NCBI GenBank assembly: GCA_014871385.1
Contig: CM026424.1
Coordinates: 16,391,042-16,455,041, forward strand
Source: Ceratodon purpureus
Lineage: Eukaryota > Streptophyta > Bryopsida > Pseudoditrichales > Ditrichaceae
DNA length: 64,000 nt
Reading direction: 5' to 3'
Shown here: piece by piece, positions 1 through 64,000 of the stretch
Layout of the letters: the number at the start of each line of letters is the position of its first letter
How positions within the stretch are numbered: the stretch's first letter is position 1
Notes under the pieces: generated by a model
The model's input: only the letters and a program-made list of their open reading frames with translations
Databases searched by the model: none
Told to the model about the DNA's origin: nothing
Program-made: the position numbers and the translations under genes

Positions 1-222
1 GAGGGACAGGGCGTGGCCGCGAGGAGAGGGAGAGGGAGATGTTGAGGGAGATGTACAGGGATTGACGGCGTAGAGAGGTAGAGGGAGAGGGCAGGGAGTG
101 ACCGTGCAGGGAGTGGGAGAGGAAGGGACAGGGAGTGACCGCGAGGGAGTGGGAGAAGGAGAGGACAGGGAGTGACGGCGCGGGGAGGGAGAGGGACAGG
201 AGTGAACGCTAAGGATTTGCAT
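1..222. repeat. GA-rich degenerate minisatellite, likely subterminal repeat of copy A
   Basis: Purine-rich imperfect tandem repeats built from GGGAGTGACCG, GAGGGAGTGGGAGA and AGGGACAGGGAGTGA blocks, with a period of about 50 bp over the last three units. No coding potential. It lies just outside the 3' end of the copy A methyltransferase gene. The other copy has short GAGCGGAGAGCG repeats in its left terminal repeat, so this may be the equivalent left-end subterminal region. That is inference because the true end lies outside the window. Confidence 0.5.
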
Positions 223-2755
223 ATAACACCAGAAAATAATCCATACAGGTATTACAAGTTATGGGGTCAACATAAGTCTCGAAATGTGAAAAATATTTCA
301 ATCTAAGGTATGAACTCGTCGTCGCTCTCTTCTGCAATATCATCTACAAAATAGAGTACCCTAGGATCATAATCCCTCTGATGGCTAGATGAGGAGCTTG
401 AGCTTGTTGTGGATTCTGCTGCATATCGACAGGCGGCCTCTTCAGCATAGCAAGGAAGTTCAAGTCTCGAGCTCGTTGGTGAAGAATAGTTCCAACATGT
501 AGTGGTGGTTTTCAAACTGAAGGAGAGAAAAGAAGTTAGTCAATTACCATAACTCGAATATAGAAGTATTATGAAACTCAAACGATAAAGAAATACGGAC
601 TTACTCACATAGATTAACCTCATCCTCCTCAGGTAGGTCTTCCTCGTAATCATCCTCTACCTCTTCGTTCTGAATCAGCCGCGCCTCGTTTTTCTGGGTA
701 GATTCTTGAAGGGGGCGGAGAATTTCTTCAAATATGGACGCGTCAGCCTCAAGAGCAACAACGTGCTTGTTGGATGATATGGCTGCACGGACCGAATTCC
801 CTGCAAAATACATATCACGGTCAGATAACCAAGTATAATATTGAAAACAAAATTTCAGAGAAGATTAGTGTCAAGGAACCGCTCACCAGTGCCAGCAGTG
901 AGGTCCGCCACAAGGCCGGCTCTTGGACAAAGTCCACCTATGAGAAGCTGCATGAGAGGCTCGGATTTCTCCTTGGGACCTCTCCAGAGCTTCTCATCCG
1001 ACTTTCTCTTGAGTGCATTTTCTTTGGTGATGACATTGAAAAGTACGTCATCTTTGAGAAGATCAACGTTCTCAAAGCGGGGATCGGTTGTAATCACAAG
1101 CTCCGCAGGTTGCCGTTTAGAGGAGTCACTTTTCGATCGAACGCACACCATCGCCTTAAACTTGAGAGTCTGAAATACCAAATTTTAAGAGACATTAGAA
1201 TGTGCTCAAACTTCGAAATGAGAAGTACACAGTATCTTAGAGAGTATGAATACTGGAAACTTACCAATTCTGAAGAATCCAAAGGATGAGCTAGATGGAG
1301 GGAGTTGATGATAGTCCACTCTCTTTTCAACGTCAGTCTGTTCTTTTTGAAGAAGCTCGAAATCTCCTTGCCGGTGACAACACTGTCAGGGTAGAATATG
1401 AGTAATGCTCCATCGTCGTGAAGATACCCCCCGCAGAATCCTACGGTGTATCTGATAAAATCCTTCACTGTTGCATTCCAGTGGGGGACATCTGTTGCTG
1501 AAGTAGAGATTCCCGGGACATGACTTCCATCCGGGAAATCTGCAATGACCAGGTCCACAGCTGGCTTCAGGAGAAGCTTGCCATCGAAGTAATACTCTCG
1601 ACCTCCACCAACCTAACATCATATTATAAACTTATTAGTAAAGGCATTCGAAATGAAAAAGAGATTTACAAAGAGTAAACAATGCTGGATGAGAGTAATT
1701 TACCTTTGTCATAAAGGCCACCATGGAATTCCAAGTCTCAGGAAATTCCTTGTGCTTGTCCTTGTATGCCATGATCGCAGGAAAGGAATCATTAATGACA
1801 AGCACATCCGAGGAGGGTAGGGTTGAAGAGCCAGGCTTGGCAGCAACCATGAACTTCATTGAAGGGGGAGTGAAAGCGTGTTTTGATACTGGGAGGCTTG
1901 TTGATGCTGGGGCCGTGACTGCTGGGCGCTTGGCCTCTGGCTCAGTTTGACTTCGATTGTCAAGCTTTTTGGTCACAGCAACCATGGCTTCGATGTCCTC
2001 CTCCTCCTCGTCATCAAGAACCTCAACTACCTTCCTCTTCTCTCCTCTGCTTCTAGCAACTTTTCCTTTACCTCTTGATGTAGCCGCAACTTTCTGGCTG
2101 GGTGAATCGGATGCAGGGGCCGAAATTGCTGGAGCCGGCATCTTAGATAGAGCGGGTTGGAGTGAGTCACGGAGTTCAATGTCAAAGGCAGGTGGTTTCT
2201 TCACCGGGCAGTCGAGGTACCATCCGCAACTGTCATAGTGACATGGGTCCCAGACTTTCGTAATCCCCGGAGTGAACATAGTGTCTGGATGGGCGGTATC
2301 CAAGTAATTTGGAAAAAAGGCCGGGACTCTAGTCACAACCTTTCGTTTTAGGAGAACATACTTGAAATACCTGTACAGAGTTCTTCGTAAAGCCTGATGA
2401 AATCCCGGTTGTTGTGCCGAAGTCTTGTTCTTATGAGCTTGGTCCTCCCCGGTGAACGCCCGGAAAAATGCAGTATCCCAAAGGGAGCATCGCATCTCCT
2501 CAACCCAGTCGAATATTGTAGGGATAACGTTCTCACCCTCTGGAGAATAATTTATCGTAACCCCTAGGTCCGTTAAAACACCTTCAAATAAGATCTCTGC
2601 CTCATTAGCCAACTGCAAACAAAGAACATTGGAATTAATCCATGACTTAAATTCAACAAATCATGTATCCAAGAAACTTCTAATCTCACAATATAAACTG
2701 AAGCACATCAAAAATAGTCGTTGCCTTCTAGTGCAATGCGTCAACCAAGACTAAG

Positions 2756-3900
2756 TGCCGGCACCGGCACTTAGTTGAACGCCAACCACGACTATCATCC
2801 TCATTGGTTTCCAGCTATAGTAAACGACTGCCGGCACCGGCAGTTCTAGTGAAGAAGTCAGCAGATGGAATCTTCCACCACCGGCATATGAATAGACAGT
2901 CACATGGCATCATAACTCTCACCAATATATTGCTGTCGCAGACAAGTGCCGGCACCGGCACTTGAATACTCACTCACTCATTCTAAATACTCAGTTCCCC
3001 AAAGGGTTCACTTCCACCTCCCGAATACTCCAAGGATTACCTTGAGAATACGAGAAATACTCTGCCATGAGCTATTCTGAATAACAAAGTCCAGTTCTGT
3101 CGAACCCACGGAACCCAATTCTGTCGCTGCACGATATTCAGTCTTCAAAAAGAGAGGCAAGGTGTGCCGTGGATAGGAATTCAGGATCTATGAACATTAA
3201 ATATTCACATATGAGAGCACATCGTCCCGTCCATCTAACTCGCTCATTGAGACTGGGAATCTGCTGTACATTTCCATGGTCATGGAGCCAAATGTGTAGT
3301 AAATCTAACATCTCCAACACGAACATCCCATTCCTGTGTTCTGAGCTTCTGTCCTCAGAAACTTCTCTATCCGTATATTCTTTGAACCTCCAATCATGGT
3401 TCAGTTTTGCACTGAGGACTAATCGCAACGACCGCTCCAATCTATGCAGAGGAATTTCACTATCGTTCTTCAGTGTCAAATCTTTTACGCCATCAACTAT
3501 CTGGTCCGCGCTACTCTCAGTAAATTCAGGTTCACTCATTCGTGATGGATCTTGAATTTTGACAGATTTCAAACTCTTGGCTTTGACTCCTCTCTGAATC
3601 TGGGATATCAATATATGCAAAGCGTCTTGAAGATCATGGTTATCGATTCTCTGAAGGACTCTGAGGTTTGGTAAGATCGATGACATTGACTCGTCAAAAC
3701 CAGGACCTGCTAGCGTATGCATACAACTAATGACTGATGATACGATGTTACTCTCTCTTATTAACCAACAACAAATTACTTCATTACTGTATTAGAGCAC
3801 TCACAAATCACGTAGCAGATCAGTATCACTCACGCTACTCCCTCACCCACTCACATTTCCGGCAAAGAGAGTATCCAATACGTGACTGCCGGCACCGGCA
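2756..3900. repeat. Intronic TGCCGG-N2-CCGGCA palindromes, cluster 1
   Basis: Four copies of the 14-mer TGCCGGCACCGGCA start at 2756, 2829, 2947 and 3887. All lie in the 1.4-kb intron between exons 5 and 6 of the copy A methyltransferase-like gene. The flanks extend the symmetry: sites read AAGT...ACTT or GACT...AGTT. The matching intron of the other copy (34614-34707) is only 94 bp and has none. Confidence 0.9.
3138..3722 (-). CDS. Unknown 194-aa ORF nested in a copy A intron
   Basis: Open reading frame of 194 codons on the same strand as the surrounding methyltransferase-like gene but inside its intron (3994-2613), bounded by palindromes at 2756-2960 and 3887-3900. The protein is mixed and soluble-looking: a helical N-terminal half (LQDALHILISQIQRGVKAK), an acidic middle, and a hydrophobic C-terminal part (MFVLEMLDLLHIWLHDHG, ALICEYLMFID). 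I do not recognise a family. It is absent from the matching intron of the other element copy, so it was gained by this copy or lost by the other. It could be captured host coding sequence (MULEs are known to carry gene fragments) or an exon of an alternative transcript. No splice sites are needed to keep it open, and no ATG-proximal promoter is evident. A real gene is plausible but unproven. Confidence 0.4.
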   Translation of the reverse strand: MHTLAGPGFDESMSSILPNLRVLQRIDNHDLQDALHILISQIQRGVKAKSLKSVKIQDPSRMSEPEFTESSADQIVDGVKDLTLKNDSEIPLHRLERSLRLVLSAKLNHDWRFKEYTDREVSEDRSSEHRNGMFVLEMLDLLHIWLHDHGNVQQIPSLNERVRWTGRCALICEYLMFIDPEFLSTAHLASLFED

Positions 3901-5471
3901 GTTACAAAGGGGTTATCGACACATGCAACTACAACTGAGAATGAACAAAATAATGAACACTTGATCGGAGTAAAAGGGGGTTGTATAAAATTACTTGTGC
4001 CCACCAGGTGGCTCGATGAAGCGAAGGTAGGAACACGGCATCACCAAAATTTTCTTTTGGGAACTTGTGACCCTCTCTTATAGCTTTTGGAGAATTCCAT
4101 CGCTGTAACCACTTGATTTTCATTTTCACGGGCATCGCTGACAGGGCAAACATCCATAGTTTTTCTTGTTGCATCTCCGGTTGCTCAAATTTTTCGTAAT
4201 GCTGCTTCACTTGCTCAAGAAAGGCCGAAGTTTGAATGGGATCAGCGACAGGAAGAAGTTTCCTAAGCTCAGCCTGAAGTGACTTTTCAGCACTTTTTAC
4301 GGTTTTACTGACCCAGTCGTCAACAGACCTGCTCGTCCACTCATTTGATTGCGGGAATCTTTCATAAAACCTTCGCTCAGCGGCAGCAGCGGCTTCTCCA
4401 AGCTCTGTCTGTAAATTCAAATCATTTGCTTAAGGTCAGTAAATTCTGATTAACAATAACAAATCAAAATAACCAGATGAACAAATTGTACTTACTTGAT
4501 AAAGTACAGCATTCAGCGCCTCCACTGTAAGCGTATACCAGGTTTTTTTCGGGCCCGACTGCTTCTTTTTAGAACTCTCCATAGCTGCTGGCGAAATTAG
4601 TTTCTCAAAGTACGAAAAGGGTTGTGGAGCGATCCTCTGAATTCGAAACAGTTTGTGCACAATGTTTGTGGCTACATGTGACTTTTGATTCCTCCTGCGG
4701 AAGTTTGAAAGAGCACTTAGAAATCTATTTCTAATATCAAAATGGCAGTCGTAAAAAATGAATTACTGGATGATTACTCACCAATTAACCTCATGAAGGG
4801 CAGTAATCACGGATGGGACATCACCTCGTGGATCAAGTACAACACACTCAACTTTGTAGTGCCAATTGATGTCGTCGGAATGGTATTCTTCAATTATTGG
4901 CATCCATGCTTGAAGGCGATGGTTTCCATCTCAAACTATAAACATCTTGTTACTGAATACCTTTAAATCAGGATCAGACCTCAATGACTCTTCAAAGTCG
5001 TCGTTCACCTCCAACCAGTGCTGACTCCACTTCGCTGTAATTGAAGGTGTGACATCAATTGTATGACCGTTGTTGTCCTCAAGAGCAACATAAAAATACC
5101 CATTGCCATCCATGTAGCCACAAGTTGTGAAATGAGAAGCCAATTGGGAGACGTCATTCTTCAAATAGGGTCTAACCACAGGTAGGGATATCATCCTGCA
5201 CAAGGGAATAAAAAGACGCCCTTTCGATTTAGGTTCCCACTTCAGTTGTTCCAGCCTCGAAGCAGTATTGACGGTCTCTTTCGCCACCAAATCATGTAAC
5301 TTTCTCTTAACCTGATCGCCGGATAAAGGGACTTGGGGCTCATCTGACTCCTTCTCTTTCTGGCTACCTCCTTCACTAATGGAGGAGTCTGTAATACAAG
5401 TTAGCCTAAGTTAGAAAAAATATTTAGATCTTAAAATATATTTTGCAAATAAAAATCTAACTTAATATAAC

Positions 5472-6820
5472 TGCCGGCACCGGCAGTGCTATTACTGTCG
5501 ATATGAGCAGGGATAAGTTAGAAGGCAATCAGTAGTTCAGAGCAGTGCCGGTGCCGGCACTACTCAAAGCAGAAAAAAACGAACATAGAGATCAGTCGAA
5601 AACATTGAGAAAAACATATATTTCACTAACCTACAATACAACATGCATAACATAATGATTACAAAATGACTTCAGAACTTAACAACGAACAGGATGCTTC
5701 AGCATCAACACAACCAAAGTGTTTTCAAAAACAATCCACAAAAGAACTGCCGGTGCCGGCACTTCTTTGCATTGCCCGGGTGATGAAAATCTAATGTGCA
5801 CTTGAACTGTTCAAGGCTGCACCAATTCCGTTAAATGTAGGAAACTCACAGTCGAAAGGTCCATTAAAAGAATAGCCGGCACCGGCAGATGTCTTAGAAT
5901 CTTAAAATTAGCCAATATTACTGTACAATAGATGTGAAATACACTTTACCGGCACCTACGATAATATTGGAGGTTGAGATTTAGGTGTTTCAAGCAATGC
6001 CGGCACCGGCAGTAAAGAAAGTAGCCTTAAATTGACAATACACTAATCTCACCTGTTACTGCAAGCAAGAATCTCTTGGAGCCAATGCCGGCACCGGCGG
6101 TTCTAAATTGACATGAGTAGAAACATTTTACCACTAACCAGAGCTCGGTTCTGAAAGCCATGCTCCACAAAAATTAACATATTCTATGTACATAGAACTG
6201 CCGGCACCGGCAATGCTAGTGAAGGTCCGAAAAACCATGTGAACTCGTTGCCTAATTCTGCTCCGTCTTGTACAGTGGGCTGACTGTCGACTAATGGCTC
6301 CTAAACAAATGACATTATGTATCTCATATTATGGAACCGCCGGCACCGGCACTACTTGAGAAGGGATGAATGTTCCTAATTTTCTACTGATCGCATTGCT
6401 TGGGATGGTCTACGTTTTGTTTTATTATCTTGTGAACTTGCTGTCTACGATGCCCTCTAAGGAACTGCCGGTGCCGGCAGTTCCTTATGTACCCAAAATG
6501 CATATCGATACTCTACTCGAAACTTACTGCTCTCGGGAACCGCCGGCACCGGCACTCCTTATCTAGACAATTAAAGACAGACCCAATCATCCTCAAATCA
6601 CGCAGTCGAGCTGCGCCTCACAACCGCATCCGTCTCAACTACCAAACCACAAAAAAAAACACCAAAAAAAAAAAAGAAATAAGAAATGCCGAAGCTCCAC
6701 CACTCACCGCAATTCCCCTGCGAAGCAGCATACCATAGACCTGACCTGACCTTTATCGCAACGAGCCTCCATCGGAAATCCAGCTTTTGTGAGGCATCAC
6801 AGTAACCGCCGGCACCGGCA
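5472..6820. repeat. Intronic TGCCGG-N2-CCGGCA palindromes, cluster 2
   Basis: Eleven near-identical 14-mers in the 1.6-kb intron between exons 2 and 3 of the copy A methyltransferase-like gene, starting at 5472, 5546, 5748, 5874, 5998, 6086, 6199, 6338, 6466, 6541 and 6807. A partial copy lies near 5948. Central dinucleotides are CA or TG (opposite orientations). Spacing is irregular (about 70 to 270 bp), unlike a tandem satellite. The unique DNA between sites is AT-rich and not repeated. Edges often extend the dyad (AACT...AGTT, AAGT...ACTT). Confidence 0.92.
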
Positions 6821-7845
6821 CTTGTTATGGAGGTCTAGAATTGCCGAAACCTAATTCGAAACTATCCTCTTCTATGCGAGAATTTCTTTGGAGGGCAAGC
6901 GCAGTAGGGCACCAAGACTGAACTCTAAACTTGCACTAGGCTTTGAAGATGGGAAGCACTACAGCGATGAAAAGCAATCAAACGAGAACAGAAGTGAAAA
7001 AATGCAAACAAAGCTCACCTTCAACATGCTCGCGATTTGAGTTTCCATCGTTGTCGCTGTCAGTCTCTTGTCTGGATCTTTGAGTACACGGCATCTCCTC
7101 CTCCTGAGACCCTTTAGAAATCTCCTGCTCCTGAGTCACTTTCGAGATCGCCGCCGCCTTCTTGTTGTTAGCCGTCTGGTAGTCGACAAAATAGCAAGAG
7201 GTAAGCAGAAATTAGGGATTCGCGACAACAAAAGAACCATCAGACTGAATGATAAAATGAAGTCCAGATATTGTAAAACGAACCAAACAATACTACAACG
7301 GCGCAAAACTTTTGAGTAACGCTGGAGTACCAAGGCGACGCAAAGACGAGGAGACAGTGGAAGATCCGCTTGGAGGACCTAGCTCGAGGCAGTTGATTCA
7401 AAAAAGAGCTCTAGGTCTGTTCGCGACAATATATTAAACTATTACCTACGGAACCCTAACAAGAAAGGACTCTGAATCGAAAGGTTGATAGTTGAGAGTG
7501 CGAGTCTTAATCCACATCATGACTTGATAGTTGAGAGTGCATTCAAGGGGTCAGATTAAAATGCTGGCCATTACATACCTTTTCACCACTGTTGTTGGAG
7601 GTAGAATCTGAGATAACAGGTTTCCTTGTTTTACCACGACGCTCATATTGCTTCGTGCTTTCGTCCTCTCCTTTTTCTACCTGTGAAGTTTCGACCATTC
7701 TATCGAAATCTAATGTTTTTGCCACGCCAGCCATCGCATTCAGGGCGTCCTTCTTCTTCCTCCCCATTCTACTAGCCTCTAACTGCCTCTTAGTACTATA
7801 ATAAAACTTGCCTCTCCTCTTCCTCTTCCTAGTCTCAGCTTGCAT

Positions 7846-8520
7846 GTCACATCAAAAGGAGCAGTTGCTTACAAAGCTAGACATATATAAGAATGACTCC
7901 AGTACAGAGGCAATGATGTTCTATTGGCATAGGACGATGAACGTGATGCACAGTTCCTTTACAAGAATCGATTAGAAACGGCGCTTATTAAAAATATAAA
8001 TAAAAGTTAAAAGGACAAAAAATAAAGTTAGTCCACGACATAAATAAATCAAGAATGACGGCGCATATCTGACAATCGTAAATGTTCAACAAATAAAATA
8101 ACAGGCATGATGTCAAGGAGTTTTTAAAAAAAATTAGTGACAAGAGTATTTCAATCTGGATATTCTAAATACAATGTACTCTTGCCTTAGAGAATTAATA
8201 ATAGGTTAGTATTTATGATACATTCTCCATTTATATTTTTATTCTACTTTACGCTTAATGGGACGGCTAATATTAATCAGAGAGAATTAGGTGAGCAAGT
8301 AGAAAACTAAGCATGATGTTCCTATCAGTAAGGCGGCTACATGATAACAATAACCAGAATGCCAGCTAACCTAACGAACTACATTCGTTTATTTATGTTT
8401 TTTTGAAAATTAGGTGGGTCCTGACAGTTACACTATTGCATAAATTGATTACAATCGAAGCAACATTCCTCTCATTCTAGAATTTCAAATTCTTTACTCA
8501 AGTACTATCCTCTCCCTGCG
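7846..8520. promoter_or_regulatory. Divergent intergenic region between methyltransferase-like gene and transposase, copy A
   Basis: AT-rich 675-bp interval between two head-to-head start codons (ATG at 7845 minus, ATG at 8521 plus). It must hold both promoters. I see no unambiguous TATA box or repeats. In copy B the equivalent interval is expanded to over 5 kb by the 128-bp tandem array. Confidence 0.55.
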
Positions 8521-11500
8521 ATGGCTCATCTCCCTGCAGACAGAGTCTTAGGCATGGCCGTGCTGAGAGCTCATGGTGTTGGTATTCCACTTACAGTACG
8601 TGTAGATGAGGATGGCTTGGCCCTTGTGACGGCACAACGCCTTAGCCTCAGATTTCACTTCAGAGAGGAGACTGTCTGTTTAGAGGAAGAGATTTATGAT
8701 GATGAGACAAATGAGATTACACATACGCTAGATCAAGTTTCTGAGAAAGATGATGATGATAACAGGTTCTGGAACCTTTATCCTGGTAGATACAGAGTTT
8801 ATGGTCTTACAGAGTCCCAGATGCAGGCGTCTACAGAGATTCTAACTCCCCGCAGATCCTCTACTATTCAGACTCCTCTGCCTCGTGATGTGAAGGTTAA
8901 GGTAGAGCCTGGGTTGGAGACCCCTGATGTAACACCAGTCATCTCCCTCTCCTCAGATGAAGAGACTAGTCCCCTGAAAGCATCACCTCCTTTGCCTAGA
9001 GAGACTATAATATCTAACACGCCAGCTACACTACCAGACAAGTGTGCCAGTACCTCCTAGACATCAAAGGAGGAGACTGTCAATGTCCTGCCACTCATTA
9101 GGAAACTTGCAGAGAGACCTGGGAGGAAAAATATTCTGAAGAGAATAGATTTCTCCTTAGTTAGACAGGAGAAGGTGGAGTACTTACCTGCAGTCTTCAA
9201 CAACAATGTCATCTTCGAGCTCCCCCCAGTTGTTGACGGGGCTAACAAGACGCAAGCGAAGGCTATGAAGGGGATGGACAAGCGTTACGACGGCCACGTT
9301 TGGACGAAGACAATCACTACCAACATCACTAATGAGTTCGGCCTGTCGTTCCGCTACTCCAGCTGCGTTGGTTGGCTGCGCTGCGTCAAAAAAGAATGTG
9401 AATTTCTCAACCGTCGACCTCGAATCGTTGAGGTAAACGAGACTGAGTTTGAGGGTAGTAGCCTCCAAGCTTTTACAGTGAATCAGCCACCCCCAGCGGA
9501 TGCAACACTTGTCTGCAAGGTATGTAAAGAACCTCCTGCATGTATTGCTACATGCGGAGCCAAGATTTATTATGTTCTAGGTAAATCCAGCCAGACTAGG
9601 GCATGTATCCATCAGGGAACACATAATCATCCAGTGAAGGTTGGGGACTATAGAGACACTAAGGAGGAGATCAATAGCTTGATTGAAGAACAGGTGGAGA
9701 ATACTCCCCGGGCTACGAAGAGCGCCGTTGTCTTGGAGGCCAGCAAGATCCTGATTGGGAACTACCTCCTACAGCCTGAGGACGCTCCACCGAAGAAGCT
9801 CAGCATGGAGGAGCTCATTCCTGTACTTGACCGGTGCAAGGACATGGCTTCTCCAAATATCCGCAACAAGGTGATGACGTTCAAGCAAATTGGAAGGTAC
9901 GGAGTGATGGACGCCATCACCAAACTCCGTGGGATCAGTTTGTGGGCCTTCGTCCAGGAGAACAAGTTCCCGGGCCAAGGAGCTGACAGAGAGAAGGTCT
10001 TCGTCTTCAAGATGTCAGAAGTTGGGCCGGGTTGTGGTGTCGACTTAGTCACCTGAATGCAACTTGGTGGGGATCTTGACAATGCTTGGATTATGTTCGA
10101 CCACGTGAAGCGTGTACGGGATTGGTCCACGATGGCTTGCCATGTATATGACGCCACCTACTGCCGCGTCATGACGATTGCAAGTTGCGACATGCAATCC
10201 GAGGACACCGAGGCTCAGCTAGTCTTCTGGAAGAACCTAAACAGCGTTATGGAGAGGAATGGCGTTGCAGCGCCAAACTTCAAAGGGTTCATGGCGGACA
10301 ACGCACAAGCAAATTGGAATGCGGTGCGTATTCTCTACGGAAACGGCAACAAAGAAGACAAAATGGAGGATCGGGAAAGGTCATGCTTGTTCCACTGGAC
10401 CCAGAATATGGTCCAGTACACTGACAAGTACTTCCCCGAAGAGCTCCGGGAACAGCACAAGAAGATGTGCAACCAGTATAGGACAGCAACGACTTTGAGA
10501 GAGGCGGACACTCTTTATCACGCGTTGCAGGCTTGGTGGATATCTATTGGGGTCCTGGGAGAGAAGGCCCTAACCAATCTGGGGACTTGGCTCGCATTCT
10601 GGCACCACCGCTATCGTCAATGGGGTGGATTCATGTCTGCGGTATGATGCTACTAAACCCTATTGCTGTACTTGTTTTCTGTTGAGGTAAATTTAATCGA
10701 CATCACTTCTATAATTGATTCTAATTATTGTAATTGCTCAAACTGCAGAAATTTACTGAAGAAGAACTCACAGAGATGCCGACCTGTAACCTCGCCGAAA
10801 CAGTTCACAATAAGTGGTTACAAGCATCAGGTAACAACGGCAGCGACCTTTATGTTGCGACTGTGGACGATTACGTTCGGGGCTTTCTGCAGGTTGTAAA
10901 CTACTACCAGTTCCTGAAAGGAGATGTAGGCGGAACTGGACCTTCAAAGAAGGAACTCAAGCTTCGAATGGCGGAACGCTTGGCGAAGAAAACAGGAAAT
11001 CCTAAAGTCCTTAAAGATCCCATGCTGGATATGCCTGGTGCAGATGAGTTCTGCACCCGTCAGCCTGTCCTGGCCGGAGCAGAGGTGTTTGGATCACAGA
11101 AGCGTAAGGCGGACGTTCCCATCGGAGCTGACGAGGAGTCACACCGACCAGACAAGGTTAACTTCTCACGTCCTAGAGGTATTGGACGCAACGTTTGAGC
11201 TCGCACTGTCCAGCTGCCCATCATCGTCGAGGACGATTCTGAAGAAGAAGAGGCCCAAGAATCTCCCGCCCAAGAAGCTTACTCGCCCCCAACGTCTCCT
11301 GTGAACGAGGTCGGCGTTCGCCATGTCAACGCTGTTGAAGAAACCAAGGTTGATGTGAAGGAGTGGCACATTGCAAGACTTCACAAAGCTTCTGCAAAGT
11401 GCTGCTGGGCCCAAAGAGCTGGTACAAAAAAGAAGTGCACTGAGAGAATCGTCAGGGGCCCAAACTTCACTGCTGCACCGACCTACACCGGAGTTTGGAC

Positions 11501-12233
11501 TAACTATCGCAGGAATACGGTTGAGAGGACAGAGTTTTTCTTCTGCTCCGATGATATTGAGCGCTGCGTGAAAGGCACAAGGCGCAAGTGGGTTGCACAC
11601 TACTCCAAGGACCTCGAAGTGCCGCCGATTCCAGAGGTGTGGCCAGTAAAACTAGGTACTAACCTGAAGCTCATTGAGATCCTCGCCCTTGAAGCCGCAG
11701 GGTTCCAACTCCCGCCGAAGAAGCCAGTCTCCCCAAGACGTCTCTTCTCGTCTGCTCCGCCTCCTGCAAACCTCGCTTCTATGCCGATTCCAGCAGAAGC
11801 TGACCGCTACCCTGGTAAGCGAGATGGGAAGATGGTCAAACGCACAGCAACTCGACCTAACCCGGCGCAGCGACTCTCCATGGGCTCCTCTCAGTCCCTC
11901 AAGGCTCGCCTCCGTTCCATCACCATGATACCTCATCCAGGCCATGGTTGCATCATCGGGCTGGATTCGGGCGTTGCTCCAAACATCACACAGTACCACA
12001 TCACCATCACCTCTTACCCGAGTTGCACTTGTCCAGCTTTCAGGAAGACGATGACTAAGTTCCGAGGAAAGATACAGTTTTCATACTGTAAACATATTTA
12101 TTACATCCTTTTAAAGGTCTGCAACCGCAATCCGGAGGCCGAGCTTTTCATCCATGCGCCTACCTTTAGTTTCAACGAAGTCAAGCTAGTCCTAGAGAAC
12201 GGAATCTTGACACACCCTTTGGCCAAAAAGTAG
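8521..12233 (+). pseudogene. MULE transposase, copy A (three in-frame stops)
   Basis: Two exons, 8521-10641 and 10749-12233, with the intron at the same place and phase as in the intact copy at 27144-23829. Domains in order: an acidic N-terminal region; a FAR1/WRKY-GCM1-like zinc finger (C residues in SSCVGWLRC and KKECEF, ending GTHNHPV); the MULE DDE core (VYDATYCR, then GFMADNAQANWNAVR and RSCLFHWTQN); a Lys/Pro-rich linker; a Cys-rich stretch (KCCWAQRA, KKKC, FFFCSDDIERC); and a C-terminal SWIM finger (CTCPAF...YCKH). The reading frame is otherwise continuous, but TAG at 9058-9060, TGA at 10054-10056 and TGA at 11196-11198 interrupt it. The two TGAs align with Arg codons in the other copy. 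Cut-and-paste transposition is the family role; this copy cannot make the full protein. Confidence 0.85.
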
Positions 12234-12467
12234 GAGGCACTTTACCATTATGGGTTCATGCGAATACTTAGCCTTTGGTGATTGAATTTTTCCTTGTACT
12301 GAGTCAGCAATACAAATCTCGTATTGCCTATTTCAATATAAAGGTTTTGTCATTCACATTTATTACATTGTGTTACAATAGCATTCATTTCGACAAGTGG
12401 CATTTGTTATTTATATCAATGCACAGTTCAACTGTACTATTTCCATGAATACATTTAAATATAGATT

Positions 12468-12920
12468 TTATTCCTTGAACTTAATGCGTTTAGGTATCCC
12501 TTTCGCATTTTCAGCAAAATCACTAACTACCTCCTACACTACAGGACAGGCTACACTAAACTTCATTGTTCGTTCCCCAATTGGCACTTGTCGTAAACGG
12601 GGACGTTTCAACAATGGAATAGCTTCACTCTTTCCACGTAATGCCTCCCTAGAATAAGTCCCTGGTGGAATCTTCCCGACCTTAGAGTACGCATGAGGTG
12701 CCAAAGGGACAACCGGTTCCTCTAGGGAAAGTGCGTGAACACTTGGCTCTGACACAGCCACTAGGTCTCCTATCACATCTACTTTCACTTCCACGCCATC
12801 ATTTCCAGAATGCCCTTCAGTGCACCCATTCAACTCCTCTTCCCCATCGACCTCCACATACGGATGAAATGGGCCAACGACATCACCAAGTGAGATAGTG
12901 GTTTCCGCAGCAACTTCCAT
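12468..12920 (-). pseudogene. Small conserved element protein, copy A (one nonsense codon)
   Basis: About 150 codons, homologous end to end with the intact ORF at 23122-23574. Shared blocks: PF[HQ]PYVEV near the N-terminus, PHAYSKVGKIP.GTYSRE in the middle, a Leu-Leu-Lys-Arg step, and a basic end KRIKFKE (KRVRFED in the other copy). The start at 12920 is chosen by alignment to the other copy's ATG. TAG at 12536-12534 aligns with a CAG codon in copy B; the frame then continues in register to TAA at 12470-12468. It is convergent with the transposase. No family recognised. Small second ORFs are common in MULEs (maize mudrB, Arabidopsis vanB/vanC), but no similarity to those can be claimed. Confidence 0.7.
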
Positions 12921-12995
12921 ATCACAAGACGCTCTCATTAGAACTTGATTCAAGAAGAGAACAAACAAAGAGGATGAGACCTTCTACTCCAACTA

Positions 12996-13032
12996 CTTAA
13001 ATATCGAAGAGGTGGGTGCTCGGCGCCCTTGA
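12996..13032 (-). promoter_or_regulatory. Conserved core promoter of the small element gene, copy A
   Basis: Read on the minus strand: TCAAGGGCGCC (13032-13022), then a TATA-like TATTTAAG (13003-12996) 76 bp before the start codon. The same two blocks in the same order precede the copy B gene (23008-23018 and 23037-23044), so they are preserved while the surrounding DNA has diverged. Confidence 0.6.
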
Positions 13033-13531
13033 TTAGTGGGATATATAAGAATGTATTAATATTATCACCTTAGTGGCTTGAATAGATATTGAAGTCTATA
13101 TCTATCTCCTGAATTTTAATCCTTCTTTTATTTTCCACATTTCATCTACATGTTTTACAAGTTATCCTTTTCTACCCTTGAATCTATCTTTCTTTCTCTA
13201 CCCTTCAGTCTATCATTCTTTATATATAATTCACCTTATTTCAATTTCTTTTCTTTTTCTTTAACTGATTTATGAATTTGTATTCATAACTTATTCCCTA
13301 CACATGCAATATATCCTCATGCTACGTTCTCAATCAAATTTTTCTTTTTTTTATATATCTAGTAATGATTTTTAATATTCACTTGATATGATTCATTTAC
13401 CTCCCTCCACCACTGTCTTTAATTATTTTTATTTTTTTAAAAATGCTACAAAAAAATACAACAGTTAAGAAAGTCCAGGTCATTTCAATATATATGTTTA
13501 TTAATGCAAAGATGCTGATGTATCAATAATT

Positions 13532-14050
13532 TCAAAATGATCTATGCATAGGAGAGACCCATATATCAGGTGCTGGCACCACCTTTTCTCCTGGCTGAAA
13601 CCAAAGAAAATTGACCCTATACTCTCTTAGGAATAACCTCAGCCGATCTAATTCACAACAACTCAATTCGCCTAAAGATGCTCTCTCCAATCTATCATCA
13701 TTAATTGGACGAGCTAATGACCAAGAACTCTTAAAGATTTTCCAGTTCTCGTTAAAGCTGCATGATTCATACTCCTTCTTCGAAGTCCAGTGTTGTCCCG
13801 GGTATGTATCATAATCCCACTTGGCAAGTCGAAGACAAGCGTATTCGGAACTGCCATCAATCTCACGTTTCCATAACTTCGATACAGCACGAGCATTCTC
13901 AACATCTTGAAAGGTTATCACCGCTGGAGTACTCCTAAACCTTGATGTACTACACTCCACTAAATCCCAGTGGTCAGGTCCATTCGCCATGCGCTGAAGT
14001 AATCCATGTAGAACTGTTTCACAAGCAATAACCTGAAGGGAGTCACTCAT
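13532..14050 (-). CDS. F-box-like hypothetical protein, cargo of copy A
   Basis: ORF of 172 codons from MSDSLQV (the open frame extends upstream to 14125). The middle reads ITFQDVENARAVSKLWKREID, resembling the second half of plant F-box domains (alternating hydrophobics, then VxKxW). The remainder has no recognised repeat. It lies between the small element gene and the right terminal repeat. The same interval of copy B (22344-23121) holds no gene, so this is likely captured host sequence or an older passenger. F-box assignment is tentative because the canonical LPxxLxxxIL start is not visible. If real, such a protein would act as a substrate adaptor in SCF ubiquitin ligases. Confidence 0.35.
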   Translation of the reverse strand: MSDSLQVIACETVLHGLLQRMANGPDHWDLVECSTSRFRSTPAVITFQDVENARAVSKLWKREIDGSSEYACLRLAKWDYDTYPGQHWTSKKEYESCSFNENWKIFKSSWSLARPINDDRLERASLGELSCCELDRLRLFLREYRVNFLWFQPGEKVVPAPDIWVSPMHRSF

Positions 14051-14399
14051 TCTCCCTAAAGTGTGCCTCAAACATCTAAACAACTGTATTCTACAAATCA
14101 ATGCTCCTAGTGAGGTGAGGATCAAACTTGTGAGGTTTATATACGGTTATGCTAGACAAAATAAGCAGCATCCGATCTTATCCGATAAGGTGAAATTATT
14201 GTATGGGACAAAAACGTTTTCAAGGAATATATCTCGGTTCTAGCTACAACATTATGAAACCACTTTTTAATAATATCAGGATATTTACAAAGTTTACATT
14301 TATGATTTTTGAATTATGTTTTAACTTTCTATATTAGCTAGTAACTGGAAAAAGCAAATAGCATACTTTCACATCTTCAAAGAAATTCAGAATGACTCT

Positions 14400-14587
14400 A
14401 CGAAAAAATTTCGTATTCATAAGAAAAACTGCAGATCTTTACATATGACATCATCATGACGTCAGCCCTAAATTTACAATATGAATGTGAATCTATTTAA
14501 AAAATTAGGTTTCAGATAATATATCCACGGCAATACATACACTTAGTTAATAAAATCTAAAATTATAACTCTTAATTTAGTAGTGGC
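14400..14587. other. Subterminal region of copy A with TGACGTCA palindrome
   Basis: Contains TGACATCATCATGACGTCA (14446-14464) followed by GCCCTAA. A nearly identical block lies at 37325-37343 near the right end of copy B (TGACGTCATCATGACATCA, GCCCTAA). TGACGTCA is a classic bZIP/CREB-type core. The block is AT-rich otherwise and has no ORF. Confidence 0.55.
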
Positions 14588-14705
14588 CCACGGTTATAGG
14601 GTATACTCTTCTTCAGAAAAGTTGATGAAACGTAGTAATTCTGCTCCCAAATCTTCGCTCGCCGCTCTCCGCTCGCCGCTCGCCGCACGCATGCTAACTT
14701 TCCCC
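14588..14705. repeat. Right terminal inverted repeat of MULE copy A (118 bp)
   Basis: Starts with CCACGGTTATAGGGT, contains repeated CGCTCTCCGCTCGCCG units, and ends CTAACTTTCCCC. The same length and order occur in the right terminal repeat of copy B (37467-37584). The short CGCTC-type repeats are typical of terminal-repeat expansions that could bind transposase. Confidence 0.8.
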
Positions 14706-17350
14706 TGAAGATAAGAGATGTGTTACAAATTGCAAAAATGAATCATTGGACTCTTTACAACTTCTTTGAATTGTTTGAAGCATCATTTTGATGATTGAGA
14801 TACTATTCTATTGGTTCACACACTATTTTCTAAATACTATTGTTTTGCTTGAAACACTAATTTTGAGATATCATTGTGTTAACTAAGGTATCATTTTTTA
14901 AACACTATCATATTTAGTACGAAGGAACACTACATTCTTGAAGCAAAAAAATTAATTTAGAAGAAATAAAAATTTATGACAAATATTGCTATTAAGCTCG
15001 CGTATTCATTCAAAAGTTCCAAATTATGAGTCTCGGAAGGCCCAAGGTTGATAAGTCATTTGGTTTAGGCACTTTAAAAATGCATATGCCATCTTTTTAA
15101 TACTAAAGTGTCTTTGAACATGTTGAATACATATAACCCTAGCCTTCGCAATCATGTTTGTTGCAATCTTCTACATATTTGTTCAATTCAAAATCATATT
15201 TGTTACAATCTTCTACATATTTGTTCAATTCAAAATCATTTGATAAGTTCTTTCCATCCTTGTAAATTTAATGTGTCACTTCCATAAACAATGATATTAT
15301 ACTTTGAATATATAAGATTTGAACATGGTTTTACTCACTACACAAGCACGCTTTACAAAACCTCATTTAATGTTGATATTCAATGGGCATGTAGAAAAAG
15401 AACGCAATTGGTTATATAAGATCTCTCAAAGAACCTAAGTTGAATACTTTGGTCACAATGTGGTTCTTCCAATTCTTTATAATGTTGAAAGCATTTAAAT
15501 AAATTGGTACCTCATGTTCACGTTAAAGCATTTTTTTGTTCTACAACATTGTTGACAATAAAGCATAATGAAAAAAAAAACAAGTGTTTGTCCATGATTC
15601 CAATTTCTTCCATAAAGGATTTAGCCACATGACTAAGTCGTCCTTTCATTATCGACTGCTAAAGACTAATGCAACATGAATGCATTTTTTTCAATAATTA
15701 AAGACAAGCAAAGAATAAAGAGGGTACTCAAAGGCATTTGTACCAAAAGTTGCATCTATTCCAATGGCCCCATTGTATCCATATCTTAAATTTTTTTTCT
15801 TTTTGCCAAAGAATTTGAATGCCAAGGACACAAAATAAAATTTTCACATCATTCTTTTCATATCACATAGAGACAATCTCAAATTGATCCAAAGTCCACA
15901 TTCTAACACTTTCAAAGCGGTTAGGTTGTTGGCGCTATATTGTCATCCTTAGTCTACATTCATAGTAAATAATGTTATACAATTCTACAAAATCATCAAA
16001 TAATATGACACTTCATCTTCCTCTTCTCAATCTGAATTGCAAATCCTCACCGGGATTAAATAAAAGAAGGAAACAAGAAGCCACAAGGGCTGGGGGCAAG
16101 GAAACCGATAGAAGCCAGTAATCCCGCTAGAAACAATCCGAAGGGATTGAAAAGGTCACAGGACCAGGAAGGATGAGATCCATCCGGACTGAGCAGAGCT
16201 CGGGAAGGAGAAATCGGTTCAAAACCTAAAGTTCTGGCAACATCTTCTCAATCTGACTACATCTATATTCTTCATAAACTTATTTCTTAGTGAATTCTTT
16301 GCTCAAACATCATTTGATCCAATTCTTCAACTCTTGGAGCATTACATGATGATAAGCTAAATTGCTCATTATAGAACTTTTGTCTTCCAATCCGTGCACA
16401 ATTGTCATATTGCATTTATAATTTCAAAATTACTAAAAGAGGACTACAAGCCCTCTAAAATTAGAAGAGGAGAGGAGAGGAGGGAGGGCCATTGTGTCAT
16501 TAAGATGAGGGTTTAGTCTTCTTTTAGTAATTTTCAAAGTGGAAGTTGCTTGGAAACCTACTTCTAAAATTAGTGCTATCTCTGAATTGAAGACCTGCCT
16601 CTGAATTTCAAGGCGGCCTTCAAGCAGTTTTTTGAAGTCGGGTGGGGCGAGCAGCTCTTGTTAGTGGGGTTCAGAAAAGTTTTTGTAGAGCTGCCCGAGT
16701 TCTGCGGGAGGCCCTCTCCAAAAAAGCTCGTTGGGTTACTTTAAAGCTGCAGTGAGAGTGCGAGCTCATGCAACGAACGTTCGATATATATTAACAATAA
16801 AATAACTTGATTCAGAGTTTCTCAGCACGGATTTATTTTTCTCTGCTAGCTGTGATCGAGGAAATTGATCCGGTGGTTTCCATTTTGAATCCCAATATAT
16901 CTTGGCAAGGTGTCAGTCCATTGTGTTTTCGTATAGAATGAGTACATGCAGCATGCAGATGGAGCAAGATATCACAATGTATATATTCCGGAGCTTAAGT
17001 TGAGAGTAGCATTGATCGATCAGACTTGCGGTTCTTTCAAGCATACTAGTCTCTCACTTGTGGGTGGAGCTTGAATCGGAAGCAGCTGAAAGTGCTAAGT
17101 GAAGAGATTAATTGTGCAAGGTATAGGTGCAAGGCCCTCCGACCCGGACCAGTGTTAGTATGTATTCAAGTCTGGCGATGAGTGAGACAAAGAGTCTTGA
17201 TGACTGAATTAGATTTCGGGGCATATGATGTATTTTGGACAAGTTTGGGGTTGCAGTTAGAATTCGTGGTGTTTGCTTTGTTCTCTTCATGACAATGTCT
17301 GAATTCGATTGTCCTTGCAGAAACCACGTACATTCAGGCGCGGAGCAGCC
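14706..17350. other. AT-rich noncoding DNA
   Basis: No convincing gene. Mostly low-complexity AT-rich sequence. 15150-15235 holds a direct repeat (AATCATGTTTGTTGCAATCTTC and a near copy about 50 bp later). A more GC-rich 200-bp patch at 16040-16240 looks like an old repeat remnant that I cannot classify. Confidence 0.6.
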
Positions 17351-18729
17351 ATGGTGATGATATTATACGGCACAAACACTGCCAATGTCCAGCGTGCAAT
17401 ATTGCCGCTCTTGGAGGCAGAGATACAAGCTTTTGTGAACACTTTCTAAATTCTTCTGTGCTGGGGTTGATCTGTAGTTGAAAGAAGTGAAATTTACAGG
17501 GACTTTGTATTTTTTATTGTGAAGAAGGTCTACCTGCAAGAAATTAAGACCTGTTAGATTTTTTCACGACCAAGAAATTAGAAACTGTATTATCCGCATT
17601 ATTAGAAATGCATCATTCTTTTGCTAGTATTGAATGTCTGACGCTGTTCTCACATAAATGAACCGTGATCGATGAACTTTTGAAGGTGGACATTGACAAT
17701 GTATTGGAGCTAAAGTTCATGGAACTGTTCACGCTTTTTGATCAAAAAAGCCCTGCACATATGGCGAAGAACGTGAGATTCCACAGCCTATTGTAAATTA
17801 TGTTGACCTGCATAGTGTAGTGTAAAGCCAACTAGTATTGTATTTCTTGCAAATGATAATAGTTTGGAAGCAATTCGCAAAGCAAGGTCTAGAAATTTGT
17901 CTCACCGAGGTGTACACAATGTAGTTGTGCATATGTATGTTATGAGTCAATAATCAGCTAGTAAGTTGTGTGCCATGGTTGCAGCCCTTTGGACAAGTGC
18001 CATGCCTTGAAGTCGACAGCAACTTCATGCTGTTTGGTAAGTTCTTAAATACGAGCAGGTCTCTGCACTAATCCAAGCATGTGTTAGTTTTGCAGGCTCC
18101 ACTCACTTACCCAGTATAAAACCCTAAACCAGAACACATTCAGTATGTCATTTTCCATGCTGATTAGTTGAGCCTGTTGTAGTGTTTTGTTCTTGTAAAA
18201 TAGTGTTACGCAAAAAGCTTAGAGAGGGCTCGTGCACAGCCAATTTTAACAACTAGAGTGGATCACTGCAGAGTCTCGAGCAATTGCAAAATATTTTGCC
18301 GAAATATACGGTCACGATAAGCTGCTGGGCAAGACTGTGAAGGAGAGGTCAATCATCAACCAGTGGATGGAAGTGGAGGGCCAGAACTACACCCCCATTG
18401 CAAGCCCAATGGTCGTAGAGTTGTTCGTTTCTAGGTTCACGAAGAGGCCTTTGGACAAAGCCATACTTGCTGCCGAAGTGCCGAAGCTGAAGCCAGTGTT
18501 TGATATTTACGAGGTGCAGCTGACCAAGCACAAATACATTGCTGGTGATGAATTTTCCCTTGCCGATGCTTACCACACTCCTAGCCTGGACGGCCTCATG
18601 GAAATCAAGGAGTGAGTCTTCACACCAGACCACCCTCACGTCCTTGCTTGGGCTCAGGATCTCATTGCGCGGCCTGCGTTTCAGAAGGTTGTGGAGTTAA
18701 ATGCCCAGTGGTTGAAGCAACAACCTTGA
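17351..18729 (+). pseudogene. Phi-class glutathione S-transferase pseudogene
   Basis: Recognisable GSTF gene structure with short exons. Exon 1 begins at ATG 17351 (MVMILYG..., the usual phi-GST start) but hits TAA at 17447. Exon 2, 17985-18036, encodes PFGQVPCLEVDSNFMLF. Exon 3, 18272-18729, encodes ESRAIAKYFAE, LLGKTVKERS, KYIAGDEFSLADAYH and RPAFQKV, all canonical for the family. Exon 3 has an in-frame TGA at 18613-18615, after which the homologous frame continues to TGA at 18727. The GSH-binding ESRAI junction between exons 2 and 3 is preserved. Phi GSTs conjugate glutathione to xenobiotics in the cytosol. The early stop and the internal stop argue for a dead copy. It lies in the host DNA between the two MULE copies. 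Confidence 0.8.
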
Positions 18730-20438
18730 TAGACGACAGGCTCAATAGCTTATCATCTTGCTGGATATAGATGTAGTACACACTGTGTAAATATAATTCC
18801 AAAGTTTGTGTAAAACTTTAATTTCAAGTTATGCCTTTTCTTTTCTTTTTTTAAAATTTTGTTTGAAACTCTAGTCTAGGGTCAGAGCCTCTCGTGGCAT
18901 AGCTGCTTGTTAGAATGGGGCTTCCGTTTGGTGCAACATCAAACAAGGACTGCAATTTAAGTTACTTCAAATTGCCGGCATAGTACCAAAAACATCAGTG
19001 TATATTCTTTTCTTTGTTCTCTTCGGACAAACCATAATGAGTCATTTTGAGTTTCAGAAATGATGACGTTTGATCCCATAAAGTGATTGACTCATACATT
19101 ACCAATTCTAGGGAAGAAAAGCTGATGAACTCGTTCCTAGAAGATGACCTGATTTTTGTAAATAAACCCTCACAGATGGGAACAAAACTCACAGAAACTT
19201 GAGAGTATGAAAGATATTCAATTTACAAGTTGCTCCTAAGCCCATCGCATTTAAGCTGGCCACTATGAGTGCAGACTTCCGCTCCAATTGCCTTACCCAT
19301 TTTGCCTCGTCCCTCGGTTGTGGGAGCAGTGCATAGGGACCCCATTGTGGCAGGATTCAAAATTTTAAGCTGGGATCTGCATCTGCCAACTTGAAGGTTT
19401 TGAAGGCTCCCTTACTCTACTAGTATCCTAGTTTAATCTGCAGTTGTAAATCCTATCATCTTTTAGATTAGGGCTTTGTTTTCATGTCCCAAACCCAACT
19501 CTACACAACGTCAATCTTGCATATGTTGTAACTTCAGAGAAAGTTTTGTGTGCAAGAATTAAAATGATTGAGTTTGACACTACAACTTAGCTCCAGTATC
19601 ACATGACAAGACACACAAATATCACTAATTCATCATGCAAAAAGAGACTGCTAAAGTTATGCTGCCATATAGCTCGACATGTCCAGTAGTAACTGCAAGT
19701 TCTTGTGTTTAATTTGATTAACTAGTAGTGTTGACAATATCATCAAGTTAGGTGCTAGTTGCTGGAGCAATGTTCGTGTCTGCTTTAGGACAAAGTTTAA
19801 GGCTGAGAGTAGACACAATCGAGTGAGTGGATTTTGCAACAAAAGTGTTTGACAATTAGGTCGTGTGTTAGGATTTTTCCACTGATGAGTGCGGGAGAGA
19901 AACACATTAGGTGCAAAAACAGGTCAAGAAAAGGCCGTGTAAGCGGCACGTGAGAGAAAAAAACGGGCGCTGCCCGCATACTTTTTGACATGGCACCAGC
20001 TATGCAACCGTGGTGCCAGCAACCGCCACGGGGGCTCGAACCAATGACCTCCTCGCGAGGCTTGTGGAGGGCGTTGCTACAATGGCGGGCTGACAGCACC
20101 TGCCTACTTTGGACCAAACTCTGAGCCAACCTGATCGTGCCAGCTCACATATTCCGAGGACCTTTGTTCAGGACGCGCCACCGAGGTGCGTGCGGGCAGC
20201 GATTCTGGCATCTGCTGCCAGCGATGGGCAGGGAGTTCACCTAGAAAGGGCAGGCTTACACGGCCTTTTCATGACCCCATTTTGCACGTAATGTGTAGAT
20301 AGTTTAAGCTGTCTTCTTTAATCGTGCGATGACTGTCTTTTGGGTGGCGATCCGTTTTTTGTAAAATAAGTGCTAAGTGAATTTACATTGTTGATGATAG
20401 GTTTAATTGTGGTTTGATCATGTCTTGACTGTGGTAGA
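18730..20438. other. Noncoding interval
   Basis: No supported gene. 19990-20105 is GC-rich and contains GGGGCTCGAACCAATGACC, resembling tRNA-derived or retroelement remnants in plant genomes, but no complete structure is visible. Small ORFs here have no recognisable features. Confidence 0.5.
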
Positions 20439-21011
20439 TTGATCATAGAATCTCCGCCCCTTGTTGGAAACCCATATCTCTTAAAAAGGAGACAGGGGCT
20501 CCAGCATATACTTCTTAGTACAATTAGTGATTTTGGTCCTACAACCAGCATGAGAGACGAAGTTCACTTTTCCTTTGATGCTGTCCCGTGGGATGTTTCT
20601 GATTATGTTGATGATTTCATTGGACAATCCGACGACACTTCTCAAGAATGGGTTCCAATTGATGTGGATATCTTAGATTATAACGACGCAAGCTTGGCCA
20701 CTACGGCGTTTAATTTCCAAATCGTCCTAAGAAAGGTCGGTCTCATGCTTGGGTATGACCTAAACACACGCCCGAATGCGACATCGAGAAGTTCTCCGAT
20801 GCCTGACGAGAGTGCTAGCCAACAAGCTCTAAGGATGGCATCTTCATTTGTGCAGTTAACCGATTACAGAGTGTTTGCAAATGATAGACAGTTTGTGGTG
20901 GTAGAGATAGAGAGACCAGTTGTGTTTAGAGAAACTTTGAGTTCAGCCATACCGACCTTGTCTTCAACCTTGCTAGAGGATTCTAGACCTTCTCCTCTTA
21001 TCACGTACTAG
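20439..21011 (+). CDS. Unknown 190-aa ORF
   Basis: Open frame of 190 codons ending at TAG 21009. A better start may be ATG at 20550 (MRDEVHFSFDAVPWD), giving 153 aa. The N-terminal half is acidic (DVSDYVDDFIGQSDD, VPIDVDILDYND). The C-terminal half is Ser-rich, with hydrophobic strands (VQLTDYRVF, RQFVVVEIERPVVF). No domain recognised. It is directly followed by a long inverted repeat at 21011-21137. It lies on the same strand as, and 0.6 kb upstream of, the decayed DUF3504-like gene interrupted by MULE copy B, and could be part of the same old mobile locus. Confidence 0.35.
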   Translation: MIIESPPLVGNPYLLKRRQGLQHILLSTISDFGPTTSMRDEVHFSFDAVPWDVSDYVDDFIGQSDDTSQEWVPIDVDILDYNDASLATTAFNFQIVLRKVGLMLGYDLNTRPNATSRSSPMPDESASQQALRMASSFVQLTDYRVFANDRQFVVVEIERPVVFRETLSSAIPTLSSTLLEDSRPSPLITY

Positions 21012-21137
21012 GTAATGGTTTTCTTGGAACGGTTATCGGTGCAGAACCGGTTTTGTTGAGGTGGCGAGCCCGCAAGGGCGAGCCAGCTGGACAGAACCTG
21101 TTCTGCACTGATGACCGGGTCCAAGAAAACCATTACC
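21011..21137. repeat. Foldback hairpin (127 bp)
   Basis: The left arm starts GGTAATGGTTTTCTTGGA and the right arm ends TCCAAGAAAACCATTACC; pairing extends, with a few mismatches, through GGTGCAGAAC / GTTCTGCACT. The arms are about 43 nt with a loop of about 40 nt. It begins at the stop codon of the preceding ORF. It could be a small foldback element, a hairpin RNA or a miRNA-like precursor. No flanking duplication is evident. Confidence 0.7.
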
Positions 21138-21655
21138 GGACGTAACCGTTGGCCACTTTGTTGAGCTGCGACCCTAAACCTTGACAGTCGGTCACATGTC
21201 ATCTTTGTCAACGATGTCGTCTTCTTCAATAATTAGAGAAATGAGCGCCGTTGGAGATTGGGGTGCTGCATTGAGTCTCAAATTTTTGGGCACTGCAGTT
21301 TGAGTTTCAGATTTTGCAGCTGTAATCTGTAAGCATTCTCGTAGACTTGCATGTTTTGCTTTGTTTTAGGGCTTGTAGTTATAATTTGTGCATGGTGCTT
21401 GCTGTTTTCTGGATGTGCTTAAGGGTTTCTGCATGAGCTTGAGGGTTTGTGCGTGCGCTTGAGGTTTACAGCATGCGCTTGCATTTTGGGGTTTTATTTG
21501 AGGCTTTTATGTTGTTGTCGTATTAGTTTTCACGTTGTGTCGATTGCAATGTTGTGTTAAGGGCGTAGGTCAAAGCGTTGGCCAATGGCGATGCTTGAGA
21601 TTAGAAAAAAACTCTGCTTGTGAGGACTTCATTGTTACCTTCTTTTGATTTAGGG

Positions 21656-22068
21656 ATGGATTTAACGCCTCCAGATTCAGTTTCTGTTTCTCCAAATGTT
21701 TCAAAGCGAGCAAAATCTCGGAAACGAGTTTCATTTGCTGAACTTGTAGGTGTCGTTAGTAATGTACGCTGTAGGTCCATTTCGGAGATTACATCGTCGC
21801 AGCCGATGTTGATTGAAGTTTCTTGTTAAGAGATAGATTCTTTTCTACTACCTTTGAGTGATCCTGTGGAAAATTGTTTCGGTGTTGTGCACTATGCAAG
21901 TTCTGGTGTTGGAGGTTCTACAAGTGACTGTGAGGAAAATTGTTGTGCCGATGTTCATTCTTCAAGTTACGCTATGGAAGAACCTTTGGATTTTGACGTT
22001 CACTTACCTACAAGTATGGTAGAGATATTGGTTTTTTTCCACGAATCCTTGTTTCTAAAATATCTGTA
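21656..22068 (+). pseudogene. Upstream part of DUF3504-like gene interrupted by MULE copy B
   Basis: Coding-like sequence with one internal TAA (21826-21828) and a frameshift in a T-run near 22031-22038. After allowing for that shift, the frame runs through the target duplication (VDDK) and continues directly into MAGGLDEIELS at 37595. The protein is Ser/Glu-rich with KRAKSRKRVSFAEL near the start. Together with the downstream part (37585-38458) it appears to be one decayed gene whose C-terminal region resembles Crypton-derived DUF3504 proteins. Confidence 0.5.
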
Positions 22069-22078
22069 GACGACAAGA
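22069..22078. repeat. Target site duplication of copy B, left
   Basis: GACGACAAGA immediately before the left terminal repeat. An identical 10-mer follows the right end at 37585-37594. MULEs typically duplicate 9-11 bp. Confidence 0.9.
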
Positions 22079-22343
22079 GAGGGAAGCTTGTACGTGAGCG
22101 GAGAGCGCAGAGCGGAGAGCGGTGAGCGCAGATTTGGAGAGCGGAGAGCGGTGAGCGCAGATTTGGAGAGCGGAGAGCGGTGAGCGCAGATTTGGAGAGC
22201 GGAGAGCGCAGAATGGGGGACAGAACCTTAAAATAGCACTTTTTTAACTAAAAATGAATTATAAAATTAGAAGATTCGAATATTCTTAGTGAATTTTTAG
22301 AAATTTACTAATTTTAGTAATTTAATTGACCCTATAACCGTGG
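22079..22343. repeat. Left terminal inverted repeat of copy B, with expanded 29-bp repeats
   Basis: The outer part pairs with the right end (GTGAGCGGAGAGCG shared), and the inner boundary ACCCTATAACCGTGG (22329-22343) is the reverse complement of the right inner boundary (37467-37481). The left repeat is 265 bp against 118 bp on the right. Part of the excess comes from about three tandem 29-bp units (GAGAGCGGAGAGCGGTGAGC plus GCAGATTTG) at about 22100-22200. Confidence 0.85.
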
Positions 22344-22980
22344 ACTAATTACAGTATTTTCATTGAATTTGTAGTTCATATTCTCTTTTCTTAGTGATTA
22401 ATTTTTTAACGTGCACCAATTACTATGCTCCAGCTCCTTCTAACTAGTTCAGGCATACAGTAATTCCCCTTATCTCCTTAAATTTATATGCAAATTACTA
22501 CTTAAAATGTATTGGTATTCAACCTCTGAACAGGGATCAAGTAACATTTAATTTCGTAACATGTTCTTAACATTGCTAGAATTCATCCACCATAGTCTAC
22601 ATGCCTTTCTCCTTTTTTTTATTTTTTTTTATTTTTTTTGAAATTTGTCTTGTATTTTTTATAAAACTTTCTTTATTCTATCTATCTAGTTAGAGGGGTC
22701 AAAAGCCTCCTTTCATTTAATTCTCTCCTTCATTTTATTTTCACAATCATTTTATTTTCACATTCAATTTGTTGATCTCCTTTATATTATTTTCAACCTT
22801 CATATTAAATATTGCTATTCTTTTCTTTAATCTTTTTAATTTCAATTTATATAAATGTTTTTTTTTTGGGTTTTTTTGTTTTTTTGTTTTTTTCATTCTT
22901 TAAATTTTAAAAAACAATTTAAATGCTAGATGACCTCTACTAAACCTTCATCTTTTTCCATTCGGTTTAGGAGGATGACA
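22344..22980. other. AT-rich interval inside copy B
   Basis: No ORF. Contains poly-T runs near 22612-22640 and 22858-22890. Copy A has an F-box-like ORF in its equivalent interval; nothing comparable is here. Confidence 0.6.
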
Positions 22981-23007
22981 ACTTTTAAATGAATGAATAG
23001 CCGATTT

Positions 23008-23044
23008 TCAAGGGCGCCAAGCATCTTCTTCAGGGATATTTAAG
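23008..23044 (+). promoter_or_regulatory. Conserved core promoter of the small element gene, copy B
   Basis: TCAAGGGCGCC at 23008-23018 and TATA-like TATTTAAG at 23037-23044, 78 bp before the ATG at 23122. Both blocks and their order match the copy A gene. Confidence 0.6.
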
Positions 23045-23121
23045 ATAAGAGTAGGGAATGTCTCTGCCTCTTTTGTGTTGGTGTTATGTGAAGCTCTTTT
23101 CCGTAGTGCGGGACAGCAGCT

Positions 23122-23574
23122 ATGGAAGACGTCAGAGATATTGTTGTTTCACTTGCTGACGATGTTTGTCCATTTCAACCATATGTTGAGGTGGAGGACG
23201 AAGAAGAGGTGATGGCCAACAGCCAAGGGAGTCCTTCGACAACGGATGTTGACGTACAACCGGATGTAAGAGCTGACCCTCCACGTTCAGAAAATTCGGA
23301 TGAAATCATAGTGCTAGAGAAGGACGCAGACGTGCCTTTGCAACCACATGCATACTCGAAGGTTGGAAAGATCCCAAGGGGAACCTATTCCAGGGAATCA
23401 GTTAATCGGAGGCGGGGAGGTGGGCCATTGCTGAAACGTTCATACCAAGGACACGCTCCAAGTGTGGGAACGAAAGTGAATGCGAATGTAGTTTGTCCTG
23501 TAGTACAGTCAGCGGCTGGCAGTCGTGCTGATAGTGTAGTGGGCAAGTCTAAACGTGTTAGGTTCGAAGATTGA
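23122..23574 (+). CDS. Small conserved MULE-encoded protein, copy B
   Basis: 150-aa intact ORF starting MEDVRDIVVSLADDV. The N-terminal third is acidic (YVEVEDEEEVM), the centre has PHAYSKVGKIPRGTYSRES, followed by a basic stretch (RRRGGGPLLKR), and the C-terminus is KSKRVRFED. Homologous throughout to the interrupted copy A gene. No known domain is recognised. The KRVRF end fits the RVxF type of PP1-docking motif and is retained as KRIKF in copy A, but such motifs are short and easily matched by chance. It is convergent with the transposase, 254 bp apart. Position and conservation in both copies suggest an element function (accessory transposition or regulatory protein), which is inference. 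Confidence 0.65.
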   Translation: MEDVRDIVVSLADDVCPFQPYVEVEDEEEVMANSQGSPSTTDVDVQPDVRADPPRSENSDEIIVLEKDADVPLQPHAYSKVGKIPRGTYSRESVNRRRGGGPLLKRSYQGHAPSVGTKVNANVVCPVVQSAAGSRADSVVGKSKRVRFED

Positions 23575-23828
23575 GATATCTAATAACAAGTATATGTTTG
23601 CTGTAATAAAAGATACATGTCAGGGGACACGAAGTATATAATGCACTTGTTCAAGATAGAATGTTTTCAAATAGAGTGCAATCAATGAGAACGACAAAGC
23701 CTTTAATATAATGAAAAAGTCAATACAGCTTCTGATTAGCTGACTTAATACATGGTGTATTACTAAAATCATTCACTACGTGACAAATGGCCATTGTGGA
23801 AATGGCAGTTCTAAAGTAGGAGGGCTAC

Positions 23829-26800
23829 CTACTTCTTCGCCAAGGGGTGACGCAAGATTCCACTCTCTAAGAGTAGCTTGACCTCGTTGAAGCTGAAGGT
23901 AGGCGCATGGATGAAAAGCTCGGCTTCGGGATCACGGTTGCAGACCTTCAAGAGTATGTAGTATAGGTGCTTACAATACGTGAACTGAGTCTTGCCAGGG
24001 AACGTAGTCATCGTCTTCTTGAATGCTGGGCAAGTGCAACCAGGGTAAGAACTGATGGTAATCTGGTACCGTGTGATGTGTGGAGCGACGCCCGAATCCA
24101 GCCCAATGATGCAACCGTGGCCCGGCTCAGGTATCATGGTGACGGAACGGAGGCGCGCTTTAAGAGACTCGGAGGAGCCCATGGAGAGTCGCTGCGCTTG
24201 ATTGGGACGAGTGTAAGTCGGTGCAGCTGTGCAAAGGGGCCCCCTGACGATTCTCTCAGTGCACTTCTTCTTCGTTTCAGCTCTTTGGGCCCAGCAGCAC
24301 TTTGCAGAAAGTTTGTGAAGTCTCGAAATGTGCCACTCCTTCACGTCCACCTTAGTTTCTTCAACCGCGTTGACATGGCGAATGCCGCCCTTGTTCACTG
24401 GTGAAGGTAAAGGGGAATCAACTTCCTGGGCAGGAGATTGGGTACCTTCTACCTCGGGGTCGTGTTCGGAGTCGTCTTCCACAATGACAGGCATCTGCAT
24501 AGGGCGAGCCCTGACGGCACGTCTTGGGCCTCTTGGGCGTGAGAAGTTTGTCTTATCTGGGCGATGGGACTCCTCGTCAGCTCCAATAAGGACGTCGGCT
24601 TTTCGCTTCTGTGAACCGAAGACTTCCGCTCCAGGCATGATTGGCTGACGGGTGCAGAACTCATCCGCGCCTGGCATATCGAGCATGGGCTTGTCGAGCA
24701 GTGTAGGATTTCCCCATTTCTTTGCGTTGCGTTCAGCCATCCGGAGCCTGAGTTCCTTCTTGGATGGTCCTGTTCCGCCGAAGTCACCTTTGAGGAACTG
24801 GTAGTAATTGACAACCTGTAGAAAAGCACGAACGAAATCGTCCACGGTAGCAACGTAGAGGTCGTTTCTGTTGTTTCCCGAAGCTTGGAGCCACTTGTTG
24901 TGGACTGTTTCGGCGAGGTTACAGGTGGGCATTTCTGTGAGTTCTTCTTTCGTGAATTTCTGCATATTTGACAGTACATGCCGTTAGATTCACCGATTAC
25001 AAGTTTGTAGGTTAGGGCTAGGAAACCAGTATCAAAAACATTAAAACAGAGTGCAGAGATAATACCTCGGTCATGAATCCCCCCCACTGGCGGAAGCGGT
25101 GGTGCCAGAATGACAGCCACTGATCGAGTTTGATGAGCCCGCTCTCGCCAACGACCCCGGTGGATGCCCACCATGCTCGCAACGCGTGGTACAGAGTTTC
25201 CGCCTCTGCCATGCTGGTCGCATTCTTGTACTGAGTGCACATCTTCTTGTACTGTTCCCAGAGTTCTTCAGGGAAGTGCTTCTGCATATACGCCACCGTG
25301 TTCTGAGTCCAGTGGAACAAGCACGACCTCTCCCGGTCCTCCATTGGGTCCTCTTTGTTGCCATTGCTGTAAAGGATTCGCACTGCATTCCAATTCGCCT
25401 GTGCGTTATCCGCCATGAACCCCTTGAAGTTCGGCGCTGCAACGCCATTGATCTCCATGACCAGGTTCAGGTTTTTCCAGAAGACGAGCTGGGCCTCCGT
25501 GTCCTCGGACTGCATGTCGCAAGTGGCGATTGTCATCACGCGGCAGTAGGTGGCGTCGTACACATGGCACGCCATCGTCGACCAGTCTTTGACGCGTTTG
25601 ACATGGTCGAACATGATCCATGCGTTCTCCAAGTCGCCACCAGCTTGCATACGGCTGACCAGGTCGACACCACTTCCCGGCCCGACCTCCGACATCTTGA
25701 AGAGGAAGACTTTGTCACGCATAGATCCCTGACCAGGAAACCTATTCTCCTGGACATACGCCCAGAGACTGTTACCACGGAGCTTGGTGATACCGTCCAT
25801 GATTCCGTACCTTTTGAATTTTTTGAAGGTGGCGACTTTGTTGCGGATGTTTGGTGACGCCATGTCTTTGCACCGATCCAGGACATGAACCAGCTCCTCC
25901 ATCGTCAGCTTCCTCGGTGGTGCATCCTCGGGCTGTAGAAGGTAGCTCCCGATGAGGAGTTTGCTCGCTTCCAGGACAACGGCGCTCTTTGTTGCTTTGA
26001 TGTTCATCTCTACCTGCTCTTCTATTAAGCTACTAATCTCTGCTTTAGAGTCTCTGTAGTCTCCAACTTTCACTGGATGATCATGTGTTCCTATGTGAAT
26101 ACAAGCTCTAGTCTGAGTCGGTTTGCCCACAACATAATAAATCTTAGCCTCGCATGTAGCTACACATGATGGAGGTTCTTTACATACCTTGCACACTAGC
26201 GTGGACTCAGATGGAGGAGGCTGGTCCATGACAAAAGCTTGCAGGGTACAGCCTTCGAACTCAGTCTCGTTAACCTCGAAGATCTTGGGAACACGCTTGA
26301 GAAAGTCACACTCCTTGTTGCTGCAGCGCAGCCATCCGACGCAGGTGGAACTTCGAAAAGAGAGTCCGAAGTCGTTTTTGATGTTTGTTGTGATGGTCTT
26401 GGTCCACAAGTGTCCGTCGTATCGTTTATCCATTCCCTGCATAGACTTGGCGGCGAGCTTAGAGGATCCTGCAGCAGCTGGGGGCAACTCAAAAAGAACC
26501 GGACCATCAAACTTCGCAGGCAAGTACTCAACTCTCTCGTGTCTAATAGTGGAATAGTCTATCTTCTTCAAAATGTTTTTGGACCCACGCGTCTTAGCAA
26601 TCTCTTTAAGGAGCGGAACAATGCTAACTGTGACCTGGGAAAATGGAGGAGACACATTGGAAGGAGGAGCATCTGCGTGGACCTTAGGCACCAACTTGAC
26701 GGGACTGACTTCGTCATCAGAAGAGAGAGATATGACGGTCGGAGGAGGTTTCTCTACATCTGAAGTCTCGGTACCAGGCTCGACTTTGACTTTGACATCA

Positions 26801-27144
26801 CGAGGTAAGGGAGTCTGAATTGTGCAAGTAGAAGAGCGACGGGGGGTGAGGATCTCAGTGGATGCAGCCATAAGAGAATCAGTAAGACCATAGACTCTAT
26901 AGGATCCAGGGAGGAGTCTCCACTGCAACATATTGTTCTCATCTCTCACTGAAAGTTGCCCGAGGGTGTGGGTAACCTCGGCAGTAACGTCATCGAAGAT
27001 CTCTTCCTCTATACTGATGGAATCCTCACGAAAATGGAATCTGAGACTGAGGCGAAGAGAGGACACCGTAGCTAGACCATCGTCATCTACGCGAAACCTA
27101 AGAGGGATGCCCATGCCTTGGGCGTACAGACAGACCATCCCCAT
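23829..27144 (-). CDS. MULE transposase, copy B (open reading frame)
   Basis: Two exons, 27144-25066 and 24959-23829, giving about 1069 aa with no internal stop. The start at ATG 27144 (MGMVCLYAQGMGIP) is the first ATG in frame; upstream the frame reaches a stop. Domains: an acidic N-terminal region with a PRRSST.TIQTPLPRDVKVKVEPG block; a FAR1/GCM-like zinc finger (SSTCVGWLRC, KECDF, GTHDHPV); the MULE DDE core (VYDATYCR, GFMADNAQANWNAVR, RSCLFHWTQN, HHRFRQWGGF); and a C-terminal SWIM finger (CTCPAF...YCKH). Compared with copy A, 118 codons between AAPTYT and RPN are missing in frame, removing the second half of a Cys-rich module (FFFCSDDIERC). The role is cut-and-paste transposition in the nucleus, acting on the terminal repeats. 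Whether the deletion abolishes activity is unknown. Confidence 0.88.
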
Positions 27145-27156
27145 ATTCGCAGGCAA

Positions 27157-27743
27157 CTCAGATATACTAGAGGAAGAACGAAGAAGAGTCCCTCAACTAG
27201 CAAAGCAGTATCGCGAGAGCAAAGTGAGAGGAATGATGCATCGCTGTTGATCATTTTATTCAAAATGGAATGTCCATGTGGACGACTAGGTAATGATTCA
27301 TTCTGGTACGTAACGAATGTATGATTAAAGAGAGACGGCGCTAACTGATTAGAATGTGCTTTTTGCAGGCCCATAAATATGTGGTAAGATTTTCAGAATA
27401 TCGCTTTAAGTATTTGGAGTAGATTCTATTTTTTATAGGGTGTGATTGGATTGAAAAGAGTCGTATTTTCCTTCTGCATTTAAAACAATAAATATATAGA
27501 ATTTGAATTAATCATATTCATGCATTAGTTATATATATATAGGATGAATGCAAGCATAAGATTTATTCAAATTCTATATTTTATTCAGTGATAGAGTCCC
27601 TCAATTTTCATAAAAGATTGCTGGATAGACAGACTGTGAGTGAGATTAGAGTGAGCCGTCACTTGCATCCATATTTAATACAAGTATTCCAGTGCTTAAT
27701 TCAAAACTTTCAATATTTTGTGGGCCTCGTTTATTCTCTTCCA
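27157..27743. other. Upstream region of copy B transposase
   Basis: Noncoding interval between the transposase start and the tandem array, presumably holding the transposase promoter. AT-rich from 27380 to 27600 with TATATATATA at about 27530. No protein-coding signal. Confidence 0.5.
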
Positions 27744-30700
27744 CACTTGGTCGGGGCCCAGGTGCTGCAAGCAGATAGCGGAGGCTCAGCCCATTGGGGC
27801 TGGGCCGAGGATGCGATGTGATTCTTTTTTTTTTCATTTCGAGCTCCATGAGGGTAGCTTTCGGCCCCGACACTTGGTCGGGGCCCGGGTGCTGCAAGCA
27901 GATAGCGGAGGCTCAGCCCATTGGGGCTGGGCCGAGGATGCGATGTGATTCTTTGTTTTTTTCATTTTGAGCTCCATGAGGGTAGCTTTCGGCCCCGACA
28001 CTAGGTCGGGGCCCAGGTGCTGCAAGCAAATAGCGGAGGCTCAGCCCATTGGGGCGGGGCCGAGGATGCCTTGTGATTCTTTTTTTTTTTCATTTTGAGC
28101 TCCATGGGGGTAGCTTTCGGCCCCGACACTTGGTCGGGGCCCGGATGCTGCTAGCAAATAGCGGAGGCTCAGCCCATTGGGGCGGGGCCGAGGATGCCTT
28201 GTGATTCTTTTTGTTTTTCATTTTGAGCTCCATGGGGGTAGCTTTCGGCCCCGACACTAGGTCGGGGCCCGGATGCTGCTAGCAGATAGCGGAGGCTCAG
28301 CCCATTGGGGCTGGGCCGAGGATGCCTTGTGATTCTTTTTTTTTTTAATTTTGAGCTCCATGGGGGTAGCTTTCGGCCCCGACACTTGGTCGGGGCCCGG
28401 GTGCTGCAAGCAGATAGCGGAGGCTCAGCCCATTGGGGCTGGGCCGAGGATGCGATGTGATTCTTTGTTTTTTTCATTTTGAGCTCCATGAGGGTAGCTT
28501 TCGGCCCCGACACTTGGTCGGGGCCCGGGTGCTGCAAGCAGATAGCGGAGGCTCAGCCCATTGGGGCTGGGCCGAGGATGCCTTGTGATTCTTTTTTTTT
28601 TTCATTTTGAGCTCCATGGGGGTAGCTTTCGGCCCCGACACTTGGTCGGGGCCCGGATGCTGCTAGCAGATAGCGGAGGCTCAGCCCATTGGGGCTGGGC
28701 CGAGGATGCCTTGTGATTCTTTTTTTTTTAATTTTGAGCTCCATGGGGGTAGCTTTCGGCCCCGACACTTGGTCGGGGCCCGGGTGCTGCAAGCAGATAG
28801 CGGAGGCTCAGCCCATTGGGGCTGGGCCGAGGATGCGATGTGATTCTTTGTTTTTTTCATTTTGAGCTCCATGAGGGTAGCTTTCGGCCCCGACACTAGG
28901 TCAGGGCCCAGGTGCTGCAAGCAAATAGCGGAGGCTCAGCCCATTGGGGCTGGGCCGAGGATGCCTTGTGATTCTTTTTTTTTTTCATTTTGAGCTCCAT
29001 GGGGGTAGCTTTCGGCCCCGACACTTGGTCGGGGCCCGGATGCTGCTAGCAGATAGCGGAGGCTCAGCCCATTGGGGCTGGGCCGAGGATGCCTTGTGAT
29101 TCTTTTTTTTTTTAATTTTGAGCTCCATGGGGGTAGCTTTCGGCCCCGACACTTGGTCGGGGCCCGGGTGCTGCAAGCAGATAGCGGAGGCTCAGCCCAT
29201 TGGGGCTGGGCCGAGGATGCGATGTGATTCTTTGTTTTTTTCATTTTGAGCTCCATGAGGGTAGCTTTCGGCCCCGACACTTGGTCGGGGCCCGGGTGCT
29301 GCAAGCAGATAGCGGAGGCTCAGCCCATTGGGGCTGGGCCGAGGATGCCTTGTGATTCTTTTTTTTTTTAATTCTCAGCTCCATGGGGGTAGCTTTCGGC
29401 CCCGACACTTGGTCGGGGCCCGGGTGCTGCAAGCAGATAGCGGAGGCTCAGCCCATTGGGGCGGGGCCGAGGATGCCTTGTGATTCTTTTTTTTTTTCAT
29501 TTTGAGCTCCATGGGGGTAGCTTTCGGCCCCGACACTTGGTCGGGGCCCGGATGCTGTAAGCAGATAGCGGAGGCTCAGCCCATTGGGGCTGGGCCGAGG
29601 ATGCCTTGTGATTCTTTTTTTTTTTAATTTTGAGCTCCATGGGGGTAGCTTTCGGCCCCGACACTTGGTCGGGGCCCGGGTGCTGCAAGCAGATAGCGGA
29701 GGCTCAGCCCATTGGGGCTGGGCCGAGGATGCGATGTGATTCTTTGTTTTTTTCATTTTGAGCTCCATGAGGGTAGCTTTCGGCCCCGACACTTGGTCGG
29801 GGCCCGGGTGCTGCAAGCAGATAGCGGAGGCTCAGCCCATTGGGGCTGGGCCGAGGATGCCTTGTGATTCTTTTTTTTTTTAATTCTCAGCTCCATGGGG
29901 GTAGCTTTCGGCCCCGACACTTGGTCGGGGCCCGGGTGCTGCAAGCAGATAGCGGAGGCTCAGCCCATTGGGGCTGGGCCGAGGATGCGATGTGATTCTT
30001 TTTTTTTTCATTTCGAGCTCCATGAAGGTAGCTTTCGGCCCCGACACTTGGTCGGGGCCCGGGTGCTGTAAGCAGATAGCGGAGGCTCAGCCCATTGGGG
30101 CTGGGCCGAGGATGCCTTGTGATTCTTTTTTTTTTTCATTTTGAGCTCCATGAGGGTAGCTTTCGGCCCCGACACTTGGTCGGGGCCCGGGTGCTGCAAG
30201 CAGATAGCGGAGGCTCAGCCCATTGGGGCTGGGCCGAGGATGCCTTGTGATTCTTTTTTTTTTTAATTCTCAGCTCCATGAGGGTAGCTTTCGGCCCCGA
30301 CACTTGGTCGGGGCCCGGGTGCTGCAAGCAGATAGCGGAGGCTCAGCCCATTGGGGCTGGGCCGAGGATGCCTTGTGATTCTTTTTTTTTTTAATTTTGA
30401 GCTCCATGGGGGTAGCTTTCGGCCCCGACACTTGGTCGGGGCCCGGGTGCTGCAAGCAGATAGCGGAGGCTCAGCCCATTGGGGCGGGGCCGAGGATGCC
30501 TTGTGATTCTTTTTTTTTTTCATTTTGAGCTCCATGGGGGTAGCTTTCGGCCCCGACACTTGGTCGGGGCCCGGATGCTGCAAGCAGATAGCGGAGGCTC
30601 AGCCCATTGGGGCTGGGCCGAGGATGCCTTGTGATTCTTTTTTTTTTTAATTCTCAGCTCCATGAGGGTAGCTTTCGGCCCCGACACTTGGTCGGGGCCC

Positions 30701-32365
30701 GGGTGCTGCAAGCAGATAGCGGAGGCTCAGCCCATTGGGGCTGGGCCGAGGATGCCTTGTGATTCTTTTTTTTTTTAATTCTCAGCTCCATGGGGGTAGC
30801 TTTCGGCCCCGACACTTGGTCGGGGCCCGGGTGCTGCAAGCAGATAGCGGAGGCTCAGCCCATTGGGGCGGGGCCGAGGATGCCTTGTGATTCTTTTTTT
30901 TTTTCATTTTGAGCTCCATGGGGGTAGCTTTCGGCCCCGACACTTGGTCGGGGCCCGGATGCTGTAAGCAGATAGCGGAGGCTCAGCCCATTGGGGCTGG
31001 GCCGAGGATGCCTTGTGATTCTTTTTTTTTTTAATTTTGAGCTCCATGGGGGTAGCTTTCGGCCCCGACACTTGGTCGGGGCCCGGGTGCTGCAAGCAGA
31101 TAGCGGAGGCTCAGCCCATTGGGGCTGGGCCGAGGATGCGATGTGATTCTTTGTTTTTTTCATTTTGAGCTCCATGAGGGTAGCTTTCGGCCCCGACACT
31201 TGGTCGGGGCCCGGGTGCTGCAAGCAGATAGCGGAGGCTCAGCCCATTGGGGGTGGGCCGAGGATGCCTTGTGATTCTTTTTTTTTTTAATTCTCAGCTC
31301 CATGGGGGTAGCTTTCGGCCCCGACACTTGGTCGGGGCCCGGGTGCTGCAAGCAGATAGCGGAGGCTCAGCCCATTGGGGCTGGGCCGAGGATGCGATGT
31401 GATTCTTTTTTTTTTCATTTCGAGCTCCATGAAGGTAGCTTTCGGCCCCGACACTTGGTCGGGGCCCGGGTGCTGTAAGCAGATAGCGGAGGCTCAGCCC
31501 ATTGGGGCTGGGCCGAGGATGCCTTGTGATTCTTTTTTTTTTTCATTTTGAGCTCCATGAGGGTAGCTTTCGGCCCCGACACTTGGTCGGGGCCCGGGTG
31601 CTGCAAGCAGATAGCGGAGGCTCAGCCCATTGGGGCTGGGCCGAGGATGCCTTGTGATTCTTTTTTTTTTTCATTTTGAGCTCCATGAGGGTAGCTTTCG
31701 GCCCCGACACTTGGTCGGGGCCCGGGTGCTGCAAGCAGATAGCGGAGGCTCAGCCCATTGGGGCTGGGCCGAGGATGCCTTGTGATTCTTTTTTTTTTTA
31801 ATTTTGAGCTCCATGGGGGTAGCTTTCGGCCCCGACACTTGGTCGGGGCCCGGGTGCTGCAAGCAGATAGCGGAGGCTCAGCCCATTGGGGCTGGGCCGA
31901 GGATGCCTTGTGATTCTTTTTTTTTTTCATTTTGAGCTCCATGAGGGTAGCTTTCGGCCCCGACACTTGGTCGGGGCCCGGGTGCTGCAAGCAGATAGCG
32001 GAGGCTCAGCCCATTGGGGCTGGGCCGAGGATGCCTTGTGATTCTTTTTTTTTTTAATTCTCAGCTCCATGAGGGTAGCTTTCGGCCCCGACACTTGGTC
32101 GGGGCCCGGGTGCTGCAAGCAGATAGCGGAGGCTCAGCCCATTGGGGCTGGGCCGAGGATGCCTTGTGATTCTTTTTTTTTTAAATTTTGAGCTCCATGG
32201 GGGTAGCTTTCGGCCCCGACACTTGGTCGGGGCCCGGGTGCTGCAAGCAGATAGCGGAGGCTCAGCCCATTGGGGCTGGGCCGAGGATGCCTTGTGATTG
32301 TTTTTTTTTTTTCATTTTGAGCTCCTTGAGGGTAGCTTTCGGCCCCGACACTTGGTCGGGGCCCT
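27744..32365. repeat. Tandem array of about 36 units of 128 bp with two hairpins per unit
   Basis: Each unit contains a perfect dyad GGCCCCGAC-N5-GTCGGGGCC, a second near-dyad GGCTCAGCCC-N4-GGGCTGGGCC, a poly-T run of 8-12, and GAGCTCCATG. Units differ by a few substitutions (CATG versus TATG loop, GATGTGATTC versus CTTGTGATTC, T-run length). The array ends inside a unit at the dyad near 32342-32364. A block at about 29448-30199 recurs at 30855-31606 (shift 1407 bp, 11 units), showing unequal exchange. Many 63- to 122-codon ORFs arise from it by repetition only. It lies between the transposase start and the first recognisable exons of the ParB/methyltransferase-like gene. Confidence 0.95.
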
Positions 32366-32416
32366 CACATTGTTTCATTGTTTCATCCTAATCATTGTTT
32401 AATTGTACGTTATCTA

Positions 32417-32679
32417 GGAGTCATCTGAGGATAATATGCGGAGCCAAATTCAAGTACCAACTCCTGCGGAGACCGAGGTACTTTGAATTGTACCTTAACC
32501 TTTACATGATTCAGCATTTCTGTAATTTTGTTTATTTCTTACTTTCAATCTTCCTTTGACCTCGGAATATAACCTTTTCATTTCTTGTAATATAGGTATA
32601 TTCTGATGCCCCTGAGATGTCTGCCACTTCCGCCATATCAGTTATCAATGTCTCTAACCTTTCGGATTCATTTGATTAG
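32417..32679 (+). other. Tentative 5' exons of the copy B ParB/methyltransferase-like gene
   Basis: A stretch flanked by splice-like sites at 32417-32475 (TTATCTAG before, GTACTT after; ESSEDNMRSQ...PAETE) and a second open stretch from 32596 (after TATAG; VYSDAPEMSATSAIS) that runs in phase to a TAG at 32677-32679. The Ser/Glu-rich composition is like exons 1-2 of the copy A gene. The true first exon may lie before the tandem array, in which case the array would be intronic, as the palindromes are in copy A. Not resolved. Confidence 0.35.
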
Positions 32680-33027
32680 CACTATTGTACTTGTGATGTA
32701 GCAAACCCTGTAGGTTTAGATACTGTACCTTTAGAGATCCATTCTCCACAGTACATGCCTACCTCTCCAGTTTATATGCCTACATCCCCTGTATATGAGC
32801 CTACTTCCCCTCGGTACATGCCCACATCTCCTACGCAGGATTCGCCTCCGATGTCTCCACCCTCTCCATCCTCGCCTATTAGAGTGAGGCGGCCAGCCCA
32901 TGTTGTGTTTGCCCTACCGGCAATTCTGCCATGCCCTGTCCAACAAACGAGGCGTTTCTGGATGAGGCGCCGTCATTGGAAATGTAAACAGTCTAGGGAG
33001 TATTATAAGCGATCATCACGTCGCTAG
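32680..33027 (+). CDS. ORF with RNA polymerase II CTD-like heptads
   Basis: Open frame after TAG 32677. At 32752-32835 it encodes four consecutive heptads of the form YxPTSPx ([28 protein letters not shown]), then a Ser/Pro-rich tail ([12 protein letters not shown]) and a basic Trp/Arg-rich end stopping at 33025. The RNA polymerase II CTD consensus is YSPTSPS. The four repeats use different synonymous codons for Tyr, Pro, Thr and Ser, which suggests protein-level constraint rather than recent DNA duplication. It may be an exon of the downstream ParB/methyltransferase-like gene (start of the next exon 33157) or a separate small gene; no clear donor joins it in phase. A short AG acceptor at 32678-32679 would let the exon avoid the stop. 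Function unknown. Confidence 0.4.
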
Positions 33028-33156
33028 AGTCTTCAGGCTTAAATGATATTGAACTTGTTGTATTAGATTTATCATAATGAAGTGATTTCGCATTTCTGTA
33101 TCTTGCAAGAGTATTTAAGTTGCGATTCCAACCTTAATCTGCACACCGTTTTGCAG

Positions 33157-36100
33157 GTTACTCAAACACAAGATGAGTTGGTAAAACAATCTTGTCCTGG
33201 AGACTTGAAGACTGCTTCAGAAGGCGAATTGGAGCACCGTAAACAATACAAGCTGGACTCCATTGGCGTCATCAACAAACTCAGGATTAAACCAGAAAGG
33301 AAGTCCCGCTTGATGGTGCCCCTGTGCAGGATGATTTCAATGGCCAAGGTTAGACCAGTGGGTGAGATGGGGGTACAGCACTTGGAGCGGGAGTTTGTTA
33401 AGGGGTATAGAGATGGGGACCGCGTCATGTACATCTCCATATACAACAGTGAGGACCAAACGAAGGATGTTGCGGCGGAGACCATAGCCGGTTGGAGCCC
33501 TTTATGGAGGGCCGCTAGTGATCGTTTTGATGATGAGATCCGTGGAGACGAGGACTGGATGCAATTCTCCAACAAGATGTTTTTTGTTTGGGAAGGTAAC
33601 CACCGCCTCGCTGCCTGGCTCCGACATATAAACAAGCATCATGCAGACGACCCAGCATGGCACATCTCTGTGCATTGCATTATACTTGATCCCCGCGGCC
33701 ATGTTGGCAAGTTGCTTCACGCCATGCACGACATTAATTGGTAAGTCTTTCCGTTGCTATCCTTCTTTGTGCACACTCAATCCTTTGTGCTACAACATTT
33801 TATTTGTCTAATATTCAACATTGATTTTCAGGTCGACTGAGAATGACCACGTCAAGAGTAATCTTCCTGCAAAGTTGTATCGAATCCGCTCATTCGGGAT
33901 GATGAAACTTGAGGATTTTAAAGACCTCCTGAGCCCTGAAGAATATGATGCATGTCTGAAACACAAGCCACCTAATCCGTCGTGGTTTCCCTTGACAACT
34001 AAAATTTTTATAGCATTTCTATATCGTGTAAGTTTTGCCGCCATCCTCTCTTCGCTTCTGCAACTTGGATAAATTCCGATATCCTGATAATTACTTTTGT
34101 TTCAACAGCCGGAAATCGCACTGGCCTCCGATGAAGCAGTGAGGGCCTACTATGAGAAGACACCAGAGGAGGATCAAACTGCAAATGCAGTTTGGGATGT
34201 CATGAATGAGGCATCTGAGAAAATGGTCGAATCCATCAAGAAGAAGGACTTCACCAAGTACTTGGCCATTGCGAATCCCAAGAATGGTGACGACTTCCTC
34301 AATGAGGTGAAACACTCACTAATGCCATTTATAATACTTCGTATGTCAACGTGATTTCCTTACTTCGTAGCGTCTAAAATAATCACTCTTCATGCAGATC
34401 AATCGACATTACAGTGACTTCTCTAAACCGGAGATGACCATTGAGAAGCTACAGAAAATTGTCCCAGCAGCAGTTGAGCCCAAATACAAGGCTCGCTGGT
34501 TGCGGTGGTGGAACTCATCCCCAAATTCCAGACTATCTTACAGATTCCTTCCGCTGGAATTCAAGGAAACCGACCTCGACCCTTGGTTGAACAAGGCTTC
34601 ATTTTGGGCCGGGGTATATTTTCTACATTTATTATTCAAATTACATTATTGTTTTTTTATTTCATAAGTCGTACCTCGTCGCTAAAATATTTTCGTCTAT
34701 ATTATAGTTGGAGGAAGCTGTCATCAATGAAGTCGAGGACATATGCAAATCGGAGAACCTCATCATCAATTGGAAGGATTTTCCTGATGTCCAAGAACCG
34801 GGGGCTTATGTGGAGAGTTCACGTATTCTTTTATGGGACAAGGCCTTCCCGACGTTCCTTGGAAAGCAGGCTGAGAAGGTTTATGACAAGAAGTCTAACT
34901 TCGCTAAATTCCCTGGAACCGCTGAGGTTGTTAAGCGGGTTACTTACCGGTACGTATGTTATCTTCATGTCATTCGTTTTCCGCAATAATGGGCTGTTTT
35001 TATTTTAGTGATGCTAACCTTCTATAAAATTGTTTATTTAGGTACTTTAAGAGAGAGCTTGTTCCAAAAGGCGTCCTCACCGTCCAGCAGCTCCCCAGCT
35101 ACTTCCTTGCTTGGACGTCGAGAACCTCGGACCAGTGTATCTATTCTCCACAACAGTTGAAAAGGTACAAAGCTCCCCACTTGCTTGAGGGATGCTGGTA
35201 CCTTGATTGTTTTCGCGGTTTCACTATTGACTCTGAGGTGGACATCAAGACTTTACATGATGCCGGTGAGGTAGTGGCCGAAGAAGCGGTGGAAGGTACT
35301 GAAGATGGCGGAGGCCCTGAAGACCAATCATCGGCTCCTCCACCGAAGAAAGGGAGAGCTCGGCGACTGAAATCTTTGCGATCACATTCACAAGCTTCAC
35401 AGCAAACTGGTGCGGCGTCTTCCGCTCCAGAGCAGACGGCACCAGAGCCCTCTCCAGGTAATGTGGTTACGAAGCCCTCTTCAACTTCTTCACCGGGTCC
35501 TTCCTCGATCAGTGCTTCGGAGATCACCAGAGGTCTCCTTCAGCAGAGGAAGGCCAAACTATATCCTCAAACAACTTCTTCCCCTGGAGCTTCGATTTCC
35601 ACACATGTTTCCGTCTTCAACTCATCTGTGGATTCCTTGTTACGGCGAAATAAGAGACAGGAGAGAAAAGGTGGCGACCCGGATTGGATCAAGACTCAAG
35701 ACTTCATTCGCAAGGTATGTTCCGATATTTTGACATTTACTGGATTCTGCCACCTCTACTCGCTATGTAGTTACTAACTCTCGTTTCTTGTTTCCTCAAG
35801 TTTGGAGCAGGCCGCGAAAACAAAGTTCCGGACCGGTGCAAATAAGAGGACCATCTGGGAGTCGACTTGATCATTGCCGACATCCCTGAGAATCTTCCCG
35901 TCCCATCCGTTTCCGTTCCCCCCACGAGTATTCCGCCTTGGAACTCTCGCGAGAAGGATTATGTGTTCGACTTCTTCCGTTTTGCAGATAAATTCATGCA
36001 GAAAGATGGTGCCATCTGCCTCATCTACAACATTGATCAGAAGCTGGCTAAGGATATCGACGAAGAAGCTGCTGGTGGTGGATACGTGCTGTTCAAGGAC

Positions 36101-37117
36101 TGGTGGGGTGTCAATGTACTCGGCCTGACTTCTCCTACGAACCCCGAGAACTTGGTACTTTTCCTAAACATACCCTTCTCTTTGCTTACTGATAACCCTT
36201 CCGCTTCATTTTACTCACTAGTTTTGCTTGACTGCAGACTATGCGGTTCTGGATTCGCGTCTACGTTCGTAGTGGCAGTACTTTCTCCTTCCAGACGAAG
36301 AAGGAAGAGCTGATACATGGGCTCCTCAACATTACCGAGAGTGATGCCATTTTCAACCTCACCGATCTGGACTCGCAGCTCATGAATGGGGAGGTGCCGT
36401 GGAGAGGCCCAAGGGAGAAATCCCCTGAGATGATGCAGGGCATAATTGAGGAGCTGTCAAAGCCCGGCGACATAGTCCTTGATTGGAATGCTGGGACAGG
36501 TAACTCTTCTTACATATCTCTGCTTTATTATTCCTCTCGTTTTTCCCACAGTTTCTCATTTCTTTGTTTCTCTCCGAGTTTCAGGGGCCTCCATCAAGGC
36601 CGCCCAGGCTGTTGGTCGTCACATTCTCGCTTTTGAGGATGACGAAGCCATATTCAACGCCCTTCTCAAACCATCCGCCATGGGTCCTCCTAAACATCCA
36701 AGGTTGGCAGCAGCAGGCGAAGCGCCTCCAAAGAGAGCAAGACCTGATAAGTGGTGTAAGTCTTTTATTCTTTGTTCAAATTATCCAAGCATTACTTCTC
36801 TTTGCAGCTCTACGTACTCGATCTAACCACAATCGGTTCTCTATTGCAGAGTAGTTTCAGCAACACCGCGACGTGGGCCATCATCAGTGTCCACTCCATC
36901 GTGGCGTCTTCATTCCAGCCCGATTCAGCCTTTCATACTTCCGGACTACGCAGAGGACTTAGCACAGGCGTTTCAATCTGGAGCCCTCACTTATGTTCCT
37001 AGTCGGCCAACTACTTTTGATCCTAGGGCCCTTCTATTCGTCGATGACGAGGCGGTAGAAGGAGATTCAGAGTCATCTAGTTCTGAGAGTGAAAGTAGCG
37101 ACTGTAGCATGTTGTGA
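33157..37117 (+). pseudogene. ParB-like/DNA methyltransferase-like transposon protein, copy B (one in-frame stop)
   Basis: Ten exons with consistent GT-AG sites and phases: 33157-33740, 33832-34027, 34109-34306, 34398-34613, 34708-34949, 35042-35714, 35801-36154, 36238-36499, 36585-36755, 36861-37117. Exon 33157 carries the ParB/Srx-like region (MVPLCRMIS, VRPV, then VWEGNHRLAAW and SVHCIILDP). Exon 35801 has LDLIIADIPENLP (motif IV position). Exons 36238 and 36585 have PWRGPREKSPEMMQGIIEEL, KPGDIVLDWNAGTG (motif I) and GRHILAFEDD, the pattern of N6A/N4C methyltransferases in beta-class order. The C-terminus is acidic (FDPRALLFVDDE, Ser/Glu tail). TAA at 35843-35845, between GRE and VDL, interrupts the frame; elsewhere it is open. 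The DPPY-type motif is degenerate (ADIPEN), so catalysis is doubtful. Further 5' exons may exist upstream of 33157. The nuclear role is unknown; DNA binding or modification of the element is inferred. Confidence 0.75.
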
Positions 37118-37466
37118 TTTTGAAGGAGGCTTCGGTCTATTGTTGTTTTCATTGGATTTGATTTGATTTGATCAAACCTTGCCTCCTTTATGTTCTTTCA
37201 AGTTTGTTTTTTTTCCTAGTGCATTTACATAATCCTATGAAAGAATTATTTGTTTGATCTAAAACTTAACGCATGGTCATTGTATCTTCCCTAAACCCAT
37301 GACAAATCTAACAAAATGTATGCATGACGTCATCATGACATCAGCCCTAATTTGTATCGTAGAGAACAAACGTAATAAATTCTTACCAGAGTTAACCCTG
37401 ATCTCCACGGTAATATACTCTTTTCCTAAAAAAAGTGTCAAAATCAAGCCTTAATTTAGTAATTTT
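37118..37466. other. 3' flank and subterminal region of copy B
   Basis: No ORF. Contains the TGACGTCATCATGACATCA block (37325-37343) followed by GCCCTAA, shared with the right subterminal region of copy A (14446-14464). Confidence 0.6.
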
Positions 37467-37584
37467 CCACGGTTATAGGGTCTACTTTGCTTTTGAAAAT
37501 TTTGATAATTGTCAATTCTGTGCTCTCCATTCTGTGCTCTTCGCTCTCCGCTCTACGCTCTCCGCTCACATACGAACTTTCCCC
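37467..37584. repeat. Right terminal inverted repeat of copy B (118 bp)
   Basis: Begins CCACGGTTATAGGGT, contains CGCTCTCCGCTC-type repeats, and ends GAACTTTCCCC. Reverse complement aligns to the left end at 22079, and the same-strand sequence aligns to 14588-14705. Confidence 0.88.
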
Positions 37585-37594
37585 GACGACAAGA
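37585..37594. repeat. Target site duplication of copy B, right
   Basis: GACGACAAGA, identical to 22069-22078. Confidence 0.9.
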
Positions 37595-37966
37595 TGGCAG
37601 GAGGACTTGATGAGATCGAACTTTCTATCATTGATGAACCCATTGATTATCGTAACGATGAGACAATGTAGTTGAGTGAGAGATCTGATGTGCTTGTGGA
37701 GGTGATCAACGAGTCTACTCTTGTTTCCATCAGTACCGATCAGTCTGCGGTAGTTGAGTCTCCTGATGATTTTGTTATTCAAGCAGGTTTTGATATTTTT
37801 GATGAAGCTTCTTTTGACAAGAAATGCGTTGTATCCAAAAGAACGGTACAACAAAGAGCAACTTTTGGGTGAAAAACCGGTTTAATGCTTGGAGGAGTCT
37901 TCAAAATTAGATACCTCGGTGCCTTTGGAGGAAATTCCTCTTCGTGAGTTGTCAGAGTTGCTTTGT

Positions 37967-37999
<33 letters not shown>

Positions 38000-38458
38000 A
38001 AGAACAAAAAAGGGAAGCACTATCCTAGTCAAAGTGTCATGCAAATCTACAAAGGTTTCAACCGGACATTCTGTGGCCTTTAGAGAGAGAGGCTCGATTC
38101 TACACGGATTAATGAGAAACCTTTTCTCATGCACACTCATCCTTTCTTTGGTTGCACATTCAAGTCAGTTCTTCCGGTGATGGAGAAGTCGATCAAGGCC
38201 AGTGCAAACAAAGCTAGGCGTAAGGTTGATTACTTCAATGATGAAGATGAGCGTAAGATTTTAGCGCATCTTTTACATCAGCCTAATTGTGCTTACGGGG
38301 TGCAGAGGAGATTTGTTCTCTTCGCTACATCTGTTTTCTTCGTGAGAGGAAATACGGAGTTGTGGAAGTTGTGTGCAGTCGATTTTTGTCTCGGCACTGA
38401 TGAGCGTGGCCGGGAAATGCTGAGGTCACTTGAAAAACTCAACCTTCTCTGTCTGTAA
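37585..38458 (+). pseudogene. Downstream part of DUF3504/Crypton-like gene interrupted by MULE copy B
   Basis: Continuation of the coding-like sequence ending at 22068. It starts with MAGGLDEIELSIIDEP (37594), has stops at 37669 and 37870, and a long poly-T at about 37969-37998. The downstream half resembles the DUF3504 region of ZMYM/QRICH1 proteins, which derive from Crypton tyrosine recombinases: KGKHYPSQSVMQIYKGFNRTF (family pattern YPPKTLYQIxCGLQR), then HPFFGCTFKSVLPVMEKSIK, DYFNDEDERKIL and FATSVFFVRGNTELWKL (family pattern GLNFALRGGxEHRxLR). The Arg/His catalytic residues are not conserved here. Several stops and shifts show it was already decayed, or decayed after the insertion. It is useful mainly as proof of the insertion site. 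Confidence 0.5.
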
Positions 38459-41400
38459 CTTTTAAGTGGTCTATTTTAAGTAGATGTTGATTGCACTTGA
38501 GGCACTTAAGTGAATGTGAGCTCTGAGCTTTAATACGTAGGTTTCAGTGATCTAGTTGATTGCATGCCTTACAGCATCGATAATGTGCTCTTAATTTTGA
38601 GCATGTGGTGTCGTTGTAGACGTTAAACTGCACTTGATATTAGTGAAAGTTGCGGGAGTTTTGGAACACACTCAAGTTGTGTAGTATGTTTGTTTAGCGC
38701 ATGCACTAGTAGCATGATTTCAACGTCGATCACAAGGTTTGGCAACAGCAATGTGGTTCACTTCTCTTCCTGATTAGTTGCCTTTGAAATCCTAATTAGC
38801 TTCCAGACTCCAGTTGTATGTATAGACACATCGACGCTTAGAAGAAGTTTTTCTGTAGTTGGCTTATTTTATGCAACATGGGATTACATTTATGGAGAAC
38901 CGCAAAGTCATGCACTGTGCTCGATGCAACAAATTCAACATTTAAGTGACACTGAAAGAATTGGAAGTTCATTTACAGAAAAAACATTCTGGGGCAACAT
39001 GGAGGACAACTGATAATGTGTGGTTTGATTCTTTATACAAAGATAAAGATGATTTTAAAATGATTTTTGCCACTCATTTAAATTGACTTAAGGTATACTG
39101 GAATTCTGAATATGATTTTGAATGCATGGCTTTAGAATTTGAGCAGTTACAGGCACATGTATATATTAAAGAAAAAAGAGTTGATAGTAATATTTTATTA
39201 ATCATTGTGAACGGTCATTTTTTCCAAGAAGATATTACATTTATGGAAAGGGAAGCAGCTTTTCTTGAACAATATAGAAAAGCTACAAGAAGGGATATTT
39301 GAGGGATGGTACCAGAATGGTGACTTATGGATGCCGTTATGCTCGTGGACATTTTCGGTAGTAAGTATTAAATTTCTTTTGAAATTTTTAAAGCGAAAGT
39401 TTTTTTTTTTTTTTAATAAATATTAATTAATTTTATTTATATTTTTTTCAAGTATATACATCCAAATCTGCATTGTCACGAACGTTCCGAGAATTTGGCT
39501 ACGTTTATTTATAAGCGGTTGAAGAAACTTTTTCCATTTGTTTTAACTCATTTGAGAAAAATTTGAGAAATGGAAAACATGCCTCTGAATGTCAAATGTT
39601 TAGGTGAAATTCCATTCACATGAATGTTTATCACAAAAAATTACAAACGTAATCCTCAGCGGGACTTACATGATTACAACTATTGCTTCTTTGTTTCGTT
39701 TGGTAAAAATGGTAAGAATATTTATTTTGATTTGTTCTAACTTTAATTTTATGTGAATGTATTTCATATATTTCAATATTATTTTTATGTACTAACATCA
39801 TAATATTTTTTTATTGTAATTTCTGCTCATAACCTTAGACAGTACATCATAATCTGTTTTCCAACATTTCACTTTGGTATCCAACATTTCACTCTGGTAA
39901 CCAAATAGGTTATTTTTTGGAGCCTAAAGTTGGTGACATCCTAGAAATTGAGCATTGTACGAAGTCTATGGGTCAAAAGGGTCAATTTGATATTGCCCTT
40001 TATCAGAAGATTTCATTCTACCGATGGTATAACAAGATTTAGGAGCAAATTGAAGATGAAGGCTATGACAAACTAGCAGCTAATTGGATAGCTAGTAGTA
40101 GCCGTTACTTTGCTGGACTTTAGTGATTTTTATTTCCATTTAAATACTTATGTTATATATTTTAATATAATTATTTTATATGGTTTTTTGTAATACTCCA
40201 AAATTTACATATACTTGGTGTAAACTGTAAATTTGAAACTATCAACTTTAAATACAATGTACCATTCATGAAACCGCGTAATCATAACAAGCGAAAGGTA
40301 TTATTAAGGTGTGTAAAAAATATATAAAAGGTGTATAAAGAAAGTAGAAAGACATATTTCTGTGGATAAATTTCTTTATCTTTATGAACGTTTCTTTATC
40401 GTTTTGCTTTCTTTCTCTTTTTCATTGTCTCTTTTTTCTTTGATCAACTTAATACTTGTAATTTTTCAAGTTTTTATTTAATCATTACATAATCCAGTCA
40501 CTATTACATTTTGCCACTATGGCATTTTTCTGTTTTTCTAGAAGTCACACTAGAAACAGCGGCCATTATAACGTATATCGTGTATTATATGTTGTTAGAG
40601 TTTTCATTTGTATCGAAAATTCATTGATAAAAGATATATTGTTAAAGTAAATTTCCTACAGTTGCAATGGCAAATGGCTTGAGATAACGTTAGAGCAACA
40701 ACAAGAGATTATTCAGTACTCTAAGATTATGTTAGCTAGTAATGGAAAGATTACTAAAGGAGCATTAACTGTGTAGGTCAATGCACACTTTTATGCAAAA
40801 GTTTTTGAGATGAATATTGGAAGAATAGTAATTTAAACGAAAATAAAAATTTAGTAGACTTGACGTTGGACACTTCAATGATTCTAAGTGCATATAAAAG
40901 TCTCGACTCTTAATGCATAGAAGTAGAGGAAGCCACTTTTACTTGGTTTATAACAATACAAAAAAACAATGTGGCTTTATCTAATGACCTTGTGGTGACT
41001 ACTAGTGATGGGGCAAACAAAACCAAAATCAATTTAACTAATACATCTTGCCACTTTAGGAAGTAATGTGTAAAATATGATTCCCTCCTCTGCCCTACAA
41101 TTTTGTTTGAATCCTCACACGCGACCGTAAACGTTTAACAATAAATTCTTTACTTTTAAGAGATTCACTCTTGGATGTATAAAATCTTCTTCATATACAT
41201 TAATTGCCTAAGAAATAGGTATTTGCATTCCATAAGGTTTTTTTTAATATGTCTTGTGAAATATTTAATTAGATCTTGAAAGTTTAGTGCAATGTTGAAT
41301 TTAAAGAGTTTCTTGGATTTCTACATAGTTGGTTGAAAGAATTGATAAGATTGATTTGACTCTCCAAAGTTTAAAAAATTTACAACAAAGTAATCCACCA

Positions 41401-42506
41401 ATGACACTCAAGTACTGAAAATTCTTTAGAAAATATTGTCATGAATGAAAACTAGTACAATATAATTATATATGTTTGGACATGATGAAACCTATTGATC
41501 AAAGTAGCTCATAAAGTATTTTTTACTTTCAAAAATTGTACAAATTTCAATACTAGCAAATAAATCATGCAAAAATTTGCTTTCGTAATGAACAGTAACC
41601 TCCAAAGTTGGAAAAATTACCACCTTTTAATGGTTGGCCTAGAAAAAGTATAAAGAGCTTAAGTCATCATGATAAGGTATCTTTACTTTACTTCATATTG
41701 CTCTAGTGGATAAATTATAATAGAAAATCTTCTCGGCAACAATCATTTTATCCATGTCTTACATATATGTTTGACTTTCTTCTTCATTAATACCTATGGA
41801 AAGACAACTACATTAAAATTAATGCATTAAAATCTAAGTAATAGTTGAAATTAATCACTAAAAAAATAGGAGATGTGAAGCTTGGAAATTTTATTGAAGT
41901 TTAATGGTCAAGACTAAACCTAGAAGTTGAGAACATTGGTTATATTTCAAAAGTATCAATTTGTGAAAAAATTATTGCCTATGATAAGAAATACATGAAA
42001 ACTAACAATAACGAATATAAAAAAACAAAGATTTCTACATGGATCCAAATAAAAACACAATACCATAATAGATGATTAAGTCAAATATCCAAAGAAAGAT
42101 ACTAATAATATATTTTCATAATGTTTTCTTTTTTCAATTTTGAACCATGTCAACTAATTATAATATTATATTATGTGATTATTTTATTATTAATTATCTT
42201 TTCATCTTATCCCTTTTCACATAACATCTAATATTATAGATGACATAATAACCATCAAGCACCACTAGTTATATCTATATAAATATTCATTATCAAGTTG
42301 ATGAATTCCAAATGAAGTTAATATGACAATGCTTTGCAATAGTATGGGGATCAATAACATTTATAAAATGAACAAAAAGATTGGATTAAAATCAAAGATC
42401 AGTAGGAAGGAACATTCATCTACTAACATCTCTAAAAGCCTATGATAATTTCCTTTGAAAGTTCATGACAAATTTATGCATTATCAATAAGTAAAAAATA
42501 AAATTG
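38459..42506. other. AT-rich DNA with no intact gene
   Basis: Apart from the decayed ORF at 38892-39303 and another coding-like stretch near 39905-40123 (frame with EPKVGDILEIEHCTK and GQFDIALYQK, one stop), nothing is supported. Sequence from 40140 on is strongly AT-rich and repetitive-looking. The LTR retrotransposon inserted at its right edge. Confidence 0.55.
38892..39303 (+). pseudogene. Decayed zinc-finger ORF
   Basis: A frame beginning MENRKVMHCARCNKFN runs about 137 codons with only three stops (a TAA and two TGAs) in otherwise AT-rich DNA, far more open than expected. It includes a possible C2H2/BED-like finger (CARC...HLQKKH) and an Asp/Phe-rich stretch (WFDSLYKDKDDFKMIF). No family assigned. 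It may be the N-terminus of an old transposase. A second coding-like fragment follows at about 39905-40123. Confidence 0.35.
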
Positions 42507-42511
42507 AGTGT

Positions 42512-43178
42512 TGTTACCACACAAGTGGCGGCCCGAACTGAAGTCGAGGACGGCATCAACGGGCCACGACTCCCAGTCCCTACGGTCTCCAGGGACGGCC
42601 ACCATAGTATAAAAGTCTAGGTTTTAGTCGCCAAAGCCCTCTCTGATTTCGTCTCTAAAACTAGGAGCTAGGTTGCAGACTCTCGCTAAGCCACGGCCGT
42701 GAGCGAGAGTCTATTTTGTACTCCTGAAACTCTGTTTCTTTGGACGACCTTTAATGGAAAAGACTCTGCCTTGCTAAAACTCTACTGTGTCCAGAACCCC
42801 CCTGCTTACTGCCATTGCTTCCTCTTGCTTCCTTCCTTCGCTGCCTTCTCTTCCGCCCTCCCTTGCATTCAACCCCTCCTCTTTTCCCTGAACCACGAAG
42901 TGCCTCCTCGCTACACACTGACTCCGCTGAATCCTGAAACACCAAGGACTTCCTACACTGTCTCTAGCTCCGAGGACCCCAAGGGACCAAGGACCCCTCG
43001 TCTCCTCGCTGAACTAACCCTAACGGTTGGAAGTCCGGCTCCCCTGATATCCGGTAAGGTGATCCGGATATACCCGCGCTCTGCTGGTTTTCACATATCA
43101 ACCCACTTGTCCAAACTCGACCCCGTACACTTAGACTCTCCCCTGATCATTGCCTCCATAGGACCTCCACGGCTAACA
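42512..43178 (+). repeat. 5' LTR
   Basis: Begins TGTTACCACACAAG and ends GGCTAACA. Contains a TATA box TATAAAA at 42608-42614, the likely start region for the genomic RNA. An ORF running through it (from 42699) is a by-product and is not taken as a gene. Confidence 0.95.
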
Positions 43179-43179
43179 T

Positions 43180-43201
43180 TTTGGCGACCATGCTGGGGAT
43201 G
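43180..43201 (+). other. Probable primer-binding site
   Basis: TTTGGCGACCATGCTGGGGA starts within 2 bases of the 5' LTR end. The TGGCGAC..GGGGA form is common in plant Ty3/Gypsy elements, where it pairs with a tRNA 3' end. The tRNA is not identified here. Confidence 0.6.
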
Positions 43202-43240
43202 GAAATTTGATCTAGGGGAGATCGAGATCAACGTCAAAAC

Positions 43241-46200
43241 ATGCCTCCAAGGAAAGTCGCTGCTGAAGCAGCTCGAATTACTGAGGGCGAAGAAGCTACA
43301 GTTCAAGATGACATCGACGCCACCAAAGAATTTTTACAATGGATGAGACAACAGATGACCGACTTGGCCGCAAAAAATGATGCAACAAATGCCAAGCTGG
43401 CCACTTTAAGTGAACAGTACCAAAACTTGCAAGGAAGCCGTTCTCAAGAACCACTAGCCGAGCTACCCTTAGACCACGCTGGACAAACCTCACAGGTCCC
43501 AGGAGGGGTATTACCGTCGGCCACGCTACCTCGGAGAAATCCTACGGCAGCAACATCACAGAGTCTGGGCAGTCATGACAGTCATACCAAGCTGCCAAAG
43601 ATACCATATCCCGTGTTCGACGACACTGGCGACCCAGACTGGCATATTAGGCGATTCAAGGTCATCGCTAGAACCAACGGCGTGACCAACCCAGCCGACT
43701 TGCAAAATATTTTCGGAACCACGCTGCAAGGAAATCACATAAATTGGTATATTGATTTTGAGACAGATCATCCTCATTCTACTTGGGAAGAAATGGAAAC
43801 TAGTTTCCTACAAAAATTTAGAAAATTAAAGACAAGTTCGGAGATTCTCAGGGCACTAGGTAGCATCACCCAAGGCAAGGAGGAGCCGGTAGATAAGTTC
43901 TATGATCGGTTTAAACAACTGGCCGATAAACTTAGCCAGAAACCTGAAGAAGACTACTTGTGCGAATGGTTTAAAAAAGGGCTACTACCATGGATACAGC
44001 AAGGCATTGTCATCCGCGGGGTCAAAACTCTCCAAGACATTCTCGGTGCCGCCAACGACATCAGCAGAGAGCTAGGGGCTCTCCAAAAGTTGCAAACCCC
44101 GCTCCTACCCTTACCGGTTTTTCGGACAGATACCAGAGTCGCCGCGGCACCATGCAATACATGCGGCAAAATACATCCGGGTCGGTGCTGGTTCGCAACT
44201 AGCACACCACGCCCGGAAGAAGGCCGACGACCTAGACCCACCGCTGCCGCCATGCAGGCTGAAGAAATTGGAGTAGATGCATTTCAGCCCGGTCGAAATG
44301 ACGCATGTTGGGAATGCGGATCACTGCACCATAGACGGGGTCAATGCCCGGTATTACGCCAACGATGGGCCACGGCGGCCTCACCTCAGTCAGACACACC
44401 AGGGGCACCACCGCTACCAAGAAGGGGGGGCGTCACTATCAGCGAAATACCCGGTGCCGAGGCCAAGATAGCAGCCATTTCAACCGCCGCGGTGTCAACA
44501 AGATCTAAAGCAGTCCCCGCTGAAAAAACCACTGACCATGCCATAGAGCCCAGGAAGCCATTTCCAGCCAATCATTGGGAGCGGTTGCACCAGATCCGTC
44601 GCAGTTTACAAGACGAATTAGAAACACCACTAACGACGGATCTACAGCAAGTTATAGATAGTACTAACGTAACTATCACGCTGTCCAAACTGATTCAGTT
44701 AAGTCCTGAGCTACAAAAATATCTACAGCAGGCAGCATTACCCACACCAACCAGGGAACCAACTACCATTGAAGTCAACACAACAACCTTGGATCCGGAC
44801 GCCGCGGTCATTCACATGCAACTAGGACAGTTCGAGTTAACTAATGTCTTGGTTGACGGCGGATCTGGAGTCAACGTCATGAGTAACCAGCTCCGAGAAA
44901 ATCTTGGCCTTCCGATGCCAAAAGCCGCCAAATTCATACTCAGGATGGCAAATGACGCTCCTGTCACACCAATGGGAATCTTGTCGTCAGTAGCCATCAC
45001 CACCCACGGAGTAACAACACCAGCAACCTTTGTTATCATATCGATGCCTGAACGAAGCAATTTTCCAGTCATCTTAGGACGTCCTTGGTTACGGGATATG
45101 AACGCCATCCATGACTGGTCTAGGAACCAAATCCGTATTCAACATCAGGGACGAACCATAGTCATACCTGTTGACAGTTGCGTCACTCGGGCCAAGGCGG
45201 ATCAGATTAGGAACCATGCTGGCACTAATTGGCTCCAAGGACTATCGCAAGAACAGGAGGCCTTGGTCTTCCAAGCCGACCCTGATCTCGTACCTCTTGC
45301 AGAAATTCATCTCGCCAGTCTAGTACCCGAACCAGACAAATTGGACATCCCTGCTCACTTTACACAAGAGATCAAGGAAACAATCACGATCAATGCGCCA
45401 CCCGCTGTCCAGACATTAAAGGATCAGACAGTAAATGGATGGTCACATGGAGCCAAGGATAAAGTAGAGCTGGTCAATTTAGGGACAGCCGCGGACCCCA
45501 AGTTCATCAAAATAAATGCCGAGGCACCAGCAGACATCAAGAAGGCCGCCATTGAGCTCTTCCATGAGTACCGCGACATCTTCGCGTGGGGACACGAAGA
45601 CTTAAAAGGGATCCCTCGAACACTCGCAGAACACACTATAGATTTAGTACCGGATGCACATCCTGTACAACAACGGCGCTATCGTATGAACCCAAATTAT
45701 GCCACTCGAGTAAAAGCCGAGTTGGATAAGTTGCTAAAAGCTAAATTCATTTCTCCGGTCGATTCCGCCCCCTGGCTGTCCCCGATGGTCATCATTCCGA
45801 AGAAAAACGGCACCCTACGGATATGCGTCGATTTTAGAAAACTCAACGCCGCCACGAGGAAAGACCACTACCCGTTGCCATACATGGAGGAAATAATCGA
45901 CGAGGTAGCAGGACATGAAATGTATTCATTCCTAGATTGCTTCTCCGGATACTACCAGGTCGCCATGGCCGACCAAGACAAAAATAAAACGGCCTTCTCT
46001 ACGGAATGGGGTCCCTATCAGTTCGAAAGGATGCCCTTTGGCGCCAAGAATGCTCCCATGACGTTTCAGCGGGTTATGGAGCTAATCTTTCGACCATACC
46101 TAAAACGGTTTTTTCGCATATACTTGGACGACGGCACTGTCTACGGCTCCCAACAAGATCATGTCTCACACCTACGACAGATTTTCGATGCCTGCAGGGC

Positions 46201-49200
46201 CAACGGTGTTAGCTTAAATGCTGACAAATGTATGTTTTTATTTTTTGCCGGCATAATTCTGGGGTATATTGTGTGTAAATATGGGAAACTACCGGATCCC
46301 GAAAAAATACAGGATATACTCAACATGACGCCTCCGGTTAACCAAAAGGGCGTCCAACGACTTCTTGGTTTGTCTCAGTTCAACAGGATATACATAGAGA
46401 AGTTAGCCCATATTACGGCACCAATCACCGCCCTTAATCATGCTCGTTACTCTTACCCGCAGGACTGGACCCCTGCCGCCCAAGAAGCCCTCGACAAAAT
46501 AAAAAAGGCCTACTCCAATGCGCCAATTCTGATCGCACCTGATTGGACTAAGCCGTTTCATGTTCACACAGATGCCTCGAACATCGCGGTCGGCGTAATG
46601 CTGGCACAACGAATCAACGGAAAACACGATCAACCTGTTGCTTATGCTAGCCGATTGTTAAATCAGGCAGAAAGAAATTACTCAACAACCGAACGAGAGG
46701 CCCTGGCAATGATTTACGCAGTGAAAAAATTCAGACACTATCTTCTAGGCAATAGGTTTCGGTTCATTGTCGATCATCACAGTTTATCATATTTAGTCAA
46801 TCAACCCTTAGTTACGGGACGAGTAGCACGTTGGATCATGATTTTACTCGAATATGACTTTGAGGTAGTTTACGTACCTGGTCGCAGACACATTGTCGCG
46901 GACTACCTTTCCAGGGACACCACGGCTACCCAGGACGGCATAGACGACTCCTTCAATGACCCGTATATACAGTCGGCAGCACTCACCAGCGAGGACACCA
47001 GGGATTGGAGACAGCCGTACATCCAATACCTAACCACGGGCACGTTACCTACAGACGTCAATGGCACCAGGCGAATCAGCTTCGTCCGAAGCACCCTGCC
47101 ATACACCGTGGTACGAGGACAGCTCTACCGACAAGGTCCGGATGGTGAAACCCGCATCTGCGTAGCCAGAGACCGGCAGGATGAAATCATGGCTCATCTA
47201 CACGATGGCCCAGCCGGAGGTCACCAAGGGCCGGACACAACTATCAAAAAGATTTTAATGGCTAAATACTGGTGGCCTACATTGTATCGGGATGTTCATC
47301 AATACATCAAAAAATGTCATGCGTGCCAAGTCTCGACGACCAATTTCCAGTATCAAGGAACAGTACCTTTAAAATCGATCCCACCCTTAGGTCCGTTTCT
47401 ACGTTGGGGGTTGGATTTCATAGGTCCCATCAAGCCAGTTACTAAGCATGGCTTCCGCTACATTTTAGCTGCCACGGATTACACCACTAAATGGGTAGAA
47501 GCCAAGCCCCTACGCACTAACACCGCCATGGTAACAGCTAGCTTCATATATGAGCACATCATCACTCGGTTTGGCTGTCCCTTGGAGATCATGTCGGATC
47601 AGGGCAGCCATTTCGTCAATGCCGTCATTGACGAACTTATGGACAACCATGTCATAAAACATCGCACGAGTACCGTGTATTATCCCCAAGGGAATGGGCA
47701 GGCCGAGTCAACTAACAAGACACTGATCAACATGATGCGGCGGTTTATTCAAGCCAACAAAATGGATTGGGATACATACCTCCCCGCTGCCCTATGGGCT
47801 TACCGAGTGGCGACCAAGACTGCCACCAAGGCCAGCCCCTTTGAGTTAGTATATGGTACCCAACCCTTACTCCCCACCGAATATATCGCTCCCACGTTTC
47901 AAACGCTATCACCCCGAGATTATACACCGCACAGGGTCCTGGCCGCCAGATTACAAGACATTCATCACTTGGAGGAGCTACGAGAATTAGCTCTGCAAAA
48001 CATCGTCAAAAAACAACAGCTAAGTGCCCAACATTTCCAGGCGTCCAAACCTCCTAGACTGTTCCAGAAAGGAGATTATGTCCTATGGTGTCCCCGAGAT
48101 CCAAAACAACGTAAAACAAAATTTGAAATCATATGGCACGGACCTTACCGTGTCCAGTTGGTGCTCCCCAATAATACCGTACTCCTCGTACACAATGAGA
48201 ATTTCGATTCCCAAGCTACCATTGTCAACGCCACAAAGCTGAAACATTATCATACTCCAATAGAGCAACCAGCACCCACCATGAGTCTGGGGGAAATCAA
48301 TAAAACATTGGACACCGAGGACATCCAAGATGGTGAAGACTCTGATCCGCCCCACCATACTAACACCATGGACACCACGCACAGCAATCATGGCGAACCA
48401 GACGTCCCATCTGCCACAGAAACCCAGACCAACTGCCCTGAAGTAAGTGTGAATCTCATCCAAGTTTCACAATTCCCCCTTCACACGAGGAAAATTCAAA
48501 AATCTCAAAGTCATCATGGTGACAAGACTGCATCACCTCACATCTCGCGCCGCCTTGCTCGGATGCCGCCGCCACCAACCTCGCCAGCCCTCCCATCACA
48601 TCCTGGTCGGCTACAGCCGCCAATGTCTCCCCTCCAGCCATCCTCCAAGACACCTTGTCACTTCCAGGCCGCCTCTCTGCCCAGCCCATCACCTCAGCCT
48701 CCATCCAAGCCCATTGCTCAGGCCTTCTTCTCCAAGGGCCAAGACCAGTGCTCATTCTGCGCTACACCACCATTTTCCCCTCCCTGCCTTCCGCTCTCGC
48801 GCTTGCTGCTCACCAGGGACGCCATGGCTCCGAAACCGCGCAAACCCGCTCCGCCATACTCCGTCCCACAGCAGATCCTCGACTGGAAGCGCCGGGCCGA
48901 CATGGTCTGGACAACGAAGACCGGGTTAGTGAAGTATTGGACACTTATGGCAGGGAAGACAGATTTGGCACTGTGTCGACAGTTTGTGCAGTCCATGAGG
49001 GAGAGAAGTGAGGACGAGCCTTACCCTTCCGGCTATGTAGATGGCATCCTCGTGCAGTACTCCAGTCGTTACCTACATGCGTTCTTCGGCTGGGACGGCA
49101 CGGGCGTCACCGAATGGAGCCCCGCGTGTCTGCATCCGCGGCCTGACCTCGCAACTCTGGTACAAAACACCCCTCTCCGACCTGATAATTGCTATGACGT

Positions 49201-50998
49201 CTTTGTTTTAGGCAAGGTCCTCCCGGAACCCTGGTTCTCGCGGATCCGGGGCATACTGAGCCAAGTGTTCTTCAAAAACAATTGCAACGTGATCACCGCG
49301 GACCAACTCACGCTGCTGTTCATGGCGGACATTGGGGAGAAGATTAATTGGGGGCTGCTCGTGGACGAGAACTTCAGAGTTCAGCTGCGTGGACACCGCC
49401 GAGCGCAGGATTACGAGAGTCCGATTGGTCCATTCCTCACGGCCTACATCCAGCATTATCTTTCCTACCATCGACGTCAGAATCGCGCACCTGCTCTGGG
49501 CACGTTCTTGGACATCCAGCGGGAGATGGCAGCTCCCGCCGTCCCTGCCCTTGCACTCGCAGCACCCAGCCACAGCCACAAGCGCCCACGCGTGGCGGAG
49601 CAGGAACCTGAGGGGGCCGTGACACGGGAGACAGCATGGGGACCTCGCACCAAAGCATTAGCAGCCATCGTGGACGAACTAATACAGTTCACACATACAA
49701 CGGAGCAGGAGAAAGAGAAGCTCAACACGGCATACAAGGACCAAGAGGAACGCACCAGGAAGAAGACGGCTCAGGCGCTCCAAAACGCCCAAGCACAAGC
49801 TGACAGAGTCTTGGAGTCCACAAAGGCAGAGTATCGCCAGCAATTGGAGGAAGCCCAAGCCACACTCACCAATCTCCGAAATCGCGTTGTCAACCTGGAA
49901 CTAGAGGTAGGAAACACGCAGGAACAGATGGATTTACTAGCCAGAGAGAAGACATACGCAGAAGAGAAGGCGCAGCGATTGGAGCAGCTCAACAAGGAGT
50001 ACTTGGCACGATGCAAAGCGCTGGCCACGGAGCAGGCCCCAACCATGAAACAACCAACGCAGGCGGAGCATGAAAAACTGCGCTTAGAGCAGCTGGCAAT
50101 TGATCAAGCTCGCGAGAACTTCGAAGTCAACAAGGTTGGCTGGACGCACTCCGCCACCCACGCCATAGCTTCCGTTGCATATCGGATCTTACGAGCTCAG
50201 CCACCTACAGAAGTAAATCCTCCTACCGATTTCATCAACGCCTGCATCGACGACGCCATGGCATTCCTCGAATTAGAGCACTCGGACAACGATTGGGAAG
50301 CCATGGAGCCAGGGAGTTACGAAGATCCGATACCAGCAACCATTACAGACAAGGGCAAGGGGGTGTATCAGTCACCACCACGAAGGGAATTGCCACCATC
50401 ATCAGAGTTGGGGCAGGGATCAGGAGCATCACATCACGCAACGCCAGCAGCAGTCCTCCACGATCCTTCCGAGCACGTGGACATCCCCGAGCACCTCACA
50501 GACATCGAGGAGACGTCCCCGATATCACCACGCCCCCACGCATCCCCCTTGGGACAGCCAACCCTGCACTCAAACCCGGTAAATTCCCGACCTCAGTCCA
50601 TTAAATTCCACAAGGATGCATTGAAACGCATAGAAGAGGAATATGACCTAGAGGAACAGGCTAGCGATGATAGCGAGGCTGAGGGAGAGTTAGCCACAGC
50701 AATAGCTCAAGTCACCAAATATTTCCAGGAAAATTCCGACTTAGCATCTCGATATACAGACCCCGAAGCTGACCACGTACAATGCCCGGCTTGCAACAAG
50801 GTTTTAGGAAAAACTGTGTTCGATGTGTATCAACACTCCGTGACTTCCCGAGCGAAGCATAGTCTAATTCATAGAGGTGTGGCTGCAGCTATAGCTAACC
50901 TGTACGGGGGTCAAGCTCCTCCTCGGCGCCAGGCCCAGCTTCCTCGAGAAACAACACGCCCCGACAGGAGACCCGCGCATCGCAGATCCAAGGCTTGA
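43241..50998 (+). CDS. Gag-Pol polyprotein with 700-residue C-terminal extension
   Basis: 2585 aa, single frame. Gag (about 1-420) has a retrotransposon-Gag core (WEEMETSFLQKFR) and a CCHC knuckle CWECGSLHHRRGQC. Protease DGGSGVNVM is near residue 540. Reverse transcriptase YLDD is at about 961, RNase H HTDAS near 1110. Integrase has its HHCC finger (GGHQG...CHACQ) and D-D-E core (LDFIGP about 1390, SDQGSH about 1452, GQAEST about 1488), then a GPYRV module near 1635. A Pro/Ser-rich spacer leads to residue 1862 (MAPKPRKP), where a second protein-like region begins. That region resembles the 'plant transposon protein' domain (ITADQLTLLFMADIGEKINWG), followed by a coiled coil (about 2150-2270) and a C-terminal finger CPACNKV...DVYQHSV...KHSLIHRG near 2515-2550 that looks like zf-XS of SGS3-type proteins. 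Function: reverse transcription and integration; the extension's role is unknown. Confidence 0.93.
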   Translation: MPPRKVAAEAARITEGEEATVQDDIDATKEFLQWMRQQMTDLAAKNDATNAKLATLSEQYQNLQGSRSQEPLAELPLDHAGQTSQVPGGVLPSATLPRRNPTAATSQSLGSHDSHTKLPKIPYPVFDDTGDPDWHIRRFKVIARTNGVTNPADLQNIFGTTLQGNHINWYIDFETDHPHSTWEEMETSFLQKFRKLKTSSEILRALGSITQGKEEPVDKFYDRFKQLADKLSQKPEEDYLCEWFKKGLLPWIQQGIVIRGVKTLQDILGAANDISRELGALQKLQTPLLPLPVFRTDTRVAAAPCNTCGKIHPGRCWFATSTPRPEEGRRPRPTAAAMQAEEIGVDAFQPGRNDACWECGSLHHRRGQCPVLRQRWATAASPQSDTPGAPPLPRRGGVTISEIPGAEAKIAAISTAAVSTRSKAVPAEKTTDHAIEPRKPFPANHWERLHQIRRSLQDELETPLTTDLQQVIDSTNVTITLSKLIQLSPELQKYLQQAALPTPTREPTTIEVNTTTLDPDAAVIHMQLGQFELTNVLVDGGSGVNVMSNQLRENLGLPMPKAAKFILRMANDAPVTPMGILSSVAITTHGVTTPATFVIISMPERSNFPVILGRPWLRDMNAIHDWSRNQIRIQHQGRTIVIPVDSCVTRAKADQIRNHAGTNWLQGLSQEQEALVFQADPDLVPLAEIHLASLVPEPDKLDIPAHFTQEIKETITINAPPAVQTLKDQTVNGWSHGAKDKVELVNLGTAADPKFIKINAEAPADIKKAAIELFHEYRDIFAWGHEDLKGIPRTLAEHTIDLVPDAHPVQQRRYRMNPNYATRVKAELDKLLKAKFISPVDSAPWLSPMVIIPKKNGTLRICVDFRKLNAATRKDHYPLPYMEEIIDEVAGHEMYSFLDCFSGYYQVAMADQDKNKTAFSTEWGPYQFERMPFGAKNAPMTFQRVMELIFRPYLKRFFRIYLDDGTVYGSQQDHVSHLRQIFDACRANGVSLNADKCMFLFFAGIILGYIVCKYGKLPDPEKIQDILNMTPPVNQKGVQRLLGLSQFNRIYIEKLAHITAPITALNHARYSYPQDWTPAAQEALDKIKKAYSNAPILIAPDWTKPFHVHTDASNIAVGVMLAQRINGKHDQPVAYASRLLNQAERNYSTTEREALAMIYAVKKFRHYLLGNRFRFIVDHHSLSYLVNQPLVTGRVARWIMILLEYDFEVVYVPGRRHIVADYLSRDTTATQDGIDDSFNDPYIQSAALTSEDTRDWRQPYIQYLTTGTLPTDVNGTRRISFVRSTLPYTVVRGQLYRQGPDGETRICVARDRQDEIMAHLHDGPAGGHQGPDTTIKKILMAKYWWPTLYRDVHQYIKKCHACQVSTTNFQYQGTVPLKSIPPLGPFLRWGLDFIGPIKPVTKHGFRYILAATDYTTKWVEAKPLRTNTAMVTASFIYEHIITRFGCPLEIMSDQGSHFVNAVIDELMDNHVIKHRTSTVYYPQGNGQAESTNKTLINMMRRFIQANKMDWDTYLPAALWAYRVATKTATKASPFELVYGTQPLLPTEYIAPTFQTLSPRDYTPHRVLAARLQDIHHLEELRELALQNIVKKQQLSAQHFQASKPPRLFQKGDYVLWCPRDPKQRKTKFEIIWHGPYRVQLVLPNNTVLLVHNENFDSQATIVNATKLKHYHTPIEQPAPTMSLGEINKTLDTEDIQDGEDSDPPHHTNTMDTTHSNHGEPDVPSATETQTNCPEVSVNLIQVSQFPLHTRKIQKSQSHHGDKTASPHISRRLARMPPPPTSPALPSHPGRLQPPMSPLQPSSKTPCHFQAASLPSPSPQPPSKPIAQAFFSKGQDQCSFCATPPFSPPCLPLSRLLLTRDAMAPKPRKPAPPYSVPQQILDWKRRADMVWTTKTGLVKYWTLMAGKTDLALCRQFVQSMRERSEDEPYPSGYVDGILVQYSSRYLHAFFGWDGTGVTEWSPACLHPRPDLATLVQNTPLRPDNCYDVFVLGKVLPEPWFSRIRGILSQVFFKNNCNVITADQLTLLFMADIGEKINWGLLVDENFRVQLRGHRRAQDYESPIGPFLTAYIQHYLSYHRRQNRAPALGTFLDIQREMAAPAVPALALAAPSHSHKRPRVAEQEPEGAVTRETAWGPRTKALAAIVDELIQFTHTTEQEKEKLNTAYKDQEERTRKKTAQALQNAQAQADRVLESTKAEYRQQLEEAQATLTNLRNRVVNLELEVGNTQEQMDLLAREKTYAEEKAQRLEQLNKEYLARCKALATEQAPTMKQPTQAEHEKLRLEQLAIDQARENFEVNKVGWTHSATHAIASVAYRILRAQPPTEVNPPTDFINACIDDAMAFLELEHSDNDWEAMEPGSYEDPIPATITDKGKGVYQSPPRRELPPSSELGQGSGASHHATPAAVLHDPSEHVDIPEHLTDIEETSPISPRPHASPLGQPTLHSNPVNSRPQSIKFHKDALKRIEEEYDLEEQASDDSEAEGELATAIAQVTKYFQENSDLASRYTDPEADHVQCPACNKVLGKTVFDVYQHSVTSRAKHSLIHRGVAAAIANLYGGQAPPRRQAQLPRETTRPDRRPAHRRSKA

Positions 50999-51035
50999 AG
51001 ACCGGCGGCAATCTAGGGACAGATTGCAATCTCAC

Positions 51036-51048
51036 AAAGATGGCAAAA
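51036..51048 (+). other. Probable polypurine tract
   Basis: AAAGATGGCAAAA directly before the 3' LTR; a weak but correctly placed primer site for plus-strand synthesis. Confidence 0.45.
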
Positions 51049-51715
51049 TGTTACCACACAAGTGGCGGCCCGAACTGAAGTCGAGGACGGCATCAACGGG
51101 CCACGACTCCCAGTCCCTACGGTCTCCAGGGACGGCCACCATAGTATAAAAGTCTAGGTTTTAGTCGCCAAAGCCCTCTCTGATTTCGTCTCTAAAACTA
51201 GGAGCTAGGTTGCAGACTCTCGCTAAGCCACGGCCGTGAGCGAGAGTCTATTTTGTACTCCTGAAACTCTGTTTCTTTGGACGACCTTTAATGGAAAAGA
51301 CTCTGCCTTGCTAAAACTCTACTGTGTCCAGAACCCCCCTGCTTACTGCCATTGCTTCCTCTTGCTTCCTTCCTTCGCTGCCTTCTCTTCCGCCCTCCCT
51401 TGCATTCAACCCCTCCTCTTTTCCCTGAACCACGAAGTGCCTCCTCGCTACACACTGACTCCGCTGAATCCTGAAACACCAAGGACTTCCTACACTGTCT
51501 CTAGCTCCGAGGACCCCAAGGGACCAAGGACCCCTCGTCTCCTCGCTGAACTAACCCTAACGGTTGGAAGTCCGGCTCCCCTGATATCCGGTAAGGTGAT
51601 CCGGATATACCCGCGCTCTGCTGGTTTTCACATATCAACCCACTTGTCCAAACTCGACCCCGTACACTTAGACTCTCCCCTGATCATTGCCTCCATAGGA
51701 CCTCCACGGCTAACA
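51049..51715 (+). repeat. 3' LTR
   Basis: Same 667-bp length and, as far as compared, the same sequence as the 5' LTR, including TATAAAA at 51145-51151. Confidence 0.95.
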
Positions 51716-51720
51716 AGTGT

Positions 51721-53429
51721 TCTCCCACTGCTTCCCTTAGACCCCAAGTTGGCAATCTGCCTCACTCCAAAGTTCCAACTATCACCTTACTCCCGATATT
51801 GTAACATCATAGCAGGTTGGCCACCAGGCAAACAAATAATTATTTATTTTGATAAAATAAGGTTTGCCTCTCAAAAATTGAGTTTCTCAAATTTTGTTTT
51901 CTAGCAAAAACAGTGAAAATAATCTTAAATGAATTACAAAATAACAAAACAACGCAATTTCTAATTTTATTTTTAATTTGTTTTTTTTTTTGTCTTCAAG
52001 ATTTTCTGATTTTACGTTTTTATTTTATCACAATCACTGATTTGTGGCTCTTCAAGCAACCTTGAAGTTCCTCTGCATATTCAAAGTAACACTGAAGGTC
52101 ATCACGTCATTACAGCAGTTGGAAGTCATAATCCGGACCGAGTTTAATGTTATTATAACCCCCGATTGATAAACTAAAAGAAGTGAAGAGTAGAGTCAAT
52201 GAATGCTGTCACTCTGGTACTAAACGAAATGAAGAGGCCATTACCTGTAATGAATGCCCCAAACCGATGCACGTACCTAGCAAGGCAAGAGGTGATCTTT
52301 ATGCAACTTGCTCAATGCAAACCATGTTTCAAAACACCAGGTAAGATACTTACACCATCTTCCCACATGAACAAGGCATGAAACTCAAAGTCTCTAACTT
52401 AGAGTCTAGACTGTGGAGTAACTTATGCATAGCTAGCCTGTTGTGAAACTAATTCTATACAACTACTAGGTCGACAATACATTCAGTTGATTACACTTTG
52501 TCAGCCTGCCAACCTGCAAGCATAATCAAATCATCAGGTAGCACCCGGAATGCCGCCATTCCACAGCTTGCTGGAGCCTGTCTGAGACCGTGCTCTGTGT
52601 CCACGGGATCCTCGTCCACTCTCTGGAGTCTGCACTCATGTGTGTGTGTGAGTTTTGATTGAAGTTAACTGCTTTAAGATAGAGATTTGCAGCTTTGCAG
52701 CTCTGGTGAGGATCCACCACCATGCTAGATCGAGTGTTCCGGGCTCACAAGTGGATTTCTGATCTTTACTAGATGGGGTACTAGATCTTCTAGTGTGTCC
52801 ATACTCCGGTTATGACTGGATTTTCTTGCAGCTTGTGATTATGGAAATATTGTTGCTGTAAGTTACGTGTCGTAGTGCAGTGTTCCGTGTGTGTCAGAGC
52901 TTGAAAGGAGCTGGAATGCCGCTTCTTTAATTTCAAGAGAAGGTGCAGTGGGGGTGGTGAGAACCTATCATTCACTCGAAATGATATTCTATCGCAAGGA
53001 AAGTTATGGTGTGAGATAGCTAGTGGGTGCTTACTAATGGAGAAGTTTAGTTGTTTATTACTCCATTCTGAATCCGTGTGAGTTGGAGGAGACGTTGTTA
53101 TTGAGGTGGTGCTAAGTTTTGGAGCTCTCTTACTAGTGCACTCATTGGTTGTGGACGAGCTTCTACTGTCTATGTGTAGACGGGATATGCAGTTGACTAG
53201 ATTTTAAGTCTGTTGGGTTATGAGTTTTCTGCGGTTTTAGTGACGTGTATTCATGGTGAAGTAAGGTCAGTATTCGCAAGAGCTTGTTGAAGGAATCACA
53301 TTCGTCTGCGGATGGAGGGAGGGAGGATTTTCTTTGCACCCTAGCATCGAACGACTTGTGCGCATGTCGGGCCCTGTATTTGTACCCAGTACAGCTGTGC
53401 GAAAGAGGTCTTGACGTTGTGATGCTGAG
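51721..53429. other. Upstream region of the heparanase-like gene
   Basis: No ORF of note. Likely holds promoter and 5' UTR of the gene starting at 53430. The (TG)n/TGTGTGTGAG stretch near 52640 is a short microsatellite. Confidence 0.45.
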
Positions 53430-56400
53430 ATGAGGATGGTGGAGAAGCACAAGAAAGCATCAATGAAGGAACTTGTCCAATGGCTGCTGACGACGTCCAT
53501 GCTCCTGTCTGCGTCTGCATCACGTATGTGTTCAAATAATACGGGCACTTCATGTGAGAAAAGTGATGATGTACTGCTGGTTGAAGTGGACGGCAGCGCT
53601 ATTCTGGCTACCACAGACGAGGCTTTTATATGCGCAACGCTGGACTGGTGGCCTCCTGACAAATGCGACTACGGAAGTTGTGCCTGGGGTCAAGTCTCGC
53701 TTCTTAACCTCGTAAGTCAAATTTCAGACGTTTTTTGAAATTTAAGGCATTGGCCATAGCCTCGCTCTGCTTGGTTTACATCCTAAATTTCTATCTGCTC
53801 CTACTGCTTGCATTGAAGAATTCAGTTACCAGCTTCTCAAATACCATTTGATTGATTGGAATCTACCAACGTTCTTGAACGAGAATGACAACTCTCACCA
53901 CGTATGATGAAGTGTGCTGAATCTGCATATGCCCGCATCTGACTTCGCATCCACATTTACTACTTAGCAACATTTAATGACATTTGAGAAAGATCATCCC
54001 AATGCAGGGCAGCAGGAGAGAGTCGTGTAGATTTACTTTGATACAACATTAGCCAAAGTCGATGTTTTACTTGGGTTTCTGCAGCTCGTAAGGTGTACAA
54101 ACGCTGCGTCACCTTCTCAGCAGAAACTTTAGGTGTCCTTGTAGCCGTTCCGGCAAGCAGCTAGTATTAGAAGCTGAAGCAAGTGTGGTGGCAGTCTCGA
54201 AGTGTGGGGTCCGATGAATAGATGGTACATGTTATTATTCTCCAGCTCTTATTAGTGAATTGCATGTTCTGCATATCATCCAGGATTAAATCGGTTTATC
54301 TCGTATCATTTATGATGTGCAGGATCTCTCTAATCCGTTACTTGAGAAGTCGCTCAAAGGTACAACATTCTTCACGTATTTTCTCCATTGTGGTTTTTAT
54401 TTCTGGTGTATTGTTCTTCCCCTTCCAATCTCCCTTACCTATTGATAAAGCAAGGAAATGTTCTGATAACTTGAGCATACAGCATTATATCCTTTCCGAA
54501 TCCGACTTGGAGGTACTTTGCAAGACCACATTGTCTACGACGTAGGATTGAATCCTACCCAGTCATGTCTGCCCATTGTGAAAGACGAGGCTTACATGTT
54601 TGGATTCCGGGAAGGATGTTTGTCGATGGGGCGATGGATTGCTCTCAACACGCTCTTCGCTAAAACCGGGTATGAGTTGAATGAATTGACTAGAATAGAG
54701 ATTTGATTCAATGACACAACAGGCTCGATACAGAAGTAAGGCGTTGCTGGTGCATTAGCCCCTAGTCCAGGGTTTTAAGTTTCTGCCTCATTATGAAAGG
54801 AATGATGTATTTATACTCTTACGCCCATAAGTATCGAACTTAGTAAATTCTGTAAGTGTATAGATTATGGAAAGTCACGGGGTGATTTTTAATTGAACTA
54901 AATCGTAGGTAAGAACAAAACTGTACTCTAAGCCAACATAAAAATGACCCTAATTGTGGAACCTATTCATTAGTTTACCAGTCTGTGTAAGGAAATTAAC
55001 TTGGTGCATATGTTTGCAGAACTCTGGTTGCTTTTGGTTTGAATGCTTTGTTCCGTCGCCCTAAAATAGGAGATGTCTGGGGTCCTTGGGATTCTTCTAA
55101 TGCACGGGATTTTATCGAGTTTACAATTAACCAAGGCATTCAAGTAGAGGCATGGGAACTGGGTAAGCTAAGTGTTATAAATCAGTTTGCATATTGTTCA
55201 CGACGTCCTTCCATGATGCAGATAGATAATTAGGAGAGATCAATACATGTCTTTGAAATCGGACCGGATCAAGTATATGTTGTTGTCAGCAATGTACAAA
55301 GGACACACACTGACTGAGTTGCAATTTCAGGGAACGAGCTTACGGCGTATGGAGTTGGGACGACCATTTCTCCAGAGCAATATGCACAAGACGTGAAAGA
55401 GCTGCGCTTGATAATAGACTCTCTTTATGAAGGTTTCCCCAGGAGGCCATTGCTGGTTGCCCCCGACGGATTTTTCAATCCCCAGTGGTTTACCGTATTC
55501 CTAAATGATTCAGGCCCCGGTATCGTGGACGTGGTAACGCGGCATATCTACAATCTAGGGCCAGGTCTGCTCGCTTGCTAGGGAAAATGAAGCATTGCTC
55601 AATTGATTCATCAAATTCAGTTTATCAGCTTGGAGAGTTTTCTGCATTGCAAAATATAGTGATGTCAATGTACTCTAGATTGAATAGCTCACGACCGAAA
55701 GGCTCGCAAGGTTATTACTGTATCATCATGGTGTCCGATGAAGCTGTTAACAGTTTGAAAATGCAATTTAATCAAGCTTTATCATATTGACGCAGGTGTT
55801 AGTACTGATCTGGTGGATAAGATACTCAATACTTCCTACTTGGACAACGAATTGGGTCACTTTCGAGCAGTTAGAGAGATTCTTCAAACAACGGCTCCTT
55901 GGGCATCATCTTGGGTGGGTGAAGCCGGGGGAGCATACAACAGTGGCCATCATCTTGTGACCGATGCATTTGTTTTCAGCTTCTGGTTAGTACATCTTCA
56001 TTTCTTAAGAGGGTCGGATAGATCTTTCTGTACGTGAAAGACCGGAGAGATTTTATTCTCGTCGTCCTTGGATAGTTCAACAGGAATTCAGCATTGATCC
56101 CTATTCTGCGAATCATGTTTAACTTCCATGTTCCTTAGTGATCGGTCAAGTATGCGTGAGTTAATGTTTTGACCCGAGCTTTGTATGGTTCAACCTTAAG
56201 GCATAGAAATGAAATGTATTGTGCTGAGCAGGTACTTGGATCAATTAGGAATGGCTGCGTCGTTTGATAACAAAGCATACTGCCGTCAGAGTCTAATCGG
56301 CGGAAACTATGGTCTGCTCAACACCACCACTTTTCAACCCAATCCAGATATGTACAGGTGAGTTGATATAGTTTTCCCTGCCTGGTGAATGACTGACGCT

Positions 56401-57443
56401 TGCCTGTTTCCAATGTCAAAGAAATTCAATTGGCATTGGATTAGTTGCTGCGTGCACAACTACCTCAAAGCCAATGGAAGAGTGCCGATGAATATTCTAG
56501 CATAGTATTAGTTGCTGCGCAACAACTGGTTCGTAGCCAACGAAGATTGAAGATACTATCCATACTGTAGAATGGCAATCCTTCGATGGTTTGCTCTTCT
56601 CAAAACCTGTCGGTTGGGGACTAGAATTGAGCTTCTAACTGGTTTTGTGAAATTGACTGTAGTGCTCTATTATGGAAGCGTTTGATGGGGTCGAGAGTAT
56701 TGGCAACAGCCATAGATGGATACCCGCAAATGAGAACCTACACACATTGCCAGCAAGGCACCACAACGGTATGAAACAGGCAAGACATTGTGATTTCTGC
56801 ATGATTTGTGCTTGATGTCTGAGCTACATATCTGCATATTATCTAGGTAGAATCTGACACCAACAAATAGGATGGTGGTTTTGGAAGTGGTCGTGCTCCA
56901 GCTTAGATTGTTTTATGGAAGCGATCTGATGAAACTCAGGTTGCAATTAAACCACAGTGAACGTCATCCTCTCTTTCCATTCAATCTGACATCATGAGCA
57001 CATGTTCCCTCCTGCAGGGTGGTCTTACACTACTCCTGATGAATCTATCGAATTCCACGGTGAATGTGGCTGTCAACCTCTTATCACATCCAAAAGCTGA
57101 AACGATGTCACATGGTGTCAAGAAATCGAAATATCAACTCATACCAAAGAAAAGCAAGGTCCTAAAACCACCAACAACAAGGTCCGAGTATCATTTATCT
57201 GCTCCATATCTGCATAGCCAAACTGTTATGCTAAACGGATCTCCCCTTGAGTTAACTCAGTCTGGAGACTATCCGAGTCTAGATCCAATTACGAAGGAGA
57301 ATACTTCCCCGCACTACAAGCAAGTGTGTCGTTTCTCACTCCGAATTCTAAGGACAGTGTCGCCTTTGACTCTTCGATGTACAACGATGGACTATCCCTG
57401 TGATCAAGCCGAGTTTCTCGAGTTTGGGCGGACCTTTTCTTAA
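53430..57443 (+). CDS. Heparanase-like GH79 glycosidase
   Basis: Nine exons in consistent phase: 53430-53711, 54323-54359, 54483-54669, 55020-55162, 55331-55564, 55796-55985, 56232-56357, 56663-56768, 57018-57443. The N-terminus has a hydrophobic signal-like segment (ELVQWLLTTSMLLSASAS), then ATLDWWPPDKCDYGSCAWG, RIRLGGTLQD, and FGLNALF. The acid/base Glu lies in WELGNEL (split over exons 4 and 5), the nucleophile Glu in VGEAGGAYNSG (exon 6), then GGNYGLLN and SALLWKRLMG. The family (plant GUS/heparanase-like proteins) hydrolyses beta-glucuronides, thought to act on arabinogalactan proteins in the wall or endomembranes. The last exon is typical up to ELTQSGDYPSLDP, but the expected ending (SFLTPNSKDSVAFDSS) is in another frame from about 57315, so a 1-nt shift replaces the C-terminus. 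This could be a sequencing error or real. Start: first in-frame ATG; 53457 is an alternative. Confidence 0.88.
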
Positions 57444-60065
<2,622 letters not shown>

Positions 60066-60563
60066 CTAGTCATTGGGGATGGGTTGGTTATTTTCTAGTC
60101 GACGTTTGTGGAGAAGGATAGAAGCGGCATGGTGTATAGCGATAGTGTTGATGTCTTTGAAAGTGCGGGAAATGGGAAGTTCTGGAATGTTGAATTTGGT
60201 GTGAAGAGAGGCCTTGGAGGGGGCATGCGTGGTACCGCGGGCCCCCGCGGTGAGGACAAGGAGGGGCTCAACTAACCATCCGCGGGAGATGATGTCATTG
60301 ATGAGGGGTTGGTATTTGTGAATTTTCTTAGTGATGGATTGTTGGGAGAAGCGGTCGTTGGTGTATGTGAATTCGATGAATTGTACTGTTAAGGTAGGCG
60401 AGGGTTGAGAGGGGGGGGGTGTGTTGGTATGGAAGACCTTTAATATAAAGTAAGTCTGGCTTGAGGCGGGCATTGCAGGAGCAGCGACTGTTGAGGCAAG
60501 TGCAGGGTAGAAGCCAAGGGGGGACTGTATTGTCTGGTTTAGAGTTGTTGAATGTGCCAGCAT
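60066..60563 (-). CDS. Unknown 165-aa ORF, retroelement-like
   Basis: Open frame with a structured-looking C-terminal half: IEFTYTNDRFSQQSITKKI, YQPLINDIISRGW, VEPLLVLTAGARGTTHAPS and FKDINTIAIHHAASILLHKRR. The LTAGxRGTTH block and the following text look like a conserved domain, and I associate it with multicopy elements in plant genomes, but I cannot name the family. The N-terminal half is Pro/Thr-rich. The true reading frame may extend upstream by splicing (a Cys-rich stretch in another frame near 60500). No intact neighbouring retroelement genes are seen, so this may be a fragment. Confidence 0.35.
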   Translation of the reverse strand: MLAHSTTLNQTIQSPLGFYPALASTVAAPAMPASSQTYFILKVFHTNTPPPSQPSPTLTVQFIEFTYTNDRFSQQSITKKIHKYQPLINDIISRGWLVEPLLVLTAGARGTTHAPSKASLHTKFNIPELPISRTFKDINTIAIHHAASILLHKRRLENNQPIPND

Positions 60564-61743
60564 TCATGAGAGTGTAAGAGCGGGAGGCTTTATTGGAGAG
60601 AAGGAGGTTGCGGATTGCCCAGACTGCTTTGTTGTGGCGTTTGATTCGGAGGGCATGTATATGGTGATGAGTGCATTTGAGGAAGGTAAGTCCAACTACA
60701 AGCTAAGACGTAACAGTGATCCTTTGTACCAAACACGGAGACAACTTCAGGAGCCTGTCAAGAGCTGCCCACCTGGGGTCTCTTACAAGCAGAAAAACAT
60801 ATGGCTGCAAACGTTTGTCTAAGTGTCACTGAGTTTGAAAATGGCCCACGTAGCTGGAAACCTGTGACGAATTCCAACCAGCCTGCCATCACCAAAACTG
60901 AAGTTATTAGTAGAGATCACAGTGGAAGAAGCTGAAAACTTCCTCGAGCCTGTGAAATCTCAGGCCTGAGAATTTGAATGTGCCTGAAACCAACAGAAAT
61001 TGTGAAATCTTGAGCTACAGCATAACAAACGTATGTGAATGAATGCATCGAACGAGGGTATTAATCTTTCCGGACTTATCGACACATACCGGTTAATGAT
61101 TACTACTCTAGTCATTCGAGTGTAATGTCCAAGATGTATCTCCGCACTTATCTGCACTGTTGATCTCTATGCAACTGAAACTGTCTCCTTACGGCTCTGA
61201 TTACTTATTTGTGAGAACATGCATCATATTATAAGGATTGATCAGGAATGAATACAAAGAGGAGCAAAAAGACACAAAATTCCAACATGAACGCGTCCTC
61301 TGCCCGTCATTTGATTCTCATCATGACATCGAATGCACCACATAAGCCAAAATCCCCAAGGAAAAACCAATAGCTAGCTGGGCAAGAAATCGAAATGCAG
61401 TAGAGATAAGAAAAGCATGAACATAAGATGCACACACATGCACGAAATCTTTCGGTCTAGTCACACATTGGGCAATTAATGATACAAATACAACTCATTC
61501 CATACTGCCCTGAGACGCAAGATAAATGTACATTTACAGCCCAACCAGAATTTTCTGGGATGAAGTTCGGGCATACAGAAAGGTCTCTAAATTGCAAAAA
61601 TAACAACGTCAGCACTCGTAGGAGCGAACGCGAAGCGTGTGGTTCAAGTACAGTATGGAATTATCTACAAAAGAACGTGAAACTCACCATCTGAGTTTCT
61701 CAGAACGAGGTCTTTCACAGTTCGAGGATTTCACTCCGTCGAA
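60564..61743. other. Noncoding interval downstream of presenilin
   Basis: No supported gene. It lies past the presenilin stop codon and probably includes its 3' UTR near 61700. Confidence 0.5.
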
Positions 61744-63162
61744 TCAGATGAACACAAGGCTCGTGGACATGTCCAAAACGAACGGGTCCAGAAACAGGCG
61801 CGCCAAGAAGTAAAATAGTACGCCAAATGAGATTGATATCGGCAGAGCAGGAAGTGCCCTTTGCCAGACCGCCAGCAATATCAGCGTCGCCCCTAGACCC
61901 GCCACGATGGCAAGGTAGCAAGCATACACAGTCATCAGGTCATACATGGCCGCCCGACCCACCAATACACTGTAGAAAACGAAGTCTCCCAACCCTAATT
62001 TAAGTCCCCCGGAGGTTCCGATCCCTGGTTCCTCGTTGTCCTCTTCAGCAGGTTGAGAAGTTCCATGCAGTCGCCGAGATCGATCATCTGCTTCTGCTTC
62101 TACTCGGTCAGATATTCCAGTACTTGCAGAGCTTTGAGCGTGCCGTTGCACCAAAGGAGCAGTATCATCATCCAAATGGGAATCCGAGACTTGATTCTCG
62201 TGCATCACGGTGGAGACAGCGTTCAGAGAGCCCGCTTCCCCAACAGGAGAAATCAATCGAGAGCCAAGAATTCCGACTTCGGGAACAGCAGGGACAAGAA
62301 TTTGAGAATCACCCTCGCTTGAAATCAGAGTAGTCTCAGGATGTGCATTGCTTGCTGACCTTGAACTTTCTCCGAGCTCTGTATCCGGGCGTGCATTTGA
62401 GGCTTGCGAATTCCTCCTCCATCTCCTCACCCGGGTCGTCTGTGCATCCGACGATGGAGGGGGCATCTGCACTCCACTTGGATAATTAGGCCGAGCCTCA
62501 TAAATAAGCGCCGGTATTTCTTCGTCCCGCTCTATCGCCATCTCCACAAGTAGGTTAAGTGGACCCCTCGGGGTCAACACAGCCACAACATCATAACCCG
62601 CCATCGCCAGGAGCAGAATCCATGTGGTCCACTCAGGGAGCTTCGTAAACCAAAAGGCCACGAGCGCTCCAATGACAACCAAATACCCTTGAGTAACCAA
62701 AATCGGCATTCGAGTGAAAAAAACAGCCGCAACACCAACGCTCGCGAAATTGATCGTGCATATCAAGAACGTCACAACGTCAACAGGAATCGAATACAAT
62801 CTTATGAACTGCACGGCAACAATCCCGCCCATCCAAGCGAGCACCGTAAACGCCGACATTCCCATGTAAACCTTGAGACACCGAGTGCACCGGTAATAGA
62901 AGAGCGCAACCAGCATAAACGTCACCACCGTGACGATCAACACGAACACGATAGCGTTCAGCAACGCTCCCCCGAGCTTCTCCGAAAACGAATCCGACGC
63001 CTGCTCGTTGTACGCCATCATGGCAATGCTGGAAATCGGCTTGTCCTCCCCATGAGGATCCAAGATGTGAACCATCGACACCACAAGAAACATACATATC
63101 GACACAGGCGTGACGAGACTGATTATCTCCCCGCCTACAACATCCAGAATCCCCTTCTCCAT
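61744..63162 (-). CDS. Presenilin
   Basis: Intronless, about 472 aa from MEKGILDVVGGEI (ATG 63162; a further ATG 10 codons upstream at 63192 gives 482 aa). Multi-pass membrane protein. Signature residues are present: catalytic Asp in TM6 (AGYDVVAVL), catalytic Asp in TM7 (LGLGDFVFYSVL), and the PAL motif (LPALPIS) near the C-terminus. The long hydrophilic loop between TM6 and TM7 (about 200 residues, Ser/Arg/Glu-rich) is typical for length but variable in sequence. Presenilin is the aspartyl-protease subunit of gamma-secretase, which cleaves type I membrane proteins within the bilayer, acting in endomembranes. Intact and apparently functional. Plants lack Notch/APP; a scaffold or trafficking role has been discussed for mosses. 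Confidence 0.96.
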   Translation of the reverse strand: MEKGILDVVGGEIISLVTPVSICMFLVVSMVHILDPHGEDKPISSIAMMAYNEQASDSFSEKLGGALLNAIVFVLIVTVVTFMLVALFYYRCTRCLKVYMGMSAFTVLAWMGGIVAVQFIRLYSIPVDVVTFLICTINFASVGVAAVFFTRMPILVTQGYLVVIGALVAFWFTKLPEWTTWILLLAMAGYDVVAVLTPRGPLNLLVEMAIERDEEIPALIYEARPNYPSGVQMPPPSSDAQTTRVRRWRRNSQASNARPDTELGESSRSASNAHPETTLISSEGDSQILVPAVPEVGILGSRLISPVGEAGSLNAVSTVMHENQVSDSHLDDDTAPLVQRHAQSSASTGISDRVEAEADDRSRRLHGTSQPAEEDNEEPGIGTSGGLKLGLGDFVFYSVLVGRAAMYDLMTVYACYLAIVAGLGATLILLAVWQRALPALPISISFGVLFYFLARLFLDPFVLDMSTSLVFI

Positions 63163-63192
63163 CTTCTCCCCACGCTGATATTCAAACCACAA

Positions 63193-64000
63193 TCGGAATC
63201 AAGTGAAACCCTAGCAATGCCAAATACGTTCCCTCAATCACTTCCGCAAACCCTAAATGGCGTGAACAGTGACGAAGAATTCATCCCCAAGCGGACCGGC
63301 CGAACATTACGAAACAAGAAACGAACGATCAGACCTCACCTCACCTCACCTCACCGCAGCAATTCAGCCGAACCTGATCATCGAACCGTTCGACACAGCT
63401 CGCGGAACAACACCAGGCACCAGCGCACGCCTCGCCCCGCCCCGCCACGGCGACCAATGGCTTTGGCCCTCCCTCCGATGGTGACCTGGCAAGCACGGCG
63501 GGGGCAGATGGCAATACTGGACGAGCATAGACAGTCCGTCGGAGTGTTTGATTGTGAGTGAATGAGTCGGTAGCGGTGGCTGAGTTGGACTGCGAGTGCG
63601 AGTGCGCGTTCTCTCCGTCGCCTTGGTCCGGCCTCTCGAGTCTCTAGCTCCCTTCGTTGCGGTTTCGCACACCTCCTTTGCTGATGGTTCCATGTACACC
63701 CGCTGCACATCCCTGACAACGTCCTGCACATCCCTGACAACGTCCTGCACATCCCTGACAACGTCCTGCACATCCCTGACAACGTCCTAACACTATAGCC
63801 CTCCTCCTTGCCTGTTTCTAATCTTAGGGGGTTGCGGCTCCTTTTAGCACATTTTAGTTTATTTTGGGATTTCTAGATCCCACATATAGCAACAAGATTT
63901 TATTAGTAAATTTGAGATAATTTGTACATTATTAAATTTAACTTCTAATATTTTTATCGATAATATAGTTATAGGGAGGCTTTTTGTACTCACCAATGGG
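63193..64000. other. Upstream region of presenilin, with minisatellite
   Basis: Presumed promoter and 5' UTR. Contains CTCAC repeats at about 63339-63358 and a 21-bp tandem repeat (CATCCCTGACAACGTCCTGCA, about 4 copies) at 63705-63788. ORFs through this region on both strands are repeat- or antisense-derived. Confidence 0.6.
63705..63788. repeat. 21-bp minisatellite, four units
   Basis: Unit CATCCCTGACAACGTCCTGCA, perfect over about four copies. Confidence 0.95.

Follow-up and report, generated by a model that had tools for sequence, protein, structure and literature searches.

To our knowledge, only a single plant system, VANC, offers a detailed account of how a transposon specifically escapes silencing. 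VANC belongs to the VANDAL MULEs of Arabidopsis, which combine a transposase with two accessory genes (vanA, vanB, vanC) and whose motif differs by family and evolves together with the accessory protein (PMC5735166). We describe here a transposon family of the moss Ceratodon purpureus that likewise carries a transposase and two accessory genes, and we consider it about an even call, judging from sequence, that the family encodes a site-specific DNA-binding system of its own. The best reading is that such an element-encoded system would work like VANC, a likeness of working and not necessarily of descent: in contrast to VANC, the accessory protein of the moss combines a GNHRL motif with a methyltransferase fold of CcrM type, and the moss sites are palindromes.

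Other described systems resemble parts of this arrangement. In ParB/parS, as in the moss element, palindromic sites are clustered near the gene of a ParB or ParB-like protein; parS sites, however, are few in number, whereas the moss element has tens of sites, many of them in tandem, and the ParB_N model is silent on its protein. Bacterial and phage ParB-methylases, such as Bacillus cereus Bce_0392, in which a ParB domain is fused to an adenine methylase (PMC5512222), are alike in uniting a ParB-type part with a methylase, but the moss protein has a middle part of ~345 aa followed by a long linker and is without the DPPY motif. DNA transposons bearing TET/JBP in fungi also carry a DNA-modification gene (PMC12730594), although their enzyme class and transposase families differ from those of the moss. 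The moss family is apparently a separate solution to silencing escape, one that is abundant and uses a bacterial-type methyltransferase fold. If this is true, a bacterial DNA-modification fold has been put to work by a eukaryotic transposon, and a set of palindrome-binding proteins is on offer.

Copies, ends and genes of the element

The window, the whole 64,000-nucleotide stretch analyzed, contains two copies of the element in opposite orientation, as found by self-BLAST, and protein alignment confirmed that copies A and B share three genes, those of the transposase, the small protein and the ParB-like/methyltransferase protein (Table 1). Between the two copies, protein identity is 70–84% for the transposase, 42% for the small protein, 41% for the ParB-like exon and 31–34% for the methyltransferase exons. 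The transposon family proposed in the original prediction holds. Copy B spans 15,506 bp (22079–37584) between perfect 10-bp repeats and contains the small gene, a transposase that is MULE-like but divergent, and a gene with ten or more exons; the right end of copy A lies at 14705, and a search for its left end within the window found none. Terminal repeats, given as 118 bp in the original prediction, are real, but no single block of 118 bp was recovered; the best blocks aligned between left and right ends are 62–79 bp long and 78–84% identical in four full copies, and the left end of copy B is lengthened by 29-bp tandem repeats. Perfect 10-bp target duplications flank four of the six copies having an identified left end, with none found for the other two; besides copy B, three more copies with 10-bp duplications carry the same genes. 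First-look candidates across the family number 2,783 for the transposase and 1,905 for the ParB-like exon.

Both window copies carry damage. In copy A, one alignment spans both of the in-frame stops in the first transposase exon, and the ParB-like exon has one in-frame stop. Copy B has a TAG in the N-exon and, in codon 716 after splicing (35843–35845, methyltransferase exon), a TAA that is absent from the other 16 aligned copies.

The methyltransferase gene was expected to be a component of the element, and this proved correct: it lies within the terminal repeats and 10-bp duplications, and a methyltransferase exon occurs no more than 40 kb from a transposase match in 26 of 62 cases, 25 of them head-to-head, compared with a mean of 1.96 and a maximum of 9 in 2,000 shifts (this null is without small contigs, and one of the 26 observed pairs sits on a small contig, C52). 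One of the 26 paired transposases has the same methyltransferase match as another. We therefore rejected the reading of this gene as a chance neighbor.

The transposase contains the motifs CVGWLRC, HDHP, VYDATY, FMADNA, SCLFH and CTC..CKH, which may be of zinc-finger, DDE and SWIM types. The terminal inverted repeats and the 10-bp duplications agree with the earlier description of the element as Mutator-like (MULE/MuDR), for which target duplications of 8–11 bp are given in PMC6446971; the zinc-finger/DDE-like patterns are its third, more tentative basis. Profile searches did not extend this agreement, as the main transposase exon had no Pfam match at E ≤ 5, the second exon had none at E ≤ 1, and the transposase had no MULE profile match. 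Because of that missing match, and because the predicted transposase model (pLDDT 35.1) is unusable, we keep "Mutator-like" as a term for how the element appears to be built and to insert, rather than for proven membership.

Among the papers listed by our literature search, which covered mainly openly available articles, none reported the element, and it may already be catalogued in Repbase or in a subscription journal. Lanisha DNA transposons were reportedly described from the same moss genome by Maumus, McDaniel and Carey in Repbase Reports in 2020. With its C(2)C and H(3-4)H motifs, Lanisha falls in the CMCT clade, whose duplications are 2–5 bp (PMC12730594); compared by description, the element is not a copy of Lanisha, having a 10-bp duplication and a C(2)H motif.

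Table 1 Features of copies A and B of the element in the window.
Copy	Feature	Position	Strand
A	ParB-like/methyltransferase gene; one in-frame stop; motif IV ADFPDG, motif I DLTAGTG	315..5410	-
A	Aligned pieces of the ParB-like/methyltransferase gene	~5410-4790, 4429-3932, 2678-2208, 1612-1262, 1175-885, 801-712, 509-315	-
A	15 palindromic sites, TGCCGG-YR-CCGGCA (≤1 mismatch)	2756..6820	.
A	Transposase; two in-frame stops in first exon	8449..12233	+
A	Small protein	12534..12983	-
A	Right terminal inverted repeat	14580..14705	-
B	Left 10-bp target-site duplication (GACGACAAGA)	22069..22078	.
B	Left terminal inverted-repeat region; 29-bp tandem repeats at 22109-22208	22079..22400	+
B	Small protein ORF, 155 aa stop to stop	23107..23574	+
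B	Transposase C-terminal exon ORF; SWIM-like CxC..CxH	23829..24983	-
B	Transposase main exon ORF, 724 aa; zinc-finger-like C..C..HxH, DDE-like VYDATY / FMADNA, CxxH	25018..27192	-
B	Array, 36 units of 128 bp, two inverted repeats per unit	27743..32364	.
B	Inverted repeats of array unit: GGCTCAGCCC-ATTG-GGGCTGGGCC and TTTCGG-CC-CCGA..TCGGGGCC	within 27743..32364	
B	Coding exon with RNA-polymerase-II-CTD-like heptads (YMPTSPV)	32596..33028	+
B	ParB-like exon with EGNHRL motif, starting at either 33157 or 33173	33157..33740	+
B	Middle region, exons 33832-34027, 34109-34306, 34398-34613, 34714-34949; called helical from sequence	33832..34949	+
B	Exon holding the linker and the last part of the middle region; breakpoints of apparent cassette exchange in or near it	35042..35714	+
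B	Methyltransferase exon, motif IV (ADIPEN)	35801..36154	+
B	Methyltransferase exons 36238-36499 and 36585-36755, motif I (DWNAGTGA)	36238..36755	+
B	C-terminal exon including stop codon	36852..37118	+
B	Right terminal inverted repeat, end AACTTTCCCC	37467..37584	-
B	Right 10-bp target-site duplication	37585..37594	.

The ParB-like/methyltransferase protein

After splicing, the gene encodes a conserved N-terminal half with the ParB-like motif, joined to a CcrM-type fold in which the spliced gene of an intact relative, C7_2.5, ends. Twelve of 17 copies are fully open after splicing, a share that is biased upward because the 17 were mostly picked from matches with an open ParB-like exon; intron GT and AG are kept in 15–17 of the 17. 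The exon with CTD-like heptads ends at a TAG kept in 17/17 copies or splices from 33020 to 33173. Among the 12 intact copies, pN/pS is 0.21 in the ParB-like part and 0.22 in the middle part, while the methyltransferase part, at 0.48, is under looser constraint than the N-terminal half.

A G-x-H-R motif at the start of a helix, followed by a strand, is a mark of the ParB/sulfiredoxin superfamily. The moss protein has EGNHRL in 17/17 copies and DGNHRL in copy A, and the structure model would place a helix at 148–162 and then a strand at 168–177, at a pLDDT of only 42.7. The resemblance ends at this GNHRL motif, and the identity of the domain as ParB, which had been claimed, is not established: neither Pfam nor PHROGs profiles matched the ParB-like part, a PDB search with it gave no meaningful match, the structure model gave no confirmation, and the ParB_N model returned 0 matches across the genome while positive in 11/14 controls. 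Pattern-based scans of 84,980 prokaryote species (one genome each) and IMG/VR, of a kind that misses distant relatives, found no relatives of this half.

In the same profile searches of assembled exons, the other half of the claim, an amino-methyltransferase of CcrM/N6_N4_Mtase type (presumably of the beta class), was borne out by Pfam, PHROG and CcrM matches. Spliced C7_2.5 matched Pfam N6_N4_Mtase (PF01555) at E = 6e-8, with 33.3 bits against a cut-off of 26.7, over profile positions 163–218 of 221; the window exon of copy B alone scored 21.3, below the cut-off. A three-sequence profile matched CcrM at E = 3e-6, with positions 18–228 of 239 aligned, motif I included, and PHROG DNA methyltransferases were matched down to E = 7e-11. 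The canonical catalytic motif IV is (D/N/S)PP(Y/F/W); the DPPY of CcrM, seen in the alignment, is replaced by DIPE in 15/17 copies (the pattern read neither of the other two, a frameshifted copy and L032) and by DFPD in copy A. Because motif IV is non-canonical, the methyltransferase part may be no ordinary enzyme.

These data bear on whether the arrays receive 6mA or 4mC from a working amino-methyltransferase, either to mark the element as self in controlling transposition or to guard it against 5mC silencing, much as a phage or bacterial ParB-methylase acts as a modification enzyme. The extent of the CcrM alignment, the PHROG matches and the frames that stay open would suit such an enzyme, as would the captured bacterial amino-methyltransferase that puts 4mC on transposons and tandem repeats in bdelloids (PMC8885841). 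We nevertheless think it unlikely, since E (15/17 copies) or D (copy A) stands where DPPY/SPPY has its aromatic residue, the methyltransferase part is the less constrained one, and a change of SPPY to APPA abolishes the activity of N4CMT (PMC8885841).

Palindromic arrays and their proposed role

The original prediction overlooked the arrays of palindromic sites, which we regard as the key to function. Arrays of 127–139-bp units lie between the transposase and methyltransferase genes in 11/11 long B-type copies, ranging from ~5 to at least 85 units. Unit sequences vary between elements with the palindromic design kept, and the 15 palindromes of copy A are dispersed and non-tandem, all outside the aligned coding pieces. 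Selfish satellites that expand within the element, without a binding partner, would readily vary in this way in number and sequence; we judge this explanation improbable, given the dispersed sites of copy A and a palindromic design that persists although the other parts of the unit diverge. The central palindrome diverges less than the remaining unit in 5/5 arrays, and the first inverted repeat does so in only 3/5; the anchor used to split units lies inside the first inverted repeat and biases that repeat, not the second.

Across 44 samples, 112 G+C-rich inverted repeats were observed against 3.2 expected, units within one array not being independent; at least one was present in 34 samples and none at threshold in 10, two long array-bearing copies included. 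Repeat periods of 191–212 bp occurred in 8 of 32 sampled elements, and in 10 of the 32 the 600 bp sampled from each showed no array of either type. Genome counts of the palindrome patterns were 3,328 and 556, versus 0 and 19 for reversed-pattern controls. Among the first 50 copy-A sites listed, 39 lay no more than ~3 kb from one of four ParB-like genes of the copy-A type, and 11 were near no ParB-like gene among the matches listed.

Inverted repeats could also be hairpins of a structured RNA transcribed from the unit and conserved through base pairing. Both sides of 4/18 predicted pairs show one or more changes, and of seven units folded, three did better than their shuffled versions (z of -3.2, -4.3 and -3.4), but the remaining four gave z of -1.0, -1.3, -0.07 and -1.8, the consensus covariation term of 0.29 kcal/mol gives no support, and the best Rfam matches, at ~15 bits, stay well below their gathering scores (33 and 50). 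Two-fold symmetric DNA sites yield the same type of change, and the palindromes of copy A are short and dispersed, which makes the RNA explanation very improbable. In copy A, pairing in the arms outside the palindrome core is only slightly above the shuffled level (64 versus 53.2 across eight positions; 47 of 5,000 shuffles), and we therefore claim no covariation there.

The layout of gene and array suggests a self-recognition or anti-silencing system. In the DNA-binding system that we favor, the N-terminal half would bind the palindromes, probably as a dimer, and the arrays would gather the protein onto the element, where it might shield the element from host silencing (VANC does so via methylation loss) or tag it as self. 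Altered in motif IV and under looser constraint, the methyltransferase part would contribute altered chemistry or a non-catalytic binding module. A more elaborate form, in which the ParB-like protein loads at the arrays as at a parS-like center and spreads, the remodeled methyltransferase shields or marks the copy, and subfamilies swap the array together with the DNA-binding half as one specificity cassette, each lineage thereby protecting itself alone, is possible but doubtful.

Apparent exchange between elements

Palindrome class follows the ParB-like clade, with two changes on the ParB-exon tree (30/32 classified; tree read by eye). In five pairs, dS is 0.51–0.77 in the cassette and 0.05–0.18 on either side, ranges that leave out a seventh pair, winB/C2_18.1, in which C2_18.1 has lost homology in the methyltransferase part (dS of 0.52 and 1.6 in that part). 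It thus looks as if the array had been exchanged along with the ParB-like and middle domains, as one cassette, between elements whose flanking parts differ by a dS of ~0.1. Joint inheritance of the array and the ParB-like exon could be simple linkage, because the two adjoin (~0.7 kb in copy B). Natural cassette swaps of this kind would already split specificity from effector, and the question is therefore directly testable, each site class predicting one binding specificity.

Alternatively, the protein that binds the array could be the transposase, the small protein or one supplied by the host. Subterminal transposase sites are common in DNA transposons and every gene lies inside one element, so that the palindromes might be transposase or small-protein sites regulating transposition, with the methyltransferase gene as a passenger. 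This is quite unlikely in our estimation: the arrays track the ParB-like half rather than the transposase, whose dS is 0.11–0.13 between elements bearing different array classes, and 4 of the 15 copy-A sites fall in gaps that separate one coding piece of the ParB-like gene from the next.

The gene set and its place in the element

A gene joining a ParB-like half to a methyltransferase-like half had been predicted to be a component of this Mutator-like (MULE) family, and both its genomic neighbourhood and the ends of the element bear this out. The genome searched comprised 362 Mb in 151 contigs (the window being G000:C4:16391042-16455041). Among ten further places, picked from ParB-like matches and examined for neighbouring element genes, the transposase lay upstream and head-to-head in eight, and the small protein was also within the stretch in six. 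At one of the remaining two (G000:C13:12758080-12787071) a transposase match stood head-to-head 26 kb from the ParB-like gene, with 10.8 kb of 127-bp array in the part examined; at the other there was no transposase match within 12 kb. We also compared 62 listed transposase matches (of 2,783 first-look candidates) with 150 scored methyltransferase-exon matches (of 1,650 candidates). At least 26 of the 62 had a methyltransferase exon within 40 kb, at least 25 of these head-to-head, far above random shifts (mean 1.96, maximum 9 in 2,000 shifts), and we take the count of 26 as a lower bound, since it covers the matches listed.

Left ends were located in six copies, including copy B; in four of these, 15.5-17.5 kb long, a perfect 10-bp duplication immediately follows CGAACTTTCCCC. 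The two copies in the window do carry the same genes in opposite orientation, the set of copy A being that of copy B reversed, and no left end of copy A was found in the window. Copy B runs in the order small protein (+), transposase (-), array, heptad exon, ParB-like/methyltransferase gene (+). Two near-identical copies elsewhere (L010-L013; G000:C2:18.10 Mb and C13:12.70 Mb) cease to match the others from one shared position onward, within the first methyltransferase exon or beyond it, and thus have neither motif I nor the typical right end. Copy A has, close to its right end, a further reading frame whose 53%-identical match lies beyond the methyltransferase gene of another genomic copy, C6_89.3 (L018/L019); this frame is possibly another exchanged or captured gene.

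Features of the window and their coordinates
Feature	Position	Strand	Detail
Copy A palindromic sites	2756-6820		15 sites TGCCGG-YR-CCGGCA at <=1 mismatch
Reading frame near copy A right end	13535-14146		204 aa
Copy A right end	14705		
Copy B	22079-37584		10-mer GACGACAAGA on either side
Copy B array			36 units x 128 bp, between transposase and heptad exon
Heptad exon	32596-33028		heptads 32743-32831
Possible alternative splice	33020 -> 33173		phase-compatible; GT in 16/17 copies
Recovery of identity after array	~35117-35567		point varies by copy
Homology loss in L010-L013	~36180		
End of ten-exon model	37118		
Retrotransposon-like unit	42512-51715		2,595-aa polyprotein frame; 667-bp repeats 42512-43178 and 51049-51715, 100% identical
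TA dinucleotide repeat	59587-59694		54 copies
Host-like reading frame	61744-63198	-	overlapped by opposite-strand frame

Gene model and protein domains

Blocks of third-position bias in substitutions among 11 copies mark the exons. The resulting ten-exon model is open up to a single terminal stop in 12 of the 17 copies compared, and its intron borders retain GT and AG in 15-17 of the 17. A conserved exon upstream encodes YMPTSP heptads (in the frame shown in 13/17 copies) that we take to resemble the RNA polymerase II CTD repeat, and terminates in a TAG kept in all 17, unless the possible splice from 33020 to 33173 joins it to the ParB-like gene as its start; the heptads could recruit transcription or RNA-processing factors. 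Comparison of seven other copies revealed a candidate coding block with basic residues across the array from this exon, so the array may lie in an intron of the heptad-exon transcript. Copy B seems to lack the block: 551 bp separate its array from the transposase, compared with ~2.0-2.4 kb in other copies.

The predicted amino-methyltransferase-type domain was confirmed by profile matches. The spliced C-terminal part of the genomic copy C7_2.5 matches Pfam N6_N4_Mtase (whole-protein E=6.1e-8, 33.3 bits, cut-off 26.7) and PHROG methyltransferases (E=7e-11), and a three-sequence profile matches the bacterial enzyme CcrM over profile positions 18-228 (E=3e-6), aligning DIPE with the DPPY of CcrM. 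D-x-P-[E/D] occurs in all three profile members and in 15 of 17 copies; the remaining pair are a frameshifted copy and L032, which misses the search pattern. The ParB-like assignment stood as to its motif, EGNHRL in 17/17 copies and DGNHRL in copy A, but beyond GNHRL it was unsupported by profile searches (Pfam, ParB_N), a PDB search and a structure model. Among 12 intact copies, pN/pS was 0.21 in the ParB-like part, 0.22 in the middle, 0.39 in the linker, 0.48 in the methyltransferase and 0.34 in the C-terminus. Fusions of ParB with an adenine methylase occur in bacteria (PMC5512222). MULEs make 8-11 bp duplications and sometimes carry extra ORFs such as mudrB, mutB, vanB and vanC (PMC6446971); in the literature searched, we came across no MULE described as carrying an amino-methyltransferase or ParB-like gene.

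Palindromic sites, arrays and apparent cassette exchange

The window holds 16 matches to the copy A site at <=2 mismatches (0.25 expected), and none of the 15 sites in copy A falls in its aligned coding pieces. Genome-wide, exact copies number 556, against 19 for the reversed pattern; 39 of the 50 first listed are within ~3 kb of four copy-A-type ParB-like matches, and 11 are near none of the ParB-like matches listed. B-type elements, those resembling copy B, have arrays of 127-139-bp units in 11/11 long copies, with unit numbers ranging from about 5 to 85 or more. A 600-bp sample from each of 32 additional elements showed a repeat period of 128-139 bp in 14, 191-212 bp in 8 and neither in 10. 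Over 44 samples we counted 112 inverted repeats (arms >=8, G+C >=40%) compared with 3.2 in first-order resampled sequence, with at least one in 34; the independent count is of arrays rather than repeats, because the units within an array derive from one another.

Site classes include CAAGTGTCGG-CC-CCGACACTTG, AGCATTCGG-CC-CCGAATGCT, CCTACTGTC-N6-GACAGTAGG and GCCCTCTGTCG-N4-CGACAGAGGGC, and the copy A half-site AGTGCCGG is similar to AGTGTCGG. The N6 class occurs 3,328 times in the genome (reversed control, 0); every match listed falls within C1:2467769-2482860, the spacing mostly being ~128 bp or a multiple of it, and the final one is 0.9 kb short of the ParB-like match C1:2483771. Within arrays the central palindrome was less diverged than the rest of the unit in 5/5 cases (0.000-0.015 vs 0.021-0.039), and the first inverted repeat in 3/5.

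Across the six pairs of copy B and the genomic copies C7_2.5, C3_3.6 and C2_8.5, dS was 0.11-0.13 in the transposase and 0.05-0.18 in the linker, methyltransferase and C-terminus; in the ParB-like and middle regions it was 0.51-0.77 in five pairs and 0.09-0.10 between copy B and C7_2.5. Identity profiles fall at the array and then recover; the right subterminal part is unlike that of copy B in most copies, and in L030, L032 and L035 the methyltransferase part is of another kind as well. On inspection of the ParB-like exon tree, two changes suffice for three site classes (30 of 32 elements classified, the other two having no site in the sample). Simple linkage of neighbours is an alternative to functional coupling as the source of this association of array and exon. 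One class is common to L031, L033 and L034, with a methyltransferase like that of copy B, and to L032 and L035, with the other kind; the site thus follows the N-terminal half rather than the methyltransferase.

PMC5735166 describes for VANC, an accessory protein of Arabidopsis VANDAL elements, short sites recurring in non-coding sequence, which vary among related elements and also lie between accessory-gene exons, tandem-repeat growth, protein diversification, and loss of methylation over the element upon binding. Relative to that account, the moss element likewise has non-coding repeated sites, tandem growth, element-specific sites and a diversifying accessory protein, and copy A has sites between the exons of its accessory gene. 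By analogy, we infer a function of the same kind, in which the ParB-like half would bind DNA at the element's sites, the protein would act in anti-silencing as VANC does, and the methyltransferase-fold half would act by an uncertain chemistry.

Other features of the window

The unit between identical 667-bp repeats resembles an LTR retrotransposon of very recent origin; we take its polyprotein motifs, including an integrase-like part, to be of that type, and extra coding sequence follows the integrase-like part. The host-like reading frame on the minus strand presumably encodes a presenilin-like protein (YD, GxGD and PALP motifs).
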